A stretch of DNA of 64,000 nucleotides from Rufibacter sp. XAAS-G3-1 (GTDB lineage Bacteria > Bacteroidota > Bacteroidia > Cytophagales > Hymenobacteraceae): positions 62,001-126,000 of the forward strand of contig NZ_JABFAM010000003.1 of NCBI RefSeq assembly GCF_013623775.1, read 5' to 3'. Under the pieces are notes generated by a model that had not been told where the DNA came from, made no database searches, and worked only from the letters and a program-made list of their open reading frames with translations. Below are positions 1-64,000 of the stretch, piece after piece. Every line of letters starts with the position of its first letter. The first letter of the stretch is position 1. The position numbers were made by a program, and so were the translations under genes.

Positions 1-224
1 CGCAGGAAGTAAAAAAAGAAAAGAAAGGCTGGAGTAAGAAAGCCAAAGGCGCCGTGATTGGGGGTGCCGGTGGTGCTGCTACCGGTGCTATCCTGGGAGG
101 TGGAAAAGGCGCTGTGATTGGTGCTGCCGCTGGTACGGTAGCCGGTGGAGCCATTGGGCGGAAGAAAGACAAAAAGAAAGACCCTAAACGCTACGAACAG
201 TACGCCAAGAAAAATAACGACTAA
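1..224 (+). CDS. glycine-zipper protein, 3' end only
   Basis: The window opens inside a reading frame that runs in frame from base 3 to the TAA at 222-224. The visible C-terminus has a Lys-rich segment, then two glycine-zipper repeats (AVIGGAGGAATGAILGG and AVIGAAAGTVAGGAIG), then a highly basic tail ending KKNND. The repeated GAVIG..G pattern is typical of YMGG/glycine-zipper proteins that sit in or span membranes. The start lies outside the window, so signal peptide and full length cannot be judged. A strong terminator follows directly. The physiological role is not recognised. Confidence 0.75.
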   Translation, partial: QEVKKEKKGWSKKAKGAVIGGAGGAATGAILGGGKGAVIGAAAGTVAGGAIGRKKDKKKDPKRYEQYAKKNND

Positions 225-245
225 CCCTTCATTATTAAGCACAGA

Positions 246-280
246 AAAGGCGGCTTCTTGAGAGAGAAGCCGCCTTTTTG
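246..280 (+). terminator. intrinsic terminator
   Basis: Stem AAGGCGGCTTCT / AGAAGCCGCCTT with a short GA-rich loop, followed by TTTTTG. It lies 22 nt after the stop of the glycine-zipper gene. Confidence 0.85.
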
Positions 281-336
281 CTTAAAAGCTGGTTTGGTTA
301 TCCTTACCGCAGTTTAACAGCTGTACCTGTCTTATG

Positions 337-371
337 ATTTTAAGCCGATTTCCCAAAAAGGGGCCTAAAAC
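337..371. repeat. D36 dyad element
   Basis: 35-nt copy: left arm ATTTTAAGCCGATTTC, loop CCAA, right arm AAAGGGGCCTAAAAC. Confidence 0.7.
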
Positions 372-592
372 GGCTGCTGCGGAAGGAAAGAGAATCAATA
401 CCCGCCTCCCCGGCCTGTGCCCCGACAGGCCGGGGAGGCGTCTCAGCCTGCAATCCATGGATTTTGGCTTGCCAGGGGACAAGCCAAGGACAGGGAAATG
501 CGCTGTACCCACCCCTATGCCCCCAAGAACTCATCTGGTAGGGAAAAAACAGTAGCCATTTCAATGAAAGAAAAGGCGCTTTCTTCCCTTCC

Positions 593-653
593 CGCCTTTC
601 GGATTTATCAATCCGAAAGCACTCGGTCGGGGATTGGAAATCCCGAACAGCAA
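593..653. repeat. GGAGT/ACTCC multi-hairpin repeat, short copy
   Basis: Two hairpins: CGGATT-TATC-AATCCG and GGGATT-GGA-AATCCC. Both stems carry A-T pairs where the copies at 28966, 33951 and 51624 carry G-C pairs, so base pairing is kept while sequence changes. Confidence 0.7.
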
Positions 654-797
654 CTTTTTAAAACTTCCCTACAAGATTAGCTCCGAGGAGGGGAATCTCT
701 CCTAAGAAGCCAGAGATAAAACAGACGCTCATGCGCAGAAAGGAACCACCAGGGGTACTAGCCTCTGCCTATATAAGCCTTTAGACTTGAAAGATCC

Positions 798-833
798 GTT
801 TTAGGGCTGTTTTCTGGAAAACACACGAATAAT
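798..833. repeat. D36 dyad element, right arm decayed
   Basis: Left arm GTTTTAGGGCTGTTTT is intact; the right side keeps only AAAACA. It lies about 40 nt beyond the stop of the minus-strand receptor gene. Confidence 0.5.
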
Positions 834-871
834 GGAGGTGCCGTTCCCTTTATCCGGGGACGGGCAACCGG

Positions 872-3340
872 TTAATACTGCTCGCCTTCCCGTTCTGGCC
901 CGGCTGGTAGGTCATTCTCTTTCTCGTCGCGTTCCCGTTTCTGGGCCGTATTTCCGAAACGGTAGCTGAAACCCACAAACACCAACTGGCTCTGCGGCTT
1001 GTAACGGCTGGTTTCCTCAAACTGGTTTTCAATGAAGGTGTAAGAGTTAAACTCCATGGTGTTGAACAGATCCTGCACCCTTACAATGATATTTCCTTTG
1101 CCCCCCAGAATCTCTTTGCGGGCACTCAGGCTGGTGGTGAAAAACGAAGAGCGCTCGCCCTGCAAGGTAACCGTAGGGGAACGGTAGTTTACAGAAAGCT
1201 GTACCTCGGTCTTAAACGGCAGCGTGAAGTTGGAATTCAGGCGGCTAGTCCAGCTTAGGCGGCTGTTGGTGGGAAGCCCTTGCTCGGTTGCGTTGATCTT
1301 GTAGTTGAACCCAGAGAGGTTCACATTGAGCCGCCACCAACGGGCCAGGTTGGCCGTGCCGGTCAATTCCACCCCGTAGGAAACGCCAGAGGCAATGTTC
1401 TCAAAGGTGGTCAACGTGGCGTTTTCTCCTTCCTCATTCACAAACGGATCTCTGATGCTTTGCACCACATCGGTCATTCTGCGGTAGAAAAGTCCCGCCG
1501 TGGCGGTGGTCTGCTTCCAGAAATGCAGGTAATTCAGTTCATAAGAGTCAATAAACTCCGGCCGAAGGTAGGGGTTGCCCACCCGTATGTTCAAAGGGTC
1601 AGAAATATCCCGGAAGGGGTTCAACTGGCCCGTCCAGGGCCGGTCAATGCGGCGGCTGTACGAGGTCTGCACTTTCTGCTCCTCAGAAAACTCATAGGTC
1701 AGGAACAGGCTGGGAAACAGGTTCAGGTAATTCTGTTTGTTTCTTTGCTTCTGGGTAATCTGGTCTGTGACAATGTTGGTTTGCTCTAACCGGGCACCCA
1801 CCTGGTAACTGAATTTATCCAGCGCGTTGCCGTAGTTGCCGTACACGGCATGCACCCATTCGTCATACACAAAGTGGTTGGTGCGGCCAATGCTGTTGAC
1901 AAAAAGACTTGATGCATTGTCAAAATCGGCGGCTTGCACATCTTCATCGCTGCGTTCAAAGGTGCTGCGGTAACCGGCTTCCCATTTGCCTTTCTCGGCA
2001 AACGGATGCACATAGTCTACCTGCAAGGAGAACTCGCGTTCCTTTTCCAGCACGTCATTCGCCTGCAATAAATTCCTGTCTGTGAGAACGCCGCCCTCGG
2101 CATCATAATACATCTGCCGGAAATCGTCTTCACCGCTTTCTTCTTCCACGTTGAATACGGCATCGGCGGTTAACTCCTGGCCGGGTTTCGCGAAGGTTTT
2201 CCGGTAGCCCAGCGTGTACTCAAAAAGCCGGCTGGTCTCGTCGCCGGTGGTGTTTCTGAGAGAAGAACTGTTCAGGCTTCGGTTTTCATCCAGGAACCTG
2301 TAATTGATGTTCCCCTCATTCTCGCGGTAGCCGTACCGGTACAGCACAGACCCGGTCAAGCTTTGGTTTTCGGTTAGCTGGTAATCGGCCCCGAAACGCA
2401 CGTTATGGTTCCCCCGCTCATTGGAGTTCTCAGAGTTCTGTTCCTGAAACGAGGTGGTATCGGCGCCCGCTTCGGTCTGGAAATAATTGCTCCTGAACTG
2501 ACTGCCTTTTCCCTGGCGGTTGTCCTGCCGGAAATCATAGTTCGTAAACAGGTTGAGTTTCCCGAAACGGTAATTGAGGTTAAGCGAGGTGTTGTACCGG
2601 TTTCCAATTCCGGCGTTCGCCGATGCCACTCCGTTCAGCCCCTTTTGCTTCTCTTTTTTCAAAATGATGTTCAAAACGCCGCCCGTGCCGCTGGGGTCAT
2701 ATTTTGACGACGGGTTGGTGATCACCTCTACCCGCTCAATGGTGCTGGCCGGAATCTGATCCAGCCCCAGCCCGCTCAAAGCCGAAGGTTTGCCGTCAAT
2801 GAGAATAGTGATGTTAGAGGTACCGCGCATGCTTACCGTTCCTTCCTGGTCTACCGTCACGGAGGGCACGTTCTGCATCACATCTACCGCCGTACCGCCC
2901 ACCGTAGACAAATCCTGCCCCACGTTGTACACTCTTCTATCCAGTCCATATTCTACCTGTTCCCGTTGCCCCACTACCTCTACGGCCTTCAACAGCGTAC
3001 TCGCCGACCGTAGCGCAATCACCCCCAGATTCACGTTAGGAGCCGCGGCGGTCACCTGAATGTTAGGCACCACGCGGGTAGCGTATCCCACAAAGGAGAT
3101 TTTCAGATGGTAACGGCCTGCGGCCACCGGAGCCACCACAAAAGAGCCATCGCCGTCTACCAACGCACTGGCCACAATGGCAGAATCGCGGCCAGAAAGA
3201 AGCGCGGCCGTGGCGTAGCCCACCGGTTGTTTGGTGGTGGCATCTTGTAGTTTTCCGGTGATTTTACCTTGGCCAAAAGCCGTAGTGCAGAGGAGCGAAG
3301 TACAATAGAAAATGAGAAAGAACGAGAGAATATGTTTCAT
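872..3340 (-). CDS. TonB-dependent outer-membrane receptor (OMP_b-brl type)
   Basis: 822-residue outer-membrane barrel with a Sec signal peptide (MKHILSFFLIFYCTSLLCTTAFGQ), an N-terminal carboxypeptidase-regulatory-like beta-sandwich (about 25-115), a plug domain (about 125-230, including MRGTSNITILIDGKPSALSG and the RVEVITNPSSKYDPSGTGG stretch) and a long Tyr/Asn-rich barrel ending in YRFGNTAQ. This architecture is that of Bacteroidota receptors of the outer_membrane_beta-barrel_3 family; it probably imports or senses a ligand with TonB/ExbBD energy. No SusD-like partner or regulator lies next to it, so the substrate cannot be inferred. The short hydrophilic tail after the barrel (KRERDEKENDLPAGPEREGEQY) follows the usual terminal strand, which is slightly unusual. 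The gene stands alone. Confidence 0.9.
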   Translation of the reverse strand: MKHILSFFLIFYCTSLLCTTAFGQGKITGKLQDATTKQPVGYATAALLSGRDSAIVASALVDGDGSFVVAPVAAGRYHLKISFVGYATRVVPNIQVTAAAPNVNLGVIALRSASTLLKAVEVVGQREQVEYGLDRRVYNVGQDLSTVGGTAVDVMQNVPSVTVDQEGTVSMRGTSNITILIDGKPSALSGLGLDQIPASTIERVEVITNPSSKYDPSGTGGVLNIILKKEKQKGLNGVASANAGIGNRYNTSLNLNYRFGKLNLFTNYDFRQDNRQGKGSQFRSNYFQTEAGADTTSFQEQNSENSNERGNHNVRFGADYQLTENQSLTGSVLYRYGYRENEGNINYRFLDENRSLNSSSLRNTTGDETSRLFEYTLGYRKTFAKPGQELTADAVFNVEEESGEDDFRQMYYDAEGGVLTDRNLLQANDVLEKEREFSLQVDYVHPFAEKGKWEAGYRSTFERSDEDVQAADFDNASSLFVNSIGRTNHFVYDEWVHAVYGNYGNALDKFSYQVGARLEQTNIVTDQITQKQRNKQNYLNLFPSLFLTYEFSEEQKVQTSYSRRIDRPWTGQLNPFRDISDPLNIRVGNPYLRPEFIDSYELNYLHFWKQTTATAGLFYRRMTDVVQSIRDPFVNEEGENATLTTFENIASGVSYGVELTGTANLARWWRLNVNLSGFNYKINATEQGLPTNSRLSWTSRLNSNFTLPFKTEVQLSVNYRSPTVTLQGERSSFFTTSLSARKEILGGKGNIIVRVQDLFNTMEFNSYTFIENQFEETSRYKPQSQLVFVGFSYRFGNTAQKRERDEKENDLPAGPEREGEQY

Positions 3341-3505
3341 GCAGAAGAAGAAGTATGGGGTACGCGTACTGAAATAATTATCTTTTAGTAGAAACGGTCA
3401 CCAACAGCATTAGTGTCAGAAAACCTGAACTTATTAGAGTCTTCTTTCTATGGAAGGTTTAAATGCACCTGATTATTTTTCTTAGAACCACCGAAAGCGG
3501 TTTCT

Positions 3506-3541
3506 GTTTTAAGCCTGTTTTTGACGTAACTGCCCTAAAAC
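3506..3541. repeat. D36 dyad element
   Basis: 36 nt: GTTTTAAGCCTGTTTT, loop TGAC, GTAACTGCCCTAAAAC. It abuts the lpdA terminator stem. Confidence 0.8.
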
Positions 3542-3576
3542 AAAAAGGCCCAGGCAGAGCCCGGGCCTTTGTAAAA
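3542..3576 (-). terminator. lpdA terminator
   Basis: Read on the minus strand, AAAGGCCCGGGC / GCCTGGGCCTTT stem followed by TTG and a T-rich run; 18 nt past the lpdA stop. Confidence 0.8.
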
Positions 3577-3593
3577 TTATAGGTAAGAGTTTA

Positions 3594-4988
3594 CTACAAG
3601 TGGATGACCTCACCGTACGCGGCGGCGGCGGCTTCCATGATGGCTTCAGACATGGTAGGGTGCGGGTGCACGGCTTTGATGATCTCATGGCCGGTGGTTT
3701 CCAGCTTACGGGCTACCACAATCTCGGCAATCATCTCAGTTACGTTCGCGCCAATCATGTGCGCTCCCAGGAACTCGCCGTATTTGGCGTCAAAGATCAC
3801 TTTCACAAAACCGTCTTTGTTTCCGCCGGCGCTGGCTTTCCCAGAGGCCGAGAAGGGGAACTTGCCCACCTTGATTTCGCGGCCCAGTTCACGGCACTCT
3901 TTCTCGGTGTAGCCCACCGACGCAATCTCTGGGTAGCAGTACGTACAGCCCGGGATGTTTTTATAGTCCAATGGCTCTGGGTGGTGACCAGCAATAGCCT
4001 CCACGCAAATGATGCCTTCGGCGGAAGCCACGTGCGCCAAAGCAGGCCCTTTCACGATGTCACCGATGGCGTACACGCCGGGCACGTTGGTGCGGTAGAA
4101 ATCATCCGTCAAGACACGGCCGCGCTCTACGCCTACGCCCAGTTCCTCCAGCCCCAGGTTCTCCAGGTTGGTTTGGATGCCCACGGCAGAAAGCACCACA
4201 TCGGCTTCCAGGGTTTCCTCGCCTTTGGCGGTTTTGATTTTCACCACACAGCCTTCGCCGCTGGTGTCCACGCTCTGCACTTCTGAGCTGGTCATCACGT
4301 TGATACCGGCCTTCTTGAAAGACTTCTCCAGTTGCTTGGAGATTTCCTCATCCTCTACCGGCACAATGTTAGGCAGGAACTCCACCACGGTTACCTCAGT
4401 ACCCATGGCGTTGTAGAAGTAGGCAAACTCAATGCCTATGGCCCCGGAACCCACCACCACCATTCTCTTAGGCTGGTTTTCCAACACCATGGCCTGCCGG
4501 TAGCCAATGATTTTCTTGCCGTCAATGGGCAGGTTGGGCAACTCGCGCGAGCGGGCACCGGTAGCCAGAATAATATGCGCAGCTTCGTAGGTTTCGGCTT
4601 TGCCGTCTTCAGAAGTCACTTCTACCTGGCCTTGGCCTTTCAGTTTGCCATAACCGGCGATATGGTCAATTTTGTTTTTGCGGAACAGGAACTGGATGCC
4701 TTTGCTCATGCCCTGGGCCACGCCCCGGCTGCGGGCTACTACCGCCCCAAAATCAGCACTGTATTCGCCTACGTTGATTCCGTAGTCTTTGGCATGCTGA
4801 ATGTACTCAAATACCTGGGCGCTTTTCAGCAAGGCTTTGGTAGGGATACAGCCCCAGTTCAGGCAAATTCCGCCCAACTCAGCTTTCTCTACCACGCCCA
4901 CTTTCATACCTAATTGTGATGCGCGGATGGCGGCCACGTAACCACCGGGGCCGCTTCCCACCACTATCAAATCATATTTTGATGCCAT
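3594..4988 (-). CDS. lpdA: dihydrolipoyl dehydrogenase (E3)
   Basis: 464-residue FAD-dependent E3 subunit that reoxidises dihydrolipoamide in the pyruvate and 2-oxoglutarate dehydrogenase complexes and the glycine cleavage system. Seen directly: FAD-binding GSGPGG at 11-16, redox disulfide C42/C47 in GGICLNWGCIPTK, a second Rossmann motif (GSGAIGIEFA), and the C-terminal HPHPTMSE with the catalytic His/Glu pair (about 443 and 448). The open frame extends 59 codons upstream to 5165, but the family begins at MASKYDLIVVGSG, so the ATG at 4988 is preferred. No other E1/E2 gene adjoins it. Confidence 0.96.
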   Translation of the reverse strand: MASKYDLIVVGSGPGGYVAAIRASQLGMKVGVVEKAELGGICLNWGCIPTKALLKSAQVFEYIQHAKDYGINVGEYSADFGAVVARSRGVAQGMSKGIQFLFRKNKIDHIAGYGKLKGQGQVEVTSEDGKAETYEAAHIILATGARSRELPNLPIDGKKIIGYRQAMVLENQPKRMVVVGSGAIGIEFAYFYNAMGTEVTVVEFLPNIVPVEDEEISKQLEKSFKKAGINVMTSSEVQSVDTSGEGCVVKIKTAKGEETLEADVVLSAVGIQTNLENLGLEELGVGVERGRVLTDDFYRTNVPGVYAIGDIVKGPALAHVASAEGIICVEAIAGHHPEPLDYKNIPGCTYCYPEIASVGYTEKECRELGREIKVGKFPFSASGKASAGGNKDGFVKVIFDAKYGEFLGAHMIGANVTEMIAEIVVARKLETTGHEIIKAVHPHPTMSEAIMEAAAAAYGEVIHL

Positions 4989-5064
4989 GTGTCTGGATGT
5001 AAGGTTATGTACAGGCAAAGCTACATCATAATCGGGCTTTTGCCAAGTTTCTAAAAAGAAGAGC

Positions 5065-5100
5065 GTTTTCAGGCTTATTTCACCAAAACAGGCCCAAAAC
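5065..5100. repeat. D36 dyad element
   Basis: 36 nt: GTTTTCAGGCTTATTT, CACC, AAAACAGGCCCAAAAC, between the divergent lpdA and sugar-kinase genes. A left half only (GTTTTGGGTTTGTTTT) follows at 5127-5142. Confidence 0.85.
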
Positions 5101-5245
5101 GGCTGTTCTCTTACTGCAGAAAAGCTGTTTTGGGTTTGTTTTGCACCTTTTCGGCCGCAAAGCAAGTCCCGTGCAACTATCTTCCCGTGGCCCCGCTATA
5201 CTTTAAACTGTTTCTCTTCGCGCTCACGTCTTAAACCTCTGCCCT

Positions 5246-6130
5246 ATGAAAGTTTTATCCTTTGGCGAAATCTTGTTTGACATTATTGAAGGGGAACATT
5301 ACCTGGGGGGCGCTCCCCTGAACTTTGCCGCCCACCTGGCCCAGTGCGGCGCCGAGTCTTATATTTTTTCGGCGGTAGGCAAGGATGACCTGGGCCAACA
5401 GGCGCTGGAAAAGATAGAAGCCTTGGGCGTGCAGACCACTTTAATTCAATTTGACCACGACCACCCCACCGGCACGGTGCCGGTAACGTTACAGCAAGGA
5501 CAGCCCGATTACACCATCATCAAGGAGGTGGCCTATGATTACATTCAACTGCCGGAAAACCCCGAGGATGTGTGGGCAGTTACCTATGACGTACTGTACT
5601 TCGGGACGCTGGCGCAGCGAACCCCCCAATCCCGGGAAACCCTGCGGCAGATCACGGAACTGCAAACCTTCACCCACGTGTTTTATGATGTGAACCTGCG
5701 CAAGGATTCTTACACCCAGGAAATCATTCAGGAATCGCTCCCGCTTTGCACCATCCTGAAGTTAAACGACGAAGAGGTCACGGTGCTTTCCGCTATGCTG
5801 TACGGCCAGAAACTGGAAACCGAAGCCTTCGCCAGAAGAACCGCCGAGGAATACAACACGCAGGTGATTATCATCACAGCGGGGGCCACAGGGTGCTACA
5901 TCTATGAACAGGGCCAACTGTCTTTCTCACCCGCCCAACCGGTGACGGTGGTAGACACCGTTGGCGCGGGAGATGCGTTCAGCGCGGCCTTCGTGTTTCA
6001 GTACCTGAACGGGGAAACTGCGGCCAACGCGGCGGTCACAGCCAATAAACTTGGCGGCTACGTGGCCTCCCAAAGAGGGCCCATCCCCGCCTATCCGGCT
6101 GAAATAAAGAACGTCTTAGGAATTGAGTAG
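5246..6130 (+). CDS. PfkB-family sugar kinase (fructokinase-like)
   Basis: 294-residue ribokinase-superfamily kinase. The N-terminal sugar-binding motif GGAPLNFAAHLA (21-32) and the C-terminal anion-hole/catalytic-base motif DTVGAGDAF (237-245, base Asp243) are both present, as is the usual lid sequence. Length and the start MKVLSFGEILFD fit fructokinases, which phosphorylate fructose at O6 with ATP, but adenosine or other sugar kinases of the family cannot be excluded. Stands alone; an inverted-repeat unit follows its stop. Confidence 0.88.
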   Translation: MKVLSFGEILFDIIEGEHYLGGAPLNFAAHLAQCGAESYIFSAVGKDDLGQQALEKIEALGVQTTLIQFDHDHPTGTVPVTLQQGQPDYTIIKEVAYDYIQLPENPEDVWAVTYDVLYFGTLAQRTPQSRETLRQITELQTFTHVFYDVNLRKDSYTQEIIQESLPLCTILKLNDEEVTVLSAMLYGQKLETEAFARRTAEEYNTQVIIITAGATGCYIYEQGQLSFSPAQPVTVVDTVGAGDAFSAAFVFQYLNGETAANAAVTANKLGGYVASQRGPIPAYPAEIKNVLGIE

Positions 6131-6147
6131 CGCTGGTTCCCCCTCTC

Positions 6148-6236
6148 TGTCATCTTGGAAAGATCTTGTGGGCAAACTAAATAGGCTTTTATTGAACGCT
6201 ATTACCGTTCGCCCACAAGATCCTTTCAGGATGACA
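6148..6236. repeat. 89-bp inverted-repeat unit (copy 1 of 3)
   Basis: Ends are inverted: TGTCATCTTGGAAAGATCT and its near-complement TCCTTTCAGGATGACA, with inner arms TTGTGGGC / GCCCACAA. Related copies at 57950-58039 and 59490-59576. Confidence 0.8.
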
Positions 6237-6298
6237 AAAGGTGATGAAGGGTTCAAAAAGATATTTCCTATGGCGCGGATTTCCTCTAAATGAATGTC

Positions 6299-6334
6299 GT
6301 TTCATGGCCCTTTTTGAAAAAACCTGCTCAAAAC
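6299..6334. repeat. D36 dyad element
   Basis: 36 nt: GTTTCATGGCCCTTTT, TGAA, AAAACCTGCTCAAAAC. Confidence 0.75.
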
Positions 6335-6335
6335 A

Positions 6336-6375
6336 GAAGCGCTCCTTCAGCCTAAATCTGAAGGAGCGCTTTTGT
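6336..6375. terminator. bidirectional terminator
   Basis: AAGCGCTCCTTCAG / CTGAAGGAGCGCTT stem with T runs on both sides, between the convergent kinase and SDR genes. Confidence 0.8.
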
Positions 6376-6409
6376 TTTTGATGTGTTTTCCAAAAATCAG
6401 CCCTAAATC
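6374..6409. repeat. D36 dyad element overlapping a gene end
   Basis: 36 nt: GTTTTTGATGTGTTTT, CCAA, AAATCAGCCCTAAATC. It overlaps the last codons and stop of the SDR gene (6403). Confidence 0.7.
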
Positions 6410-7293
6410 GTAGGCGTACCACCGGTTACCTGCACGGTAGAACCGGTCATGTAGCTGGAGTCTTGCGAGGCCAACAGCACATAGATGGCGGCAAGCTCGG
6501 CCGGTTGGCCGGGGCGTTTGAGCGGAACATCCTGCCCGAAGGATTTCACTTCTTCAGCGGGCATGGTAGACGGGATCAACGGCGTCCAGATGGGGCCCGG
6601 GGCCACGCAGTTCACCCGAATGCCCTTTTCGGCCAGCATCTGTGCCAGGTTGGCGGTGAAGTTCTGGATGGCGCCTTTGGTGGCCGCGTACGCCAGCAAC
6701 GTAGGGGTTGGTTTATAGGCGTTCACTGAGGTAGTGTTCACAATGGTGCTGCCCGGTTTCATGTGCGGCTCGGCGGCTTTGCACAGGTAGAACATGGCGT
6801 AGATGTTGGTCTTGAAGGTGCGGTCAAATTCCTCTGAGGGGATTTCCTGCAAAGATTGCCGGGCCATCTGGAAAGCGGCGTTGTTCACCAGAATATCAAT
6901 CTGCCCAAACTCGTCCACCGCCCGCTGCACAATGGCTTTGCAGTGCGCCTCGTCGCTGATGTCGCCGGGTACCAGCACGGCTTTCCGGCCGGCTTCCTCT
7001 ACGTAGCGGGCGGTTTCCCGGGCATCTTCCTCCTCGTTGAGGTACGAAATCAGCACATCGGCCCCTTCCCGCGCGAAGGCAATGGCCACGGCCCGGCCAA
7101 TCCCCGAATCGCCGCCGGTGATGATGGCTTTGCGGCCGGTCAGTTTCCCGCAGCCTTTATAAGACTCTTCCCCATGGTCGGCTTTGGGGGTCAACTCCGC
7201 CTCGGTGCCGGGCACGTCCTGTTCCTGCGGCTGGAAGGGCGGCCTGTCGTACTGTTCTGTTGGGTCTTGCTGCTTGTTTTGTTCTTGGCTCAT
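6403..7293 (-). CDS. SDR-family oxidoreductase, general-stress type
   Basis: 296-residue short-chain dehydrogenase with a hydrophilic 50-residue N-terminal extension rich in Gln, Glu and Pro, as in the YhdF/YghA group of stress-induced SDRs. NAD(P)-binding TGGDSGIG at 59-66, NNAA at 137-140, and the catalytic triad Ser189, Tyr202 and Lys206 (YAATK) are all visible, so the enzyme should be active. Substrate unknown; relatives act on sugars or aldehydes. A second SDR occurs at 55832 but is of another subgroup. Confidence 0.9.
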   Translation of the reverse strand: MSQEQNKQQDPTEQYDRPPFQPQEQDVPGTEAELTPKADHGEESYKGCGKLTGRKAIITGGDSGIGRAVAIAFAREGADVLISYLNEEEDARETARYVEEAGRKAVLVPGDISDEAHCKAIVQRAVDEFGQIDILVNNAAFQMARQSLQEIPSEEFDRTFKTNIYAMFYLCKAAEPHMKPGSTIVNTTSVNAYKPTPTLLAYAATKGAIQNFTANLAQMLAEKGIRVNCVAPGPIWTPLIPSTMPAEEVKSFGQDVPLKRPGQPAELAAIYVLLASQDSSYMTGSTVQVTGGTPTI

Positions 7294-7416
7294 AGTTTCA
7301 AGTAGTTGTGTTTACCTTCAATTTGAAACGAGAGGATTGGCAAAGGGTTAAGGGGCAAACCGCTACAAAACTGTCTATTTCGCCCTCAAAGGAAAACCAG
7401 GCAGAGTATTTTCTGC

Positions 7417-7424
7417 TATCATTG
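7417..7424 (+). promoter_or_regulatory. -7 box directly before the start codon
   Basis: TATCATTG ends 4 nt before the ATG at 7429, the same spacing as at hemE (27639) and namZ (62648); suggests a leaderless or near-leaderless transcript. Confidence 0.4.
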
Positions 7425-7428
7425 CGCC

Positions 7429-8454
7429 ATGCCCCACCTCTTCGCCACCTCCTACTCTACCCTAAGCGCTCCTGCCCTCGCATCTTTTGTGACGGAAACC
7501 TACGCCCTTGGTTCTGCGCACTGCCAGTTCCTGGCCAGAGGCGTAGGCGATACGTATTTGATCACTGCCCCAGATGAACGCTTTATTTTGCGCGTGTACC
7601 GTTCTTCGCACAGAGATCTTTCCCAGATTGAGGCAGAGACAGAGTTACTGACGGCGTTGAAGGCGGCCGATGTGTCCGTGTCTTATCCAGTGGCCGATAG
7701 GTCTGGGAAGTTTATCCAGGCATTACCGGCGGCGGAAGGAACAAGGCATGCGGTGTTGTTCACGTATGCGCCCGGCCGTTCAGTAGCGGTGTTCAACAAA
7801 AAGCAATTGCAACTCCTGGGCCACCAGATGGCGAAGTTTCACCATGTCTCCTCCACTATCAAACTGAGAAACCAGCGTTGGAACATCAATTTGGAGACCA
7901 CTCTGTTCCAGCCCTTGGAAGCCGTAAAAGGGGCGTTTTCTGAAAATCAGGAAGAATACGCCTGGCTGCAGGAAGCAACCCAAAAAGTGCAAGCCCATTT
8001 AGCGAAACTCCACACCAGTTCCTTTTCAACCGGCTACTGCCACTTCGACTTCTTTCCCAACAACTTCCACTTTGAGGGCGACGGGAAGCTCACGCTCTTT
8101 GACTTCGATTTCTTTGGACATGGCTGGTTGGTGAACGACCTCATGACTTTCTGGCAACACCTGTGCCTGGACGTGCATTTCGGGAAAATGCCCCAAGAAA
8201 CCGCTGATGCCGCTTTCGCAGTTCTGGTGGAAGCTTACCGTGAGTTCCGTCCGGTTTCTGAGGAAGAACTGGCGGCCATTCCGTACCTGGGGCTCGGTTT
8301 CTGGCTTTTTTACCTGGGCTTTTATACCACGCATGACCAATTCTATCCTTTGCTGCAGAACCCGCACCTAAAGATGCGCATGACGTTCATCAGGCAGATA
8401 CTTGAGCGTTCCTGGGGCAACGGCCCTAAAACAGAGCCTTCCTTCGGTTCCTGA
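7429..8454 (+). CDS. APH/SrkA-like phosphotransferase
   Basis: 341-residue protein of the aminoglycoside phosphotransferase / choline-kinase-like fold. A nucleotide-binding N-lobe has FILRVYR (52-58); the catalytic loop is HFDFFPNN (205-212) in place of the canonical HGDLHPGN, keeping the Asp and the metal-binding Asn; the metal Asp is in FDFD (224-227). Family members phosphorylate small molecules or proteins (SrkA, homoserine kinase II, choline kinase); the substrate here cannot be told. It stands between the divergent SDR and the MFS exporter, both separately spaced. Confidence 0.8.
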   Translation: MPHLFATSYSTLSAPALASFVTETYALGSAHCQFLARGVGDTYLITAPDERFILRVYRSSHRDLSQIEAETELLTALKAADVSVSYPVADRSGKFIQALPAAEGTRHAVLFTYAPGRSVAVFNKKQLQLLGHQMAKFHHVSSTIKLRNQRWNINLETTLFQPLEAVKGAFSENQEEYAWLQEATQKVQAHLAKLHTSSFSTGYCHFDFFPNNFHFEGDGKLTLFDFDFFGHGWLVNDLMTFWQHLCLDVHFGKMPQETADAAFAVLVEAYREFRPVSEEELAAIPYLGLGFWLFYLGFYTTHDQFYPLLQNPHLKMRMTFIRQILERSWGNGPKTEPSFGS

Positions 8455-8577
8455 ATTCAATGGGGAAAGCGAAAGTATTTAAGTTCAAATAGACAAACGG
8501 AAAGAAGAACCGTATACTCGCAGTTTGAATGTCCGCCGCAGGAGGCTCCCCTTCCTATTACCGGCCTTTTACCCCCT

Positions 8578-9795
8578 ATGACTACTGCCACTTCTTCGTC
8601 CCCCGCACTCCCTGAACTTACCAAGCTCAACCTCTGGGTCATGACCATCGCCACGGGCATGGTAGTGGCTAACCTGTATTACAACCAGCCCTTGCTGGGC
8701 AAGATCTCAGCCACTTTTCATGTCTCTGAGGCATCGGCGGGCAGTTTGGCCATGCTCACGCAGATAGGGTACGCTGTGGGAATGCTGTTCATTATTCCGC
8801 TGGGCGATATGCTGCGCCGCAAACGGTTGATCATGGTTGACTTTGCGGCCATTATCATTGCGTTGCTGCTGGCGGCGTTCGCGGTGAACATTGAGTCGTT
8901 GATGGTGGCCAGTTTCCTGATTGGGGCTACCTCGGTGGTGCCGCAGCTGCTGGTGCCCATGGCGGCGCACCTGGCCAAGCCCGAGGCCCGGGGCCGCACG
9001 GTGGGTTTTGTGATGAGTGGTTTGCTCATTGGTATTCTGTTGTCCAGAACTATTAGCGGCTACGTGGGCGCGCACTGGGGCTGGCGAGCCATGTTTTACA
9101 TAGCCGCGGGCATGATGCTGGTGCTCTGGGCGGCACTGTATTTCCTGTTGCCAGAGGTGCACCCCCATTTCAAAGGCACCTATAAAAACCTGATGAAGTC
9201 ACTGCTCCACCTCATCCGCGATCAGCCTATGCTGCGCTTGGTTTCGTTGCGCGGGGCCTTGTGTTACGCATGCTTCGGGGCGTTCTGGACAACACTGGTG
9301 TTCCTGCTGGAAGAACCGCCTTTCAACGCGGGCAGTGACGTGGCGGGTCTGTTTGGGTTAGTGGGTGCCGCCGGGGCTTTGGCCGCCAGCTTTATGGGCC
9401 GCCTCAGCGACAAAGGCAACGGGTTCATGGTAACGAGCATAACCATAGGCCTGCTGGTGCTTTCCTTTGTGGTATTCGGATTTTCGGGGAGCAGCATTTT
9501 TGGGTTGGTGATTGGGGTGATCTTGATGGATTTAGGCGTGCAGGCCACCCACATCTCAAACCAGACCTTTATCTTCTCGCTCTTGCCCGAGGCCCGCAAC
9601 CGCCTGAACACGGTGTATATGGTCACGTACTTTGTGGGCGGCGCTTCCGGCACGTTCATCGCCAGTCACGCCTGGCACCTCTGGAAGTGGAACGGCGTGG
9701 TGGCCGTGGGCCTGATCTTGTCTTCGCTGGCGCTGGCGGTACATTTACTGTTCATGCGTCCTTCCGCAACTCCGGCGGAGGTGTCAAGCACCTAG
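8578..9795 (+). CDS. MFS transporter
   Basis: 405-residue inner-membrane protein with 12 hydrophobic segments. The signature GDMLRRKRLIM between helices 2 and 3 matches the MFS loop motif (GxLaDrxGRRxxL), and the first helix region NLYYNQPLLGKI resembles YgaY-type MFS exporters. It probably effluxes a small molecule in exchange for protons; substrate unknown. A D36 element begins 11 nt after the stop. Confidence 0.88.
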   Translation: MTTATSSSPALPELTKLNLWVMTIATGMVVANLYYNQPLLGKISATFHVSEASAGSLAMLTQIGYAVGMLFIIPLGDMLRRKRLIMVDFAAIIIALLLAAFAVNIESLMVASFLIGATSVVPQLLVPMAAHLAKPEARGRTVGFVMSGLLIGILLSRTISGYVGAHWGWRAMFYIAAGMMLVLWAALYFLLPEVHPHFKGTYKNLMKSLLHLIRDQPMLRLVSLRGALCYACFGAFWTTLVFLLEEPPFNAGSDVAGLFGLVGAAGALAASFMGRLSDKGNGFMVTSITIGLLVLSFVVFGFSGSSIFGLVIGVILMDLGVQATHISNQTFIFSLLPEARNRLNTVYMVTYFVGGASGTFIASHAWHLWKWNGVVAVGLILSSLALAVHLLFMRPSATPAEVSST

Positions 9796-9805
9796 TCTCT
9801 TTTTC

Positions 9806-9841
9806 GTTTTAAGGCTATTTTGTGTAAAACAGGCCTAAAAC
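9806..9841. repeat. D36 dyad element, near-consensus
   Basis: 36 nt: GTTTTAAGGCTATTTT, GTGT, AAAACAGGCCTAAAAC. 11 nt after the MFS stop. The rest of the spacer to 10089 holds nothing recognisable. Confidence 0.9.
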
Positions 9842-10089
9842 GGAAGCACTTTTCCCAGCGCATTCTCTTTGTATGGAAGGCTTCTAATCACACCCTACCC
9901 CGTCTCCGCCGCAATTGCCACCGTTACGTCCACCCTCATCTCCAGAACTGAGGAAGCCGTTCTCTGCGGAAAACGAGTTTCCCGCCTCTTTTCTGGATTT
10001 CAGGAAGAAAACGAAGGCGATACAAACAAGCGTCCAGCCCGCAAATACCAATAGTTCCACTTTAGTTCTGTTTAGACGCTAGCGGGTAA

Positions 10090-10689
10090 TTAGTTGGCCG
10101 GAGCCACGGATGGTGCGCCGTACTGCTGTACCTCTACCAGCGTTTCTTTTCCGTTGCGGAGGGTTACTTTGAACAGGTAATCATATTGGTGGTCAGCCAC
10201 CTGGGCGAAAGGCTTCTTGCCGCCCAAGGCTTCTATCACATAAAGTACCGTGTTGGAATGACCGGCTACCACCACCGTCTTTCCAGCGTAGTTTTCTTTG
10301 ATGTTCTGGGCCAGGCCCAGGTAATCTGAGGGATTGTAGGTCTGTACGGCAAGTCCCTTTGCCTGGGCCAGAGGCTGTAACGACTGCTGCGTACGCTGGT
10401 AGTGGGTGGCCAGAAGTCCGGTGATGGGTTCGTTTGCCAACCTCTCCCGCAGGGCCACGGCCCGTTTCTGACCAGCTTCAGACAAGGCGGGGTCATCGGT
10501 CATGGCACCGCTGGAGGCCGCTTTTTCGGCGTGCCGAACCACGTACACCACCGTTTCAGCGGCAGCGGCTTTGGCAGAAGTTCCAGGGGCTTTCTTTCTG
10601 GCCGAAGCGTTCTGGGCCGAGCAACTGAACAAGCCCCCCAAACACAGCAAACAAGAGAACAGCAGACAATATCTTAACGTCGTTTTCAT
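10090..10689 (-). CDS. histidine-phosphatase-family lipoprotein
   Basis: 199 residues. A lipoprotein signal peptide ends in LFSC (Cys23), so the protein is probably anchored in a membrane facing the periplasm. The phosphatase core has the RHAEK motif (52-56, phospho-accepting His53) and the second catalytic His in AGHSNT. Branch-2-like SixA/phosphoglycerate-mutase-type fold, short for the family; substrate unknown. Followed by no clear terminator; stands alone. Confidence 0.88.
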   Translation of the reverse strand: MKTTLRYCLLFSCLLCLGGLFSCSAQNASARKKAPGTSAKAAAAETVVYVVRHAEKAASSGAMTDDPALSEAGQKRAVALRERLANEPITGLLATHYQRTQQSLQPLAQAKGLAVQTYNPSDYLGLAQNIKENYAGKTVVVAGHSNTVLYVIEALGGKKPFAQVADHQYDYLFKVTLRNGKETLVEVQQYGAPSVAPAN

Positions 10690-10703
10690 AGAAAAGCAGG
10701 TTT

Positions 10704-10815
10704 AGAGCAGGTTTAAACTTCTCTTTCGTGCTACAAACGGCCCTGGAGGAAACCTATCCGCAGAACCTCACTTTAGTAATCTTCGCTTACGAAGCCAAAG
10801 TGTAAACCTGCTCTT
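10704..10815. repeat. 112-bp MITE-like inverted repeat (copy 1 of 3)
   Basis: Terminal arms AGAGCAGGTTTAAACTT (10704-10720) and AAGTGTAAACCTGCTCT (10799-10815) are inverted. The inner part, ending in GCTACAAACGGCCCTGGA, resembles 23811-23861 and, inverted, 49198-49250. Confidence 0.65.
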
Positions 10816-10891
10816 AAAACCGAAGGTAGCTTTTTCTTTCTAATTTTCGCTACACCTTAAAATTCAGCCGTTCGCAGCCGTTAGCTCCGCT

Positions 10892-10927
10892 GTTTTTAGG
10901 CATTTATATGATTTTAAGGCCTAAAAC
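10892..10927. repeat. D36 dyad element
   Basis: 36 nt: GTTTTTAGGCATTTAT, ATGA, TTTTAAGGCCTAAAAC; the inner part of both arms is decayed. Confidence 0.65.
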
Positions 10928-11021
10928 GTTCTTCTATTTGACGGCTTTCAGCGAATGCCTGCAATATGTGTGTATAACTATATTCACTGAAAAGAGTATG
11001 TAGCAGAATTAAATATTCTTT

Positions 11022-11753
11022 ATGCCCGTGCTTCTTACCACCCACTCCCTACCCCGTATCTACCTCTTTGCCCTGCTGCTCCTGTTGGCGGCGGGCGGCT
11101 GCAAAACCGCCAAAACCCATTACCGCGAGGGCTTGGAGCGGGCCAGCAAAGACGATTACATTGGGGCCGTACGGGAATATGATGCCGCTATCGCCAAAAA
11201 GCCCAATGACGGCAGTTTGTACCGCCTGCGGGGCGTAGCCAAGTACGAGATGGATGACTTTGACGGCGCCTACGCCGATTTCTCCCAAGCCATTATTCTG
11301 CTGCCCACAGATGCCGAGTCCTACAAATTCAGGGGCGACATCAAGCAGAACCGGGGCCAGTACAAACAAGCCATTGAGGATTATAACTACGCCATTACGT
11401 ACCAGCCCAACTACGCCAAAGCCTATAACAACCGGGCCCTCAACCGAGCCCGCCTGAAAGACACAAAAGGCGCCGTCCAGGATTTCACGCAGGCCATCAC
11501 GCTACAGGAAGATTACGCGGTGGCTTACCTTAACCGCGCCAACTTACGCATGCGCCAAAAGCAATACCCCCCCGCCATGGAAGACTACGACAAAGCCATC
11601 CAACTAGACCCCGCCATGGTGCAGGCCTACTATAACCGCGGCGTGCTGAAACACACCCTCAGAAACCGAAAAAGTGCCTGCCAAGATTGGCAAAGGGCCT
11701 TTGAACTGGGGTCTGCCGAGGCCAATAACCTGCTAAGCCGCTTCTGTAAGTAA
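11022..11753 (+). CDS. tetratricopeptide-repeat lipoprotein
   Basis: 243 residues. The signal peptide ends in LLLAAGGC, a lipobox-like site with Cys27. Five or so consecutive TPR units follow (for example YIGAVREYDAAIAKKPND, GAYADFSQAIILLPTD, QAIEDYNYAITYQPNY, AVQDFTQAITLQED, AMEDYDKAIQLDPAM). TPRs form a protein-binding superhelix, so it is probably an envelope scaffold; no partner is evident from the neighbours. Confidence 0.9.
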   Translation: MPVLLTTHSLPRIYLFALLLLLAAGGCKTAKTHYREGLERASKDDYIGAVREYDAAIAKKPNDGSLYRLRGVAKYEMDDFDGAYADFSQAIILLPTDAESYKFRGDIKQNRGQYKQAIEDYNYAITYQPNYAKAYNNRALNRARLKDTKGAVQDFTQAITLQEDYAVAYLNRANLRMRQKQYPPAMEDYDKAIQLDPAMVQAYYNRGVLKHTLRNRKSACQDWQRAFELGSAEANNLLSRFCK

Positions 11754-11779
11754 GTTATTTTTTCCATGTTCAAGATCCG

Positions 11780-11869
11780 TTCCCCTTTGAAGGGGTAGGG
11801 GATGATTCTCGGGAACACCTAAATCAGCACGAGTCATCATCCCCCTATCCCCTTCAAAGGGGGACGGAC
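11780..11869. repeat. inverted repeat with CCCCTTTGAAGGGG arms
   Basis: Arms 11778-11804 and 11838-11865 pair; related CCCCCTTTGAAG or CCTTCAAAG stretches occur near 28787, 51590 and 51820. Confidence 0.7.
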
Positions 11870-11934
11870 TTTTTCCACGGTTCAGAGATCCTAACTTCTG
11901 CGCCATAGTGAATCACGTACCAGGCCGATGATCC

Positions 11935-11969
11935 GTTTATGAGCCGTTTTCCAGAAACAAGGCAGAAAC
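11935..11969. repeat. D36 dyad element
   Basis: 35 nt: GTTTATGAGCCGTTTT, CCAG, AAACAAGGCAGAAAC. Confidence 0.7.
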
Positions 11970-12001
11970 GGCAGCTCTAAGGGAAAACTACGGGTTGGTT
12001 C

Positions 12002-12031
12002 TTTGGCTCCCGCGGGCAATTAGTATATTTG
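12002..12031 (+). promoter_or_regulatory. fabG promoter, Bacteroidota type
   Basis: -33 TTTG (12002-12005), 18 nt spacer, -7 TATATTTG (12024-12031); consensus for the primary sigma of Bacteroidota is TTTG and TAnnTTTG with about 19-21 nt. Leader of roughly 50 nt to the ATG. Confidence 0.6.
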
Positions 12032-12086
12032 GCGTTGAGAAACGGGGAGCGTCTCCAAACCGGTGGCGGCCCTTTAAAGAAGCACT

Positions 12087-12833
12087 ATGAAATTATTGGA
12101 AGGAAAAACTGCCTTAGTTACCGGCGCCTCCAAAGGCATTGGCCGGGCCATCGCGAAGAAATATGCCGCAATGGGCGCCAACGTGGCCTTCACCTATCTC
12201 TCCAGCGTGGAGAAAGGCCAGGCCCTGGAGCAGGAATTAGCCGAGTACGGCATCCAAGCCAAAGGCTACCGTTCAGATGCGGCTGACTTCACCCAAGCCG
12301 AGCAACTGGTGGAAGCCGTGGTAAAAGACTTCGGCAAGCTGGATGTACTGGTGAACAACGCCGGTATCACCAAAGATGGTCTGCTGATGCGCATGAGCGA
12401 AGAACAGTGGGATGCCGTGATCAACACCAACCTGAAATCGGTCTTCAACCTGACCAAGGCGGCCACCAAGCACATGATGCGCGCCAAGAACGGTTCCATC
12501 ATCAACATGACCAGTGTGGTGGGCATCAAAGGCAACGCCGGACAGGCCAACTACGCGGCTTCTAAAGCGGGCATCATCGGGTTCACCAAGTCGGTGGCCC
12601 TGGAGTTGGGTTCCCGGAACATCCGCAGCAACGCCATCGCGCCAGGCTTCATTGAGACCGACATGACCGACGAGTTGGATGCCGCGGTAGTAGCCGAGTG
12701 GCGCAAAGCTATCCCGCTGAAACGCGGAGGTTCCCCGGAGGACGTGGCCAACGCCGCCGTATTCCTGGCCTCAGACTTGTCTGCCTACGTAACCGGACAA
12801 ACGTTGCAAGTAGACGGCGGTATGCTCACCTAA
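12087..12833 (+). CDS. fabG: 3-oxoacyl-ACP reductase
   Basis: 248-residue NADPH-dependent SDR that reduces 3-oxoacyl-ACP in each fatty-acid elongation cycle. GASKGIG cofactor loop at 13-19, NNAG at 90-93, catalytic Ser143, Tyr156 and Lys160 in YAASK, and the typical FabG C-terminus (YVTGQTLQVDGGM). Length is that of FabG. The gene stands alone instead of in a fab cluster, so a secondary FabG-like reductase is possible, but the sequence is very close to the family core. Confidence 0.93.
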   Translation: MKLLEGKTALVTGASKGIGRAIAKKYAAMGANVAFTYLSSVEKGQALEQELAEYGIQAKGYRSDAADFTQAEQLVEAVVKDFGKLDVLVNNAGITKDGLLMRMSEEQWDAVINTNLKSVFNLTKAATKHMMRAKNGSIINMTSVVGIKGNAGQANYAASKAGIIGFTKSVALELGSRNIRSNAIAPGFIETDMTDELDAAVVAEWRKAIPLKRGGSPEDVANAAVFLASDLSAYVTGQTLQVDGGMLT

Positions 12834-12915
12834 TTAATTAGGAATTAAGAATTAGGAATATTTCCTAAAGAAAGCCGGTGTTGGTACAGACTGACACTGG
12901 CTTTCTCTTTTCTGT

Positions 12916-13068
12916 AGGGGTACTCCCTTGTGGTTGCCCTTTCTTGTGATTGCCCATTTTCCATGCTATTTTCCAGAGGATGCACGGACAAGGTCGCGAC
13001 CTGTCCCACGATGCCAGCTAACGTTACCGAGCAAACCGTGAAGGGCAACCACAAGGGAGTACCCCTAC
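12916..13068. repeat. 153-bp inverted repeat with inner palindrome
   Basis: Outer arms GTAGGGGTACTCCCTTGTGG... (12916-12943) and the exact complement (13041-13068), 28 bp each. In the middle, GGACAaGGTCGCGACCtGTCC (12988-13008) is itself a palindrome. Non-coding, non-autonomous element; no transposase nearby. Confidence 0.8.
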
Positions 13069-13069
13069 C

Positions 13070-13104
13070 CTTTTAGCCTACTTTCCAGAAAACAGCCCTA
13101 AACC
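13070..13104. repeat. D36 dyad element
   Basis: 35 nt: CTTTTAGCCTACTTTC, CAGA, AAACAGCCCTAAACC. It directly abuts the long inverted repeat. Confidence 0.7.
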
Positions 13105-13231
13105 AGAGAAAGGCAATAACGAGCCTTGGCGGTCAGTTAAGAAATAAAGTAGTTAACCAGAGCAGATTCAACTCAAATTTGGCGTACTTCTTTTATCTTG
13201 CTACTTGATCCTGTGACTTAACCCGCCGTTT

Positions 13232-15319
13232 GTGCCATCACTCCAAATCTACACTGCTTATTCTCCCTGGTATGCATTGCTTTGCCTGGCGGCAGGAATC
13301 GGTGTTGCCTGGTTCATGTACCGCCGGGGTGGCCCCTGGCCTACGGGGCTGCGCTGGTTTTTAGCTTCTTTGCGGGCCCTTCTGGTGACGTTGGTGTGTT
13401 TCCTGTTGCTGGAACCTTACACGCGCCGCATTAGGCAGGAGGAGGTAAAACCCAAAGTAGTGCTGGCGCTGGACAACTCCCAATCGGTGGGGCTGTTTAC
13501 CCAAAAAGAAGATCTAACCCGCACCCTGCAAAGAGTAGATGCGCTGGCCGAACGGCTCCGGGAAAAAGGGCTGGAAGTGGTGAATCAAACCTTTCAGGCG
13601 GGAGACACCGCCGTTACCTCATTGGCGCAGACGCCGCTCAACGCCCCGGTCACCAACCTGCATGCCTTACTGGAAAAAGGAAACCAGACCTATCACAACC
13701 AGAACCTGGCCGCCACCGTCCTCATCTCAGACGGCATCCATAACCAGGGCCCCACGCCCACGTTCCAGATGTATGATGCCCCCATTTACCCATTGGCGCT
13801 AGGCGATACCGTGGCCCAGCGTGATGTGGTACTGGAAGAAGTGCAGTACAACAAAATCAACTACACAGGCACCTCCTTCCCAGTGGTGGCGCGGGTACGG
13901 CACAACGGCTTCACGGGCACAAATGCCACTATCCTGCTGCAGGAAAACGGCAAAACGGTACAGCGCAAAACCGTGGCCTTGCCGCGCAGCGGAACGGTTC
14001 AAACCTCGTTTCAGGTAACCTCGGGGCAAACAGGCAAGAAACACTACCAGGTGGTGGTGCAACCCCTCACCGCAGAATTCACCACGTTGAACAACCGCAG
14101 GCACGCGTACCTGGAGGTAATCAAAGGGAAACTGAAGATTTTGGTGGCTGCCGCCGCTCCGCACCCAGACATCAAAGCCCTCCGCAGCGCGCTGCTCACT
14201 AATCAGCTTCTGGAAGTAGAGGTAGTGCTGGGGCCTTTCCAAAACCCATCGTTCAAAACACCGTATGACGCCGCTATCCTCCACCAGATTCCCCACACCA
14301 GCGGGATGGGCACAGAATGGCTTCGCCGGTTAAGGGCTGCCAACGTGCCCTCGCTCTACATTCTGGGCCCTCAAACCGATTTCAATGCCTTTAACGCGCT
14401 ACAGGCCGGCGTACAACTGAGCCGACCTTCGCCGCAGTTTGACGAGGTGCAGCCTATTTTGAACAACACCTTCCGCCGTTTCTCTACCGAGCCCATCGCC
14501 CAGGCCCGGATCAGAAGCTGGCCCCCCGCGGCGGTAACCTACGGAGACTGGCAGATTGCCCCGGCGGCCGAGGTCATTCTGCAACAGCAGGTGGGCACGG
14601 TCAGAACCACCAAACCGCTTCTGGTCTACAAGCCAGCGGCCCCCACCCCTGCCGCCGTGCTCCTCACCGACGGTAGCTGGCAGTGGCGCCTCACCGAGGC
14701 CGTTGACCACGGCTCGTCGCAAATCTATGACGAGCTGATGACCCACCTGGTACAGCTGCTGGCCAACCGCCGGAACCAGAAGCGCCTGCACGTGTACCCG
14801 GTAAAAGATGAGTTTGAAACCTCAGAAGGGGTGGCCTTGCAAGCCGATGTCTTCAATGCCGTACAGGAGGAAATCTTCGGGCAGACGGTTTCGCTCACCC
14901 TCACCCACGGAGGCGGAAAACAGACCCGCCATACATTTAGGCACGAGCAAGGCGGCGAAGGGCTGCGGCTGGGCAACTTACCCGTGGGCGTGTACCGCTA
15001 CACCGCATCTACCCGCGTAGAAAACCAACCTTATACAGACACCGGTGAGTTTATAGTGCAGGAACAGAACCTGGAATCGCTCCTGGCCGTGGCCGATCAT
15101 CGTTTATTAAGCCAGATTGCAGAGCGGTCAGAGACACGGTTGTATTACCCGGCCCAACTGGCCCAACTGGAACAAGATCTTTTGAAGGCCAACTTTAAAA
15201 CCGTTCTGCGCAGCCACCAGGAAGAAAAAGATTTGCTGGAGCAGCCGTGGTTCTATTTCCTGCTGCTGGGTTTGGCCTGTACAGAGTGGGCCTTGCGGCG
15301 CTTCTATGGGAGTTTGTAG
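13232..15319 (+). CDS. VWA-like membrane protein
   Basis: 695 residues, GTG start. Two N-terminal membrane helices (about 12-30 and 40-61), then a von Willebrand A-like region whose MIDAS motif DNSQS (Asp81, Ser83, Ser85) and later LISDGIHNQG (Asp of the third MIDAS loop) are visible, then Ig-like and glutamine-amidotransferase-like regions (about 230-560), and a C-terminal helix (about 670-690, WFYFLLLGLACTEWALRRFYG). This layout is that of Bacteroidota VWA/BatA-like membrane proteins facing the periplasm. Function unknown; no moxR or bat genes lie beside it. Confidence 0.8.
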   Translation: MPSLQIYTAYSPWYALLCLAAGIGVAWFMYRRGGPWPTGLRWFLASLRALLVTLVCFLLLEPYTRRIRQEEVKPKVVLALDNSQSVGLFTQKEDLTRTLQRVDALAERLREKGLEVVNQTFQAGDTAVTSLAQTPLNAPVTNLHALLEKGNQTYHNQNLAATVLISDGIHNQGPTPTFQMYDAPIYPLALGDTVAQRDVVLEEVQYNKINYTGTSFPVVARVRHNGFTGTNATILLQENGKTVQRKTVALPRSGTVQTSFQVTSGQTGKKHYQVVVQPLTAEFTTLNNRRHAYLEVIKGKLKILVAAAAPHPDIKALRSALLTNQLLEVEVVLGPFQNPSFKTPYDAAILHQIPHTSGMGTEWLRRLRAANVPSLYILGPQTDFNAFNALQAGVQLSRPSPQFDEVQPILNNTFRRFSTEPIAQARIRSWPPAAVTYGDWQIAPAAEVILQQQVGTVRTTKPLLVYKPAAPTPAAVLLTDGSWQWRLTEAVDHGSSQIYDELMTHLVQLLANRRNQKRLHVYPVKDEFETSEGVALQADVFNAVQEEIFGQTVSLTLTHGGGKQTRHTFRHEQGGEGLRLGNLPVGVYRYTASTRVENQPYTDTGEFIVQEQNLESLLAVADHRLLSQIAERSETRLYYPAQLAQLEQDLLKANFKTVLRSHQEEKDLLEQPWFYFLLLGLACTEWALRRFYGSL

Positions 15320-15337
15320 TGCTCCTGGCTTTCTGCC

Positions 15338-15373
15338 GTTTCTACCCCACTTTCCTAAAAGTTAGCCCAAAAC
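15338..15373. repeat. D36 dyad element
   Basis: 36 nt: GTTTCTACCCCACTTT, CCTA, AAAGTTAGCCCAAAAC. 19 nt after the upstream stop. Confidence 0.75.
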
Positions 15374-15385
15374 AGGCCAAAGGCG

Positions 15386-15393
15386 TACCTTTG
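15386..15393 (+). promoter_or_regulatory. -7 box of the pseudouridine synthase gene
   Basis: TACCTTTG fits the Bacteroidota TAnnTTTG -7 box, 22 nt before the TTG start; no clear -33 TTTG. Confidence 0.4.
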
Positions 15394-15415
15394 GTTTCTA
15401 CCTAAACTTGACGCT

Positions 15416-16021
15416 TTGCAGTATTTCCTTCTCAACAAGCCTTTTGAAGTCCTCACCCAGTTCACAGATGAAACCGGCCGCAGCACGTTGAAAGACTTTG
15501 TGCCCATTCCCAACGTGTATCCTGTGGGCCGGTTAGATTATGACAGCGAAGGTTTGGTGCTGCTCACCGATGACAAACAATTGCAGCATCGGCTCTCTGC
15601 CCCAAAGTTCAAGGTGGAGAAAACGTACTGGGTGCAGGTGGAAGGCACGCCCACCCATGAGGCACTGAACCAGCTGGAAAGAGGTGTGCTGATCCAAGGC
15701 AAAAAGACCACCCCGGCCAAAGCCAGGCTGTTAGAGGAAGTGAACCTGGGAGAACGTTCTAAGCCCATCCGGTTCCGGGCGAACATTCCAACTACGTGGG
15801 TGGAAATCAAAATAAGCCAGGGCATGAACCGGCAGGTGCGTAAGATGACGGCGGCGGTGGGCTACCCTACCCTCCGGCTGGTGCGCGTGGCCATCGGAAC
15901 TCTGAAATTGGACTCGCTACCGCCCGGTGAATTTAGAGCGTTGACACCCGAAGAAGTAAAACAGCTGAAAGGACTGGCCAAACCGATAAATACCTTCCAA
16001 CGCCCTTATAAAAAACGGTAA
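15416..16021 (+). CDS. rluE: RsuA/RluE-family pseudouridine synthase
   Basis: 201 residues, TTG start (no earlier or nearby ATG leaves the fold intact). Contains the family's catalytic motif VGRLDYDSEGLVLLT (Asp of RLD about residue 42), the QVRKM motif of the second conserved block, and the basic C-terminus. No S4 domain precedes the catalytic domain, as in RluE, which converts U2457 of 23S rRNA to pseudouridine. RluB/RluF-type specificity is less likely given the missing S4 domain. Confidence 0.87.
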   Translation: MQYFLLNKPFEVLTQFTDETGRSTLKDFVPIPNVYPVGRLDYDSEGLVLLTDDKQLQHRLSAPKFKVEKTYWVQVEGTPTHEALNQLERGVLIQGKKTTPAKARLLEEVNLGERSKPIRFRANIPTTWVEIKISQGMNRQVRKMTAAVGYPTLRLVRVAIGTLKLDSLPPGEFRALTPEEVKQLKGLAKPINTFQRPYKKR

Positions 16022-16025
16022 GTTC

Positions 16026-16061
16026 TTTTTCGGCCCGTTTTCCGGAAAACAGCTTAGAAAC
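16026..16061. repeat. D36 dyad element
   Basis: 36 nt: TTTTTCGGCCCGTTTT, CCGG, AAAACAGCTTAGAAAC. 5 nt after the rluE-like stop. Confidence 0.8.
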
Positions 16062-16212
16062 GGAACCGTAGCATTGTGGCACCTACACGACGTGTCTCCA
16101 TGAAACGACAACTGTCTCTTCTTTAAAATACTCTCTCCCAAGGCAAGAACTAGCGCTCATTTGCATAGGACGGCAATCAAGTACTTGACCCTGTGACGCT
16201 GCGTAGAACCAC

Positions 16213-16231
16213 GGCGTTACAGGGTAACGCC
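16213..16231. promoter_or_regulatory. perfect 8-bp dyad
   Basis: GGCGTTAC, 3-nt spacer, GTAACGCC. Operator or hairpin; sits just before a D36 and 210 bp before dnaK. Confidence 0.35.
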
Positions 16232-16236
16232 ACTAC

Positions 16237-16272
16237 GTTTCTGACCTGTTTCCCTAAAAACAAGCCAAAAAC
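16237..16272. repeat. D36 dyad element
   Basis: 36 nt: GTTTCTGACCTGTTTC, CCTA, AAAACAAGCCAAAAAC. Confidence 0.75.
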
Positions 16273-16336
16273 GCATTCTTACCTGACACCCTCCGCCAAT
16301 TGTTCGTATATAGAAACTTTGGGCTTTTGCCAGAAA

Positions 16337-16387
16337 TGACATTGTGTCACAAATGGCATGAATTTAGGCCTTGGCACATGTCTTGTT
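16337..16387 (+). promoter_or_regulatory. sigma-54-like promoter with upstream dyad
   Basis: TTGGCAC (16371-16377), 6 nt, TTGTT: GG at 16373-16374 and GT at 16385-16386 are exactly 10 nt apart, as in the -24/-12 GG-N10-GC of sigma-54 promoters, with T in place of C at the last -12 position. The dyad TGACA-TTG-TGTCA lies 22 nt upstream and could be an activator site. The predicted start point is about 40 nt before the dnaK ATG. Confidence 0.45.
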
Positions 16388-16440
16388 ACTAAGAAGCAAA
16401 ACAAGTTAAATCAGGAACTACTTAAAATAAAACTATAGCA

Positions 16441-18384
16441 ATGGGAAAAATCATAGGCATTGACTTAGGAACTACCAACTCTTGCGTGGCCGTAATGGAG
16501 GGGAACGAACCGGTGGTGATTCCGAACAGCGAGGGCCGTCGGACTACTCCGTCCATCGTGGCTTTCCTGGACAACGGGAACGGTGAGCGTAAAGTAGGAG
16601 ATCCTGCCAAGCGTCAAGCTATCACCAACCCACAAAATACCATCGCGTCCATCAAGCGTTTCATGGGCCGCGGCTACTCTGAAGTAAAAGACGAAACCCA
16701 GCATGTGTCTTATAACGTGCAGTCTGGCAGCAACAACACCGTGCGCGTGAAAATTGGCGACCGCGAATACACGCCGCAGGAGCTTTCTGCCATGGTGTTG
16801 CAGAAAATGAAGCAGACCGCGGAAGATTACCTGGGCACTTCCGTGACCGAGGCGGTAATCACCGTGCCGGCCTACTTCAACGACGCGCAACGTCAGGCCA
16901 CCAAAGAAGCCGGGCAGATTGCCGGTTTGGAAGTGAAACGGATCATCAACGAGCCTACCGCCGCGGCCTTGGCGTACGGCTTGGATAAAAAACACGCTGA
17001 CCAGAAAATAGCGGTATACGACTTAGGTGGTGGTACTTTCGATATCTCGGTGCTGGAATTAGGCGACGGTGTGTTTGAAGTATTGTCTACCAACGGTGAC
17101 ACGCACTTAGGTGGTGATGACTTTGACCAAGTAATCATTGCCTGGTTAGCCGATGAGTTCAAAGCGGAAGAAAGCATGGACTTGCGCACTGACCCAATGG
17201 CGTTGCAGCGTTTGAAAGAAGCGGCTGAGAAAGCGAAAATCGAGCTCTCGTCTTCTTCTGAGACCGAAATCAACCTGCCGTACATCACGGCTACCCAGAC
17301 AGGCCCTAAGCACTTGGTGCGTAAATTAACGCGGGCCAAATTTGAGCAATTGGCAGATTCTTTGATCCGTCGTTCCATGGAGCCGGTTCGCAAGGCCTTG
17401 CAAGACGCTGGTTTGCAGCCAAGTGACATTGACGAGGTGATCTTGGTGGGTGGTTCTACCCGTATCCCAAGAATCCAGGAGGAAGTAGAGAAGTTCTTCG
17501 GCAAGAAACCATCTAAGGGGGTGAACCCAGATGAGGTGGTGGCCATTGGCGCCGCGATCCAGGGTGGTGTCTTGACCGGCGAGGTGAAAGACGTTCTGTT
17601 ATTAGACGTAACTCCGCTTTCCTTGGGCATTGAGACCATGGGCGGCGTGATGACCAAACTGATTGAGTCCAACACCACTATCCCGACCAAGAAGTCTGAG
17701 ACCTTCTCCACCGCTTCTGACAACCAGCCAAGCGTGGAGATCCACGTGTTGCAGGGTGAGCGCCCTATGGCCCGCGACAACCGCACCATCGGAAGGTTCC
17801 ACTTGTCAGATATTCCACCGGCACCGCGTGGGGTTCCGCAGATAGAGGTAACGTTTGACATTGACGCCAACGGTATCCTGCACGTGTCTGCCAAAGACAA
17901 AGGAACCAACAAGGAGCAGAAAATCCGTATTGAAGCTTCTTCCGGTTTGTCTGAGCAGGAGATTGAGCGCATGCGCAAAGAGGCGGAGGCGAACGCCGAG
18001 GCGGATCGCATTGCGAAAGAGCAGGTAGAGAAAGTGAACCAGGCGGACTCTATGATCTTCCAGACCGAGAAGCAGCTGAAAGAGTACGGCGAGAAACTTT
18101 CTGCCGGAAACAAAACTGCCATTGAAGCAGCTCTGGCTGACCTGAAAAAAGCGCATGAGTCCAAAGACCTGGGCGCGATTGACAGCGCCATGGAAAGCAT
18201 CAACAACGCGTGGCAGGCGGCCTCTCAGGAGATGTACGCGGCCACCGGCGGAGCTGGACAACCAGGCCCTGACGCCGGATTCGGTGGCGGACAGCCAGGC
18301 GGCGGAAGCGCGGACGGAACCCAGCAGCAATCCAGCGGCGGTGCTGACAACGTGACGGACGTAGATTACGAAGAAGTAAAATAA
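16441..18384 (+). CDS. dnaK: molecular chaperone DnaK (Hsp70)
   Basis: 647 residues: ATPase domain beginning [17 protein letters not shown] with the phosphate-2 motif [13 protein letters not shown], the [12 protein letters not shown] adenosine motif, the interdomain linker DVLLLDVTP, the substrate-binding domain (about 395-510), a helical lid, and a Gly/Gln-rich tail ending [11 protein letters not shown]. It folds and refolds proteins with DnaJ and GrpE, neither of which is adjacent. Followed by a strong terminator. Regulation may be through the sigma-54-like site upstream. Confidence 0.98.
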
Positions 18385-18405
18385 TTAATATAGGTTTAGT
18401 TGAGG

Positions 18406-18438
18406 AAAGCCTCACCGCGTTGCGGTGAGGCTTTTTTG
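18406..18438 (+). terminator. dnaK terminator
   Basis: AGCCTCACCGC-GTT-GCGGTGAGGCT stem plus TTTTT, 20 nt after the stop. Confidence 0.92.
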
Positions 18439-18527
18439 TTGAATGATAAGCATCTATAAATGCCAGATAATCTTCTTCCTTTAGGCATTCCAGAGAGCCT
18501 TATAATTCTGGATCTCTGGAATGATAT

Positions 18528-19022
18528 TTAGCTCTTTCCTGCCAATGCTCTGTTTCCGACTATCCTGTCTAAGGCTATGTTGCATAGAGGACAGAGCGTG
18601 ATGGTTAATAAAAAATATAGAATCCATACCCTTGGATAAGGAGTTGAACCTAAAAAATCAATTACAGAACCCTCTGGAACAACAATTCCCATTAGATTGA
18701 GTAACATAAGGAAAGTGAAGAGTAACATAAGGAAAGTGAAGAGCTTAAAAAATACATTTAATTTATTTAGAGATGTATAGATATAGACTAGGAGATAAGG
18801 CAACATAACAAATAGCAGAAAAGACCATGTACCATAAAAGAAAGTCATTCCCCACAAATAAAAGCCATGGCTAAAATTATTACTGTATTGATCGCTTGCA
18901 TCAAATATTTCTAAAGATATCACTACAAATACCCCTGTGCAAACAGGGAAAACCAATATTAATATTGCGATAAATCTACTTAGCAAGTAAGGCCACATGC
19001 TTTTTCTTTTAGTTACAGTCAT
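18528..19022 (-). CDS. small polytopic membrane protein, cassette-linked
   Basis: 164 residues with about four hydrophobic helices (about 12-37, 53-83, 90-112, 131-150) and no recognised family. Its ATG (19022) lies inside the last codons of the tail relic 19013-19242, so the two were joined precisely. A perfect 21-bp tandem duplication (18700-18741) makes the helix read FTFLMLL twice. AT-rich relative to the flanking housekeeping genes. By position it resembles an immunity-like partner gene following a tail module, but that is inference only. Confidence 0.7.
   Translation of the reverse strand: MTVTKRKSMWPYLLSRFIAILILVFPVCTGVFVVISLEIFDASDQYSNNFSHGFYLWGMTFFYGTWSFLLFVMLPYLLVYIYTSLNKLNVFFKLFTFLMLLFTFLMLLNLMGIVVPEGSVIDFLGSTPYPRVWILYFLLTITLCPLCNIALDRIVGNRALAGKS
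18700..18741. repeat. perfect 21-bp tandem duplication
   Basis: Two identical copies (18700-18720, 18721-18741) within the membrane-protein gene, adding seven residues in frame. Confidence 0.95.
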
Positions 19023-19242
19023 TCGATAAGGTACTTAAAGGTTTCTTGCCATCTACTACGTCCTTGACTTTGGCCCAATCTGGACGATAAACCTGAGGAT
19101 CGTTTTTGCTTGCAGTGCCTTGGTGACTGTTTACATAATTTTGTATCCCATTTTGAAAAGACTTCCAAAGATTATCCGCACCAATAAATACCAGACCTTC
19201 GGAACCTAAAATTGAGGTTACTGTAATATTCCAGTTCGAATG
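19013..19242 (-). pseudogene. orphan C-terminal tail (relic 2 of the 413-aa protein)
   Basis: A 76-codon frame opens after a TAG at 19243-19245 with no start codon and ends at TAA 19013-19015. Its last 60 residues (ADNLWKSFQNGIQNYVNSH, then YRPDWAKVKDVVDGKKPL, STLSNDCN) match the C-terminus of the protein at 19858-21099 (ADELWTSFQNRIKLYVNNH, YRPDWSALKDVVDGKKPL, STLSTDCK). It is followed at once by a membrane-protein gene, as is the full copy. Confidence 0.85.
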
Positions 19243-19251
19243 CTAATTTTA

Positions 19252-19344
19252 TTACAATAGTAGACCTGCATTAAGAATAGGTATAACAAATAGGCCAAAT
19301 ATTACCCAAATCAACACAAATTTGGTTTTGCTACTGACAGTCAT
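19252..19344 (-). CDS. 30-residue membrane ORF, probable remnant
   Basis: MTVSSKTKFVLIWVIFGLFVI... with a single hydrophobic helix, then a stop. Its ATG overlaps the TGA of the 167-aa gene (ATGA). The start MTV and its place right on a tail end match the gene at 18528-19022 (MTVTKRKS...), so it is probably what remains of another such partner gene; expression is uncertain. Confidence 0.45.
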   Translation of the reverse strand: MTVSSKTKFVLIWVIFGLFVIPILNAGLLL

Positions 19345-19366
19345 TTGATAAGGTGCTTAATGTTGT
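19331..19366 (-). pseudogene. tail-end relic inside the 167-aa gene
   Basis: In a shifted frame, the DNA encodes KTTLSTLSNDCQ and a TAG stop, matching the GKKPLSTLSNDCN end of the tail modules. The relic overlaps the final codons of the 167-aa gene, marking a recombination joint. Confidence 0.65.
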
Positions 19367-19844
19367 TTTCAATTAGAATCCATTTTATTCTTTCATTGTG
19401 CTTATAGGCGCTATACGGCTTTTCACTTTTCCAGCTTTTAACCTTTCTTCCGTGTCTGGTCTTCCATTCGTAAGTCTTTATTTGGTATTCTCCCATTGAT
19501 GTTTGTTTAAAAGAGTCTGGCTCTGGAAAAGCTAAAATCCTAACTATCAAGAACAAGATAGGTATCAGTGCCAAGCAAATTATTAATTTCCTTTTCATAG
19601 AAGTCTTTATGAAAACAACTACCAAAGGCAAAATTGTCCCAAGAATAACCAAAATAGTAGATACGATATTGATAGAGACTAATATACTGTAATTAAGATG
19701 TGAGAATTCAGGTCGGTCCGTAAGAACACTAAAGTATATTCCCCTTGTTATTCCTCCATATGGAAGAGTAAGCACAAGGGTTAGTATGTTTACTATTACT
19801 ATTACTATCAAACTTGCATCAAAAAACCTTTTTATAACCTTCAT
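19341..19844 (-). CDS. small membrane protein following the tail protein
   Basis: 167 residues, with three hydrophobic segments (about 9-32, 50-80, 85-107) and a hydrophilic C-terminal 60 residues rich in Lys and Trp (KTYEWKTRHGRKVKSWKSEK). No family recognised. It starts 13 nt after the stop of the 413-aa gene and is probably co-transcribed. Its last codons coincide with a tail-end relic. AT-rich, no D36 near it. Confidence 0.7.
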   Translation of the reverse strand: MKVIKRFFDASLIVIVIVNILTLVLTLPYGGITRGIYFSVLTDRPEFSHLNYSILVSINIVSTILVILGTILPLVVVFIKTSMKRKLIICLALIPILFLIVRILAFPEPDSFKQTSMGEYQIKTYEWKTRHGRKVKSWKSEKPYSAYKHNERIKWILIENNIKHLIK

Positions 19845-19857
19845 ATGTTATAAGCTT

Positions 19858-21099
19858 TTACTTGCAATCAGTTGAAAGAGTGCTTAATGGTTTTTTGCCG
19901 TCAACTACGTCTTTAAGAGCTGACCAATCCGGCCGATACGTTTCAGTAATGCTGTTTGATGCATTGCCACTATGATTGTTTACATACAATTTTATTCTAT
20001 TTTGGAAAGATGTCCACAGTTCATCAGCTTGATTAAAAGGGATTCCACCGACTATCTGTGAGCCAGTGATGATAGCATCAGAAAGCCTGTCTACTCCTCT
20101 AGTATAAAAGGTATAGCTGCCGTCTGTATTAGTTGTGAATCCGAACTCTCTATTGCCGCTAACAGGATGAACACCATTAAACGGGTCTTTTAGAGTGGAG
20201 AACGTCCAACTGTTGGAGTTGTAATTCGATACGATAACTGAGCCGTTCCTAGGACCCCAGATGTCTATACTTACAATAGCACCCAAAGGGTTGTTGGAAG
20301 ACCAGAGAGCCCTGTCATCCACGTTGTAGTGGTTATAAGGTGTAAACTCAGAGTTTTCAGTATCCACAAAGTTATTGATGTTTATTCTAATTAGGTTAAG
20401 AAACTGCTCTGCCGTAGCCCGCTGCCCATTGATCATGGGGAGTGTGTTCACCCTCACCCCGAAATAGTCCATGTTCACCACCGAGCTATAGGCGTTGTCA
20501 ATGTCTAAGACTTTGGATAAATAAGCTGTGCTAGCAGGTATATCAATACTAAATGATGGATACGAATTTTGAGTAACAATACCCCCCACCTTCTGCTGCT
20601 GGGCAAGGCCAACTGTGAACTTGGCCAGAGCCACCCACTGCTGGACAATGGCACAGGGCACGTCCGGAAGCAGCGCAAATGGTTTTTCGTAAATTGCGTT
20701 CTCCAGCTCATCATTGCTTGGTGGCTCTGAATCCCCGTCCCCTCCGCCGCCATCAGTGGTCTCGCCGCCGTAGCCGCCGCCATCATCAGTGTCCGGTTCC
20801 GTCTCCTCTGTATAATCGCAGAGATTTACATAGGTGGTATTGGTGTATTTATAGGAGCAGTTGTCCCCCACGCACACCCAACCACTATGTTGCTCCAGTG
20901 GCACAGAAAAGCAGCTAGACCGGGCTTGGCTCGGAGATACACTTCCGGCACTTCCCTTCCTGGCCATCTTGCTAATCTTTCCCCGCACGTAGTAGTAGTA
21001 GTAGTAGCCGTTAACGAACTCCCCGCCCAAGTTGGTGTAGAAGACCAAACCGGTGAAGTCCTGGGGCACGTCCCGGTAGCCGAAGTCCCGTTGGACCAT
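19858..21099 (-). CDS. surface-type protein with C-terminal tail module, 5'-truncated
   Basis: 413 residues from the first in-frame ATG; a stop lies just upstream (21119-21121). There is no signal peptide: it opens MVQRDFGYRDVPQDFTGLVFYTNLGGEFVNG, which reads like the middle of a Bacteroidota surface lipoprotein, so the N-terminus seems lost. Seen next: a six-Tyr tract encoded by a TAG trinucleotide repeat on the plus strand, a Cys-rich patch (about 63-95), an Asp/Gly-rich linker (about 98-125), a central region of unknown fold, and a C-terminal tail (about 350-413) found again as relics at 19013 and 19331. Function not recognised; it may be a pseudogene kept with its downstream membrane gene. 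Confidence 0.65.
   Translation of the reverse strand: MVQRDFGYRDVPQDFTGLVFYTNLGGEFVNGYYYYYYVRGKISKMARKGSAGSVSPSQARSSCFSVPLEQHSGWVCVGDNCSYKYTNTTYVNLCDYTEETEPDTDDGGGYGGETTDGGGGDGDSEPPSNDELENAIYEKPFALLPDVPCAIVQQWVALAKFTVGLAQQQKVGGIVTQNSYPSFSIDIPASTAYLSKVLDIDNAYSSVVNMDYFGVRVNTLPMINGQRATAEQFLNLIRININNFVDTENSEFTPYNHYNVDDRALWSSNNPLGAIVSIDIWGPRNGSVIVSNYNSNSWTFSTLKDPFNGVHPVSGNREFGFTTNTDGSYTFYTRGVDRLSDAIITGSQIVGGIPFNQADELWTSFQNRIKLYVNNHSGNASNSITETYRPDWSALKDVVDGKKPLSTLSTDCK
20989..21008. repeat. trinucleotide microsatellite (TAG)6
   Basis: Six TAG units on the plus strand encode the Tyr tract on the minus strand; slippage would change tract length without a frameshift. Confidence 0.85.
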
Positions 21100-21308
21100 G
21101 AAGAAGGAAACTTTGGCTTAATCGGTAACATGAAATAATTAGCGGCAGAGAAGCTCTAGAGTGTTACCTGAAGCTTTAAAAGGCACAAGCAAGATATTGA
21201 TACTCGCAAAAAAGCCATTTTGTAACGAAGTTAACACTCTACTAATCTGTTTATATATTTAACCCATTTAGGGTTTTCCGTGGATCGGCTTTTAAAGCCA
21301 TTCTCTTG

Positions 21309-21333
21309 GTGCAAGTGTCTGCTGGGGTCAGCG
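21309..21333. repeat. GCAAGCG-type module next to D36
   Basis: GTGCAAGTGTCTGCTGGGGTCAGC, decayed copy of the module best seen at 34101-34120; immediately followed by a D36. Confidence 0.5.
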
Positions 21334-21367
21334 TTTACAGGCTACTTCTTTAAAAACAACCCAAAAC
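21333..21367. repeat. D36 dyad element
   Basis: 35 nt: GTTTACAGGCTACTTC, TTTA, AAAACAACCCAAAAC. First copy after the AT-rich island. Confidence 0.7.
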
Positions 21368-21411
21368 AGGGAGTTTATTGGCACACTGCCGCAAGCCTTG
21401 GTTGGTAAGTT

Positions 21412-21447
21412 GTTTTGAGGCTACTTTTATGAAAACAAGCAAAAAAC
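21412..21447. repeat. D36 dyad element
   Basis: 36 nt: GTTTTGAGGCTACTTT, TATG, AAAACAAGCAAAAAAC. Confidence 0.7.
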
Positions 21448-21499
21448 ACTAAACAGCCTCATTGTAAGAATAAAAGGAAGGCCAGTAAAGATACTCCTC

Positions 21500-21595
21500 A
21501 ACTTCATCACCCTGGATTTTGAGACGGCCACCCCAGAGCGGGACAGCCCGTGTGAGATTGGCGTGGCGTTTGTGCAAGAAGGAAAGATCGGGTAA
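21500..21595 (+). pseudogene. 5' fragment of the exonuclease gene
   Basis: 31 codons NFITLDFETATPERDSPCEIG... then VAFVQEGKIG and a stop. About 90% identical at DNA level over roughly 83 bp to the start of the intact gene at 22148, including the DFE active-site motif. No start codon; the rest is missing. Confidence 0.85.
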
Positions 21596-21660
21596 ACCAA
21601 AGTGTTGCGGGCCAAACCAACCATTTGCAACTCCCGTAAAAGAAGCTTACGGCAAATTTT

Positions 21661-21903
21661 ATGCATTACGCGATCTATTCCCGAAACGGTACCCCCGCCT
21701 TTTTAGAAGAGGAAACATTGGTACTAGCAAAAGACACCCTGAAGGTGCTACCTGAGGTTAGCCCCGTAGCGTTATTGGACGAGGAAGGGTGTTTATACCC
21801 CATCAAACAAGAAGGGCATAAACCGCTAGAAGAGGCCTTGCTTGCTGCGGATTATCTGGATCTGGATTTCAAGAAGGTTTCCAATCCAATTGGACTTAAA
21901 TAG
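21661..21903 (+). CDS. hypothetical 80-residue protein
   Basis: Acidic small protein (MHYAIYSRNGTPAFLEEETLV..., ending NPIGLK) without signal peptide or membrane segment and with no recognised family. Support for a real gene: sensible codon use, and an intrinsic terminator 21 nt after the stop. The start may be further upstream, but no better ATG is visible between the exonuclease fragment and 21661. Confidence 0.6.
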   Translation: MHYAIYSRNGTPAFLEEETLVLAKDTLKVLPEVSPVALLDEEGCLYPIKQEGHKPLEEALLAADYLDLDFKKVSNPIGLK

Positions 21904-21923
21904 CTGTCCAACACCAGCACCCT

Positions 21924-21953
21924 AAGGCCACTCTACAAAGAGTGGCTTTTTTA
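21924..21953 (+). terminator. intrinsic terminator
   Basis: AAGGCCACTCT-ACAA-AGAGTGGCTT followed by TTTT. Confidence 0.88.
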
Positions 21954-22032
21954 TTTCTCTCTCAAAAGCCTACTTACGTTCTCCTGCCCTCTCTTCCATC
22001 TTAATCCAGCTTCCTTTCCACTTCCTGCACCT

Positions 22033-22057
22033 GATACTTGCTTACACCGCAAGTATC
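22033..22057. promoter_or_regulatory. perfect 9-bp dyad upstream of exonuclease
   Basis: GATACTTGC-TTACACC-GCAAGTATC; possible operator or leader hairpin 90 bp before the start codon. Confidence 0.3.
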
Positions 22058-22147
22058 CTCAATTCTAAGGAGTTTCCTGGCCAAATGTAAACGTCCTCGG
22101 CTAAAACGGTTGTACCTTGCAGCTGCAACGCAAAGAAGGACGAGCGC

Positions 22148-22768
22148 ATGGATTTTATTACCCTGGATTTTGAGACGGCCACCCCAGAGCGGGACAGCCC
22201 CTGTGAGATTGGCTTGACGTTTGTGCAGAAGGGACAGATTGTGGGAACGGAAGCATGGCTGATCAAGCCGAAATCTTACCCCTACTTCAACGGCATGAAC
22301 ATCAGCATCCACGGCATTAAGCCGCAGGATGTCAAGAACAGCCCGGCGTTTGACCAGGTGTGGCAAGAGTTAAGGCCCATGCTACAGAACCAACTAGTGA
22401 TTGCCCATAACGCCAGCTTTGACATGAGCGTGCTTCGGGCTACCCTGAACACCTACCGGCTACCTTTCCCAGAATTGCAGTACGCGTGTAGTGTGCAGTT
22501 CTCCAAGCAGGTGTGGCAAGGGCTACCGCAGTATGACTTGAAGTCGCTCTGTAACCGCCACGGCATCCAGTTCAAACACCACCGCGCCGCCGCTGATTCC
22601 TATGCCTGCGCAGAATTAACGCTCAGGGCCCTGGAACACACCAACTGCCGCCAAGTAGAAGATTTCCCTGAGAAGCTGAAAATCAATTTCGGTAAGCTGT
22701 ACGAGGGAGGCTATTCTGCTTCTTCGGTGAAAAAAGAGCCTAAAAAGAAGAAGCCATTCCCGTATTAG
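22148..22768 (+). CDS. DnaQ-like 3'-5' exonuclease
   Basis: 206-residue DEDDh exonuclease: ExoI DFET (Asp7, Glu9), ExoII HNASFD (87-92, Asp92) and ExoIII HHRAAAD with His145 and Asp150. Related to the epsilon subunit of DNA polymerase III and to PolC-type exonuclease domains, but the C-terminus is a short basic tail (KKEPKKKKPFPY), not a BRCT or UvrC domain. A stand-alone repair or RNA-trimming exonuclease is likely. A truncated copy of its first 31 codons lies 600 bp upstream. Confidence 0.88.
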   Translation: MDFITLDFETATPERDSPCEIGLTFVQKGQIVGTEAWLIKPKSYPYFNGMNISIHGIKPQDVKNSPAFDQVWQELRPMLQNQLVIAHNASFDMSVLRATLNTYRLPFPELQYACSVQFSKQVWQGLPQYDLKSLCNRHGIQFKHHRAAADSYACAELTLRALEHTNCRQVEDFPEKLKINFGKLYEGGYSASSVKKEPKKKKPFPY

Positions 22769-22777
22769 AAAACATGC

Positions 22778-22813
22778 GTTTTGGGCCTACTTTCTGAAAA
22801 AGGGGCTTAAAAC
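22778..22813. repeat. D36 dyad between convergent genes
   Basis: 36 nt: GTTTTGGGCCTACTTT, CTGA, AAAAGGGGCTTAAAAC, with extra flanking arms ACATGC / GCATGT. It fills the space between two convergent stop codons (10 nt and 7 nt away). Confidence 0.9.
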
Positions 22814-22819
22814 GCATGT

Positions 22820-23395
22820 TTAGCTTTTCTCCAGTTGAGTCACACCAACGTACCCCCGGCCTCCGTCTAACACTACTTTCCAGCCTTTCTTTTTGAGGGC
22901 TCGTTTGATGAATTCATTCAGGAAACCGTGCGCCACCAGTACGGCAATTCCGGTTTCCTCGGCTTCTTTGATCAGGTGCTGGGCGGCTTGGGAAGCGCGG
23001 GCTTTGGCTTGTTTGAAACTCTCAATGTCTTTCTGGTTTAAGCCCAGCAGCCACAAAACCCGGGAGGTTACCTGCCACCATTTAAGCGGAAACTTGCCCA
23101 CCGGCAATCCCCAGATGCGGTTCTCAAATTCTTTAAAGGTGGCATCTTCTATCAGCTCTACGTCTGGCCCAAACAACAGCAAGGCCGTAGCCTTCGCGCG
23201 GGGCAAGGTACTGCAAAACACTCTTTTGATTTGATCCGTGGGCAGATGCTCACTCCGCTCAATAACCTGTTCCACCTCGGCCACATTGTACTCCTGCAGA
23301 TAGTGCTGGGCCTGCGCCTTCGTAAAAAAGCCCTTTTGGTTGATGATAGGCCGGGCGTGCCGGATGAGGTAAATGTGGGGAGTATCTGGTTTCAT
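22820..23395 (-). CDS. histidine-phosphatase-family protein
   Basis: 191 residues, cytoplasmic (no signal peptide). Catalytic RHARP at 12-16 and the second His in VLVAHGFLNEF. Phosphoglycerate-mutase-like fold; the second half has a Lys-rich helix and a WGLPVGKFPLKWWQV insertion. Substrate unknown. A perfect 24-bp inverted repeat sits just before the ATG and would form a strong leader hairpin. Confidence 0.85.
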   Translation of the reverse strand: MKPDTPHIYLIRHARPIINQKGFFTKAQAQHYLQEYNVAEVEQVIERSEHLPTDQIKRVFCSTLPRAKATALLLFGPDVELIEDATFKEFENRIWGLPVGKFPLKWWQVTSRVLWLLGLNQKDIESFKQAKARASQAAQHLIKEAEETGIAVLVAHGFLNEFIKRALKKKGWKVVLDGGRGYVGVTQLEKS

Positions 23396-23400
23396 TTCTT

Positions 23401-23462
23401 CTGTATAGCGAAAAGCAAGAGAAAGCGGTTACTCCCGTTTTCTCTTGCTTTTCGCTATACAG
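23401..23462. repeat. perfect 24-bp inverted repeat in a gene leader
   Basis: Arms 23401-23424 and 23439-23462 are exact complements (CTGTATAGCGAAAAGCAAGA...), 14-nt spacer. It lies 5 nt upstream of the phosphatase ATG. Confidence 0.95.
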
Positions 23463-23510
23463 GCTTAATAGTGTGGGAGGAAGCCACGCTTGGCCGTGGG
23501 CGAAACCAGA

Positions 23511-23699
23511 CTAGGTCATGTTGACAGTACCCTGCTCGTCAAGCGTGATGCCGGTGGGGCACGGCACGTCATTGGCCCCTAACGCCCGGGGCTGCGGCTC
23601 AAAACTTTGGGGGCCTCCGTAGCTGCCCTTTATTTTGTAACACCCAGAAAGCAAGAGAACCAGTGCAGCAAATACATACAGGCGGAAAAGTATCTTCAT
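23511..23699 (-). CDS. small lipoprotein, hypothetical
   Basis: 62 residues. MKILFRLYVFAALVLLLSGC is a textbook lipoprotein signal with Cys20; the mature part (YKIKGSYGGPQSFEPQPRAL...) is short, with no recognised domain. Standing alone between repeats. Probably exported and lipid-anchored; function unknown. Confidence 0.65.
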   Translation of the reverse strand: MKILFRLYVFAALVLLLSGCYKIKGSYGGPQSFEPQPRALGANDVPCPTGITLDEQGTVNMT

Positions 23700-23810
23700 A
23701 GAGATTGATTTGGAAAGCCTTCTTTGAAGATACTTTTAGAAAGAAAAAGAGTTGCCTTTGTACCTTCTCAGGAAGAGAATACGTTAGTGAAGATTTTCAG
23801 AACCCTGTTC

Positions 23811-23861
23811 CCAGAGCATGTTTAAACGTTATCCTTTGCGCTGCAAACGCCCTGGACAAGA
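23811..23861. repeat. MITE-like repeat (copy 2 of 3)
   Basis: AGAGCATGTTTAAACG, then CTTTGCGCTGCAAACGCCCT; partner of 10704 and 49198. The spacer 23700-23983 holds nothing else. Confidence 0.6.
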
Positions 23862-23983
23862 ACCTCCGGACGCCTTTTTCTCTCCTGTGGCATTGTCACG
23901 CGGTTCAAAAAACGCTTCCGGGAAACCTTATTCTGCCTATTTTTACTTACAAAAGCAAACCCTAGTCAACCTCTTAGAACCTT

Positions 23984-24331
23984 ATGAGACTCCGTCGTGT
24001 ACTTCTGCTCGTGTTTATGCTGATGTTCGTTTTGTTTGCCGTAGTGCAATTGAACGACCCTGACCAAGCCATTTGGGTAGTGGTTTATCTGGCGGCGGCG
24101 GTGCTTTGCTTTCTGGCGTACCAGCGGAAATTGTATAGATGGGTCTACGCGCTGGCTTTTCTGGGGTACGCCGTCGGGGCCTTTTTGCTCTGGCCGCCGG
24201 TGTACCACGGCGTTATTCAAGGCATGGAACACTCGCCCGCCATTGAGGAAGCCCGTGAGTCATTGGGCCTCAGCATTTGCGCCCTGGTCATGGTCTACTG
24301 TTTTATCCTTGAATGGCGCTACAGAGCGTAG
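23984..24331 (+). CDS. TMEM220-family membrane protein
   Basis: 115 residues with four hydrophobic helices. The segment VLFAVVQLNDPDQAIWVVVY and the later EEARESLGL are the marks of the TMEM220 family, a small membrane protein found in Bacteroidota and animals with no established function. A D36-like sequence follows the stop. Confidence 0.8.
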   Translation: MRLRRVLLLVFMLMFVLFAVVQLNDPDQAIWVVVYLAAAVLCFLAYQRKLYRWVYALAFLGYAVGAFLLWPPVYHGVIQGMEHSPAIEEARESLGLSICALVMVYCFILEWRYRA

Positions 24332-24367
24332 ACGTTTTAGGGCTTTCAGGAAAGTTTGGGGCAGACG

Positions 24368-24402
24368 CTTTTCCTTTCTTTTCAGAAAAACAGCCTTTAA
24401 AC
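24368..24402. repeat. D36 dyad element
   Basis: Left arm CTTTTCCTTTCTTTTC, right arm AAAAACAGCCTTTAAAC; a further left half (GTTTTAGGGCTTTCAG) lies at 24334. Confidence 0.55.
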
Positions 24403-24930
24403 GGCCTGTTGGTAGACCTGCCGGTACAATTGCGTTTTGATTTCTTCCAGACCAGGCATGCCCAGCACATGGGGGTATGACAGGAGCAGCAACTTCACCC
24501 AAGGCTTTTCTGCGCCATACGGTGGTTGCCGGTACTCAAAATCATTTACCCAGAACCCAGCCCGCTCATAAAAGCTGATCCGGCGTTTGGCCACCTCCGT
24601 TAAGGGCGGTTCCGCTTCCAAAATGAACGGCAACGGGGTTGCTTTTACAACTGCTTCAAGGGCTTTCCTGCCTATGCCTTCTCCCCTGACGGCAGGCGCA
24701 ACGGCGAAATGCTCCAGAAAGGTAAACCCAGTTAAGTGCCAAATCCCGAAAAAGCCCCGGAAAACCCCTTCGCTGGAGATAAATAAAAACTGGTAAGCGG
24801 GGTTCTCCAGTAGCTTCTGCTGCTGCGCCAAACTTCGCCGCTCTTCCTCTGGAAACGCTTCTTCATACAAAGCCCACGCCTGAGAGAACTCGGGCGTGGC
24901 AGTACTGGCTATAGGCTGAAAGGAAAGCAA
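24397..24930 (-). CDS. GNAT-family acetyltransferase
   Basis: 177 residues. The acetyl-CoA-binding motif A, RGEGIGRKAL, and the strand before it (FLEHFAVAPAV) are clear; the C-terminus (YERAGFWVNDFEYRQPPYG) matches GNAT enzymes acting on small molecules. It starts 3 nt after the purE stop and is probably the third gene of the purK-purE operon, though a role in purine synthesis is not implied. Substrate unknown. Confidence 0.85.
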   Translation of the reverse strand: MLSFQPIASTATPEFSQAWALYEEAFPEEERRSLAQQQKLLENPAYQFLFISSEGVFRGFFGIWHLTGFTFLEHFAVAPAVRGEGIGRKALEAVVKATPLPFILEAEPPLTEVAKRRISFYERAGFWVNDFEYRQPPYGAEKPWVKLLLLSYPHVLGMPGLEEIKTQLYRQVYQQAV

Positions 24931-24933
24931 CGG

Positions 24934-25461
24934 CTAGTCCATTTCAATGTCGCCGCGGCGGAGTTGCTCTACCGAGCGCATCACTTTGTCGCGTTGGGTG
25001 GTGCGGTGTTTCTCCAGGGCATCGGCTACTACGGCGTTGGTGGTTCCCAAAATCTGGGCGGCGAGCAAACCGGCGTTGGTGGCTCCGTTCAACGCTACCG
25101 TGGCCACGGGCACCCCCGAAGGCATTTGCAGGATAGACAGAACAGAGTCCCAGCCGTCAATGGAGTTGCTGGATTTTACGGGCACCCCAATCACAGGCAG
25201 TGTGGTGAGGGCGGCCACCATGCCGGGCAAATGAGCGGCTCCACCGGCTCCGGCAATGATTACTTTCAAGCCTTTCTTACGGGCACCTTCGGCGTACTCC
25301 AGCATGCGGTGCGGCGTGCGGTGCGCCGAGACAATGGTGACTTCAAAGGGAATGTTCAGTTGTTCCAGAATATCGGCGGCGCCCGACATTACTTTCAGGT
25401 CTGACTGGCTGCCCATGATAATGCCTACTAAGGCCGTGTTTTGCTCAGGAGATGGACTCAT
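24934..25461 (-). CDS. purE: N5-carboxyaminoimidazole ribonucleotide mutase
   Basis: 175 residues of class I PurE, which moves the carboxyl group from N5 to C4 of N5-CAIR in de novo purine synthesis. Signature GSQSDLKVM near the N-terminus, SAHRTPHRM, and the [11 protein letters not shown] loop are present. Its ATG overlaps the purK stop by 4 nt (ATGA), so translation is coupled. Confidence 0.96.
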
Positions 25462-26585
25462 GCAATGATTTTTAAGCGGTTCTTGATGATATCTGCTTTC
25501 TGTTTTACTTCTTCAATGGTGGGGGCCAGCACCGTTAAATGGCCCATTTTCCGGAAAGGACGGGTAAACTTTTTCCCGTATAGATGGATGTGCACGCCGG
25601 GTTCCTGCAATACGGCTTCCAGCCCTTGGTACACGGCTTCACCGGAATACCCCGCTTCGCCTAAGAGGTTTACCAAAATGGCCGGACAATGCGGCTCGGT
25701 ATCGCCCAAAGGCAACCCTAAAATAGCCCGCAGATGCTGCTCAAACTGTGAGGTGGCGTTGGCTTTCATGGTGTGGTGGCCGCTGTTGTGCGGACGCGGG
25801 GCTACCTCGTTCACCAGAATCTGCCCGTCACGGGTCACAAACATTTCTACGGCCAAAAGGCCCACAATGTCCAGCCCGGTAGTGACGTGCGTGGCAATCT
25901 CAATGGCCATGCGTTGCAACTTGTAGGCAATCTGGGCCGGGGCCAGCAGGTAATCTACCAGGTTGTGCTCAAGGTGCATCACTTGCTCTACTACCGGAAA
26001 AGCCTTTACCTCCCCCCGCACGTTTCGGGCGCAGATGACGGAGATTTCTGTTTCAAACTCCACCAGCTTTTCCAGCACGGTGGGTGCCTGGAAGGCTTTC
26101 TGGAAATCATCGGCTGATGAAAGTCTGGTGACGCCGTTGCCGTCATATCCGCCGCGGCGGAGTTTCTGGAAAGCAGGCAGGAAATCTTGGTTGGCCTCTA
26201 ATTCAGCGGAATCTTGCAACAGCCTGAAAGCTGAGGTGGGAATGCTGTTTTTCCGGAAGAACTCTTTCTGCAAACCTTTGTCTTGAATAGTCTGCAGCGA
26301 AGCGGGTTTCGGATACACCTGAATGCCCTCCTTCTCCAAAGCAAACAGCGCATCTACGTTCACATGCTCAATCTCAATGGTTACGTGCGTGCAGCGTTTC
26401 CCGAAGGCGTACACCGTGTCATAGTCTTTGAAATCACCGTGTACAAACTCTTCGCAGAGATGCCGACAAGGCGCATGTTCATCGGGATCCAGCACCAGGG
26501 TATAGAGGTTGAAATCCAGGCCCGCCTGCAACAACATACGGCCTAGTTGTCCGCCGCCCAATATGCCTAATTTGATAGTATTCAT
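25458..26585 (-). CDS. purK: N5-carboxyaminoimidazole ribonucleotide synthase
   Basis: 375-residue ATP-grasp enzyme that carboxylates AIR with ATP and bicarbonate, the step before PurE. Opens with [12 protein letters not shown] (family signature), carries RRGGYDGNG of the ATP-grasp core and [12 protein letters not shown] near the C-terminal metal site. First gene of purK-purE-GNAT. Confidence 0.96.
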
Positions 26586-26882
26586 CTTAAAACCGGAAAA
26601 TCAGGGTAAAAGGTAACTGCTTTTCCAACGGGAATTTCTGGTTCCGTTGAAACGCCAAATCTCACCCTTATGCGGGTAAGCTACAAATTTTGGAGCCGCA
26701 AGAAGGTCATTTTCTTTCAAAAACACGCGGCCCGCAAAAACCGGACGCACAAACTCGCACGCTGGTGGCAAGGGAAGAGGGGCGTTTGCAGCGTCTGCGG
26801 CAGAGCAGGAAACAGACAATCTGGTTTCCTGCTGCTTGGCTTATGGCTGGTAATTTCCTGAATTTCCGTATTATTGGCGGCA

Positions 26883-27500
26883 ATGGAAATTCTACTCGCC
26901 ACTTTCTCTGCTTTGTTCTCGGTGGTAAACCCGTTTGGGGCCATGCCGGTGTTTCTCACGCTCACGCATGACGACTCCCCAGCCCGCCGGAACCAGCAGG
27001 CATTACGCGCCTGTATTTACATGATCCTGATTTTGACCGTGTTCTTTCTGGCCGGTCAGGCGGTATTAGACTTTTTCGGACTCAGAATCCATGATTTACG
27101 TATTGCCGGGGGCATCATGATCATGCGGGCGGGCTTAGATCTCCTCAATCCTAAAGCCGAAGATGGCAAGAAAATCTCCAAAGACGTAGTGGCCGAAGGG
27201 GTGGAGAAACAAGACATCTCCTTCACTCCGCTGGCCATGCCTCTGCTCTCTGGCCCGGGATCTATTGCGGTAGTCATCAGTCTTTTCACCAAATCCCTCA
27301 CCTACCTTGACATGGGCCTGATGGTACTGGCGATCATCTTGTTAGGTCTGGTGAGTTACATCATCCTGCTTTTTTCGCCCCGGCTGATGATCTTCATGGG
27401 GAAAGCTGGCCTGGCGGCACTTTCCAAAATCATGGGCTTCATTGTGTTATCATTAGGCGTCAGCTTTATTGTCACGGCCCTGCTGGCTCTGTTCAAATAA
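26883..27500 (+). CDS. MarC-family integral membrane protein
   Basis: 205 residues and six membrane helices, UPF0056/MarC family. Typical features: NPFGAMPVFLTLT in helix 1-2 and PLAMPLLSGPGSIAVVISL in the second repeat half. The frame continues three codons upstream to a TTG (26874), but the ATG at 26883 is preferred. Function of the family is unknown; the old link to antibiotic resistance was not upheld. The 297-bp spacer before it (26586-26882) shows no feature other than a TATTATTG box 6 nt from the ATG. Confidence 0.88.
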   Translation: MEILLATFSALFSVVNPFGAMPVFLTLTHDDSPARRNQQALRACIYMILILTVFFLAGQAVLDFFGLRIHDLRIAGGIMIMRAGLDLLNPKAEDGKKISKDVVAEGVEKQDISFTPLAMPLLSGPGSIAVVISLFTKSLTYLDMGLMVLAIILLGLVSYIILLFSPRLMIFMGKAGLAALSKIMGFIVLSLGVSFIVTALLALFK

Positions 27501-27533
27501 CCAGTCACCTCCCAAAAAAGCCGCTTTTAAGCT

Positions 27534-27568
27534 GATTTTACAAAACCAGCCTAAAAACAGGAATCATC
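27534..27568. repeat. D36 dyad element
   Basis: 35 nt: CTTTTAAGCTGATTTT, ACA, AAACCAGCCTAAAAAC. Confidence 0.75.
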
Positions 27569-27638
27569 TTTAACCGCTCCTTACACGTATTCTGACTCAG
27601 AACTACAGACTCAGAACTCAGGACTCATTATTATGCTT

Positions 27639-27646
27639 TATCTTTG
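27639..27646 (+). promoter_or_regulatory. -7 box directly before hemE start
   Basis: TATCTTTG matches TAnnTTTG and ends 4 nt before the ATG at 27651, so transcription would begin at or next to the start codon. Confidence 0.5.
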
Positions 27647-27650
27647 CGCT

Positions 27651-28682
27651 ATGCAATTAAAGAACGACTTGCTCCTACGGGCCGCCATGGGGCAGCCTAC
27701 TGAACGAACTCCTGTGTGGCTCATGCGCCAGGCAGGCCGCATTTTACCGGAATACCGCGCCGTGCGGGAACGTCTCTCCGGCTTCAAGGAACTGGTGGAA
27801 ACCCCTGAACTGGCCGCCGAGGTCACCATTCAGCCGGTGGATTTGCTGGACGTAGATGCCGCCATTATTTTCTCCGATATTCTGGTGGTGCCCGAAGCCA
27901 TGGGCTGCACCTATGAAATGATAGAAAAACGCGGGCCCTTGTTCCCCAACACCATCAAAACCGCTGCCGATGTTGAAAACATACGCGTGGCTGATCCTTA
28001 CGAGCACCTGAACTACGTGTTGGAGGCCATCAAAGTCACCAAGCGTGAACTGAACGGCCGCGTGCCCTTGATTGGGTTTGCGGGGGCACCGTGGACGATC
28101 TTCGCCTACATGGTGGAAGGCAGCGGCTCCAAGACGTTCTCCAAAGCCCGTAAAATGCTGTACGAAGCCCCTGAGTTGTCGCACCAGTTGCTCCGCAAAA
28201 TCACCGATACCACCATTGCTTACTTAAAAGCGCAGGTAGAAGCGGGTGCAAACCTCATCCAGATCTTTGATTCCTGGGCGGGTATTTTGCCCCCGGCGCA
28301 TTACAAGGAATTCTCTTATCGCTACATAGCAGAGATTTGCCAGGCCATTCGAGGGGTTCCGGTCACGGTTTTCGCCAAAGGTGCTTTCTTCTCCCTCTCA
28401 GATTTTGCCCAACTAGACTGCCAGGTAATTGGCTTGGACTGGAACATGGACGTGAAAGACGCCCGCGCCGCCGTTGGCCCCCACAAAACCCTGCAAGGCA
28501 ACTTAGACCCCTGCGCGCTTTACAACGATTTTGCCGGCGTAAAACGCGAAACCATCAAGATGCTGGAAGCCTTCGGGCCAAACCGGCACATTGCTAACCT
28601 AGGCCACGGCGTGTACCCAGACACAGACCCGGAGAAAGTGAAATGCTTTATCCAGACAGTGAAAGAGTATAGCCACCGGTAA
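27651..28682 (+). CDS. hemE: uroporphyrinogen decarboxylase
   Basis: 343 residues; removes the four acetate carboxyls of uroporphyrinogen III to give coproporphyrinogen III in haem synthesis. N-terminal [12 protein letters not shown], the conserved [15 protein letters not shown] and [13 protein letters not shown] near the end are family signatures. An ATG six codons earlier (27633) is also in frame, but lies before the -7 box, and the family starts at [12 protein letters not shown], so 27651 is chosen. No other hem gene is adjacent. Confidence 0.95.
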
Positions 28683-28684
28683 GC

Positions 28685-28720
28685 GTTTCAAGCCTCTTTT
28701 TGGAAAACCGACGTAAAAAC
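28685..28720. repeat. D36 dyad element, 3 nt after hemE stop
   Basis: 36 nt: GTTTCAAGCCTCTTTT, TGGA, AAACCGACGTAAAAAC. Its right arm end is the first part of the hemE terminator stem. Confidence 0.85.
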
Positions 28721-28754
28721 GGCCTCTTGTAGTAAGTCACAGGAGGCCGTTTTT
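28715..28754 (+). terminator. hemE terminator sharing bases with D36
   Basis: AAAAACGGCCTC / GAGGCCGTTTTT stem; the 5' strand of the stem starts inside the D36 right arm. Confidence 0.85.
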
Positions 28755-28965
28755 ATATCGGGAAAAAGGAATCTAAGCTAAGCAGGAACTCCCCCCTTTG
28801 AAGCTAATATTGTAGGGAAAAAGGAAGTCCTTTCCTTGGCTTGTCCCCTGACAAGCCAAAGTATATCAATTGCAGACTTGGACACTTTTCTTCCGTCCTG
28901 TCGGGGCACAGACCGGGAAGAGAAAATGAGTGACTATTTAGTTTATGAAAATCCCGGAAAATCTA

Positions 28966-29097
28966 ACCGCTCTTCCGGAGTTCCACTCCGGAAGCAACCT
29001 GCCGGGGAGTTCCACTCCCCTTTTTTTGCCCGCGGCTCCCGGCGGAGTGGAACTCCGCAGCAGACAGGTTCGGGAGTAGAACTCCCAAACAGCAAGG
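28966..29097. repeat. GGAGT/ACTCC multi-hairpin repeat, full copy
   Basis: Four hairpins in a row: CCGGAGT-TCC-ACTCCGG, GGGGAGT-TCC-ACTCCCC, GGAGT-GGA-ACTCC, GGGAGT-AGA-ACTCCC. Inverted relative to the copies at 33951 and 51624. Confidence 0.85.
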
Positions 29098-29126
29098 TTA
29101 CATAAGTAGATTCACGTATTCCAAAG

Positions 29127-29193
29127 CCATCGGCACAGACATTCGCAGGTCTGAAAGACACTACGAGGTCTTTTGAGCGGGCGGCATTACGGA
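29127..29193. repeat. 67-bp dispersed repeat (copy 1 of 2)
   Basis: CCATCGGCACAGACATTCGC... to ...GGGCGGCATTACGGA; second copy at 55598-55663 with about 80% identity. Confidence 0.75.
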
Positions 29194-29213
29194 GTTGACA
29201 CGGGTATGAAATG

Positions 29214-29249
29214 CTTTCTGAGCTCTTTTCCTCAAAACAGCCCTAAAAC
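29214..29249. repeat. D36 dyad element
   Basis: 36 nt: CTTTCTGAGCTCTTTT, CCTC, AAAACAGCCCTAAAAC. 13 nt past the stop of the minus-strand heptose kinase gene. Confidence 0.85.
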
Positions 29250-29261
29250 GCTCCTCGCCAA

Positions 29262-30293
29262 TTAAGCTTTCACCTCAAAAGAAGCCAGTTCGTTCTGCAG
29301 CACTTTGGACTGAACGGCCTCCTGTTTCAGTTGTTCCTTGTCAATGGGCACCACGCCTACGTGTTCACAGACCAATCCTCCGCCCAGGTTTGCTAATTCT
29401 GCCAAGGCTGGAAGCGGCAAACCGGCGGCCAGACTCAGGGCGGCAATGCTGACCACGGTGTCTCCGGCCCCGGAAACGTCTGAGATGGTACGGATGTAGG
29501 CGTCCAGGTAGGTTCTGGTTTGATCAGTTGCCTGGCAGAAGACGCCGCGTTCAGAGAGGGTGACCAGTACGTTCTCCAGTTCCATGGTTTCCTGCAATTG
29601 GTTCACGGCCGCTTCAAAGGCGTTCAGATTAGCATCGGCGAAGTCTACTTTCAGCCCTTCTTTGAGTTCTTTGAGGTTGGGTTTGAAGAGCGTGCTACCC
29701 TTGTAAGACAGGAAATTCTTCTTCTTGGGGTCGATGACCGTGGGAATACCGGCTGCTTTGGACAAGGTTAGCAGTTCGGCAATCACTTGGGTACTTAAAA
29801 CGCCTTTGTCGTAATCCTCAAAGATCACCACGTGGGCAGTCTGCAAAAGTACCTTGAAGCGTTGCACCAATGCTTCGCGCTCGCTTACGGAGAGGTCGGT
29901 TTCTACTTCGGAATCTATCCGGAGCAACTGTTGGCCGCCGGAGATGATGCGCTGTTTGACAGTGGTGGGCCGCTCAGCACTTAGCACAATGCCTTCGGCC
30001 GTCTGGCCTTGTTCCTGCAATAACTGGAGCAGGGCTTTTCCGTCTGGGTCATCGCCTACTACGGAGCAAAGCAGCGGGGTGGCCCCCAGGCTTTGCACGT
30101 TCAGGGCCACGTTGGCGGCTCCGCCCAGGCGCTGCTCTATCTTGAGGCGGTTCACGATGGGAACCGGGGCCTCGGGCGACAGCCGGGTTGATTTTCCCCA
30201 TAGATAGGCGTCAATCATGACATCGCCCACCACCAACACCCGCAGTTGGCTGAAACGCTGAAACAGGGCAGAAATCGTGTGCTGAAGGGACAT
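29262..30293 (-). CDS. rfaE1: D-glycero-beta-D-manno-heptose-7-phosphate kinase
   Basis: 343-residue ribokinase-fold kinase (HldE N-terminal domain type) that makes heptose-1,7-bisphosphate for the lipopolysaccharide inner core. VVGDVMIDAYLWGKSTRLSPEAPVPI, the RLGGAANVA sugar-binding motif and the DVSGAGDTV catalytic motif are diagnostic. The nucleotidyltransferase half of HldE is absent, so that activity must be encoded elsewhere, as is usual in Bacteroidota. Downstream of aspC but separated by its terminator. Confidence 0.92.
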   Translation of the reverse strand: MSLQHTISALFQRFSQLRVLVVGDVMIDAYLWGKSTRLSPEAPVPIVNRLKIEQRLGGAANVALNVQSLGATPLLCSVVGDDPDGKALLQLLQEQGQTAEGIVLSAERPTTVKQRIISGGQQLLRIDSEVETDLSVSEREALVQRFKVLLQTAHVVIFEDYDKGVLSTQVIAELLTLSKAAGIPTVIDPKKKNFLSYKGSTLFKPNLKELKEGLKVDFADANLNAFEAAVNQLQETMELENVLVTLSERGVFCQATDQTRTYLDAYIRTISDVSGAGDTVVSIAALSLAAGLPLPALAELANLGGGLVCEHVGVVPIDKEQLKQEAVQSKVLQNELASFEVKA

Positions 30294-30321
30294 TCAGGAG
30301 AAGGTATAGGTTGAAAACAAA

Positions 30322-30364
30322 ACATTGGATAAAGCACCGGTTTTAAGGGTACTTTATCCAATGT
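30322..30364 (-). terminator. aminotransferase terminator
   Basis: Perfect 13-bp stem ACATTGGATAAAG / CTTTATCCAATGT followed on the minus strand by TTTTGTTTT. Confidence 0.8.
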
Positions 30365-30395
30365 GAGGCAAAAGTAGCAAGAAATCTTGAAACCC

Positions 30396-30431
30396 GTTTT
30401 TAGCTTAGTTTTGCCAAACTAGCCTTAATAC
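30396..30431. repeat. D36 dyad overlapping the aminotransferase stop
   Basis: 36 nt: GTTTTTAGCTTAGTTT, TGCC, AAACTAGCCTTAATAC; most of it lies in the last ten codons of the gene. Confidence 0.7.
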
Positions 30432-31623
30432 GCTCCAAGGCTTCTATCAATTTAGCGTCTGAGGCGGCAAAAGAGAACCGGATACACTCTGGTGCCCCGA
30501 AGGCTCCGCCTTCTACCAACGACACGTGGGCATCATTGAGCAGGTACATGGCCAGGTCGTTCGCGTTTTCTATTTTAAGGTCGCCGGCAGATTTCCCGAA
30601 GAAAGCGCTCACGTCTGGGAAGATATAGAAAGCTCCCTGCGGCACATACGTCTTGATACCCGGAATGTCGTTCATCAAGCCCAACACCAGGTCACGGCGG
30701 CGCAGGTAAGACGCACTCATTTCCTCAGCAGAGGCTCTGCCGCCTTCCAGCGCGGCTTGCGCGGCTTTCTGGGCAATGGAGCAGGTACCGCTGGTAATCT
30801 GGCTCTGCATTTTATCGCAGGCATCGGCAATGTTTTTATGGGCGGCAATGTAGCCCACGCGCCAGCCGGTCATGGCGTAGCCTTTGGAGAAGCCGTTCAC
30901 GGTCACAACGCGGTCTTTGATGGACTCAAAGCGGGCCAGGCTGTAATGCTCGCCGGTGAAGTTGATGTACTCGTAGATTTCGTCGGCGATGACGTGGATT
31001 TGGGGGTGTTTTTCCAGAATGGCGGCAAAAGCAGCCAGCTCGTCTTTGGTGAACACAGAACCCGTTGGGTTGCAGGGCGAAGAATACATCACCAGTTTGG
31101 TGTTGGGCGTAATGGCCTCCTCCAGTTGCTGGGCCGTGATTTTGAAATCATTCTCCAAAGAGCCGCGCACCGGCACCGGAATCCCCTCGGCCAGTTTCAC
31201 TACTTCTTCATAGCTCACCCAGTACGGAGAGATAATAATCACCTCGTCGCCGGGGTTTACCAGACACATGACCGCGTTGGCGATGGACTGTTTGGCGCCC
31301 GTAGACACCACAATGTTTTCTGGGCCGTACTCCAGGCCGTTGTCGCGGCGCAGCTTTTCCACAATGGCTTTGCGCAGTTCAGGATAGCCCGCTACCGGCG
31401 TATAGAAGGTGTAGCCATCATCAATGGCTTTTTTGGCGGCGTCTTTGATGTACTGCGGGGTCTGGAAATCGGGTTCCCCGAAGCTTAAATTAATCACATC
31501 TACTCCTTTGGCGGCCAGTTCACGGGCTTTTTTAGCCATGGCAATGGTCTGGGACTCAGAAAGGGAGGTAATGCGGTCTGACAATACGGTTTGTTCGGAA
31601 GTCATCATCTCTTGGGAAGACAT
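30400..31623 (-). CDS. aspC: PLP-dependent aspartate aminotransferase
   Basis: 407 residues, fold type I class I aminotransferase of the AspB subgroup. Motifs: SFGEPDF near the substrate site, CNPTG (Asn185), DEIYEYINF and the PLP-binding lysine Lys247 in GFSKGYAMTGWRVGY. Converts aspartate and 2-oxoglutarate to oxaloacetate and glutamate, possibly also acting on prephenate. The true start may be the Met at residue 6 or 7; the family core begins near SDRITSL. Confidence 0.9.
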   Translation of the reverse strand: MSSQEMMTSEQTVLSDRITSLSESQTIAMAKKARELAAKGVDVINLSFGEPDFQTPQYIKDAAKKAIDDGYTFYTPVAGYPELRKAIVEKLRRDNGLEYGPENIVVSTGAKQSIANAVMCLVNPGDEVIIISPYWVSYEEVVKLAEGIPVPVRGSLENDFKITAQQLEEAITPNTKLVMYSSPCNPTGSVFTKDELAAFAAILEKHPQIHVIADEIYEYINFTGEHYSLARFESIKDRVVTVNGFSKGYAMTGWRVGYIAAHKNIADACDKMQSQITSGTCSIAQKAAQAALEGGRASAEEMSASYLRRRDLVLGLMNDIPGIKTYVPQGAFYIFPDVSAFFGKSAGDLKIENANDLAMYLLNDAHVSLVEGGAFGAPECIRFSFAASDAKLIEALERIKASLAKLS

Positions 31624-31842
31624 ATATAGTATGAGATCAAAAATAGCGGCTTTTGCCGTTTTTACAGCAAAGTAGAGGATGTTTCAATAATCCTGCACAA
31701 TAATAGCAAAATGCTTAGTAAACTCGCGAAGAATCTAGCAACCTATCTCTTTTTAACGCAATTAGTAGCTACTCAGTAATTTATCGGAAGCAAAAGCCTA
31801 CCTGCCTCTTCTACTTGTCTTGCTGGAAAGAGTTTTGTTTTT

Positions 31843-33750
31843 CTAGGCAGGTCTGCCCAGATGGGAGATATTCCGCGCCAAGATAAGTAAGTCTGTATAA
31901 GGCGTATAGTCTTTGGCATAGACCACTTCCATCTGCCGCGCCGCCGCCGGACTGACACGTCTACCCGAAACTTTATCAACGGGCGAGAGAATGGTGGGTT
32001 TGGATTCTGAAGACGAAGTCGCTTTCAATCCTACCCATTGGTAAAGGCCTACCAAGTTTCCCAGGCAATTTTTCAGGAACTGTTTTTTGCCTTTGATGCG
32101 CCAAATAAGAAACGGAGACAGCACCAGCAATACTGCGCTTACCAGCGAGTTCAAAATTACTTTGTTCCGGCGGTGGTACGGGTTCAGCAAATTTACTTCA
32201 ATGTGCAGGGCATAATAGTCGCCGCGGGCATCTTTAGAGGAAGACCCGATGATGTAAGCACTGTTTTCGGGCAGAATTTTGAATTCAACGGCACTGTTAT
32301 GAATCTGCACCATCCACTCAATAATCTGTGAAACAGCCAGGTCTTTGCCGCAGAAAATCAGCTCGTTGATTTTGTAAATCTCAATCACTTCCTGCATCTG
32401 CTTTAAATCTGCGGGGGTATGCTGCGGTTCCAGACGCGCCAATGGTTCCTGCGCCCCGGCCTGACGTAACAGGTAAGACGCCCTTTTCACTTCTTTGCCG
32501 CTGCCCACCACTGCAATGCGCTTGGCCTTGGGTTCGCCAAGTCGCCAATGCCCGTATTGCCAGTAATGCCAGACCAGACGCCAAAGTGCCATTCCTACTA
32601 ACCCAACCAGCACCGCCACTAGTAAATGTTTCTTATTGGTATCACCTACAATGGCCACAATGCTGGAGAACGCCATGAGTAGGATGCTGCCCCACAACAT
32701 GCCTTTTACCAGTCGGTAAAGCCGGAAAGGTTTGTCATAGGCCCCACTGAAAAAAGCACTCCCCAGCCACACGCCCAGGTAAGACGCCCACATGGTAGAT
32801 ACGTCCAAGGGCAACGGGTCTGGCACTACCTTCTCCCCTATTACTGCTCCCAACGCCAGACACAGCCCATCCAGCAAAAGAGGAGTCACTTGCTGAAGTC
32901 CTCTGAAGAGAATGGCCATAGCCGCCCGCAGGTAAATGGCCAGCCTGATCAGGAACGAGTACAGCCGGGCCTGCCGTCCGCTGAAGTGTTTCTCGGCGAA
33001 GATCCGCATGGCGCGGTAGAACATGAACACGTAGTTCACACTGGTTTTGCGGGTGCTTTCGCCTTTGTAGTGGATGATGCGGGTCTCAGGGAAGTAGTAC
33101 ACCTCAAAACCGCCCTGCTTGATGCGGTAAGAAAGGTCAATGTCTTCGCCGTACATGAAGAAGTTCTCGTCCAGCAGGCCTACTTTCGCCAAGGCCTCGG
33201 TTCGCATGAACATAAAGGCTCCGGCCAGAATATCAATTTTGTGAACCTCGTCAACCGGCAAGTGCCCCAGATGGTAGCGGTTAAACACCGAAGAAGTAGG
33301 GAACATAGCAGACAGCCCGAACACCTTGCAAAAAGCCACCCACGGCGTGGGAAGCCCGCGCTTGGATTCGGGCAGGAACTTACCGGCCCCGTCCATCATT
33401 TTCACGCCCAACGCACCGGCAGCGGGGTGCGCCTCCATGAACTGAAAACATTTCAGGAAGGTATCTTCCTCCACCACCGTGTCAGGGTTCAGGAGTAGTA
33501 CATACTTGCCCTGCGCCTGCCGGATAGCCTGGTTATTGGCTTTGGAAAACCCCAGATTCTCCTGGTTGGCCAGCAGGATGACCTCGGGAAACCGCCGCTG
33601 CACCATCTCCACTGACCCGTCTACCGAGTTATTGTCCACCACAAACACCTCTGCCTGCAAGCCCTTTACCGCCTTTCTAACCGAAAGCAGGCATTGCTCC
33701 AGAAAATAGCTGACGTTGTAATTGACAATAATGACGGAAAGGTCTTTCAA
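31843..33750 (-). CDS. GT2 glycosyltransferase fused to a degenerate sugar-phosphate transferase
   Basis: 635 residues. Residues 1 to about 285 are a family-2 glycosyltransferase of the rhamnosyltransferase type (VDNNSVDGSV, LLLNPDT as DxD equivalent, ENFFMYGEDIDLSYR). About 290-400 holds several membrane helices; about 410-530 is a Rossmann-like domain (IAVVGSGKEVKRASYLLRQ); the last 90 residues resemble the membrane-anchored end of polyprenyl-phosphate sugar transferases (LVLSPFLIWRIKGKKQFLKN, YTPYTDLLILARNISHLG) but lack the catalytic KFRSM and DELPQ core. Probably builds surface polysaccharide; the C-terminal half is likely structural or regulatory. Confidence 0.8.
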   Translation of the reverse strand: MKDLSVIIVNYNVSYFLEQCLLSVRKAVKGLQAEVFVVDNNSVDGSVEMVQRRFPEVILLANQENLGFSKANNQAIRQAQGKYVLLLNPDTVVEEDTFLKCFQFMEAHPAAGALGVKMMDGAGKFLPESKRGLPTPWVAFCKVFGLSAMFPTSSVFNRYHLGHLPVDEVHKIDILAGAFMFMRTEALAKVGLLDENFFMYGEDIDLSYRIKQGGFEVYYFPETRIIHYKGESTRKTSVNYVFMFYRAMRIFAEKHFSGRQARLYSFLIRLAIYLRAAMAILFRGLQQVTPLLLDGLCLALGAVIGEKVVPDPLPLDVSTMWASYLGVWLGSAFFSGAYDKPFRLYRLVKGMLWGSILLMAFSSIVAIVGDTNKKHLLVAVLVGLVGMALWRLVWHYWQYGHWRLGEPKAKRIAVVGSGKEVKRASYLLRQAGAQEPLARLEPQHTPADLKQMQEVIEIYKINELIFCGKDLAVSQIIEWMVQIHNSAVEFKILPENSAYIIGSSSKDARGDYYALHIEVNLLNPYHRRNKVILNSLVSAVLLVLSPFLIWRIKGKKQFLKNCLGNLVGLYQWVGLKATSSSESKPTILSPVDKVSGRRVSPAAARQMEVVYAKDYTPYTDLLILARNISHLGRPA

Positions 33751-33950
33751 GCAGGGCGGGCTGGGTGGTAGAAGATGTGAGCAGGTAGTACGCTGGTAAG
33801 TTCAGAAAACTTCTATAAACATAGAACCCGTGCAGAATTTTTAAAAGCCTATTTAACCCAAGTTGCGATTTAAAAAAGCTGAACAACCGTAGAGCCCTAC
33901 TCAACCCACCCCTCCCAGGCTCTTCTAGTAAGGAAACTTTTGCTGATGTC

Positions 33951-34050
33951 GCTGTTCGGGAGTACCACCCCGCCGGGAGCCACGGGCAAAAGAAGGGGAG
34001 TGGAACTCCCCGACCGAATGCTTTCGGAGTTCCACTCCGAAAGAGCGGGG
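33951..34050. repeat. GGAGT/ACTCC multi-hairpin repeat
   Basis: Three hairpins: GGGAGT-ACC-ACCCC (decayed), GGGGAGT-GGA-ACTCCCC, CGGAGT-TCC-ACTCCG. Inverted relative to 28966-29097. Confidence 0.8.
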
Positions 34051-34064
34051 ACGGTGTTTCGCGC

Positions 34065-34100
34065 GTTTTGGGCCTGTTTTGCGGAAAACGAACCTAAAAC
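34065..34100. repeat. D36 dyad element, near-consensus
   Basis: 36 nt: GTTTTGGGCCTGTTTT, GCGG, AAAACGAACCTAAAAC, extended by GCGC on both sides. Confidence 0.9.
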
Positions 34101-34120
34101 GCGCAAGCGTCCGCTTGCGC
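34101..34120. repeat. GCGCAAGCG palindrome, D36 companion module
   Basis: GCGCAAGCG-TC-CGCTTGCGC, abutting the D36. Decayed copies also flank D36s at 21309, 38101, 41863, 46107 and 48869; the following AAACCGCTAAACAGGTTC is shared with 38150. Confidence 0.8.
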
Positions 34121-34153
34121 CCGTAACAAAATGGAAACCGCTAAACAGGTTCA

Positions 34154-34181
34154 TAAAAAAGCAGGAACCTGTGTTCCTGCT
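34154..34181 (-). terminator. recR terminator
   Basis: AGCAGGAAC / GTTCCTGCT stem followed on the minus strand by TTTTTT. Confidence 0.85.
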
Positions 34182-34190
34182 CTGGTGGCC

Positions 34191-34226
34191 GTTTCTGGCC
34201 TGTTTTCTTTAAAAGAAGCGATAAAC
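34191..34226. repeat. D36 dyad touching the recR stop
   Basis: 36 nt: GTTTCTGGCCTGTTTT, CTTT, AAAAGAAGCGATAAAC; ends 1 nt before the recR stop codon. Confidence 0.8.
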
Positions 34227-34835
34227 CTAACTTTGACTGTAGGCGGTACGGTCTAGGATACTGCGGCCCAAGGTAATCTCATCGGTGTACTCCAACTCGC
34301 CGCCCACCGGAATGCCTCTGGCAATGCTGGAAATACGGGCCGGGTATTCCTTCAGTTTGCGGGTCAGGTAAAAGGCGGTGGTATCGCCTTCCATGGTGGG
34401 GCTCAGGGCCAGAATAATCTCTTTCACGCCGGAGTTTGGCAGACGTTCTACCAAGGATTGGATATGCAAATCTGACGGCCCTACGCCTTCCAGCGGCGAA
34501 ATCACGCCACCCAGCACGTGGTACACGCCTTTGTATTGGGACGTGTTCTCAATCGCAATCACATCTCGCATGTCACTCACCACGCACAGCAGACCACGGT
34601 CGCGGAGCGGGTTGGAACAGATGCCGCACACCTCCTGGTCTGAGATATTATGGCAGGTTTTGCAGTACCTGATACCCGTGCGCATGCGCAGCAAGGCCTC
34701 AGAAAGTTGTTTGGTATCTTCGGTTTCGGCTTTGAGCAGGTGCAATACCAGACGCAGGGCAGTTTTCTTGCCTATGCCCGGTAACTTCGCCAACTCCTCC
34801 ACCGCATTCTCAATCAGCTTGGAAGGGAAATTCAT
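34227..34835 (-). CDS. recR: recombination mediator RecR
   Basis: 202 residues. Helix-hairpin-helix KLPGIGKKTALRL at 17-29, zinc finger Cys58, Cys61, Cys70 and Cys73, and a Toprim domain (GLLCVVSDMRDVIAIE, LSPTMEGDTTAFYL). With RecO (and RecF) it loads RecA on SSB-coated gaps. Starts 14 nt after clpS and is probably co-transcribed with it. Confidence 0.97.
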   Translation of the reverse strand: MNFPSKLIENAVEELAKLPGIGKKTALRLVLHLLKAETEDTKQLSEALLRMRTGIRYCKTCHNISDQEVCGICSNPLRDRGLLCVVSDMRDVIAIENTSQYKGVYHVLGGVISPLEGVGPSDLHIQSLVERLPNSGVKEIILALSPTMEGDTTAFYLTRKLKEYPARISSIARGIPVGGELEYTDEITLGRSILDRTAYSQS

Positions 34836-34849
34836 CCGTTAGTTCAGGG

Positions 34850-35131
34850 TTAAACGATATCCGCTGAGATACCCCGGTCATGGATGGCGGTGCACATGAT
34901 TTCCAGCTCGGTGAAGGTGCCCAGCTTTACGGTGCACTTCCCTTTGTAGTGGATTAACATGGTACATTGCTCGGCCTGTTCCTGCGTGTGGCGGCAGACC
35001 TGCACCAGGGTGTTAATCACGTGCTCAAACGTATTAAAGTCATCGTTGTACACCACCAGCTCGCGCACATCGGTGGTTTCCTCCAACAACAGCACGTCTT
35101 CCTGCTCCAGAATTTCAGTTAGAATGTCCAT
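34850..35131 (-). CDS. clpS: ClpS adaptor
   Basis: 93-residue N-end-rule adaptor that delivers substrates to ClpAP/ClpCP. The core ELVVYNDDFNTFEHVINTL (about 24-42) with the conserved NDD..T.E pattern is diagnostic. No clpA adjoins; the pairing with recR is a gene-order feature. Confidence 0.93.
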   Translation of the reverse strand: MDILTEILEQEDVLLLEETTDVRELVVYNDDFNTFEHVINTLVQVCRHTQEQAEQCTMLIHYKGKCTVKLGTFTELEIMCTAIHDRGISADIV

Positions 35132-35235
35132 ACCGCAAAATTAAGCAATTAACATGAGTTTAGGAAGCCTCCTCTGCGTGGGTCTCAGCAAAAGTAAAAC
35201 AGTCAAAAAGCACCCCTTGTTCCTGAAAAATAGCT

Positions 35236-35271
35236 AGTTTAGCCTTATTTTTGCTAGAATAGCCCTTATTC
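35236..35271. repeat. D36-like dyad, degenerate
   Basis: AGTTTAGCCTTATTTT, TGCT, AGAATAGCCCTTATTC; between divergent clpS and S9 peptidase genes. Confidence 0.5.
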
Positions 35272-35326
35272 AACCCTACGCTTACCAATGTCTGGCGGGC
35301 TGGGTTTTCCGCTTAATTTTAAGAAA

Positions 35327-37486
35327 ATGACTCAAAAACAAACTGCCTTGGTCGCCCTGCTCTGGCTGTCGCTTCTGTCTTCCCTCCACACCTTTGCCCA
35401 ACAGAAGCTGCTGACCATGGAAGACACTTTCCGCAATCCCAGCCTTCTTCCTGCCAACCTGCGCCAACTCACCTGGGTGCCCGGCACCAATGATTACAGC
35501 TACGTCAATGACAAAAATGACCAATTGCTGCGCGGCTCCGCGAGAGAAAGTGCGCGCCCCATTTTAACTTCCGCGGAGGTAAGTACTGCTTTGACAAAAA
35601 TCGGCGGAGCCAATTTAACCGGGCTAAACGGCCTGGAGTGGCTGAACAGCAATGAACTCGTCCTTAACCAGCGCGGTAATTTGTTCCGGTACAACCTACA
35701 GACCAAAACCGGCCAACTGTGGTACAAACTGGATGCCGCCGCCGAGAACGTAGACTTTGCGCCCAACCACCAGCGCGCCGCCTTCACCAAAGCCCAGAAC
35801 CTGTTTATCTCCCAGCCGGGGGCCGAAAACAAACAAATCACGCAGGAAACCAACCCGGTCATTGTGAACGGACAGGCCGCGCACCGCTCTGAGTTTGGGA
35901 TTACGAAGGGCACGTTCTGGAGCCCCAGCGGCAACAACCTGGCCTATTACCGCATGGATCAGACCATGGTGACCGATTACCCGCTGGTAGACGTGAGCCA
36001 GGTTCCCGCTAAACTGAACAACATCAAATACCCCATGGCGGGCGGCAAAAGCCACCATGTAACCGTAGGTGTGTACCACGTGGCCTCGGGCAAAACCGTG
36101 TTCCTGAAAACCGGCGAACCCGCCGAACAGTACCTCACTAACCTGACCTGGAGCCCCGACGAGAAATTCCTTTACCTGGCCGTGGTGAACCGCGCCCAGA
36201 ACCACATGCGGCTAAACCAGTATGATGCCGTTACCGGTGCCTTCGTGAAAACCTTGTTTGAGGAGCAGAACGACAAATGGGTGGAACCCGAGCACCCTAT
36301 GTACTTCGTGCCCGGCAAGCCCGACCAGTTTGTCTGGATGAGCGAGCGCGACGGCTTTGACCACCTGTACCTGTACCACACCAGCGGCCAACTCATCCGG
36401 CAGCTCACCAAAGGCGAATGGGTGGTGACAGATGTAGTGGGTTTTGACAAAACGGGTCGCGAAGTGTACTACACGGGCACCGCCGAAAGTCCGTTGGCGC
36501 GCCATTTCTACGCCGCCGAACTCAGCACCGCCCGCACCGGCAGACTGACCCAGGGCAGCGGCGTGCACAACATCAGCTTCAGTTCTACCGGCCAGTACTT
36601 CATTGACAACTACAGCAGCCCCGTGACCCCGCGCACCATCCGTATTCTGGACACCGATGCCGGGAAAGTGGCCCGTACGCTGTTAGTAGCCCCAAACCCG
36701 CTGCAAGACTACAGCCTAGGCGAAACCACCCTCTTCCCCATCAAAGCCGAAGACGGTACTACTGACCTGTACTGCCGCATGATTACCCCACCCAATTTTG
36801 ACGAGAAGAAAAAGTACCCGGTGGTAGTGTACGTGTACGGTGGCCCGCACGCCCAAATGGTCAATAACAGCTGGCTGGGTGGTTCTAACCTTTGGATGCA
36901 ATTGATGGCCCAGAAAGGCTACATCGTGTTTACGCTGGACAACCGCGGCTCCACCGATAGAGGACGTGCCTTTGAACAAGCCATCTTCCGGCAGGCAGGC
37001 GTGGCCGAAGTCAGTGACCAGATGAAAGGCGTGGATTACCTGAAAAGCCTGCCCTACGTAGACGCGAACCGCCTGGGCGTGCACGGCTGGAGCTACGGCG
37101 GTTTTATGACCACCTCGCTTATGCTCAAACAACCCGGTATCTTCAAGGTAGGCGTAGCCGGAGGCCCGGTCATTGACTGGCGGCTCTATGAAATCATGTA
37201 CACCGAACGCTACATGGACACGCCCCAGGAAAACCCACAGGGCTACGAGCAAGCCAATTTGCTGAACCACGTCAAAAACCTGAAAGGCAAGCTGCTCATG
37301 ATTCACGGCACCGTTGATGATGTAGTGGTATGGCAGCACAGCCAGGCCTTCCTGAAAAAAGCCGTAGATGAAGGCGTGTTGCTGGACTACTTCGTGTACC
37401 CCGGCCACCCGCACAACGTGGGCGGCAAAGACCGGGTGCACCTGTACAGAAAGGTGACGGAGTACTTTGACGAACATCTGAAATAG
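35327..37486 (+). CDS. S9 family dipeptidyl/prolyl peptidase
   Basis: 719 residues from MTQKQ, chosen because the signal peptide (ending HTFAQQ) begins there; an in-frame ATG at 35288 would add 13 residues before it. N-terminal beta-propeller (about 40-450, DPPIV_N type) and C-terminal alpha/beta-hydrolase with catalytic Ser589 (GWSYGG), Asp665 and His696. DPP-IV/prolyl tripeptidyl peptidase family: releases di- or tripeptides after Pro from periplasmic peptides. Stands alone. Confidence 0.93.
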   Translation: MTQKQTALVALLWLSLLSSLHTFAQQKLLTMEDTFRNPSLLPANLRQLTWVPGTNDYSYVNDKNDQLLRGSARESARPILTSAEVSTALTKIGGANLTGLNGLEWLNSNELVLNQRGNLFRYNLQTKTGQLWYKLDAAAENVDFAPNHQRAAFTKAQNLFISQPGAENKQITQETNPVIVNGQAAHRSEFGITKGTFWSPSGNNLAYYRMDQTMVTDYPLVDVSQVPAKLNNIKYPMAGGKSHHVTVGVYHVASGKTVFLKTGEPAEQYLTNLTWSPDEKFLYLAVVNRAQNHMRLNQYDAVTGAFVKTLFEEQNDKWVEPEHPMYFVPGKPDQFVWMSERDGFDHLYLYHTSGQLIRQLTKGEWVVTDVVGFDKTGREVYYTGTAESPLARHFYAAELSTARTGRLTQGSGVHNISFSSTGQYFIDNYSSPVTPRTIRILDTDAGKVARTLLVAPNPLQDYSLGETTLFPIKAEDGTTDLYCRMITPPNFDEKKKYPVVVYVYGGPHAQMVNNSWLGGSNLWMQLMAQKGYIVFTLDNRGSTDRGRAFEQAIFRQAGVAEVSDQMKGVDYLKSLPYVDANRLGVHGWSYGGFMTTSLMLKQPGIFKVGVAGGPVIDWRLYEIMYTERYMDTPQENPQGYEQANLLNHVKNLKGKLLMIHGTVDDVVVWQHSQAFLKKAVDEGVLLDYFVYPGHPHNVGGKDRVHLYRKVTEYFDEHLK

Positions 37487-37492
37487 AGGTGC

Positions 37493-37528
37493 GTTTAGGG
37501 CGTGTTTTTCAGAAAACACCCTTAAAAC
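37493..37528. repeat. D36 dyad, 7 nt after peptidase stop
   Basis: 36 nt: GTTTAGGGCGTGTTTT, TCAG, AAAACACCCTTAAAAC: inner arms GTGTTTT/AAAACAC pair perfectly. Confidence 0.92.
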
Positions 37529-37565
37529 AGAAAGGCTGCCTCTTGGGGCGGCCTTTCCTGTTTTG
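37525..37565 (+). terminator. peptidase-gene terminator sharing bases with D36
   Basis: AAACAGAAAGGCTGCC / GGCGGCCTTTCCTGTTTT stem; the 5' strand begins with the last four bases of the D36. Confidence 0.8.
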
Positions 37566-37748
37566 GAGGACATTGAGTTACCAGTGTTCCTTAAGCCTTT
37601 TGGGATACTATCTTCAGTTGCCCCTAAACCTTGATCTGGGTTAAATGCTAGCTAAGCGGCCCAAGACAAGCTTTCGCAAAACCTTACTCTGCCTGTTCTA
37701 TATATCTGTAAATCTCAGACTTCCATAATTCATCCAACACTGAGATCT

Positions 37749-37784
37749 ATTTTGGGGCCGCTTTTCGAGAAACAGTCCCTAAAC
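37749..37784. repeat. D36 dyad element
   Basis: 36 nt: ATTTTGGGGCCGCTTT, TCGA, GAAACAGTCCCTAAAC. Confidence 0.75.
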
Positions 37785-37982
37785 AGAACTCAGCGGTTAG
37801 AAAGACTCGCCCTTTTTAATTTTACTTTACATCATTGCCTTGTTTCTAAAAGTGGCTGTTCTTTAAAAGTTAATCTTTTGTTAAACTCTTAACCAAAGAA
37901 AATGAATGACCTATCTTGCCTTCGGTAGCAACAAAAGCACTGGTCTAACTTTTACTTTCAGCAAAGAAAGAAGCTGTTACAA

Positions 37983-38018
37983 GTTTTAGGGCAGTTTTAA
38001 GAAAAGGAGCCTTAAAAC
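37983..38018. repeat. D36 dyad element
   Basis: 36 nt: GTTTTAGGGCAGTTTT, AAGA, AAAGGAGCCTTAAAAC. Confidence 0.85.
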
Positions 38019-38064
38019 GGCAGTGTAACCAGAATGCTTGTGCCCCTTTACAAGTACACCTGCT

Positions 38065-38120
38065 GTTTCTGGCTCGTTTTCCTAAAAATAACCCAAAACG
38101 GTAAGCGACTGCTTGCACCC
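38065..38120. repeat. D36 dyad plus GCAAGCG module
   Basis: D36 at 38065-38099 (GTTTCTGGCTCGTTTT, CCTA, AAAATAACCCAAAAC), then GTAAGCGACTGCTTGCACCC at 38101-38120: the same pair order as 34065-34120. Confidence 0.8.
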
Positions 38121-38257
38121 AAGAAAGCGCTTCAACTATCTGGTAATGGGAAACCGCCAAACAGGTTCTAAGGGAGTAAACAGCCGCTTCCTAACGCTTA
38201 AAGTAGGCACCTACACCATCTAACTTTCTGTGTTTTTTAACTTCTAACCTAAAAATA

Positions 38258-39091
38258 ATGCGCAACGCCTACCTTCTCCTACTGTTCCTGTTTGTCTTTC
38301 AGGCCGCTAATGCCCAAAGCAAACCTCCCGTACCAAAGAGTTCTGATAACCTTAAACTTAAGGTAACCTACAGCTTGAGCTATCAGCCAGATTCAACAGA
38401 TAACAAGAAAATATTAAAAGAGGAAATGCTGCTCTTTGTAGGGGATAATTTCTCAAAGTTCCACAGCCTTGGCCGATACCTACTTGATTCTGTGGTAGCC
38501 GACATGGAGGGCAAAGGTGGAATAAAGCACCTTAGCAAAGTGGGTTTGAACGCATCCGTACTCCCTAGAACCGCCTTCAATTATGAAGTTTACAAGAACT
38601 ACCCCAAAGGGTCTATCACGGTTATTGACAAAGTTGAGGTAAGTGATTATACCTACACAGAGCCGCTGCAGGTATTCAAATGGCAGACCACCAAAGAAAA
38701 GGCCGAAGTGGCAGGGTATGCCTGCCAAAAGGCAACCACTACTTATGAGGGCCGCAACTATGAGGCATGGTTCACCAATGAGGTGCCCATTAGCGAAGGG
38801 CCCTACAAGTTCAACGGCCTTCCGGGGCTTATTGTGAAAATAAGTGACACCAAAAACCACTACTCCTTTGAGTTGACCAGCCTTAAACCCGCTGCTCCGC
38901 AAACCCTCCAGTTCCCCAATAAAAAACTCATAGCTACCACCAAAAAAGACTTAGTCAAAGGGCAGAAAGATTTCAGTGAGAATATGGCGGCCCGCCTCAG
39001 CGGAATGGTAACCATCAGTGACCCTGAGGCTTTGAAAAGGGCAGAGCAGAACGCCAAGAAAAAGAACAACCCTATTGAGTTGACAAAATAG
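38258..39091 (+). CDS. GLPGLI-family protein
   Basis: 277 residues, signal peptide ending ANAQ, and the naming motif FNGLPGLIVKI (about 188-198) preceded by EAWFTNEVPISEGPYKF. Periplasmic or surface proteins of this Bacteroidota family nearly always precede a large outer-membrane protein, as here (26 nt gap). Their function is not established; a role in peptide or metal handling with the partner barrel has been supposed. Confidence 0.9.
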   Translation: MRNAYLLLLFLFVFQAANAQSKPPVPKSSDNLKLKVTYSLSYQPDSTDNKKILKEEMLLFVGDNFSKFHSLGRYLLDSVVADMEGKGGIKHLSKVGLNASVLPRTAFNYEVYKNYPKGSITVIDKVEVSDYTYTEPLQVFKWQTTKEKAEVAGYACQKATTTYEGRNYEAWFTNEVPISEGPYKFNGLPGLIVKISDTKNHYSFELTSLKPAAPQTLQFPNKKLIATTKKDLVKGQKDFSENMAARLSGMVTISDPEALKRAEQNAKKKNNPIELTK

Positions 39092-39123
39092 TTAGCACGA
39101 GCCTCGGCTAGAACCTGTTGTAC

Positions 39124-41772
39124 ATGATTAGACTATTGTTCCTGTTCGGCCTTTTGGGATTCACCTGTACAGCCCAAGGTCAGGTGAAACTATCAGGAAT
39201 TGTAACGGATTCTGAGGGGAAAACACTGGAATGGGTGAGCGTGGTGGTGATGCCCCTGCATGAAAACCTGACCCTTGCTTTTGGCCACACCGCCAGCGAC
39301 GGCACTTTCTCCATTGAGGTAGATGCAGACCTTGATAGTCTTGCCGTAGAGGCGCAATCCTTGGGTTACGGCAGGCAGCGTCTGGTACTAGTCAACAAGA
39401 GTCAGAAATTAACCTTTACGCTAACTAGCCAAGCCATCGAGTTGAAAGAGGTAACGGTCAAGGCCGCCCCCATAACCCGCAGTAATGACACCCTTAGCTA
39501 CCTGGTGGGCGCTTTCACAGATGCCAAAGACCGGTCCATCGCCGATGTCCTGCGGAAGATGCCAGGCATTGAGGTGGAAAGCAACGGGAGAATCCTGTAT
39601 GAAGGCAAGCCCATTCAGAAGTTCTATATTGAAGGCTTAGATTTGTTGAAAGGGCGGTACAATCTAGCCAGCAACAACCTGCCGCCTCAAGCGGTGACCT
39701 CTGTTCAGGTGCTGGAAAACCACCAGCCGGTTAAGATTCTGGATAGCCTGGTCAATTCCTACAGTACCTCCTTGAATATCAGCCTCAAAGAGAACCTGAC
39801 CACCACCGGCGTCGCCAAGATTGGAATGGGGATACCGACCGCTGTTTGGGATGTGAACTTAACGCCCATGCTGTTCACTAAAAACCGCCAGGTACTGCTG
39901 TCTTACCAGGCAAACAATGCCGGGCATGATGTGGCCAAAGACTTGAAAACCTTGACACCTAATGACCTTGAGGAACAGGCTGAACAGGAAGGAGGTAATC
40001 AGGAGATACTCAGAATAAGAGAATTGTCGCCGCCGCGCTTCTCTGAAGAAAGGCACCTTTTCAACAACAGCCACCTTGTAAGCGCAAATTACCTCCAGAA
40101 ACTCAGCCAAGACCTGCAAATACGGGTGAATATGTCATACCTGAACGATTATCAGCGGCAAATCGGGGAAACCCGCAGTACTTTCTTCCTGCCCGATGAC
40201 ACTTTGGCTTTGGTGGAGTCCATCAACAACAGGTTGTTTTTCAGCACAGCAGAGACCAGCGTTACCCTGCACAAGAATACCCCCAGTAAGTTTCTGGAGA
40301 ACCGGTTCCACGTAAAGGGTAGTTGGGATTCCCGAACGGGGAGTATTGTAAGCAATGGCTCTCCATTGGCCCAGGAAATGACGAATCCCACTTATTCGGT
40401 TTCCAACAGATTGCAGGCGATTCAGCCCCTGGGAAAGCAACTTGTAACGTTAACGTCGGTGCTAAGTTTGAGCAAGTTGCAGGAGCAACTGAATGTGGTT
40501 CCGGGTCAATTTGGGGAACTTATGCCAGAAGGGAAGCCAATGGACGAGGCGGAGCAGCAACTGCATCGCTCTACTTTTTTCTCCTATCATGCGGCAAGTA
40601 TAACCAAGGCCTTGGGTAACTGGTCGATCACCCCTGAGATTGGAATTGCGGTGGAGCGTCAGGATCTGAGTTCTGACCTACTTGGGATTCGGCATGAGGC
40701 TGAGGAGCACAGGGAAAGTGTGGCTACAAACCAGCTAAAATGGCAACGAAGCAAATATTTCATGGCCTCTGAGGCCGAGTACAAAGCGGGGCGTTGGAGC
40801 ATCAGTGCCAGTTTACCGCTTCATTACAGGCAGTTCAGGCTTGAAGACCAGCTACACCCCAGAAAAGCACCAGCTGACAAGTTTACCGCAGAGCCCAGTC
40901 TGGCGGCCCGTTTTGACATTACTCCCCTGTGGAAGGCGACCGCCACTTTCCGGTTAGCCAATGTCTTCAGGTCCATGGAAGAGCTTACCAGCGATTACCT
41001 ACTCAGAGATTACAGGACACTTCAGAGAAACAACGCCCCGCTTGAAGAACGGCAGATCAGAAGCCATGTGCTCGGCTTAACCTACCGGAACGCCCTTACC
41101 TCTCTTTTCTCAAACGTTGTTTATACCTACAACTCTTCTGAGAGCAACATCCTTTACCAACACTCCTTAGATGAGAACGGGGCGGTAGTCATTAACGGGT
41201 TTGTTCAGGAAAACACCATGCTTACCCAAACCTTGACCTGGCAGGGAAGCAAATTCCTGAGTGACCTTAAGACTACCGTGCGGCTTGGGGCCAACCTGTC
41301 TAGCAGCAGCCGAAAGCAGCGGTTAAATGAACAGACCGTTGATGTCCTGAACCGCTATTACTCTTTGCGTGCGGAACTAAACACAAAGCCGCTGGAATGG
41401 TTTTCTGTCAACTACACCGCCAACTTTGCCGTCATGAAGTCTGTGATAAGCGGGGAAGGTACCAGCGCTTTACAACTGCAGGAGCATGCGCTAGACCTGA
41501 GTTTTCACCCCAGTGGTAATCATTACCTGGGTTTACAGGCAAATGCCTACCTAAACACGGGGGCGGGCAATGCCAGGCAGAAATACTATTTCGCAGATGC
41601 TGTCTATAGGCTCACTTTTAGTAAACGTAAGATTGATTTGGAGATAAGATGGGCCAACATCTTCAATACCACAGCGTTCATGAACGTGAATATAGACAGC
41701 TTTACCAGCGTGCAAAACAGCTACCGTCTCAGGCCCACCCAATGCATGGCTAGCATAAGGTTTGCCTTTTAA
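39124..41772 (+). CDS. TonB-receptor-like outer-membrane barrel, GLPGLI partner
   Basis: 882 residues. Signal peptide (to about CTAQGQ), carboxypeptidase-regulatory-like beta-sandwich (about 20-105), plug-like domain (DVLRKMPGIEVESNGRILYEGKPI) and a long C-terminal barrel ending in ASIRFAF with terminal Phe. The in-frame TTG at 39118 would add two residues; the ATG at 39124 is preferred. It follows the GLPGLI gene closely and is surely co-transcribed. No TonB box can be pointed to. Confidence 0.85.
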   Translation: MIRLLFLFGLLGFTCTAQGQVKLSGIVTDSEGKTLEWVSVVVMPLHENLTLAFGHTASDGTFSIEVDADLDSLAVEAQSLGYGRQRLVLVNKSQKLTFTLTSQAIELKEVTVKAAPITRSNDTLSYLVGAFTDAKDRSIADVLRKMPGIEVESNGRILYEGKPIQKFYIEGLDLLKGRYNLASNNLPPQAVTSVQVLENHQPVKILDSLVNSYSTSLNISLKENLTTTGVAKIGMGIPTAVWDVNLTPMLFTKNRQVLLSYQANNAGHDVAKDLKTLTPNDLEEQAEQEGGNQEILRIRELSPPRFSEERHLFNNSHLVSANYLQKLSQDLQIRVNMSYLNDYQRQIGETRSTFFLPDDTLALVESINNRLFFSTAETSVTLHKNTPSKFLENRFHVKGSWDSRTGSIVSNGSPLAQEMTNPTYSVSNRLQAIQPLGKQLVTLTSVLSLSKLQEQLNVVPGQFGELMPEGKPMDEAEQQLHRSTFFSYHAASITKALGNWSITPEIGIAVERQDLSSDLLGIRHEAEEHRESVATNQLKWQRSKYFMASEAEYKAGRWSISASLPLHYRQFRLEDQLHPRKAPADKFTAEPSLAARFDITPLWKATATFRLANVFRSMEELTSDYLLRDYRTLQRNNAPLEERQIRSHVLGLTYRNALTSLFSNVVYTYNSSESNILYQHSLDENGAVVINGFVQENTMLTQTLTWQGSKFLSDLKTTVRLGANLSSSSRKQRLNEQTVDVLNRYYSLRAELNTKPLEWFSVNYTANFAVMKSVISGEGTSALQLQEHALDLSFHPSGNHYLGLQANAYLNTGAGNARQKYYFADAVYRLTFSKRKIDLEIRWANIFNTTAFMNVNIDSFTSVQNSYRLRPTQCMASIRFAF

Positions 41773-41862
41773 GTGATTCTCCAACCTAAATCATTGGTAG
41801 TAAAAAGCACTCCTTGAATCTGTTTAGCGTCTCTGCTTAACTGCCCTTTAAAGCGATTACTT

Positions 41863-41916
41863 GGGGGCAAGCCGCCGCTCGTTTTTAGGTTCCTTTTAGG
41901 AAAATGAGCTAAAAAC
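41863..41916. repeat. GCAAGCG module plus D36
   Basis: GGGGCAAGCCGCCGCTC (41863-41879), then D36 at 41881-41916 (GTTTTTAGGTTCCTTT, TAGG, AAAATGAGCTAAAAAC). Confidence 0.75.
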
Positions 41917-41962
41917 AGCAGGTGTACTTGTAAACGAACCTAAGCCAACCGGTTGCACAACC

Positions 41963-41997
41963 GTTTTAATGCTCCTTTTCCAAAAACAGGCCAAAAC
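41963..41997. repeat. D36 dyad, 7 nt from the galactanase stop
   Basis: 35 nt: GTTTTAATGCTCCTTT, TCCA, AAAACAGGCCAAAAC. Confidence 0.8.
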
Positions 41998-42003
41998 GGC
42001 TAA

Positions 42004-43215
42004 CTATTTGTACGTGGCCCGCATGTAATCAAAGCCCATAAGTGCATTTCCGTTGAAGTCAAAAAGGGCGGCGTTCTCCCAGGGTGAGCCGGTGCCCCAC
42101 AGGTCTTTCAGGTTGGAGGTGATCCAGGCGGGTTCCCAGTACACCACTCCTTGGCCGCCGCCGTCTTTCACTTCCTGGGTGAGCGCCTTTAGAAAGTTCA
42201 GCTGCCCTTCCTGGGTGTAAGGAAAACCCTGCAATGGGGTTTGTCCGCCCAGGAGGTTGCTGTAGGTATCGTTCCACTGGGTTGTCCAGGGGTAAGCGGT
42301 TTCCAGCAGCAGCACGTCTTTCCTGAACTTGGTTTTCCAGGCGGCTATCTGGTTTGATAGTTGCGCCAAGGGCACGGCGGGGTGCCACAACGGGTAGTAC
42401 GAAAACCCGATCAGATCAAAGTCCGAGACGCCGCCCTGTCCCATCACCTTGGTGAACCAGTACTCCACGTGCTGCGGGTCTGCCACGTGCAACAGAATCT
42501 TGGTCTTTCGGCCAGCCGAGGCGGAGACTTCCCGCACCGCTTTAATGGCGCTGTTGATCACCTCGCCCAGGCGTTCGGGCTGCGCAATGGGCGCGATGGG
42601 AAAGCCCGCCGGAGCCGCGGTGTAGAGCATGCCGCCGTTGGTTTCATTGCCAAGTTGCACCAGTTCAGGCAGCAGGCCTCTGCTGTGCAGGTACGTGAGC
42701 GTGCGCTTGGTGTAGCCGTACACCGAATCTTTCAACACCGCCACCTCCCGAATTCCTGCCCAAGCCACCGGTACGTCCTGCTTGCCGGGGTCTGCCCAGG
42801 TGTCTGAGTAATGGAAGTCGAGGAGCATGTGGGGCCCCTGTTCTTTGGCCAACCGAATTCCTTTCTCCACGTCGGCCAGGTTGCCGTACTCCGCGGTACC
42901 CGCCGGGCCGTACACCTGCTGGGTCCAGGTGGGCGTATGCCAGAGCCTGAACCGCACCAGATTCGTGCCGCGGTCTTTGAAAATCTTATACGGACTCTGC
43001 ACCTGCCCCTGGTTCTTGTACACACCGCCCTGATCCAGAATCTGGTTCACGTAAGACAAATCGGCCCCAAAGTAGAAACTGAAATCGGGGACGGCAGCAG
43101 GTTCCTGGGGCACCGGCGCATCGTCTTCCTGACACCCTGTAAACACCACCATGGCCGCCAAACAGAGTCGCAGCCACACAGATTTCAATTGTTGAGGAAA
43201 GGTTGCACACGTCAT
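42004..43215 (-). CDS. GH53 endo-beta-1,4-galactanase lipoprotein
   Basis: 403 residues from the ATG at 43215; a longer frame to 43338 is rejected because MTCATFPQQLKSVWLRLCLAAMVVFTGC is the lipoprotein signal with the lipid-carrying Cys. Catalytic domain starts FYFGADLSYV; acid/base Glu in LVQLGNETNGG and nucleophile Glu in LLLETAYPW are both present. Cleaves beta-1,4-galactan side chains of pectin to galacto-oligosaccharides at the cell surface or in the periplasm. No SusCD pair or galactosidase neighbours it, so it is an isolated CAZyme. Confidence 0.92.
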   Translation of the reverse strand: MTCATFPQQLKSVWLRLCLAAMVVFTGCQEDDAPVPQEPAAVPDFSFYFGADLSYVNQILDQGGVYKNQGQVQSPYKIFKDRGTNLVRFRLWHTPTWTQQVYGPAGTAEYGNLADVEKGIRLAKEQGPHMLLDFHYSDTWADPGKQDVPVAWAGIREVAVLKDSVYGYTKRTLTYLHSRGLLPELVQLGNETNGGMLYTAAPAGFPIAPIAQPERLGEVINSAIKAVREVSASAGRKTKILLHVADPQHVEYWFTKVMGQGGVSDFDLIGFSYYPLWHPAVPLAQLSNQIAAWKTKFRKDVLLLETAYPWTTQWNDTYSNLLGGQTPLQGFPYTQEGQLNFLKALTQEVKDGGGQGVVYWEPAWITSNLKDLWGTGSPWENAALFDFNGNALMGFDYMRATYK

Positions 43216-43337
43216 AAAAAAGAGAAGTAGGTACACGAAGATAACGTATTCAGTAAGTAAACCGATGAGTATTTGCCAGCCGTTCAACATCGTTCTGAAA
43301 CGCTGAAAGCCGCTTGAAAGGCGTTGCAAAGAATACA

Positions 43338-43373
43338 ATTTTAGGCTTGTTTTTCAGGAAAGGGCCTCGAAAT
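43338..43373. repeat. D36 dyad element
   Basis: 36 nt: ATTTTAGGCTTGTTTT, TCAG, GAAAGGGCCTCGAAAT; in the divergent spacer before the galactanase and M28 genes. Confidence 0.7.
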
Positions 43374-43507
43374 AGGAAGTATTCTGCTTCGTGGATTCAC
43401 GATTGAAGGCTTGAGAAGCACTCTATCTGCTATATCTTTTTCCAACAGCTTCTTTTTCCAAAAGAACTCCCCTATTTTCGGCCACCTCATCTACAAACCA
43501 CTCACCT

Positions 43508-45178
43508 ATGTTCAACCGTACTCACCTCTGGGCTATTCCGCTCAGTTTAGGCATACTTTCCGCATGCCAGTCTAGCAGCAGCAAGAAAGAAGCCGCCGCC
43601 TCTGTGTCAGAAGTTCCCGGCGCTGTCACCCGGGAAAGTTACCGCCAATATGTGACCGCCTTGGCGGCTGATGACATGGAAGGCCGCAAGCCCTTCACCA
43701 ACGGCGAGAAAAAGACGCTGGCGTATCTGGAGAAAGAAGCCAAAGCACTGGGCCTGGAACCCGGCAACGGCGATAGCTTTCTGCAGGAAGTGCCCATGGT
43801 GGAAATCACCTCCTCGCCCGCCCCTACCATGACGGTGAAAGGCAAGCAATCCATGGAACTGAAAGGGCTGGAAGACTACGTAATCTGGGCGCGGCGCACC
43901 CAAGAAAACGTGTCTATCAAAGACAGCGAACTGGTGTTTGCCGGTTTCGGGATAGTGGCCCCAGAGTACAACTGGAACGACTACGCGGGGCTGGATGTGA
44001 AAGACAAAGTAGTGGTGGTACTGGTGAGTGACCCGGGTTTCTACTCTTCAGACACTACGTTCTTCAAAGGCCGAACCATGACGTATTACGGCCGCTGGAC
44101 ATACAAACTAGAGGAAGCCGCGCGCCAAGGAGCCAGAGGCTGCCTCATTGTGCACGCCACAGAACCGGCCGGCTACGGGTTTCAGGTGGTGCAGAACAAC
44201 TGGAACACCTCCAAGTTTTACCTGGCTTCTGAAGGCCAGCAGGCGTACCACTGCGCCATGGAAGGCTGGATTACTACCCCCGTAGCCGAAAAGCTGTTCG
44301 CCGCCGCGGGCAAGCAGTACCAGTCAGAATTGCAGCGGGCCGCCAAACCCGGTTTTACGCCGTATGCCTTGGGCCAGACGGTGAGCACGTCCCTGCAAGC
44401 CAAGATCCGGCATGACAAATCGTATAACTTCATCGCGAAGATTACCGGCAGCAAACGTCCCGACGAAGCCATCGTGTATTCCGCGCACTGGGATCACCTG
44501 GGCATCGGCAAAAAGAATGACCAGAACGACAGCATCTACAACGGCGCCGCCGACAACGCCAGTGGTACCGCCGGTCTGTTGGCCGTAGCCAAGGCGTTCA
44601 AGGCCCAGGCGCAAAAGCCAGACAGAACCATCGTGTTTCTTTCCGTGACGGCCGAAGAGCAGGGTTTGCTGGGCTCGGCGCACTACGCCCAGAACCCGGT
44701 CTTCCCGAAGGAGAAAACCGTCGCCAACCTCAACATGGACATGCTCAACCCGTTTGGGGCCACCAAAGACATCGTCCTGATTGGCCTGGGCCAGTCTGAA
44801 CTGGAAGAGATCCTCGCGGAGGAAGCCCAGAAAGCAGGCCGCTACATTGCCAGGGAGCCCAACCCCGAGGCAGGTCTGTACTACCGCTCAGACCATTTCA
44901 ACTTCGCGAAAGAAGGCATTCCGGCCCTGTTCACCGGCATGGGCATTGACCACGTGGAACTCGGCAAAGCCGAAGGCAAAAAGCTGCTGGACAACTTCAC
45001 CGCCAACATCTACCACAAACCCAATGACCAGGTAAACGACGCTTTCAAAATGGACGGGGGCGTGGCCGATTTGAATTTGCTATACCAGGTAGGAAAACGC
45101 CTTGCTTTCTCCAACGTCTGGCCTAATTGGAAACCCGGCTCTGAGTTCAAAGCCGTGCGTGACACCTACATGAAGTAA
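43508..45178 (+). CDS. M28 zinc aminopeptidase with PA domain, lipoprotein
   Basis: 556 residues. Lipoprotein signal (LGILSAC, Cys20). A protease-associated insert (about 140-290) sits before the M28 catalytic core: YSAHWDHLGIG (first metal His and Asp), NGAADNASGTAG (bridging Asp), TAEEQGLLGS (catalytic Glu pair), NLNMDML (Asp), and a late His in NIYHKPNDQ. Releases N-terminal residues from peptides in the periplasm or outside. A second M28 enzyme lies at 52307, without the PA domain. Confidence 0.93.
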   Translation: MFNRTHLWAIPLSLGILSACQSSSSKKEAAASVSEVPGAVTRESYRQYVTALAADDMEGRKPFTNGEKKTLAYLEKEAKALGLEPGNGDSFLQEVPMVEITSSPAPTMTVKGKQSMELKGLEDYVIWARRTQENVSIKDSELVFAGFGIVAPEYNWNDYAGLDVKDKVVVVLVSDPGFYSSDTTFFKGRTMTYYGRWTYKLEEAARQGARGCLIVHATEPAGYGFQVVQNNWNTSKFYLASEGQQAYHCAMEGWITTPVAEKLFAAAGKQYQSELQRAAKPGFTPYALGQTVSTSLQAKIRHDKSYNFIAKITGSKRPDEAIVYSAHWDHLGIGKKNDQNDSIYNGAADNASGTAGLLAVAKAFKAQAQKPDRTIVFLSVTAEEQGLLGSAHYAQNPVFPKEKTVANLNMDMLNPFGATKDIVLIGLGQSELEEILAEEAQKAGRYIAREPNPEAGLYYRSDHFNFAKEGIPALFTGMGIDHVELGKAEGKKLLDNFTANIYHKPNDQVNDAFKMDGGVADLNLLYQVGKRLAFSNVWPNWKPGSEFKAVRDTYMK

Positions 45179-45186
45179 CAGAAACC

Positions 45187-45222
45187 CTTTTCGGCCTGTT
45201 TTTACGAAATCAGGCCTAAAAC
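45187..45222. repeat. D36 dyad, 9 nt after M28 stop
   Basis: 36 nt: CTTTTCGGCCTGTTTT, TACG, AAATCAGGCCTAAAAC. Confidence 0.88.
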
Positions 45223-45227
45223 GTGAA

Positions 45228-45271
45228 AGAGAGGCCGCTTCGTTTGTTGGAGGCGGCCTCTCTTTTTTTTT
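45228..45271 (+). terminator. M28 gene terminator
   Basis: AGAGAGGCCGC / GCGGCCTCTCT stem followed by eight T; starts 6 nt after the D36. Confidence 0.93.
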
Positions 45272-45330
45272 GCAAAGCCCAGGCTTGAGCGCACACATCT
45301 GCACAAATCCTTAGAAAAGCGGCATTTGCG

Positions 45331-45366
45331 GTTTCAACGGTGTTTTCGCCAAAGTAGGCCTAAAAC
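45331..45366. repeat. D36 dyad element
   Basis: 36 nt: GTTTCAACGGTGTTTT, CGCC, AAAGTAGGCCTAAAAC. The 336-bp spacer 45179-45514 contains otherwise only a terminator and an AT-rich patch before the next ATG. Confidence 0.8.
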
Positions 45367-45514
45367 GGATTGGCCAAGGGTGGCCATGCTGGGGTGGGCC
45401 TGTTCCCAGTTGATTACCTGAAGCTTTGCGTAGGTTCTGGGCATAAAACCGTAATTTTGATAACTCCAGGAGTGCCAATTCTTAATTCCCGATTCTTAAT
45501 TCTTAAATTACACC

Positions 45515-46066
45515 ATGCCCGTCCCATCCGCTGACTTCAAGCAGGCGTTGAAGAAACTGAGTGAGAAAGAGAAGGAAGCCCTGCTTCTCCGGTTAGTCCG
45601 GAAAGACGCGGAAGCCTATGACACGCTGGCCTTTGAGTTACTGGAAGACGTAACGCTGGAAACCCTTATTGAGCGCAGTTCAGAAACCATCCATGACATT
45701 CTGTTCACGGTTTCAGGAAGATCCCTGAGCAAGGCCTTAGGCCGAGGGCTGAAAAAAGCGACGCAGGAGATTGCCCGTTACCAGCGCATCACCAAAGACC
45801 GGAAGGGTGAAGTAGAGCTTCATCTCTATTTGCTTGATCTCATCTTTGAGAACTTCACCGGCCAATTTGAGAGCATTTACAAGGGCTTTTATGTAGCCAC
45901 GGCCCGCCTGGTTCTGCGCACCATGATGCTCATCAAAAAGCACCTCCACGAAGATTACCACCTGGAGTACCAGGACAAACTGAACGCCTTCCTCACAGAT
46001 CTAAACGGCCGAAGCAAACGCCGGCAGCTCTCGTTCAACCTGCCCATGCAATTTGAAGTAAACTAA
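45515..46066 (+). CDS. helical protein, DUF6155-like
   Basis: 183 residues, all-helical by composition, no signal peptide or membrane segment. FKQALKKLSEKEKEALLLRLVRKD at the start and a Tyr/Leu-rich middle resemble the DUF6155 proteins of Bacteroidota, but the assignment is by recollection and only moderately sure. Function unknown. Confidence 0.6.
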   Translation: MPVPSADFKQALKKLSEKEKEALLLRLVRKDAEAYDTLAFELLEDVTLETLIERSSETIHDILFTVSGRSLSKALGRGLKKATQEIARYQRITKDRKGEVELHLYLLDLIFENFTGQFESIYKGFYVATARLVLRTMMLIKKHLHEDYHLEYQDKLNAFLTDLNGRSKRRQLSFNLPMQFEVN

Positions 46067-46140
46067 TACCCAACAGTGTTTACCTCTTCCACCCATTGAT
46101 TTCTGACCCAAGCGGACGCTGGCGCCAGGAGGTGTTCACT

Positions 46141-46176
46141 GTTTCTGGGCTGTTTTCCAAGAATCAAGCCAGAAAC
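46141..46176. repeat. D36 dyad with compensatory arms
   Basis: 36 nt: GTTTCTGGGCTGTTTT, CCAA, GAATCAAGCCAGAAAC. Outer arms ACTGTTTCTGG / CCAGAAACAGT pair perfectly although they differ from the usual GTTTTAGG. Confidence 0.88.
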
Positions 46177-46257
46177 AGTTGTTGGTGCGGGGCGGGATTT
46201 TACCGCTTGGCACGGGAAAACTTCATCTGCGCCATAGAGGCTTTTGAGACAGCAATC

Positions 46258-46293
46258 GTTTTACCCCTACTTTTCAGAAATCTGGGCTAAAAC
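46258..46293. repeat. D36 dyad element
   Basis: 36 nt: GTTTTACCCCTACTTT, TCAG, AAATCTGGGCTAAAAC. Confidence 0.75.
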
Positions 46294-46399
46294 AGTTGGA
46301 AGCCATCGGCTTTTTTCTTTGACAAACCGTCTCCGTACTTTTCCTAAACCTGACACGGCGGTTCACGTTCATAAGTGATTATAAACTAAAACCGAACGT

Positions 46400-47104
46400 A
46401 TGTCAACGAACGAGAAACAAAAAGTCGTACAGGTTCTGAAGGAACTAAATGAATTTGTCCATGATGGTCTGGAAGGCTACGAGCGTGCCGCCAGAGAAAG
46501 CACTGATTCACTTCGGCAAGATGCGTACCGCCGTTTTTCCCAGCAACGCCTGGCCTTTGCCAATGAACTGAACCAAATCATCCAACAACACGGCGGAACC
46601 CCCGAGCGTGATACCACGGCCAAAGGAAAACTTTACCGCCAGTGGATGGACTTCAAAGCCGCCATTACGGGCAGCAACGAGGAAGCCATTCTGGGTTCCT
46701 GCATCTACGGCGAAGAATGGGCCCAGAAAGCCTACCGTGATGCCCTTGACCATGAGTTACCCGCTGAGGTACGCGGCACCATTCTGCGCCAGCGCGAAGC
46801 CTCTACCGATGTACTGACTTACCTGCACCAACTTTGGGAAGCCGCCGGGTATGAAGAATCTGCGCCAACCGGCCTTACCGCCGCTACCGCTGTTACTTCC
46901 ACCCCTGCCCAAACCTGGAAAACGGTGTTGTATGTGGCCGCCGGAGCCGCTGGCGCAGCCTTGATTTACGGCTTAGCCACCAGAAGAATTTCGGCTGACC
47001 GTTTGATGTCTAGTGTAGGAAACATCACCAAAGGCATAGTAGGAGCGGTAAGGCAACGTGCCGGCAACATTGGCGACAATAGAAGCCAGAAGGGAAACCG
47101 GTAA
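46400..47104 (+). CDS. ferritin-like DUF2383/PA2169-family protein
   Basis: 234 residues. The first 150 form a four-helix bundle of the PA2169/DUF2383 type (ELNEFVHDGLEGYERAA, RRFSQQRLAFANELNQ, GEEWAQKAYRDALDHELP); a hydrophobic segment (about 178-195) and a basic tail follow, suggesting membrane attachment. The family is often stress-associated; its biochemical role is not settled. Confidence 0.82.
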   Translation: MSTNEKQKVVQVLKELNEFVHDGLEGYERAARESTDSLRQDAYRRFSQQRLAFANELNQIIQQHGGTPERDTTAKGKLYRQWMDFKAAITGSNEEAILGSCIYGEEWAQKAYRDALDHELPAEVRGTILRQREASTDVLTYLHQLWEAAGYEESAPTGLTAATAVTSTPAQTWKTVLYVAAGAAGAALIYGLATRRISADRLMSSVGNITKGIVGAVRQRAGNIGDNRSQKGNR

Positions 47105-47105
47105 C

Positions 47106-47137
47106 AAAAAAAACGGCGGACAATGTCCGCCGTTTTT
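47106..47137 (+). terminator. intrinsic terminator
   Basis: AAACGGCGGACA-A-TGTCCGCCGTTTTT; could serve both convergent genes. Confidence 0.9.
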
Positions 47138-47175
47138 CCCATCCTATAACACATTCACTACAACTTTAATTCTCT

Positions 47176-47856
47176 TTAGAATCTGAAGCCAACCGAGCCT
47201 TTGAAGCCGTGGTTGTACGATTTGTAATTGGCGTTGGCGTTTATGGTAGTGAGGCCCATGTCATAGCTTCCGCCAATGTTCAACCCATTCTGGAACTGGT
47301 AACCAGCCCCCGCTGACATGCCCAAATCTACTTTCCGCTGGCTGTTCTGCCACTCAAAGTCATTGTTGTAGGCAGAGAACCCGAAGGCCCCGGCATTTAC
47401 GTTTACCTTGTTAGAGAGCAGCAATGACACCTGCGGGCCGGCAAACAGATTGAACCCTTCTCCTATGTACACTTTGGCCAGCAACGGAATATCAATGTAT
47501 TCTGCTTTGTTGGTTAGGGTTACTTTGGCATTGGCAAACTCAGCCGCATTGCCGGGTACGCGCCCTTCCAGCACCATTCCTTTCTGCGAGTACTGAATGC
47601 CGGGTTCAAACTCAAACCCGGTGCCCATGGGGATGCTCAGGTAAGCCCCGGCGTGAAAGCCCTGCCGCATTCTGGTCTGCACACTTCCATTGGTGTACTC
47701 CAGTAAATCCCCGAAACTCTTGACGGTTTCGCCCTGCCATCCGGCCACGCTGTAACCGCCTTTGATTCCAAGTCTTACCCCGCCGCCATCTTGTGCGAAG
47801 CCTTCGTGAAGAAGTCCTGCCAGCAGAACCACCACTATAAGTAATGTCTTTTTCAT
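47176..47856 (-). CDS. PorT-like outer-membrane beta-barrel protein
   Basis: 226 residues: signal peptide ending GFAQ, then an eight-strand-type barrel with alternating hydrophobic pattern (VRLGIKGGYSVAGW, FEFEPGIQYSQKG, YIDIPLLAKVY, FNLFAGPQVSLLLS) and a final aromatic strand (GFKGSVGFRF). Matches the outer-membrane beta-barrel/PorT-like family (PF13568). Function unknown. Confidence 0.88.
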   Translation of the reverse strand: MKKTLLIVVVLLAGLLHEGFAQDGGGVRLGIKGGYSVAGWQGETVKSFGDLLEYTNGSVQTRMRQGFHAGAYLSIPMGTGFEFEPGIQYSQKGMVLEGRVPGNAAEFANAKVTLTNKAEYIDIPLLAKVYIGEGFNLFAGPQVSLLLSNKVNVNAGAFGFSAYNNDFEWQNSQRKVDLGMSAGAGYQFQNGLNIGGSYDMGLTTINANANYKSYNHGFKGSVGFRF

Positions 47857-48030
47857 GTCTCTTGAGTTTTCAGCTTTCAGCCCTTTCTTGGGGCTTGTAT
47901 CTGCCTAAATGGAAAAACCGTGCCAAAAACACCCTGTTCGGCAGATACGAGAAGCAAAACCCAGATCAACATTATTTCAACTGATTGATTTACAACAAAA
48001 TAATTTTTGTAAAATTTTACAATCCCCTTT

Positions 48031-48075
48031 AAAACAGAGAAGCCCCTGCATTTACAGCAGGGGCTTCTCTGTTTT
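48031..48075 (-). terminator. terminator of the 3D-domain gene
   Basis: Perfect 19-bp stem AAAACAGAGAAGCCCCTGC / complement with a 7-nt loop. Confidence 0.9.
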
Positions 48076-48089
48076 AACAACGGGTTATT

Positions 48090-48572
48090 CTATAGTTTAA
48101 TGAGTTTTACTCCCTCCCAATAGCCCATGATTTTATCATTGGGGCCAACCAGAATATCAACCCGGTTTTTGATACGGTGGTGCATGGCATCTCTCACCAC
48201 GTAAACGCCATCTAACTGCGGGGAAATCCCTTCTACTTTCACTGAGTCACCGTACGCAATCTTGCCGCCCCAGCGAGATAACAGGTTTCGGGAAAGGGCC
48301 AGCCAGCGGTGTTGCCTGGGGTTCTGCTCGTTTATTTTAGAGCCGTCGGCGGTGATCAGCGGATCTTCGTCGGTCTGCTCTTCTACCGGGAAGTACACAG
48401 AGGCATCTACCTTGATATGCACCTCTTCTGCGGCCTTCACAGGAGCGCTCATGGCCATAGGCCGGTGTTCTATCACTGGCATAGCCGGAGCGGGTGTGGT
48501 TGACCCTGATATTTCTTTTAGAAAAGGGGAAATCATTAATAGAAGTAGCCCATACGTTTGATTCTTAACCAT
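48090..48572 (-). CDS. 3D-domain protein
   Basis: 160 residues from MVKNQTYGLLLLMIS (signal-like segment); the frame can be extended to 48659 but that part is AT-rich and unlike a leader. The C-terminal domain (KIAYGDSVKVEGISPQLDGVYVVRDAMHHRIKNRVDILVG) carries the three-Asp double-psi-barrel motif of 3D domains, found in MltA/Rpf-like cell-wall proteins. Probably periplasmic and cell-wall related. Confidence 0.8.
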   Translation of the reverse strand: MVKNQTYGLLLLMISPFLKEISGSTTPAPAMPVIEHRPMAMSAPVKAAEEVHIKVDASVYFPVEEQTDEDPLITADGSKINEQNPRQHRWLALSRNLLSRWGGKIAYGDSVKVEGISPQLDGVYVVRDAMHHRIKNRVDILVGPNDKIMGYWEGVKLIKL

Positions 48573-48868
48573 GCTTTCGTTGTTGGTGAAACATCGTTTT
48601 AAGTGGTATGTCTTAAACGGTTTATATTTTATATGGTTATACACCTTCAAATTGTACAAATTATATCAATTAAGTCTCCCGTAGCACCTCGCAGGCCAGA
48701 ACAAGGCCTATTCAATTTAAAGTGAATAATTAGCCTTCAACATAGAGTTCCCTTTATACTGCAACTTCATCAAATGTGTCAAAAACAGGCACTTATGTTA
48801 AGTACACCGTTTCCTTAGAGAGCACCTGCATTGTATAGCCTGACCGGAACGAAAAACAGCGCCTCTCT

Positions 48869-48928
48869 TGGGGCAAGCGTCTGCTGAGGCCCGTTTTTAG
48901 GTTATTTTTGCGAAAACAAGCGGGAAAC
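48869..48928. repeat. GCAAGCG module plus D36
   Basis: TGGGGCAAGCGTCTGCTGAG at 48869, then D36 48893-48928 (GTTTTTAGGTTATTTT, TGCG, AAAACAAGCGGGAAAC). Confidence 0.8.
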
Positions 48929-49082
48929 GGGAAGGTCTTCTGACGACAACGGGAATGAGCGGGTACTTGCGCCAGTGATGAATGAATTCCGGAGCTGTTC
49001 AGACTTGGAATGGGTGGAAAGGGATCAGTTTATTGCCTGCAAACAGAAAACGCCCAAGGCAGCAGAGAAGAGCCGCCTTCAC

Positions 49083-49252
49083 CTGAGAGTTTGTTTAAAT
49101 TTCAAGCTTGCAGGCGAAAATGACCAGAGAAAGGTTCTGCGGAAGCGCTTTTTGAGGGGCTAAGCAGTGCTACGGTGCGACGCAACCGCGAACGCAGGTT
49201 CTTGCTATGGGCGTTTGCAGCGCAAAGATGAAATGTAAACAAGCTCTGAGTT
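49083..49252. repeat. MITE-like inverted repeat (copy 3 of 3)
   Basis: End arms CTGAGAGTTTGTTTAAATTT and (inverted) CTCAGAGCTTGTTTACATTT; the core GGGCGTTTGCAGCGCAAAG is the complement of that at 23811-23861. Confidence 0.65.
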
Positions 49253-49339
49253 CAGAGAGCAGGGCATCAGCATTACTAACAATTTTTAATCTCACCCGTT
49301 TATTGAGCATCAACCTTTATTCAGTAAACGACAGAACGT

Positions 49340-49783
49340 ATGTTTGATCAAATCTTAGGCCTTGTAAAACAACACCTGGGCAATAACCCACAGGTTGCCT
49401 CAGCTATACCCGCCGGCCAGGCAGATGCCGTGCACACTGAAATAGCGCACCAGGTCACGAATGGCTTGGCCGGTCAGGCGGCCACCCAGGGCGGCATAGG
49501 CGGTTTAATGGCCATGTTGCAGGGAGGCATGTCATCTGGCAGTCCTGTTACGTCTGCTATTGTGGGCAGCGTGGTCAGCAGTTTGGGGAGTAAGTTTGGG
49601 CTGCCTCCGGCGGCAACGGGTGCCATAGCGGCCGCGCTGCCCGGTTTACTCCAGAGTTTCGCCCACAAGGCAACAGACCCCAACGACCACAGCATTACCC
49701 CAAATACCATCACTCAAACGCTCTCAAAGTTAGGCGGAGGCGGCTTAGGAAACTTAGGCGGTTTAGGCGGTCTTTTCAAATAA
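49340..49783 (+). CDS. DUF937/YidB-like protein
   Basis: 147 residues: MFDQILGLVKQHLGNNPQ, a Gly/Ala/Met-rich middle (GGLMAMLQGGMSSGSPV), a helical core (VVSSLGSKFGLPPAATGAIAAALPGLLQ) and a Gly-rich C-terminus (GGGGLGNLGGLGGLFK). Fits DUF937, small proteins of unknown function without signal peptide. Followed by a terminator-like hairpin. Confidence 0.75.
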   Translation: MFDQILGLVKQHLGNNPQVASAIPAGQADAVHTEIAHQVTNGLAGQAATQGGIGGLMAMLQGGMSSGSPVTSAIVGSVVSSLGSKFGLPPAATGAIAAALPGLLQSFAHKATDPNDHSITPNTITQTLSKLGGGGLGNLGGLGGLFK

Positions 49784-50412
49784 ACAAGGCAAAAACACCG
49801 GCCTGTCTCCTTATTCTGAATTTAGGCAGCCACCGCCGCCTTCTTGAATGTGGAGCGGTCAGATGAGCCACTGGAGAACGGCTTTTAAAGGGCTATTCTC
49901 CAGTGGTTCGTTTTCTTTACAGGCTGCTCTCCCTCTTGAGACTTGGTTCTTTTAGAGAAGCACTTATCTATTCCTGTTCATTCCGGATGTCTGAACACCG
50001 GTACGCCGTCAGATTTTGTGTTTACATAAACAACTATATTCGTAATATTACCGCCTGACAAACGCTGTGTCTCAGGTATACTGGAGCACTTGCGTTTAGC
50101 GAAGGGTAAGTTTCTTTGGGGCAAGTTGTGGTAACGCAAACAAACCGTTTCCTTTGACTGCCAGCACCAAAGACTACCAGTCTGCTCACCCGAAGGATTT
50201 TCAGGATTTGCGTAGAGTTAGCCAAGCCCCACATAACCCATTACGGTGCACGTACACCGCTTTTAAACCAGGAAGATGCCAAACCAGGAAATGAAACAAA
50301 ACACCTGCCCTCCTTTGGAGATGCTGTGGCGGGAAGCAGGCCGTCAAAATGAAACCAATTTACAGAAAATGAGCCTAGAAATACATCAGCCACTTAAAAA
50401 AGGAGACAACTA
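49784..50412. other. 629-bp spacer
   Basis: Terminator-like hairpin near the start. The remainder (49920-50412) shows no gene, no D36 and no clear promoter; the last 120 bp read like decayed coding DNA but contain no open frame. Confidence 0.55.
49868..49917 (+). terminator. terminator-like hairpin
   Basis: Perfect 11-bp stem CCACTGGAGAA / TTCTCCAGTGG, then TTCGTTTTCTTT. Confidence 0.65.
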
Positions 50413-51330
50413 ATGGCCTCTGGACTTCTTGCGTTATTAGATGATATTTCTGCCCTGGTAAAAGTAAGCGCGGCCAGCCTGGACGATGTTCCCGCGCAGG
50501 TGGCAAAAACCACCGGCAAAGTGTCTGGCATTGTGATTGATGACACCGCCGTTACGCCCAAGTATGTAGTAGGGCTAGACCCTTCCCGCGAGCTTTCCAT
50601 CATTTACCAGATCGCCAAAAAATCGCTCATCAACAAGGTGCTTTTACTGAGTCCGGCCGCCCTCCTGCTGGGTTTCTTCGCCCCTTGGGCCATTACCCCT
50701 ATTTTAATGATGGGCGGGGCTTACCTGTGCTTTGAAGGCTATGAGAAAGTCCATTCCATGTTCAGCAAACATCATGATGATGCCCATGACAGCGCGGCGG
50801 AAAAGGTGAAGGTGATCACGCCCGAAGAACTGGAGAAGGAAAGGGTGCAAGGGGCCGTCCGGACAGATCTAATTCTTTCTGCTGAGATTGTGGCTATCAC
50901 GTACTCCACGGTGGCGGAACAACCCTTGATGTCGCAGATTGTGGTCATGCTGGCCGTGGCGGTGTTTATCACGCTGGCCGTTTACGGGTTTGTGGGCCTC
51001 ATTGTAAAAGCCGATGATATTGGGGTGCACATGGCCAAAGCAAACCATCACCCGCAAGTCAGGAAAATAGGAGTCGGTATTGTCACGTTTATGCCGCATT
51101 TCCTGAAAATACTAGGCTATGTTGGCACCGCCGCCATGCTGTGGGTTGGGGCCGAAATCATTGCGCACGGCATTCCCTTCACCAGCCACGCCCTGCATGA
51201 CCTGGAACACTCTCTCGCCCACATTCCCATTCTGGCCTGGTTTGCGAAAGCCTTAGCCTGTGGCCTGGGAGGATTGGTTTTGGGTGCCATCATTGAAAAA
51301 ATTATAGTAGCCGTACGCACGTTCTTTTAA
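50413..51330 (+). CDS. DUF808/YedI-family membrane protein
   Basis: 305 residues; MASGLLALLDDISALVKVSAASLDDV is the family hallmark. Several hydrophobic segments (about 75-100, 165-205, 230-255, 275-300) make it an inner-membrane protein. The family (DUF808, YedI) has no established function. Confidence 0.9.
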   Translation: MASGLLALLDDISALVKVSAASLDDVPAQVAKTTGKVSGIVIDDTAVTPKYVVGLDPSRELSIIYQIAKKSLINKVLLLSPAALLLGFFAPWAITPILMMGGAYLCFEGYEKVHSMFSKHHDDAHDSAAEKVKVITPEELEKERVQGAVRTDLILSAEIVAITYSTVAEQPLMSQIVVMLAVAVFITLAVYGFVGLIVKADDIGVHMAKANHHPQVRKIGVGIVTFMPHFLKILGYVGTAAMLWVGAEIIAHGIPFTSHALHDLEHSLAHIPILAWFAKALACGLGGLVLGAIIEKIIVAVRTFF

Positions 51331-51354
51331 TGCTTAGGGCCTAGGAAGAACGTG

Positions 51355-51390
51355 CACTTATTGGCTCTTTTCAAAAAACTGCATAGAAAC
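51355..51390. repeat. D36-like dyad, left arm decayed
   Basis: Left CACTTATTGGCTCTTT, right AAAACTGCATAGAAAC; its end overlaps the following terminator stem. Confidence 0.5.
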
Positions 51391-51446
51391 GGAAGAAGAG
51401 GAGGTTTGCCCCAGCATGGCAAGCGCTCTCTTCTTCCGTTTCATTC
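51386..51446 (+). terminator. DUF808 gene terminator
   Basis: GAAACGGAAGAAGAG / CTCTTCTTCCGTTTC stem with a 27-nt loop. Confidence 0.75.
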
Positions 51447-51623
51447 CCTATAGTTCAAGTTTCCAGCTTCGCTTTAGAAGGAGATGGGTAGAGAACCAAA
51501 ACCCATCCCTACCCCTCCCAGGAGGGGAATACGCCTTTGCAGGGGATAGGAATACGTGAACCTGCGTGTGTAACCATCCCCCTACCCCCTTCAAAGCTCA
51601 TCTTGTAGGAAAAACCTTTCTTT

Positions 51624-51730
51624 GCTGTTCGGGAGTTCTACTCCGCCGGGAACCACGGGCAGGTGTTGCAGAAGAAGGGGAGTAGAACTTCCCAGCAGCC
51701 AGCTTCCGGAGTGGAACTCCGAAAGAGCGG
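51624..51730. repeat. GGAGT/ACTCC multi-hairpin repeat
   Basis: GGGAGT-TCT-ACTCC, GGGGAGT-AGA-ACTTCCC, CCGGAGT-GGA-ACTCCG in the same orientation as 33951. Confidence 0.82.
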
Positions 51731-51737
51731 TTGATGC

Positions 51738-51773
51738 GTTTCCGGCCTATTTTCCCCAAAACGACCCAAAAAC
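51738..51773. repeat. D36 dyad element
   Basis: 36 nt: GTTTCCGGCCTATTTT, CCCC, AAAACGACCCAAAAAC, extended by ATGC / GCAT flanks. Confidence 0.85.
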
Positions 51774-52207
51774 GCATTAGGGGAAGCACTTCTTGTTTTT
51801 CCCTACCAGATAAGCCTTCAAAGGGGGAGTATCTGCTTTAGAGGACAGAAGTACTGAACTGATAGATATAGCTTCTGCTCCTTTCCCAGTTCCAGTCTTC
51901 CCCGAGCGCGCCTCGCTTTTGGCCCTGGACAGGCAGACGCTATGAGCGAATATCTTCTCAGGCCGAAAGGGCAGTGCGAGAGGGGAAGACGGGGCCCCGC
52001 GGCCGTGAGCGCATACCGCCAGAGATGAAACAATACTGCACTTGCACCCACGCAAAAAGCAGACAATCCGAGGGGGCAGCATATTGCGTGCACTTGCATC
52101 CATGCCAAGGTGTCGGCAAACGACGTGCACCTGCTAATCTCCCCAAAGAAGCGAATTCCAAGCAGAAGCCAAAACGCAGAAAGGAACCAATAGAGAGGTA
52201 ATCAAAG

Positions 52208-52255
52208 AGCCCTTTTACAGATCAGAAGCAAACATTGCTAATCTGTAAAAGGGCT
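52208..52255 (-). terminator. M28 gene terminator
   Basis: Perfect 15-bp stem AGCCCTTTTACAGAT / ATCTGTAAAAGGGCT, 52 nt past the stop of the minus-strand peptidase gene. Confidence 0.75.
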
Positions 52256-52306
52256 TCCAGATTCCCCCCGTTAAAACACGTAGAAAGTTGAATCAGCCAG
52301 CCCGCG

Positions 52307-53236
52307 TTACATAGGCAACTGCTTGTCTAGCACCTGCACCGCCTGTAGAATAGTCTCTACCGCTTTGAGGTAGAACGCCTGGTGGATGTTCTTGAACTCA
52401 TCGGTTTCCTGATGGTAGTGCGGGTGATCTTCCACCCCGAAGTAAATAAACGGAATCTGGGCCGCGTGGAAGCTGCCGTGGTCAGACTGCTTTGTCCAGT
52501 CGTCAGGGCCTTGCTCGGGGCGGTCATGCCCAAAGCGCAGGTTAAAGCCTTCGGGCACTTTCACCTGCTCCAGCAACGGCTTAAATGCTGGGTGATGGTA
52601 CGTGCCAGCGGCATAGAGTTCGTTTTTCTCTGAGATGCTGACCATGTCCAGGTTTACGTTCAGGAGGATGCGCTCCTTGGCAAACGGCAGGTTGGCCACA
52701 AAGGCTTTGGAACCCTGTAGCCCCTGCTCTTCGGCATCAAACGCGACAAACACCAGGGTATGCTGCGGCTTCTGTTTCTGGAAGTGCGTGGCCAATGCCA
52801 GAATAGCCCCTATGCCCGAGGCATCGTCATCGGCCCCGTTGTAGATTTTTCCGTTGCGGGTACCCACGTGGTCATAGTGCGCCGAGACCACAATCACTTT
52901 CTCTGATTTTCCCTGGATCAGGCCCACCAGGTTTACCCCCGGCTGTGGGGTAGTGCTGTTGCGCTGGGTAAAGGTGAAGGAATGCTGGTACTGGGCTCCC
53001 ACCGGTCTCAGGCCGATGCTTTTGAACCGTTGCAGCAGGTATTGCTGGGCCTTGGCGTGGCCCGGGGTATTAGGCAATCTTCCGCCCATGGAATCGGCGG
53101 CCAAGATTTCAACGTCACGTAGGGCCTGGCTCTGTTTGGGTTGCTGGTAAACGTCCTGGGCACAAGAGGTAAGGCTAAGCGTGCCAACACTGGCCGAGGC
53201 CAACAGAAAAGTGGAGAGCGAGCGGGATAGGTTCAT
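52307..53236 (-). CDS. M28 zinc aminopeptidase lipoprotein
   Basis: 309 residues from MNLSRSLSTFLL, where a lipoprotein signal ending LTSC begins; the frame to 53323 overlaps a D36 and is not used. Metal ligands: SAHYDHVGT, NGADDDASGIGA, DAEEQGLQGS, NVNLDM and a late His in YHQETDEF. A compact M28 peptidase without PA domain, probably periplasmic. Confidence 0.93.
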   Translation of the reverse strand: MNLSRSLSTFLLASASVGTLSLTSCAQDVYQQPKQSQALRDVEILAADSMGGRLPNTPGHAKAQQYLLQRFKSIGLRPVGAQYQHSFTFTQRNSTTPQPGVNLVGLIQGKSEKVIVVSAHYDHVGTRNGKIYNGADDDASGIGAILALATHFQKQKPQHTLVFVAFDAEEQGLQGSKAFVANLPFAKERILLNVNLDMVSISEKNELYAAGTYHHPAFKPLLEQVKVPEGFNLRFGHDRPEQGPDDWTKQSDHGSFHAAQIPFIYFGVEDHPHYHQETDEFKNIHQAFYLKAVETILQAVQVLDKQLPM

Positions 53237-53291
53237 GTCCAAAAGGTACGGAAAAATTGGAATCCTGCCCAAGCTTGCCTTTCTTCTCCCC

Positions 53292-53327
53292 GTTTTTGCC
53301 TTACTTTCAAGAAATGGGGCCATAAAC
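53292..53327. repeat. D36 dyad element
   Basis: 36 nt: GTTTTTGCCTTACTTT, CAAG, AAATGGGGCCATAAAC. Confidence 0.7.
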
Positions 53328-53337
53328 AGGCTTTGAC

Positions 53338-53373
53338 ATAAAAAACCGCCACCCTCCAGAAGAAGGTGGCGGC
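53338..53373 (-). terminator. M48 gene terminator
   Basis: CCGCCACC / GGTGGCGG stem followed on the minus strand by TTTTTTA. Confidence 0.88.
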
Positions 53374-53395
53374 AGTATATGGTAAGGGGAACTGC

Positions 53396-54340
53396 TTAGG
53401 TGGTGGTTAACACGCCTACGCGTCTTCCTTCTTCGTCCAGGAGCAATCCGTCTGTACTCACGAACAGGTAAGAGAAGTAACGGCTTTCCAGCACGTAAGG
53501 AAACTGGCTGCTTTTGGTTTTCTGCAACTTGCCAATCACTTCCATTCCGGTGGCGGTTTCGCGCACCAGGTTAAAAGAGGTGGTAACGTAGATACGCTCT
53601 TGCGGGGCACCCTGCAGTTTTACCTGCCGCATGAGTTGCTGCGCGGGCATTCTGCTGGAAACCGAAGTACGTCTGCTTGCCGTGCTGGCCGCTACCGTTC
53701 CCTGAGACGCAACCGGACGGCTGATGCCTGCCACTGTGCGGTTAGGCGTACCGGCTTTGGCACTGGCCAGAATCTGATCCTGCGCATTGCGCCAGCCTTT
53801 GCTGATGGCCGTAAGACGGGAACTTTTGCCCGGGTGCGTGTACGAATCATCTTCCTCAGCTAAGGCTTTGATGGCCGCCTGGGCTTCGCTTAGGCTGGCC
53901 CCCATTTTACGCAGCACAAACCCAGAGAACTCATCGGCCTCCAATTCGTCTTGCAGGTTGCTGCCGCCTTTGGAGAGCGTGTGCCCGTTGAGGTGGTGCC
54001 CAATTTCGTGGGCGAGTATGCTGATACCGGCCCAGTCGGTTCTAAGCGCGGTATTCAGGGAATTCACGAATTTCTCGTTGTAAAGTATGTAGCGCTGGCC
54101 GTTCATGATCACGGCCGCGGCGTTAGGAACGTTGGCAGCGCGCACCTCAAACCGGGGCTTCAGCCCTACCACGTCAATAATCTCAGTGATTATATCTCTG
54201 GCCCCTACCGGCGCTGGCGCTGCATAGATGGCGGCGGCTCCGGCTTTTGTTTCAGCCACAGACGGTGTTGCCACCGAAGCACCGGTCAGAAACAGACCGG
54301 TAAGTACTGATAAAAGAACCTTTTTCATATGCTTTTTCAT
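53396..54340 (-). CDS. M48-family metalloprotease
   Basis: 314 residues. Signal peptide to about GASVATPSVAE; zinc motif HEIGH at 111-115 with the third ligand in DELEADEF (131-138), as in M48 peptidases (HtpX, BepA, Oma1-like). After residue 190 a Ser/Thr/Ala-rich linker leads to a beta-rich C-terminal domain (ERIYVTTSFNLVRETATG...). Probably a periplasmic quality-control protease, but no membrane helices of HtpX type are present. Confidence 0.9.
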   Translation of the reverse strand: MKKHMKKVLLSVLTGLFLTGASVATPSVAETKAGAAAIYAAPAPVGARDIITEIIDVVGLKPRFEVRAANVPNAAAVIMNGQRYILYNEKFVNSLNTALRTDWAGISILAHEIGHHLNGHTLSKGGSNLQDELEADEFSGFVLRKMGASLSEAQAAIKALAEEDDSYTHPGKSSRLTAISKGWRNAQDQILASAKAGTPNRTVAGISRPVASQGTVAASTASRRTSVSSRMPAQQLMRQVKLQGAPQERIYVTTSFNLVRETATGMEVIGKLQKTKSSQFPYVLESRYFSYLFVSTDGLLLDEEGRRVGVLTTT

Positions 54341-54418
54341 GTAGTTTTATAACAGAAGTACACGCGTACAGATTCAACGTTTCTGGTGTTAAATCATTGC
54401 GTACTATTCTAGTAGCAA

Positions 54419-54454
54419 GTTTTCTGCCAGTTTTAGGAAAAACAGCCCTAAAAC
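54419..54454. repeat. D36 dyad element
   Basis: 36 nt: GTTTTCTGCCAGTTTT, AGGA, AAAACAGCCCTAAAAC. Confidence 0.82.
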
Positions 54455-54506
54455 CCTGCGTAAGAAAGGGGATTTGAAAATATTTTTTTAGTTCCGGAAT
54501 GAACAC

Positions 54507-54545
54507 AAAAAAGCCTTTAGAACCAGGCTCTAAAGGCTTTTTGCA
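54507..54545. terminator. terminator of the disordered-protein gene
   Basis: AAAAAGCCTTTAGA / TCTAAAGGCTTTTT stem; symmetrical, next to the stop at 54552 of the minus-strand gene. Confidence 0.88.
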
Positions 54546-54551
54546 AGTTGG

Positions 54552-54806
54552 TTAGTAGTTATTTTCCTGATTGGCATCCCCATCATTAGGATCGCGCTCA
54601 TCAATGGTATTTCCGCCCCCGGTTTTCTCTGTGCCCGAGAAGTTCTCGTCCTGTTTGGTGGAATCATAGCCGGTGACGTTGCGTCTGTAGCTGTCATGGT
54701 CGCTTATGTCCTGGCGCTGGTGCTCAGACTGTCTGCCCTGGTTCATTTCGGTGGCCGATTTATTTGTTTCTTCTGAGTTGGCTGGATCGTTTATTTTGTC
54801 TGGCAT
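54552..54806 (-). CDS. small hydrophilic disordered protein
   Basis: 84 residues with no hydrophobic segment, rich in Asn, Asp, Glu, Gln and Ser (DPANSEETNKSATEMNQG...), predicted to be intrinsically disordered. No family recognised. A terminator right behind it supports a real gene. Comparable in style to the protein at 57125; such proteins often accumulate under desiccation or osmotic stress, which is inference here. Confidence 0.7.
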   Translation of the reverse strand: MPDKINDPANSEETNKSATEMNQGRQSEHQRQDISDHDSYRRNVTGYDSTKQDENFSGTEKTGGGNTIDERDPNDGDANQENNY

Positions 54807-54968
54807 ATGGGTAGTGTTAAGTAAAACGTCTGTCCCCCTCCATTAGGCAGGGGCTCTTACTTCTTTACTACTGCCGGGGCAAAAGGTTCCTGCTAAACCA
54901 AGGTCAGCCAACCGGGTACAAAGAATAGGACATACTAACAGCCGCTTAGCCCCAGAGCTGCCAGAAGG

Positions 54969-55355
54969 TTAGCCCAGTGATTTTCGCTCAATTACATCTA
55001 ACAAGTGCAGGAGTTTTTGGGCCGTAGCTTCTATCTGGGGCAGTTCCTTCAGCGCTTCCTCCTGCTGCCCCTGCTGGTACTCCTGCCACAGACGCCGCGC
55101 AATGACATGCATCTCATTGTGTACTTTTTCCAGTTCTTTTACTTCTGCCAAGTGGCCAATGCGGGGCATGGCTACCCCATAGATCCATTTGCCCAAAGAG
55201 CATTCAGTAGTGGAGATCACCGGTTCGGTGTCAATGTTGGCCCCGTACAGCAAAGCCCTGAGCTTTGATTTGAACAGGACGTGCTTGATACGCGCTTGCT
55301 CAAAATCAAGCTTGCCTATGCTCTCAAAGTAATCGTCCTGTTCTTTCCTATTCAT
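54969..55355 (-). CDS. stand-alone CZB-domain protein
   Basis: 128 residues. The chemoreceptor zinc-binding pattern is complete: DFEQARIKHVLFKSKL (His25), CSLGKWIYG (Cys52), and VHNEMH (His79, His83), with a His68 in between. CZB domains normally end chemoreceptors or diguanylate cyclases and respond to zinc; here it forms the whole protein, so it is a cytosolic zinc- or redox-responsive partner of something encoded elsewhere. No chemotaxis gene is near. Confidence 0.85.
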   Translation of the reverse strand: MNRKEQDDYFESIGKLDFEQARIKHVLFKSKLRALLYGANIDTEPVISTTECSLGKWIYGVAMPRIGHLAEVKELEKVHNEMHVIARRLWQEYQQGQQEEALKELPQIEATAQKLLHLLDVIERKSLG

Positions 55356-55470
55356 GTTTTCTACTCAAAGCCGAACCCAACCCCAGATGTGTCCGCAAAG
55401 CTACGTTTCTGGCCCGTTTTTCACCAACTAAACAAAAAGAACAACCAGAACAGCCATCCGTCAGGTTCCT

Positions 55471-55506
55471 GTTTTAGGGCCGTTTTCGGAAATATTCCCT
55501 GAAAAC
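55471..55506. repeat. D36 dyad element
   Basis: 36 nt: GTTTTAGGGCCGTTTT, CGGA, AATATTCCCTGAAAAC. Another left half, GTTTCTGGCCCGTTTT, lies at 55405. Confidence 0.82.
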
Positions 55507-55597
55507 GACCAACTAAGCAGCAGGAACCATACTATTGTTGGGCGTAGAGTTAGCGCGCGCTACGCCCGTATGGAAAGCCAATCTCCTGGCTGGCGAT

Positions 55598-55663
55598 CCA
55601 TCGGCGCAGACGCTTGCAGGTCAAAAGACGCTGCGAGGTCTTTGGAACGGGCGGCATCGCGGA
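55598..55663. repeat. 67-bp dispersed repeat (copy 2 of 2)
   Basis: CCATCGGCGCAGACGCTTGC... to ...GGGCGGCATCGCGGA; partner of 29127-29193. Confidence 0.75.
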
Positions 55664-55831
55664 AGCAGGCTGTTATACAATACTGGCGCGAGACTTTAGT
55701 CTCGTGACCAAAGAATGAAGCGAATCCCCGGGCTGGCCGGGAACCACCGGCAGGAGTGCGGAACGTCAGCACTTGAATCCTAAGGAATAAGCGTGCCCGG
55801 GCCTACTCTTTCCATCGTTACTCAGGTGAGG

Positions 55832-56857
55832 TTACATTTCATTGTTCTCCCGGGCCGCTTTCTGGTTGGGGGCGTTCAGGGCCGATTGGGTTAGTTCGGT
55901 CTCGCTTTCGTAGCCGCGCACGGCTTCAGACCCAATTCCGCCCGGCCCGGGTAAGAACAGGTGCACCAGCCCCATTAAATCGGCGGTGGCCCCGGGGAAA
56001 AGCCCATGCAGGGTACTGATGAATTTGGCGTTCAAACCCAGCGTCACTTCTGATTTCCCGTAGCGGCAGGCATCTATGATTTCTCTTGCGGCCCTGTCGG
56101 CGGCCAGGGAGATCATGGGATTGGCATCTATCAGCGAGAAAAGCGAGTACTCTTTCTTGTTTTGCCCTTTTAAAAAGGCGTTGCGGGCACTGCCCGTGCG
56201 CATGAGCCCCGGATTGATGGTGGTGACATAGACGCCGTCCTTCAGCAACTCAGACCTGAACCCCTCTGACATGCCTACCAGCGCAAACTTACTGCCGCTG
56301 TACGGCACCAGATGCGGCACACTCACCTTGCCCCCCACTGAGGCAATGTTCACGATGCGGCCTTCGCCACGGGCTTTCATTTCGGGGAGGACTTCCAACA
56401 TGGTGTACAATGCTGCCCAGTAATGCACCCGCATGGCTTCCTCAAAATCCTCTACCCGCATTTCCTCCAGCGGCCCGGCCGTAATGATGCCTGCGTTGTT
56501 GATGAGCACCTCTACCGGCCCTACCCGCTCTTTGATCTCCTGGATCATGGCTTTCACCTGCCCCCGGTCACGCACATCACAATTAAACGCCAAAACCGTG
56601 GCTCCACCGGCCTCCAGTTCTGCCTTGGCAGCGTCTAACTGGTGTTGGGTACGGGAACAGATGGCAATGTTGGCGCCCTGCTCGGCAAACATGCGGGCCA
56701 AGACCAGCCCCAGCCCGCGGCTTCCGCCCGTGATCAGGACGGTGCGGTCTGTGAAGGAGAATTCGCGCTTCCTGTTGGTGAAAGTGCGTACCGCCAATAA
56801 TGCTCCCAAACCGGCGGCCCCGGCCAGTAAAAGCGTCTTCTTTGTGTTGTCTTCCAT
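55832..56857 (-). CDS. membrane-anchored SDR oxidoreductase
   Basis: 341 residues. An N-terminal hydrophobic segment (LLLAGAAGLGALLAV, 9-23) precedes the SDR fold: TGGSRGLG 43-50, NNAG 120-123, Ser173, Tyr186 and Lys190 (YSGSK). The C-terminal extension beyond residue 260 is hydrophilic. Resembles the SDR/DltE-like proteins of unknown substrate attached to the membrane. Confidence 0.88.
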   Translation of the reverse strand: MEDNTKKTLLLAGAAGLGALLAVRTFTNRKREFSFTDRTVLITGGSRGLGLVLARMFAEQGANIAICSRTQHQLDAAKAELEAGGATVLAFNCDVRDRGQVKAMIQEIKERVGPVEVLINNAGIITAGPLEEMRVEDFEEAMRVHYWAALYTMLEVLPEMKARGEGRIVNIASVGGKVSVPHLVPYSGSKFALVGMSEGFRSELLKDGVYVTTINPGLMRTGSARNAFLKGQNKKEYSLFSLIDANPMISLAADRAAREIIDACRYGKSEVTLGLNAKFISTLHGLFPGATADLMGLVHLFLPGPGGIGSEAVRGYESETELTQSALNAPNQKAARENNEM

Positions 56858-57032
56858 GGTTTTCTTATTTGGGTTTTGTTAGGTAGAGGCGGCTATGTTT
56901 ATTGGTTGGCCCAGTGCTGGTTTGAGACTAGCGCCCCACTTTTGTACGAGCGCCAGCAGGTTCTGGACTATAAGCGGCTCGCTGCCTTTTACGCAGGAAA
57001 TCTTTTCTGCGCTGTCTGTGACTCCTGCGCCG

Positions 57033-57068
57033 GTTTACGGCTTCTTTTTGAGAAAATAGCCCCAAAAC
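57033..57068. repeat. D36 dyad element
   Basis: 36 nt: GTTTACGGCTTCTTTT, TGAG, AAAATAGCCCCAAAAC; its last bases start the next terminator. Confidence 0.78.
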
Positions 57069-57105
57069 AGAAGGCCCGCCCCTTGGTAAGAGACAGGCCT
57101 TCTGT
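57067..57105 (-). terminator. terminator of the Gly-rich gene
   Basis: ACAGAAGGCC / GGCCTTCTGT stem followed on the minus strand by TTTTGGGG, overlapping the end of the D36. Confidence 0.75.
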
Positions 57106-57124
57106 TCACATAAACCAGGTTTCC

Positions 57125-57673
57125 TTAATTGGTTCTGGCACCACGACCCGCTACATCTGGATCATTGTTCTGATCTTTTCCACCTTCATTGGGCGAATAT
57201 TTGTGGTCATCTGGGTCTCCGCCGTGGCCTGCGTGTCCGCTGCTGCGGCCCCCGCCGGTTCCGTCGTTGCCGTTGTGGTTTCCTTTGAAGCCGCTGTGGC
57301 TGTCGCTGAGACCACCAGCGTGGGTTCCATAACCGGTGTCTTTGTCGCTTTCAGCGTCATGCTTTGTCTGGCTTTTGTCTTCGGAGGGGGTTTTGCCTAT
57401 TCCCTGGGCTTCACCATAGCCGCCGCCGCGTCTGCCTAACACGTCACCGCCGCCGTTCACATCGTCATGGGCCTGCCCTTTGTCCAGGTTGCCACCGGCA
57501 TCGTTGATGTCTAAATCGCCATCGGCATCATAGTTGGCGGTGTTGCCCCCTTCGGCTTTGGTACCGTAGTTGTGATCGGCGAAAGTGCCCTCTCCGCGGT
57601 TTCCGTCCTGGCTGTTATTGCTTCCATCGCCACTCATGGGTGGCGTGCCCCGGTCTTTATTCTGCTCTTCCAT
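57125..57673 (-). CDS. glycine/asparagine-rich disordered protein
   Basis: 182 residues of low complexity: MEEQNKDRGTPPMSGDGSNNSQDG, then Gly/Asp/Asn/His blocks to the C-terminus (DPDVAGRGARTN). No hydrophobic segment or signal peptide. The plus-strand frame over the same bases (56876-57439) is Val/Ala-rich and is taken as its shadow. Likely an unfolded protective or stress protein; no family recognised. Confidence 0.65.
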   Translation of the reverse strand: MEEQNKDRGTPPMSGDGSNNSQDGNRGEGTFADHNYGTKAEGGNTANYDADGDLDINDAGGNLDKGQAHDDVNGGGDVLGRRGGGYGEAQGIGKTPSEDKSQTKHDAESDKDTGYGTHAGGLSDSHSGFKGNHNGNDGTGGGRSSGHAGHGGDPDDHKYSPNEGGKDQNNDPDVAGRGARTN

Positions 57674-57831
57674 AGTATGGTCAGGTTTTAAGTGAGTACA
57701 ATAAACTTGTGTCCCTGTTTACGGGAGGAAACCACGAGAGTTAATTTCTGACTGCTTTTACAAGGAAGGACTTTACAAAGCTGCCTCACTGGCTGTTTAT
57801 GAGCAAACGGACATAGGTCTCCCCATACGGC

Positions 57832-57874
57832 AGAGGGCCTTCTCCCTGCGTTCAGGCAGAAGGCCCTCTGCTTT
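57832..57874 (+). terminator. terminator-like hairpin
   Basis: AGAGGGCCTTCT / AGAAGGCCCTCT then GCTTTT; no plus-strand gene precedes it, so its use is unclear. Confidence 0.5.
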
Positions 57875-57883
57875 TCCAACCCT

Positions 57884-57919
57884 GTTTTAGGGCTATTTTC
57901 CAGTAAACAGCCTTAAAAC
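57884..57919. repeat. D36 dyad, near-consensus
   Basis: 36 nt: GTTTTAGGGCTATTTT, CCAG, TAAACAGCCTTAAAAC, extended by CCT / AGG. Confidence 0.92.
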
Positions 57920-57949
57920 AGGTAGTAGGCCAAATCAAGCTATCCATTT

Positions 57950-58039
57950 TGTCCTTCTGGAAGGATCTCGGTGGCGAAGGGCAATTGGGTTTATTCACTG
58001 CTTTTCCAGTTCGCCCACAAGATCCTTCCAGGCGGACAA
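57950..58039. repeat. 90-bp inverted-repeat unit (copy 2 of 3)
   Basis: Arms TTGTCCTTCTGGAAGGATCT and AGATCCTTCCAGGCGGACAA; the pairs differ from copies 1 and 3 but remain complementary. Confidence 0.82.
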
Positions 58040-58078
58040 GGAGAAGAGATAGTTATTGCTGACCAATTACTTCATCCT

Positions 58079-58627
58079 TTATTCGCCGTTCTTCTGGTTC
58101 AATAACTTAGGTAGTAGATGCGCTTTGGCCCACTCTGCGGCCAGCAGGGTTTTCCCGTCTACAAAGGTATGGGTGGCCAGTTGGTCGGGGGTTAGCTCCA
58201 GGGTTTTGATGTCTTCGTTTTCATCGTCTTTGCCGCCGCCTTCCCCTGTTTTCCTGCTTACTTCGGCGTAGAAAAGGTAAAGTTTCTCAGCGAAAGCGCC
58301 CGGCGAGGGGTAAAATTCATAGATGTGCTGTAAACGGTCTACGGCATAGCCAATCTCCTCCCCAATCTCGCGGGTAATGGCGGCCTCGGGTTTTTCGTCT
58401 TCGCTGTCCAGCATGCCCGCCACGGCTTCCACCATGTCTTGCTCTACGGCTGGCCTAAACTGCTTGGCGAAGATGAATTTCTGCTTCTGTGTGTCATACA
58501 CCAACGCCGCCGCGGCCTGGCCGGTCTGGAATACTTCGCGCTTGAATTCCTGCCCTTTGTCTTCTACCGTAAACACCTGCAGCCGGTAATGCCCTTGGTA
58601 AGCGGTTTCTTTCTTGGTTATTTTCAT
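58079..58627 (-). CDS. Nudix hydrolase (ADP-ribose/GDP-mannose pyrophosphatase-like)
   Basis: 182 residues. Nudix box GMLDSEDEKPEAAITREIGEEIGY at 71-94 (split here as GMLDSE and REIGEEIGY) with catalytic Glu87, Glu90 and Glu91, preceded by FIFAKQFRPAVEQDMVEAVAG and followed by FYPSPGAFAEKLYLFYA, typical of NudF/NudK pyrophosphatases. Hydrolyses a nucleotide sugar or ADP-ribose; the precise substrate is not determinable. Confidence 0.9.
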   Translation of the reverse strand: MKITKKETAYQGHYRLQVFTVEDKGQEFKREVFQTGQAAAALVYDTQKQKFIFAKQFRPAVEQDMVEAVAGMLDSEDEKPEAAITREIGEEIGYAVDRLQHIYEFYPSPGAFAEKLYLFYAEVSRKTGEGGGKDDENEDIKTLELTPDQLATHTFVDGKTLLAAEWAKAHLLPKLLNQKNGE

Positions 58628-58787
58628 TTGTAGGTTTGGCTAGGAGCTAGTTTGTGTTAGGCTCTATCCCCATGGTACGGATGAGCGCGACACCGGTTTA
58701 TAAGATGGAATGCCTCAAATAAATAGGCCAATACGCTGGCTATTCTGCGGCGTATTTCGTATTTATGAGACAAATTAATCTTTTAAA

Positions 58788-59246
58788 ATGAAAAAATTAT
58801 TCTCTCTATGGGTTCTACTGCTGTTGGTTTCAGTAGGCAGTGCCATGGCGCAGACCCAGAGCAGTCACTACAAAGCCGCCGAAACCTTGCTCATTACCAT
58901 GGGCAGCCCCAAAGCCATTGACGACAATCTCCAGCAGATGCTGACCATGCAAATGGAACAGGTACCGGCCATGAAAGCCGCAGAGGTAGAGGTCAGGGCG
59001 TTTTTCTCTAAATACATGAACTGGGATGCCGTCAAAGACGATATGATCAAGTTGTACATGGCCGAGTTCTCTGAGAAGGAACTGAAAGACATGAATGCCT
59101 TTTACCTGACGCCTACCGGTAAAAAACTGGCATCCAAGCAATCTACCATCACCATGAAAAGCGCCCAGATTGGCCAGGCCAAAGTAGAGCCGCACATGAT
59201 GGAGTTACAGCAGGCCATTCAGCAGAAAATGCAAGGCAATAATTAA
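58788..59246 (+). CDS. DUF2059-domain secreted protein
   Basis: 152 residues: signal peptide (to about SAMAQ), then the DUF2059 pattern YMAEFSEKELKDMNAFYLTPTGKKLASKQ. Soluble periplasmic helical protein of unknown function. Confidence 0.88.
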   Translation: MKKLFSLWVLLLLVSVGSAMAQTQSSHYKAAETLLITMGSPKAIDDNLQQMLTMQMEQVPAMKAAEVEVRAFFSKYMNWDAVKDDMIKLYMAEFSEKELKDMNAFYLTPTGKKLASKQSTITMKSAQIGQAKVEPHMMELQQAIQQKMQGNN

Positions 59247-59277
59247 GCTACATCAATCGCCTGTCTGGTTTCTTTAA

Positions 59278-59315
59278 ACAAAATGCCCTCTCGTATTTCT
59301 GGGAGGGCATTTTGT
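59278..59315 (+). terminator. intrinsic terminator
   Basis: ACAAAATGCCCTC / GAGGGCATTTTGT stem. Confidence 0.85.
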
Positions 59316-59349
59316 TATGATAGCCACACCCGCTCGCCTCTAGCAGGTT

Positions 59350-59385
59350 GTTTTTACACTCTTTCTCTGAAAACAGGCTAGATTC
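59350..59385. repeat. D36-like dyad, degenerate
   Basis: 36 nt: GTTTTTACACTCTTTC, TCTG, AAAACAGGCTAGATTC. Confidence 0.6.
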
Positions 59386-59489
59386 CGTCTCAAGGGTTTC
59401 TGCCACAAAAAAGGTTTTCTGTTGGAGAACCTTTTTACAGAGTTGAAACAGAAGCTAAGTAGGAAGACAAATTGAAACACACCTTTTGG

Positions 59490-59576
59490 CATCCTGGAAG
59501 GATCTAGTGGGCAAGCTAGATGGTCTTCTGGTTAGTGCCTCTGCCGTTCGCCACCAAGATCCTTTCAGGATGACAG
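59490..59576. repeat. 87-bp inverted-repeat unit (copy 3 of 3)
   Basis: Arms GCATCCTGGAAGGATCT and AGATCCTTTCAGGATGAC. Confidence 0.82.
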
Positions 59577-59707
59577 AGAAAAAGAAGGGATGCTCAGTGG
59601 TTGGCTTTACCTCCAGCCATTGGAACTGTTATTTTTAGCGGCTCTTTTTTATACTCAACGGAGTGCAGGAGCATCTGATGCTTTTGAACCTAAACCACTG
59701 TCTACTC

Positions 59708-60499
59708 ATGAAAAAACTTTCCATTGCCATTCTCTTCTTTCTCGCCTTTGTGGCACACCTTGCTACGCAAGCCCAACAAATTAAAACACAGTTGGTAGAG
59801 TACAAGGAAGGCTCCACTACTTTAGAAGGATACCTGGCCTATGATGCCTCCAAGAAAGGGAAACTTCCGGGCGTACTAGTGGTGCATGAATGGAACGGCA
59901 TCAGCGACTACACCAAACAAAGATGTGAGCAACTGGCCAAGATGGGCTACGTGGCCTTCGCCGCCGATATCTACGGCAAAGGGGTAAGGCCTAAAACCCC
60001 AGAGGCAATGGGGGCCGAAGCCGGAAAATACAAGAACAACGTTCCGTTGCTGCGCCAACGGGTGAATGCCGCCCTAACCCAGTTGAAAAAACAAACCAAC
60101 GTAGATGCGGCTAAAGTGGCCGCCATTGGTTATTGCTTCGGCGGTACCACCGTGCTGGAACTGGCCCGCAGTGGAGCCGATGTAGCCGGGGTGGTGAGTT
60201 TTCACGGCGGCTTGGGTACCCCCAACGTTGCCGATGCCCACAACATCAAAGCAAAAGTACTGGTAGAGCACGGTGCCATTGACCCCTTCGTGCCCAAAAC
60301 CGAACTGGACGGTTTCTTCAAAGAAATGAATGATGCCAAGGTAGACTACCAGTTCGTGGCGCACAGCGGCGCGGTGCACTCCTTCACCAACCCAGACGCT
60401 GGTACTGATATCTCCAAAGGCGCGGCCTACAACGCCGCCGCAGACCGCCGCTCCTGGGCAGACATGCAACAGTTTTTCGCCGAGATTTTCAAAAAGTAA
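59708..60499 (+). CDS. dienelactone hydrolase family protein
   Basis: 263 residues from MKKLSIAIL, the start of the signal peptide (to about TQAQ); a GTG at 59663 in the same frame is rejected. Alpha/beta-hydrolase with the dienelactone-hydrolase triad Cys143 (GYCFGG), Asp192 and His224, and Glu61 in VVHEWNG. Secreted; opens lactones or esters. No catabolic genes adjoin, so the natural substrate is open. Confidence 0.9.
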   Translation: MKKLSIAILFFLAFVAHLATQAQQIKTQLVEYKEGSTTLEGYLAYDASKKGKLPGVLVVHEWNGISDYTKQRCEQLAKMGYVAFAADIYGKGVRPKTPEAMGAEAGKYKNNVPLLRQRVNAALTQLKKQTNVDAAKVAAIGYCFGGTTVLELARSGADVAGVVSFHGGLGTPNVADAHNIKAKVLVEHGAIDPFVPKTELDGFFKEMNDAKVDYQFVAHSGAVHSFTNPDAGTDISKGAAYNAAADRRSWADMQQFFAEIFKK

Positions 60500-60508
60500 G
60501 CCTAAAAC
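60472..60508. repeat. possible D36 overlapping a gene end
   Basis: 37 nt: GTTTTTCGCCGAGATT, TTCAA, AAAGTAAGCCTAAAAC across the last codons (QQFFAEIFKK) and stop. Weak; the coding constraint could explain it. Confidence 0.4.
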
Positions 60509-60519
60509 AGACCAAAGCA

Positions 60520-60564
60520 CCAAAAACGCCGTGGCAGGACTTATCTCCTGCCACGGCGTTTTTG
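60520..60564 (+). terminator. strong intrinsic terminator
   Basis: Perfect 20-bp stem CCAAAAACGCCGTGGCAGGA / complement, 5-nt loop; 20 nt past the hydrolase stop. Confidence 0.9.
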
Positions 60565-60753
60565 GTTTATATCTGATTATTCCGGGAGCTTGGACTTTTA
60601 AATAAAATCCCAATATCTTCCTCAGCTTACTTGCGTAGAGAAAGGTACCCTTTGCCTGCGTAGTGTTAACCCTTGCTAAAAGATACCGTAAGGTAAAGGC
60701 TTCTGAAAGGTGCCAATCCCTCCAGGCACTGGAACTCATCTCGCCGTCTTACT

Positions 60754-62559
60754 ATGTCTATAGCTCCTACGCAAAGATTTTCTCTGCTTACCTATGGTCT
60801 GCTGCTTCTGTTGGCTAGTCTGGCCTTTGCCGCGTGTAAAAAGAAGAATCCGCATGCTGAGGAAACCGTGGTGTTCAAGCCCCAACCCATCTCGCCGGAA
60901 GACACCATCAAATACCCCAACGAACTCATCACCACCCTCAACCGGAAAAACAAATGGGTAGACTCAGTTTTCCGCCGCATGACCCCAGAGGAGCGCATCA
61001 CGCAGTTGATGATGATTGAGGTGTTCTCCAACCAAGGGCCGCAGCACGAAGAAGACGTACGCATGCTCATCAGGCGCTACAAAGTGGGCGGACTTATCTT
61101 CTTCCAGGGCGGGCCGGTGCGGCAAGCCAAGATGACCAACCGCTTACAGGCCGCCTCCAAGATTCCGCTCTGGATTGGCATGGACGCTGAGAACGGCATT
61201 GGCATGCGCATGGACAGCGCCATGCAGTACCCCTTGCCCATGCTTCTGGGAGCCATCAACAACGACAGCCTTATTTACCAGATGGGGGCCGAGATGGCCT
61301 TTGAGTTCAAACGGCTGGGCATGCACGTCAACTTCGCGCCGGTGGTAGACGTGAACAACAATGCCAACAACCCTGTCATCAGTTACCGCGCCTTCGGCGA
61401 AAATAAAGACGATGTGAGCTCCAAAAGCCTGGCCCAGATGCTGGGCATGCAGGACAACGGCATCATTGCCACCGCCAAACATTTTCCCGGCCACGGCGAC
61501 ACCGAGGTAGATTCGCACTATGACTTGCCCGTGATCTCGTACGGCCGTGAACGCCTGGACTCGCTGGAACTGCACCCGTTCCGGCATTTGATCCAGAGCG
61601 GGGTGGGTGGTATTATGGTGGGGCACATTCACTTGCCCAAACTGGACTCCACCGCCAATTTACCGGCCTCGCTCTCTAAACCCATTGTAACCGGCATCCT
61701 GAAGCAGGAATTCGGCTACGCTGGCCTCATCTTTACTGATGCCATGGTGATGAAAGGCGTAACCAAATACTTTAAACCCGGCGAAGCCGAAGTCATGGCG
61801 CTGGAAGCGGGTAATGACGTGGTGGAACGGTTGGTGAGCGTGCCCAAAGCGCTGGAGGCCATCAAAGCCGCGATTAAGCAAGGCCGGTTGAGCCAGCAAG
61901 ACATTGACCGAAGCTGCAAAAAGATATTGGCCGCCAAGTACTGGCTTGGGTTGCACAACTATCAGCCTATCAAAATTGAGAACCTGTACCAAGATCTGCA
62001 CGCCCCCCACGCCCATGAAATGCTCCGACGGCTGGCCGAAGGTTCGCTCACGCTGCTGCAGAACAAGCGCAATCAGATTCCGCTGGAAGACCGAAAACGC
62101 CGGAAAGTAGCCAGTCTGGCGGTGGGCGGCACCAAAACCACTTTCTTTCAGAAGAAAATCAAAGAAAAGCTTACCACTCAGGATTTCTTTCTGCCGCGCC
62201 GCTCCAATAAGAAAGACATAGAGAAGCTTAGGAAGGAGTTACTGAACTACGATCTTCTGCTGATCAGTATTTACGGCCCCAGCATCAGGCCCAGCAACAG
62301 CCTGGGCTTCACCCCAGAAGAACGCGCACTGGTAAACGAACTGGTTAGGAAGAAGAGGTGCGTGGTGGTGCTTTTTGACAACCCCTATACCCTTAACCGG
62401 CTGCCAGACATCCACCAGGCCACCGCGCTCATTGTGGGCTACCAGCAGTTGCCCGCGGTTCAGGCCGCGGCGGCCAAAATGATTCTGGGCGATCTAACCC
62501 CGCAGGGCAAGTTACCGGTCACCGTAAACCAGCATTTCCGCTACGGAGATGGTTTGTAG
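60754..62559 (+). CDS. nagZ: GH3 beta-N-acetylhexosaminidase lipoprotein (NagZ-like)
   Basis: 601 residues. Lipobox LAFAAC (Cys28). GH3 domain with the NagZ signature KHFPGHGDTEVDSH (242-255), supplying the His/Asp acid-base dyad, and nucleophile Asp329 (IFTDAMVM). A C-terminal alpha/beta sandwich (about 440-601) follows; the beta-lactamase-like domain seen in some Bacteroidota relatives is absent. Releases GlcNAc from peptidoglycan fragments. It precedes namZ by about 100 bp. Confidence 0.92.
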   Translation: MSIAPTQRFSLLTYGLLLLLASLAFAACKKKNPHAEETVVFKPQPISPEDTIKYPNELITTLNRKNKWVDSVFRRMTPEERITQLMMIEVFSNQGPQHEEDVRMLIRRYKVGGLIFFQGGPVRQAKMTNRLQAASKIPLWIGMDAENGIGMRMDSAMQYPLPMLLGAINNDSLIYQMGAEMAFEFKRLGMHVNFAPVVDVNNNANNPVISYRAFGENKDDVSSKSLAQMLGMQDNGIIATAKHFPGHGDTEVDSHYDLPVISYGRERLDSLELHPFRHLIQSGVGGIMVGHIHLPKLDSTANLPASLSKPIVTGILKQEFGYAGLIFTDAMVMKGVTKYFKPGEAEVMALEAGNDVVERLVSVPKALEAIKAAIKQGRLSQQDIDRSCKKILAAKYWLGLHNYQPIKIENLYQDLHAPHAHEMLRRLAEGSLTLLQNKRNQIPLEDRKRRKVASLAVGGTKTTFFQKKIKEKLTTQDFFLPRRSNKKDIEKLRKELLNYDLLLISIYGPSIRPSNSLGFTPEERALVNELVRKKRCVVVLFDNPYTLNRLPDIHQATALIVGYQQLPAVQAAAAKMILGDLTPQGKLPVTVNQHFRYGDGL

Positions 62560-62574
62560 CAGCCAACTGGTTCT

Positions 62575-62610
62575 GTTTTAAGGCTGTTTTAAGAAAATTA
62601 GCGATAAAAC
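62575..62610. repeat. D36 dyad, 16 nt after nagZ stop
   Basis: 36 nt: GTTTTAAGGCTGTTTT, AAGA, AAATTAGCGATAAAAC. Confidence 0.82.
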
Positions 62611-62647
62611 CGCAACGCCTCCTATGGGCCTGCTCCCCATCTTTCGC

Positions 62648-62655
62648 TATCTTGG
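62648..62655 (+). promoter_or_regulatory. -7-like box directly before namZ start
   Basis: TATCTTGG ends 4 nt before the ATG at 62660. Confidence 0.4.
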
Positions 62656-62659
62656 CAGC

Positions 62660-63949
62660 ATGAAGATACGTCTCTCCTTCCGCACCTGCTATCTGTTGCT
62701 TGCACTTTTCCTGTGGCAGACCACCGTACTTGCGCAGTCACCAAAAACAAACAAATCTGCTGCCCCGGCCCACCGGGTAGTCATTGGGATTGAACAGCTG
62801 GTCACGCCCGAGTTCCTGCCTTTGCTCCAGAACCGCCGCGTAGCCATTCTTACCAACCACACGGGCGTAATGCCAGACAAAAGCCATATTGTGGATCTGC
62901 TGCACGCCCGCCCAGACGTGAAAGTGGTGAAGCTGCTCAGCCCCGAGCACGGCATACGGGGCGAGGCCGATACCCACGTGTCTGATGACGTGGACAAGAA
63001 AACCGGCCTTAAAGTCATCTCGCTCTACGGAAACGTAAGGAAACCTACGCCCGAGATGCTGAAAGATGTAGACGTACTCATTTTCGATATTCAGGACGTA
63101 GGGGCGCGCTATTATACTTACATCGCCACCATGACGGCCGTGCTGGAAGCCGCCGCCGAGAACAAAAAATTAATGATCGTGCTAGACCGGCCTAACCCCA
63201 TTACCGGGGCGTACGTGGACGGAGCCGTGGGCAAAAACGCGAAACAACCCGTTACCGGCCCCAACTTTCTGCCTATCACGCACGGCATGACCGTAGGCGA
63301 ACTGGCCCGCATGTTCAACGGCGAACGCGCCGCCAAAAAACTTCCCCAAGCGGAGCTAAAAGTAATTCCCATGCGGAATTACACCCGGGGCCAATGGTTT
63401 GACCAAACCGGGTTGCCCTGGATCAAGCCCTCGCCTAACATGATCAATCTGACCACGGCTACGCTGTATCCCGGCACCTGCATTCTGGAAGGCACCAATG
63501 TCTCTGAGGGGCGCGGCACCATGCAGGCTTTTGAGTTTATTGGCGCGCCCTGGATAAACGGCGAGAAACTGGCGCAGCAACTGAACAGCTACAGGCTCCC
63601 CGGCGTCACGTTCAAACCCATCCAATTCAAACCAGACAGTGTGGTGGACGGGATTCGGATTTATCCGCCCAAGTTTGTGGGGCAGACTTGTTACGGGGCG
63701 CAGGCGGTTGTCACAGACAGAAACAAGTTTGAATCGGCGAAGGCCTCGGTGTACATTATCCATGCGCTCAAGACGTTGTACCCCACCCAATTGGAGTGGA
63801 AAAACAGCCGCCTGGATGGCCTCTGGAAAACCGATGTCACCCGCCAACGCTTACAGGCCGGCGATGCTCCTAAAGAGATTATCTCGGCCTGGGCCGATGA
63901 ACTCACTTATTTCAATCAAGTTAGAGCAAAATACCTGCTGTATCCGTAG
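62660..63949 (+). CDS. namZ: exo-beta-N-acetylmuramidase NamZ (DUF1343)
   Basis: 429 residues from MKIRLSF, chosen because the signal peptide (ending TTVLAQ) starts there and a -7-like box stands directly before it; the frame continues 12 codons upstream. DUF1343/GH171 family: VAILTNHTGV, KLLSPEHGIRGEADT, FDIQDVGARYYTYI and PSPNMINLTTATLYPG are family blocks. NamZ releases terminal MurNAc from peptidoglycan chains and works with NagZ, encoded just upstream. Confidence 0.93.
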   Translation: MKIRLSFRTCYLLLALFLWQTTVLAQSPKTNKSAAPAHRVVIGIEQLVTPEFLPLLQNRRVAILTNHTGVMPDKSHIVDLLHARPDVKVVKLLSPEHGIRGEADTHVSDDVDKKTGLKVISLYGNVRKPTPEMLKDVDVLIFDIQDVGARYYTYIATMTAVLEAAAENKKLMIVLDRPNPITGAYVDGAVGKNAKQPVTGPNFLPITHGMTVGELARMFNGERAAKKLPQAELKVIPMRNYTRGQWFDQTGLPWIKPSPNMINLTTATLYPGTCILEGTNVSEGRGTMQAFEFIGAPWINGEKLAQQLNSYRLPGVTFKPIQFKPDSVVDGIRIYPPKFVGQTCYGAQAVVTDRNKFESAKASVYIIHALKTLYPTQLEWKNSRLDGLWKTDVTRQRLQAGDAPKEIISAWADELTYFNQVRAKYLLYP

Positions 63950-64000
63950 TAGGCAGAACACAAACCTATGAAGCATCCATGATCAACTTCATCGTTCTGC

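Follow-up and report, generated by a model that had tools for sequence, protein, structure and literature searches.

Every one of the 16 genomes in the GTDB genus that joins Rufibacter with Sabulibacter carries many copies of D36, a 36-nt dyad of two-fold symmetry built from a 16-nt arm, a 4-nt centre and a second 16-nt arm, and these copies lie mostly just behind genes. From the way it is distributed and changes, D36 could be a genome-wide recognition signal of the genus, read in double-stranded DNA and working like DNA uptake sequences, a reading that we hold with confidence somewhat short of even. It nonetheless leads among the readings considered, the site of an architectural protein being second. 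Within the literature searched, the exact motif has no described counterpart. The earlier note on this DNA, which knew of no element of this form, was thus right about the motif itself; in how it evolves, however, D36 is similar to DNA uptake sequences, and in where it lies, to REP elements.

A dyad of constant geometry

The window is a stretch of 64,000 nucleotides of Rufibacter DNA. Scanned in full with a profile that combines segments of 16 genomes, its own sequence included, it yielded 49 matches of at least 15 bits. The earlier note had listed about 44 copies. All 18 starts that it called good score at least 15 bits within 1 nt, confirming that the repeated dyad is real, as do 23 of its 27 weaker ones; the copy placed at 27534 exists but was 11 nt out of register (27523..27558, 34.0 bits), and the starts at 10892, 35236 and 51355 miss the threshold, with 9.4, 9.2 and 3.9 bits. 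Seven copies had been overlooked, namely a weak, D36-like one at 937..972 (16.8 bits, near the end of the minus-strand gene 872-3340 and with one-codon gaps relative to orthologues), a D36-like one inside the same gene at 2642..2677 (19.5-20.0 bits), 9977..10012 (19.1 bits), a D36-like one inside the minus-strand gene 30400-31623 at 30997..31032 (22.8 bits), 35304..35339 (32.0 bits), and two that span the ends of ORFs, at 49761..49796 (28.7 bits, ORF 49340-49783) and 60473..60508 (24.2 bits, ORF 59663-60499).

The other profile matches of at least 15 bits, recorded like these without a strand, lie at 336..371, 798..833, 3506..3541, 5065..5100, 6299..6334, 6374..6409, 9806..9841 (10 nt past the stop of the plus-strand ORF 8578-9795), 11935..11970, 13069..13104, 15338..15373, 16026..16061, 16237..16272, 21333..21368, 21412..21447, 22778..22813, 24367..24402, 28685..28720, 29214..29249, 30396..30431 (overlapping the stop end of the minus-strand ORF 30400-31623), 34065..34100, 34191..34226 (abutting the stop end of the minus-strand ORF 34227-34835), 37493..37528, 37749..37784, 37983..38018, 38065..38100, 41881..41916, 41963..41998, 43338..43373, 45187..45222 (just past the stop of ORF 43508-45178), 45331..45366, 46141..46176, 46258..46293, 48893..48928, 51738..51773, 53292..53327, 54419..54454, 55471..55506, 57033..57068, 57884..57919, 59350..59385 and 62575..62610.

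The 44 called spacers of the window contained 38 matches, against a mean of 0.0 over 20 rounds of spacer shuffling, the comparison that the earlier note had proposed, and 24 of the 39 spacers of at least 100 nt were occupied. At 9 bits, the whole window gave 64 matches versus 1.9 after shuffling, with a profile trained on these matches; in 400 kb of contig C36, 231 matches were found at 18 bits versus 0.2 after shuffling. Density ranged from 350 to 766 copies per Mb in segments of the 16 genomes (2.46 Mb scanned in total; 0-0.5 matches per shuffled segment), corresponding to one copy per 1.3-2.9 kb on average. For the window's own genome, a consensus-pattern count returned 1,555 near-consensus copies, and extrapolation of the profile density, measured over 464 kb, gave about 3,300, in line with the earlier estimate of some thousands. 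Rfam at gathering scores returned no match in the window.

The constancy of geometry that the earlier note had emphasized is borne out by the central gap, for which the best length was 4 in 523 of 555 copies from three segments, 3 in 24, 5 in 7 and 0 in 1. Arms of at least 14 bits numbered 441, 298, 314 and 308 inside D36 in the window's own genome, G045, G022 and G017, respectively, versus 46, 8, 6 and 10 outside it (mirror controls 13, 0, 3 and 4); the excess of lone arms is thus modest in the own genome, small in G045 and not clear in G022 or G017. Lone arms are therefore rare, and D36 occurs almost only as a complete dyad. Moreover, scores in G022 and G017 are nearly all-or-none: in either genome, a single intergenic site falls in the range from 0 to 20 bits. 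With profiles trained on matches of at least 18 bits, a graded excess of near-matches was absent from these two genomes and present in the own genome, in coding DNA too, where genic scores form a continuum. The A/T tracts of the consensus are phased, their centres lying 11, 8 and 11 bp apart. Beyond the arms, the flank profile showed only that pyrimidines, C above all, are preferred on the left and purines, G above all, on the right. A minority of copies have inverted-repeat flanks, most markedly in G045 and G048; in G045, 27% of copies match at 6 or more of 8 flank pairs, versus 4% after shuffling.

Placement behind genes and a signal in DNA

Occupancy of spacers of 100-200 bp was 86% for convergent, 42% for tandem and 13% for divergent pairs, as classified with a simple codon-usage gene caller, which may misassign spacer classes and some genic copies. 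The copies are spread evenly: in four segments, 125-136 spacers were occupied versus 82-104 expected, and the coefficient of variation of the gaps between copies was 0.91-1.10 versus 1.31-1.38 expected. Within tandem spacers, D36 pointed with and against transcription 43 and 43 times in G045, 33 and 47 times in the own genome, and 91 and 63 times in G017 and G022 combined. A directional model of D36 gained likelihood clearly in G045, less in G017 and G022, and not at all in the own genome. D36 orientation thus follows transcription little or not at all. The slight direction bias in G017 and G022 comes from two genomes that share sites.

A position at operon ends raises the question of whether D36 acts as a transcription terminator, a protein roadblock or an insulator. 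D36 is present at 480 of the 804 gene ends that leave 100 nt or more of space; copies lie after a predicted intrinsic terminator in 118 cases, before it in 57, inside it in 2 and overlapping it in 8, and where none is predicted the first copy stands a median of 32 nt from the stop codon. Furthermore, D36 RNA folds at -7.9, -10.4 and -13.0 kcal/mol versus -4.0, -4.4 and -5.6 for shuffled sequences. An intrinsic terminator, however, has a covarying stem and a U-tract, and D36 has neither: no T-run follows it, and strand bias is little or nil. Nor are intrinsic terminators replaced by it (odds ratio of co-occurrence 0.87 in tandem and 2.02 in convergent spacers). Genes for ArgS, TsaD and helicase-like proteins contain copies of 28-41 bits, although halting transcription there would do harm, and some divergent spacers hold copies as well. 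We regard this as the least probable of the readings.

The covariation check suggested in the earlier note turned out negative for the inner part of the arms. Across four data sets, arm positions 8-16 gave no positive covariation, and pairing was no better than the base composition of the columns; some covariation appeared at positions 5-7 in the own genome, at positions 2 and 5 in G017, and in the flanks. Because the arms do not covary, the signal appears to reside in DNA and not in an RNA hairpin, which we rejected on this ground and for the scarcity of strand bias. An extended hairpin, or insertion into terminator loops, was likewise rejected, since palindromic flanks occur in a minority of copies and only the 2 copies mentioned above lie inside a predicted terminator hairpin. 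Of the selection on a DNA or RNA shape envisaged earlier, the DNA half is thus the one upheld, by rigid geometry, rare lone arms and a conserved core.

Old sites, lineage dialects and copies inside genes

The search of related Hymenobacteraceae that had been proposed found D36 throughout one genus and not throughout the family: it was absent from 79 of 84 sister-genus genomes and present as 1-2 copies in the other five. In 80 kb from each of five sister genera, the profile found one match in G002 and none in the other four, and a search for any fixed dyad reached a best z of about 7, versus 20-34 in the own genome and G022, excepting a CRISPR-like array in G011. Type II CRISPR repeats are also 36 nt long and run GTTTT...AAAAC, like D36; they form arrays with unique spacers, whereas D36 occurs as dispersed single copies and forms no arrays.

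Within the genus, D36 sites are old and have long been kept at the same places. Among 134 orthologous spacers of two species at 80% DNA identity, 77 and 78 were occupied, 76 of them in common. At 6 of 14 loci orthologous to ORF 43508-45178, the own locus included, the gene is followed by a copy at +10 to +21. In 47 gap-free orthologous pairs, the ten core T/A positions were 97.7% identical, versus 63-70% for the 30 nt on either side; these figures come from spanned copies (98 of 163 were not), exclude the 17 of 64 element pairs with gaps, and favour conserved positions in that both members had to score as elements. The copies are under purifying selection. At the variable positions, orthologous copies of G017 and G022 drift along with their flanks. 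Each lineage has its own D36 dialect, also in spacers common to other species: AG at arm positions 5-6 was found in 19 of 28 G045 arms, whereas copies that other genomes have in these spacers show it in 7 of 194 arms. Clade-specific dialects cover most sites, and D36 sequence shifts in concert within each lineage.

The earlier statement that genes are free of copies except in their last codons did not survive. In the window, 2642..2677 and 30997..31032 lie inside genes, and over the 16 genomes 55 genic copies of at least 18 bits were found, versus 0.3 after codon-order and 4.7 after synonymous shuffling, making up about 5% of all copies (55/1,172). Genes of at least 3 kb held 0.09 copies per kb versus 0.02-0.03, with the helicase-like gene counted in two related genomes.

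For the genic copies with orthologues in the data (27 of the 55 had none), alignments bear on their origin. Both window copies align without gaps to three orthologues, which score -15 to -25 at the 2642 site and -17 to -25 at the 30997 site. A 1,330-aa helicase-like gene (site 3) carries a copy of about 40 bits in G022 and G017, versus -5.9 bits in the own genome and -22.4 in G045, again gap-free; a 1,086-aa gene of G060 carries a gap-free 31.9-bit copy where G017 and G022 score -5.7 and 2.3. The copies in TsaD, ArgS and a P450-reductase-like domain align to solved homologues without insertion; orthologue alignments of copies in the genes G060a|21 and G063|3 fit substitution. Because several copies align gap-free with motif-free orthologues, D36 arose there by substitution. 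Such an origin is not what a REP or MITE would show, but is like that of DNA uptake sequences. As possible exceptions, three genic copies occupy stretches that orthologues or a solved homologue lack: one in a 44-residue extra segment of an IcmF-like gene, and two in N-terminal parts of G060a|21 and G022|159 that are absent in relatives and perhaps reflect miscalled starts. In the genes examined, D36 was thus mostly written by point mutations and not pasted as a mobile repeat.

These observations weigh on the idea that D36 is a mobile palindrome akin to a REP or MITE, one that multiplied by transposition in the ancestor of Rufibacter and has decayed since. REPs are palindromes of 20-40 bp behind genes, in convergent and tandem spacers, according to PMC3733652, and the length, palindromic look and 3'-side location of D36 are typical of them. 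The inverted-repeat flanks, as if D36 sat in a hairpin loop, and the three copies in extra stretches point the same way. However, the other genic copies replace sequence and do not insert, which contradicts transposition for the gap-free ones, and 0 clean empty sites were seen among the 65 aligned copies of the two species. Whereas REP and BIME elements carry a GTAG or CGTC tag and are tied to RAYT, the flanks of D36 have no such conserved tag, its arms lack inner covariation, and its copies are under purifying selection. Matches to the RAYT-type Y1 family (Y1_Tnp) are scattered over the bacterial family, in 84 of the 100 genomes, yet the search found none in G017 despite its 1,213 D36 copies; a RAYT/REP link was rejected on these counts. 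We consider a mobile origin improbable. More generally, an intergenic palindrome of 36 bp should not be taken for a REP by default, as the coding-sequence comparisons argue against insertion as the general origin of D36.

A process that overwrites DNA, such as short single-stranded DNA annealing at replication forks, could also stamp D36 in one step and leave length unchanged. It would fit the all-or-none scores in G022 and G017 together with gap-free replacement in genes, but no template source or enzyme was identified, the variable positions of orthologous G017 and G022 copies diverge as their flanks do, and genic scores in the own genome are continuous. Its chances seem similarly slim.

A possible uptake signal or chromosome-architecture site

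D36 may mark DNA as self during uptake, or it may be where a putative protein binds. Within the literature searched, uptake words by which cells recognise their own DNA are known from Neisseriaceae and Pasteurellaceae; PMC3630211 notes dialects, permissive sites and association with terminators, and PMC1939737 an origin by point mutation and not insertion, without orientation bias. In the favoured reading, the force behind D36 would be biased DNA exchange, as with the DUS and USS of these families. Competent cells would prefer self-DNA bearing D36 by means of a putative surface receptor that is dimeric and two-fold-symmetric. Improved matches would become fixed by recombination where DNA is permissive, behind stop codons, beyond terminators and in loose coding stretches, but seldom at promoters or where coding DNA is tight. 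If the receptor changed, the sites would follow it into a new dialect. We base this on abundance, genus restriction, dialects, substitution origin, genic excess, even spread and the scarcity of orientation bias. The likeness to DUS and USS extends to thousands of copies in a single clade, lineage dialects, enrichment in permissive DNA and near terminators, and a density of about one per 1-3 kb, which D36 shares. USS contain two A/T tracts one helical turn apart, a feature that D36 has too. ComEC and DprA families, found in 6 of 6 Rufibacter genomes tested, count in favour, as does a gene of G022 with three helix-hairpin-helix (HHH_3) motifs, which we take to be ComEA-like and which itself contains a D36 copy of 50.8 bits; against it, ComEC and DprA are equally present in the five sister-genus genomes tested, none with a D36 pattern match.

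Other features count against an uptake signal. DUS and USS are short, asymmetric words of 9-12 bp of which a single copy suffices, whereas D36 is a 36-bp dyad that needs both arms, lies mostly between genes, scores nearly all-or-none in two species and has its host in the Bacteroidota. PMC1939737 gives graded near-matches for DUS and USS and genic shares of 65% in H. influenzae and 35% in N. gonorrhoeae, far from the low share here; it also takes highly regular spacing to indicate a sequence that compacts the chromosome, not one for uptake. Genic copies would be expected in D36-poor stretches, but they showed no such placement, their nearest-neighbour distances equalling those of random genic positions (p = 0.95). 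The three copies in extra stretches also speak against it.

Very even spacing leads to the second reading, in which D36 would be bound about every 2 kb, mainly at transcription-unit ends, by a dimeric or tetrameric intracellular protein such as a nucleoid-associated protein, a condensin loader or a topoisomerase. The footprint of IHF is about 36 bp long, and sites of the IHF/HU type share with D36 this length, two-fold symmetry and phased A/T tracts, which would help to bend DNA. A rigid dyad with a variable centre and independent arms, one copy per spacer, the strong 3'-side preference, all-or-none scores in two species and long-lived sites are consistent with such a protein. Nevertheless, a change in the protein would need several thousand sites to switch dialect one by one, and counts of HU/IHF-type genes did not reveal a candidate: each of the 32 genomes tested (32/32) has one strong PF00216 match, weak second matches occur both within and outside the genus, and a genus-specific HU/IHF paralogue was thus rejected. 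We judge this reading rather unlikely.

Tentatively, and with less assurance than for the uptake reading, D36 may constitute a categorically new genomic signal. Its unit would be a 36-bp dyad of which both halves are required, recognised by a putative protein, either a dimeric receptor or an architectural one; substitutions would have carried it to most operon ends across a genus, and its dialects would change in concert. Should it serve in uptake, no other such signal in Bacteroidota would be as well supported within the literature searched, and its geometry would be new; own-DNA preference has been reported in Riemerella without a proven word, and k-mer candidates from Riemerella and Flavobacterium are unproven. 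The uptake-word phenomenon would then extend to another phylum with a different receptor logic; otherwise D36 would represent a new sequence-specific chromosome organiser.

A genus-restricted dyad of fixed geometry

Profile scoring of D36, a 36-nt dyad with the motif GTTTTnnGSCTGTTTT - 4 nt - AAAACAGSCnnAAAAC, yielded 64 matches in the window at 9 bits versus 1.9 after shuffling; a pooled profile, cut off at 15 bits, gave 49. The intergenic enrichment reported in the earlier note held when spacers were shuffled, with 38 copies in the window's 44 spacers versus 0.0 in the shuffled ones. In 400 kb of C36, a contig of the same genome, we counted 231 copies at 18 bits versus 0.2; 197 of these contained at most 12 coding nucleotides and 28 were fully coding. 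For the whole XAAS-G3-1 genome (5.3 Mb, 73 contigs), the profile density of 288 copies in 464 kb extrapolates to approximately 3,300, in line with the "some thousands" anticipated in that note, and a pattern search allowing up to three mismatches returned 1,555, with none for the backwards-read pattern. In the suggested search of relatives, D36 was present in all 16 genomes of the genus, Rufibacter as delimited by GTDB (Sabulibacter included). Pattern counts ran from 104 to 1,953 copies per genome, and profile densities were 350-766 per Mb. Among 84 Hymenobacteraceae genomes of five other genera, the pattern was absent from 79 and occurred once or twice in five. Exact strict D36 in named genomes fell, among the matches listed, at 79 of 80 loci into Rufibacter and at one into Sabulibacter; L265, a 39-kb IMG/VR contig and perhaps a provirus of a Rufibacter, was the only viral contig with a strict match. 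The open-access titles and abstracts among the matches listed, which took in 20 of 34 papers on Rufibacter, do not describe the motif.

The motif holds about 35 bits in XAAS-G3-1 and 44-48 bits in three other genomes of the genus, G017, G022 and G045. Its central gap was 4 nt in 523 of 555 copies. Inverted arm pairs at gaps of 6-13 were essentially absent (one pair across three data sets), and those at gaps of 14-15 (38 in XAAS-G3-1, four elsewhere) are presumably the same copies in other registers. Arms of at least 14 bits numbered 441, 298, 314 and 308 inside D36 in XAAS-G3-1, G045, G022 and G017, versus 46, 8, 6 and 10 lone arms outside it (mirror controls 13, 0, 3 and 4). In the covariation check, arm positions 8-16 varied independently between arms, indicating that the symmetry represents a doubled recognition sequence rather than a paired stem. 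Flanks within 8 nt were complementary across the element above chance, most strongly and by a wide margin in G045 and another congener, G048, with no covariation in the inner arms. Some G045 copies form the loop region of hairpins that resemble bidirectional terminators.

Some copies are paired 75-82 nt apart, at window positions 37983-38100, 41881-41998 and 6299-6409. By eye, a terminator-hairpin-like stretch separates copies 6299 and 6374, and copies 38065 and 41881 have a common 18-nt flank in inverted orientation. Two long inverted repeats in the window are unrelated to D36: 28969-29093 (50-nt arms, 78% complementary) and 23401-23462 (28-nt arms, 96% complementary). A TCAA-15-TTGA dyad occurring 60 times in 80 kb of G011, a genome of another genus (segments L278-L281), is probably a CRISPR array.

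Placement between and within genes

Occupancy of 100-200 bp spacers was 86% for convergent, 42% for tandem and 13% for divergent spacers, and copies concentrated directly 3′ of stop codons or beyond predicted terminators. Long stretches free of D36, perhaps younger or exchanged DNA, occur at 93058-115011 and 151547-163115 of the G022 segment (L058-L077 joined) and 196545-212755 of the G045 segment (L098-L117 joined). These stretches do contain free spacers and, judging by sequence starts, include clusters of glycosyltransferase-like and LacI/SusCD-like genes.

The claim that no copy lies inside a gene beyond its last codons did not survive. Across 1.66 Mb of coding DNA, counting only genes with 150 or more codons, we found 55 copies scoring 18 bits or higher well within the gene, versus 4.7 after synonymous and 0.3 after codon-order shuffling. 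Homologues in the data set were available for the genes of 28 of the 55. Judged by alignment, genic D36 appears to be written in, not pasted in, with counter-examples. A helicase-like gene (AAA_11/AAA_12) carries two copies at identical codons in XAAS-G3-1, G045, G017 and G022; a third, of about 40 bits, is confined to G017 and G022 (XAAS-G3-1 -5.9, G045 -22.4) in a gap-free protein alignment, and the gene of the sister genus genome G002 has no D36 match. Similarly, a gene of the congener G060, presumably TMEM260-like, has a 31.9-bit copy where G017 scores -5.7 and G022 2.3, again gap-free, and two window genes and one gene of the congener G063 follow the same pattern, with gap-free orthologues without D36. 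Moreover, copies in TsaD, ArgS and a P450-reductase-like domain showed no insertion on alignment to solved structures. The counter-examples, for which an insertion origin is possible, are an IcmF-like gene, whose D36 falls within 44 residues that the solved homologue lacks, and the genes G060a|21 and G022|159, with copies in N-terminal parts lacking a counterpart in orthologues. Separately, a G022 gene of three HHH_3 motifs (L058:8471-9415), which we assume to be ComEA-like, has a 50.8-bit copy in its middle, as does G017 (44.0 bits).

Old sites and local dialects

G017 and G022, two species with 80% DNA identity over aligned parts, share their sites: among 134 orthologous spacers, 77 and 78 were occupied and 76 were occupied in both, versus 45 by chance. 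Among 65 copies spanned by the alignment, 64 were matched in place, one had an aligned site below threshold and none was cleanly absent. Across 47 gap-free pairs, the ten core T/A positions were 97.7% identical versus 63-70% for flanks within 30 nt, and the variable positions drifted along with the flanks. Genus-wide, D36 in a spacer predicted D36 in its orthologue (XAAS-G3-1, 0.86 versus 0.19 if empty; G045, 0.87 versus 0.23), most weakly for the congener G006 (0.74 versus 0.33) and for G060 (0.32 versus 0, on 37 pairs).

The sequence itself differs by lineage, being GTTTAGGGGCT in G045, GTTTTTGGCCT in G017 and G022, GTTTTCGGGCTCATTT in G048 and looser in most other genomes of the genus. In spacers occupied in G045 and another species, AG stood at positions 5-6 in 19 of 28 G045 arms, from fourteen copies, versus 7 of 194 arms of other genomes, so that even long-occupied spacers follow the dialect of their own lineage.

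A possible uptake signal or architectural site

By analogy, we tentatively read D36 as a signal of the uptake type whose receptor would be symmetric, a reading we place just short of an even chance; uptake bias would then spread the element by molecular drive. DNA uptake sequences are described as having clade dialects, permissive sites and terminator association (PMC3630211), and as evolving by point mutation rather than insertion, with molecular drive via uptake bias (PMC1939737). Dialects, permissive sites, terminator association and point-mutation origin are common to D36; the need for both arms, which was tested, sets it apart from the DUS/USS family, and we therefore do not file it there. 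The main rival, a site for an architectural protein, fits the scarcity of genic copies, site scores that in G017 and G022 are almost all-or-none, and the even spacing, with 127, 126, 136 and 125 occupied spacers in four segments versus 104, 91, 82 and 87 expected under a null model that takes no account of the stop-codon preference; the concerted dialects instead favour uptake. Within Flavobacteriaceae, Riemerella columbina is reported to be naturally transformable with a preference for its own DNA, k-mer counts giving unproven candidates (PMC7965970). The ComEC and DprA families are found in Rufibacter and in sister genera too.
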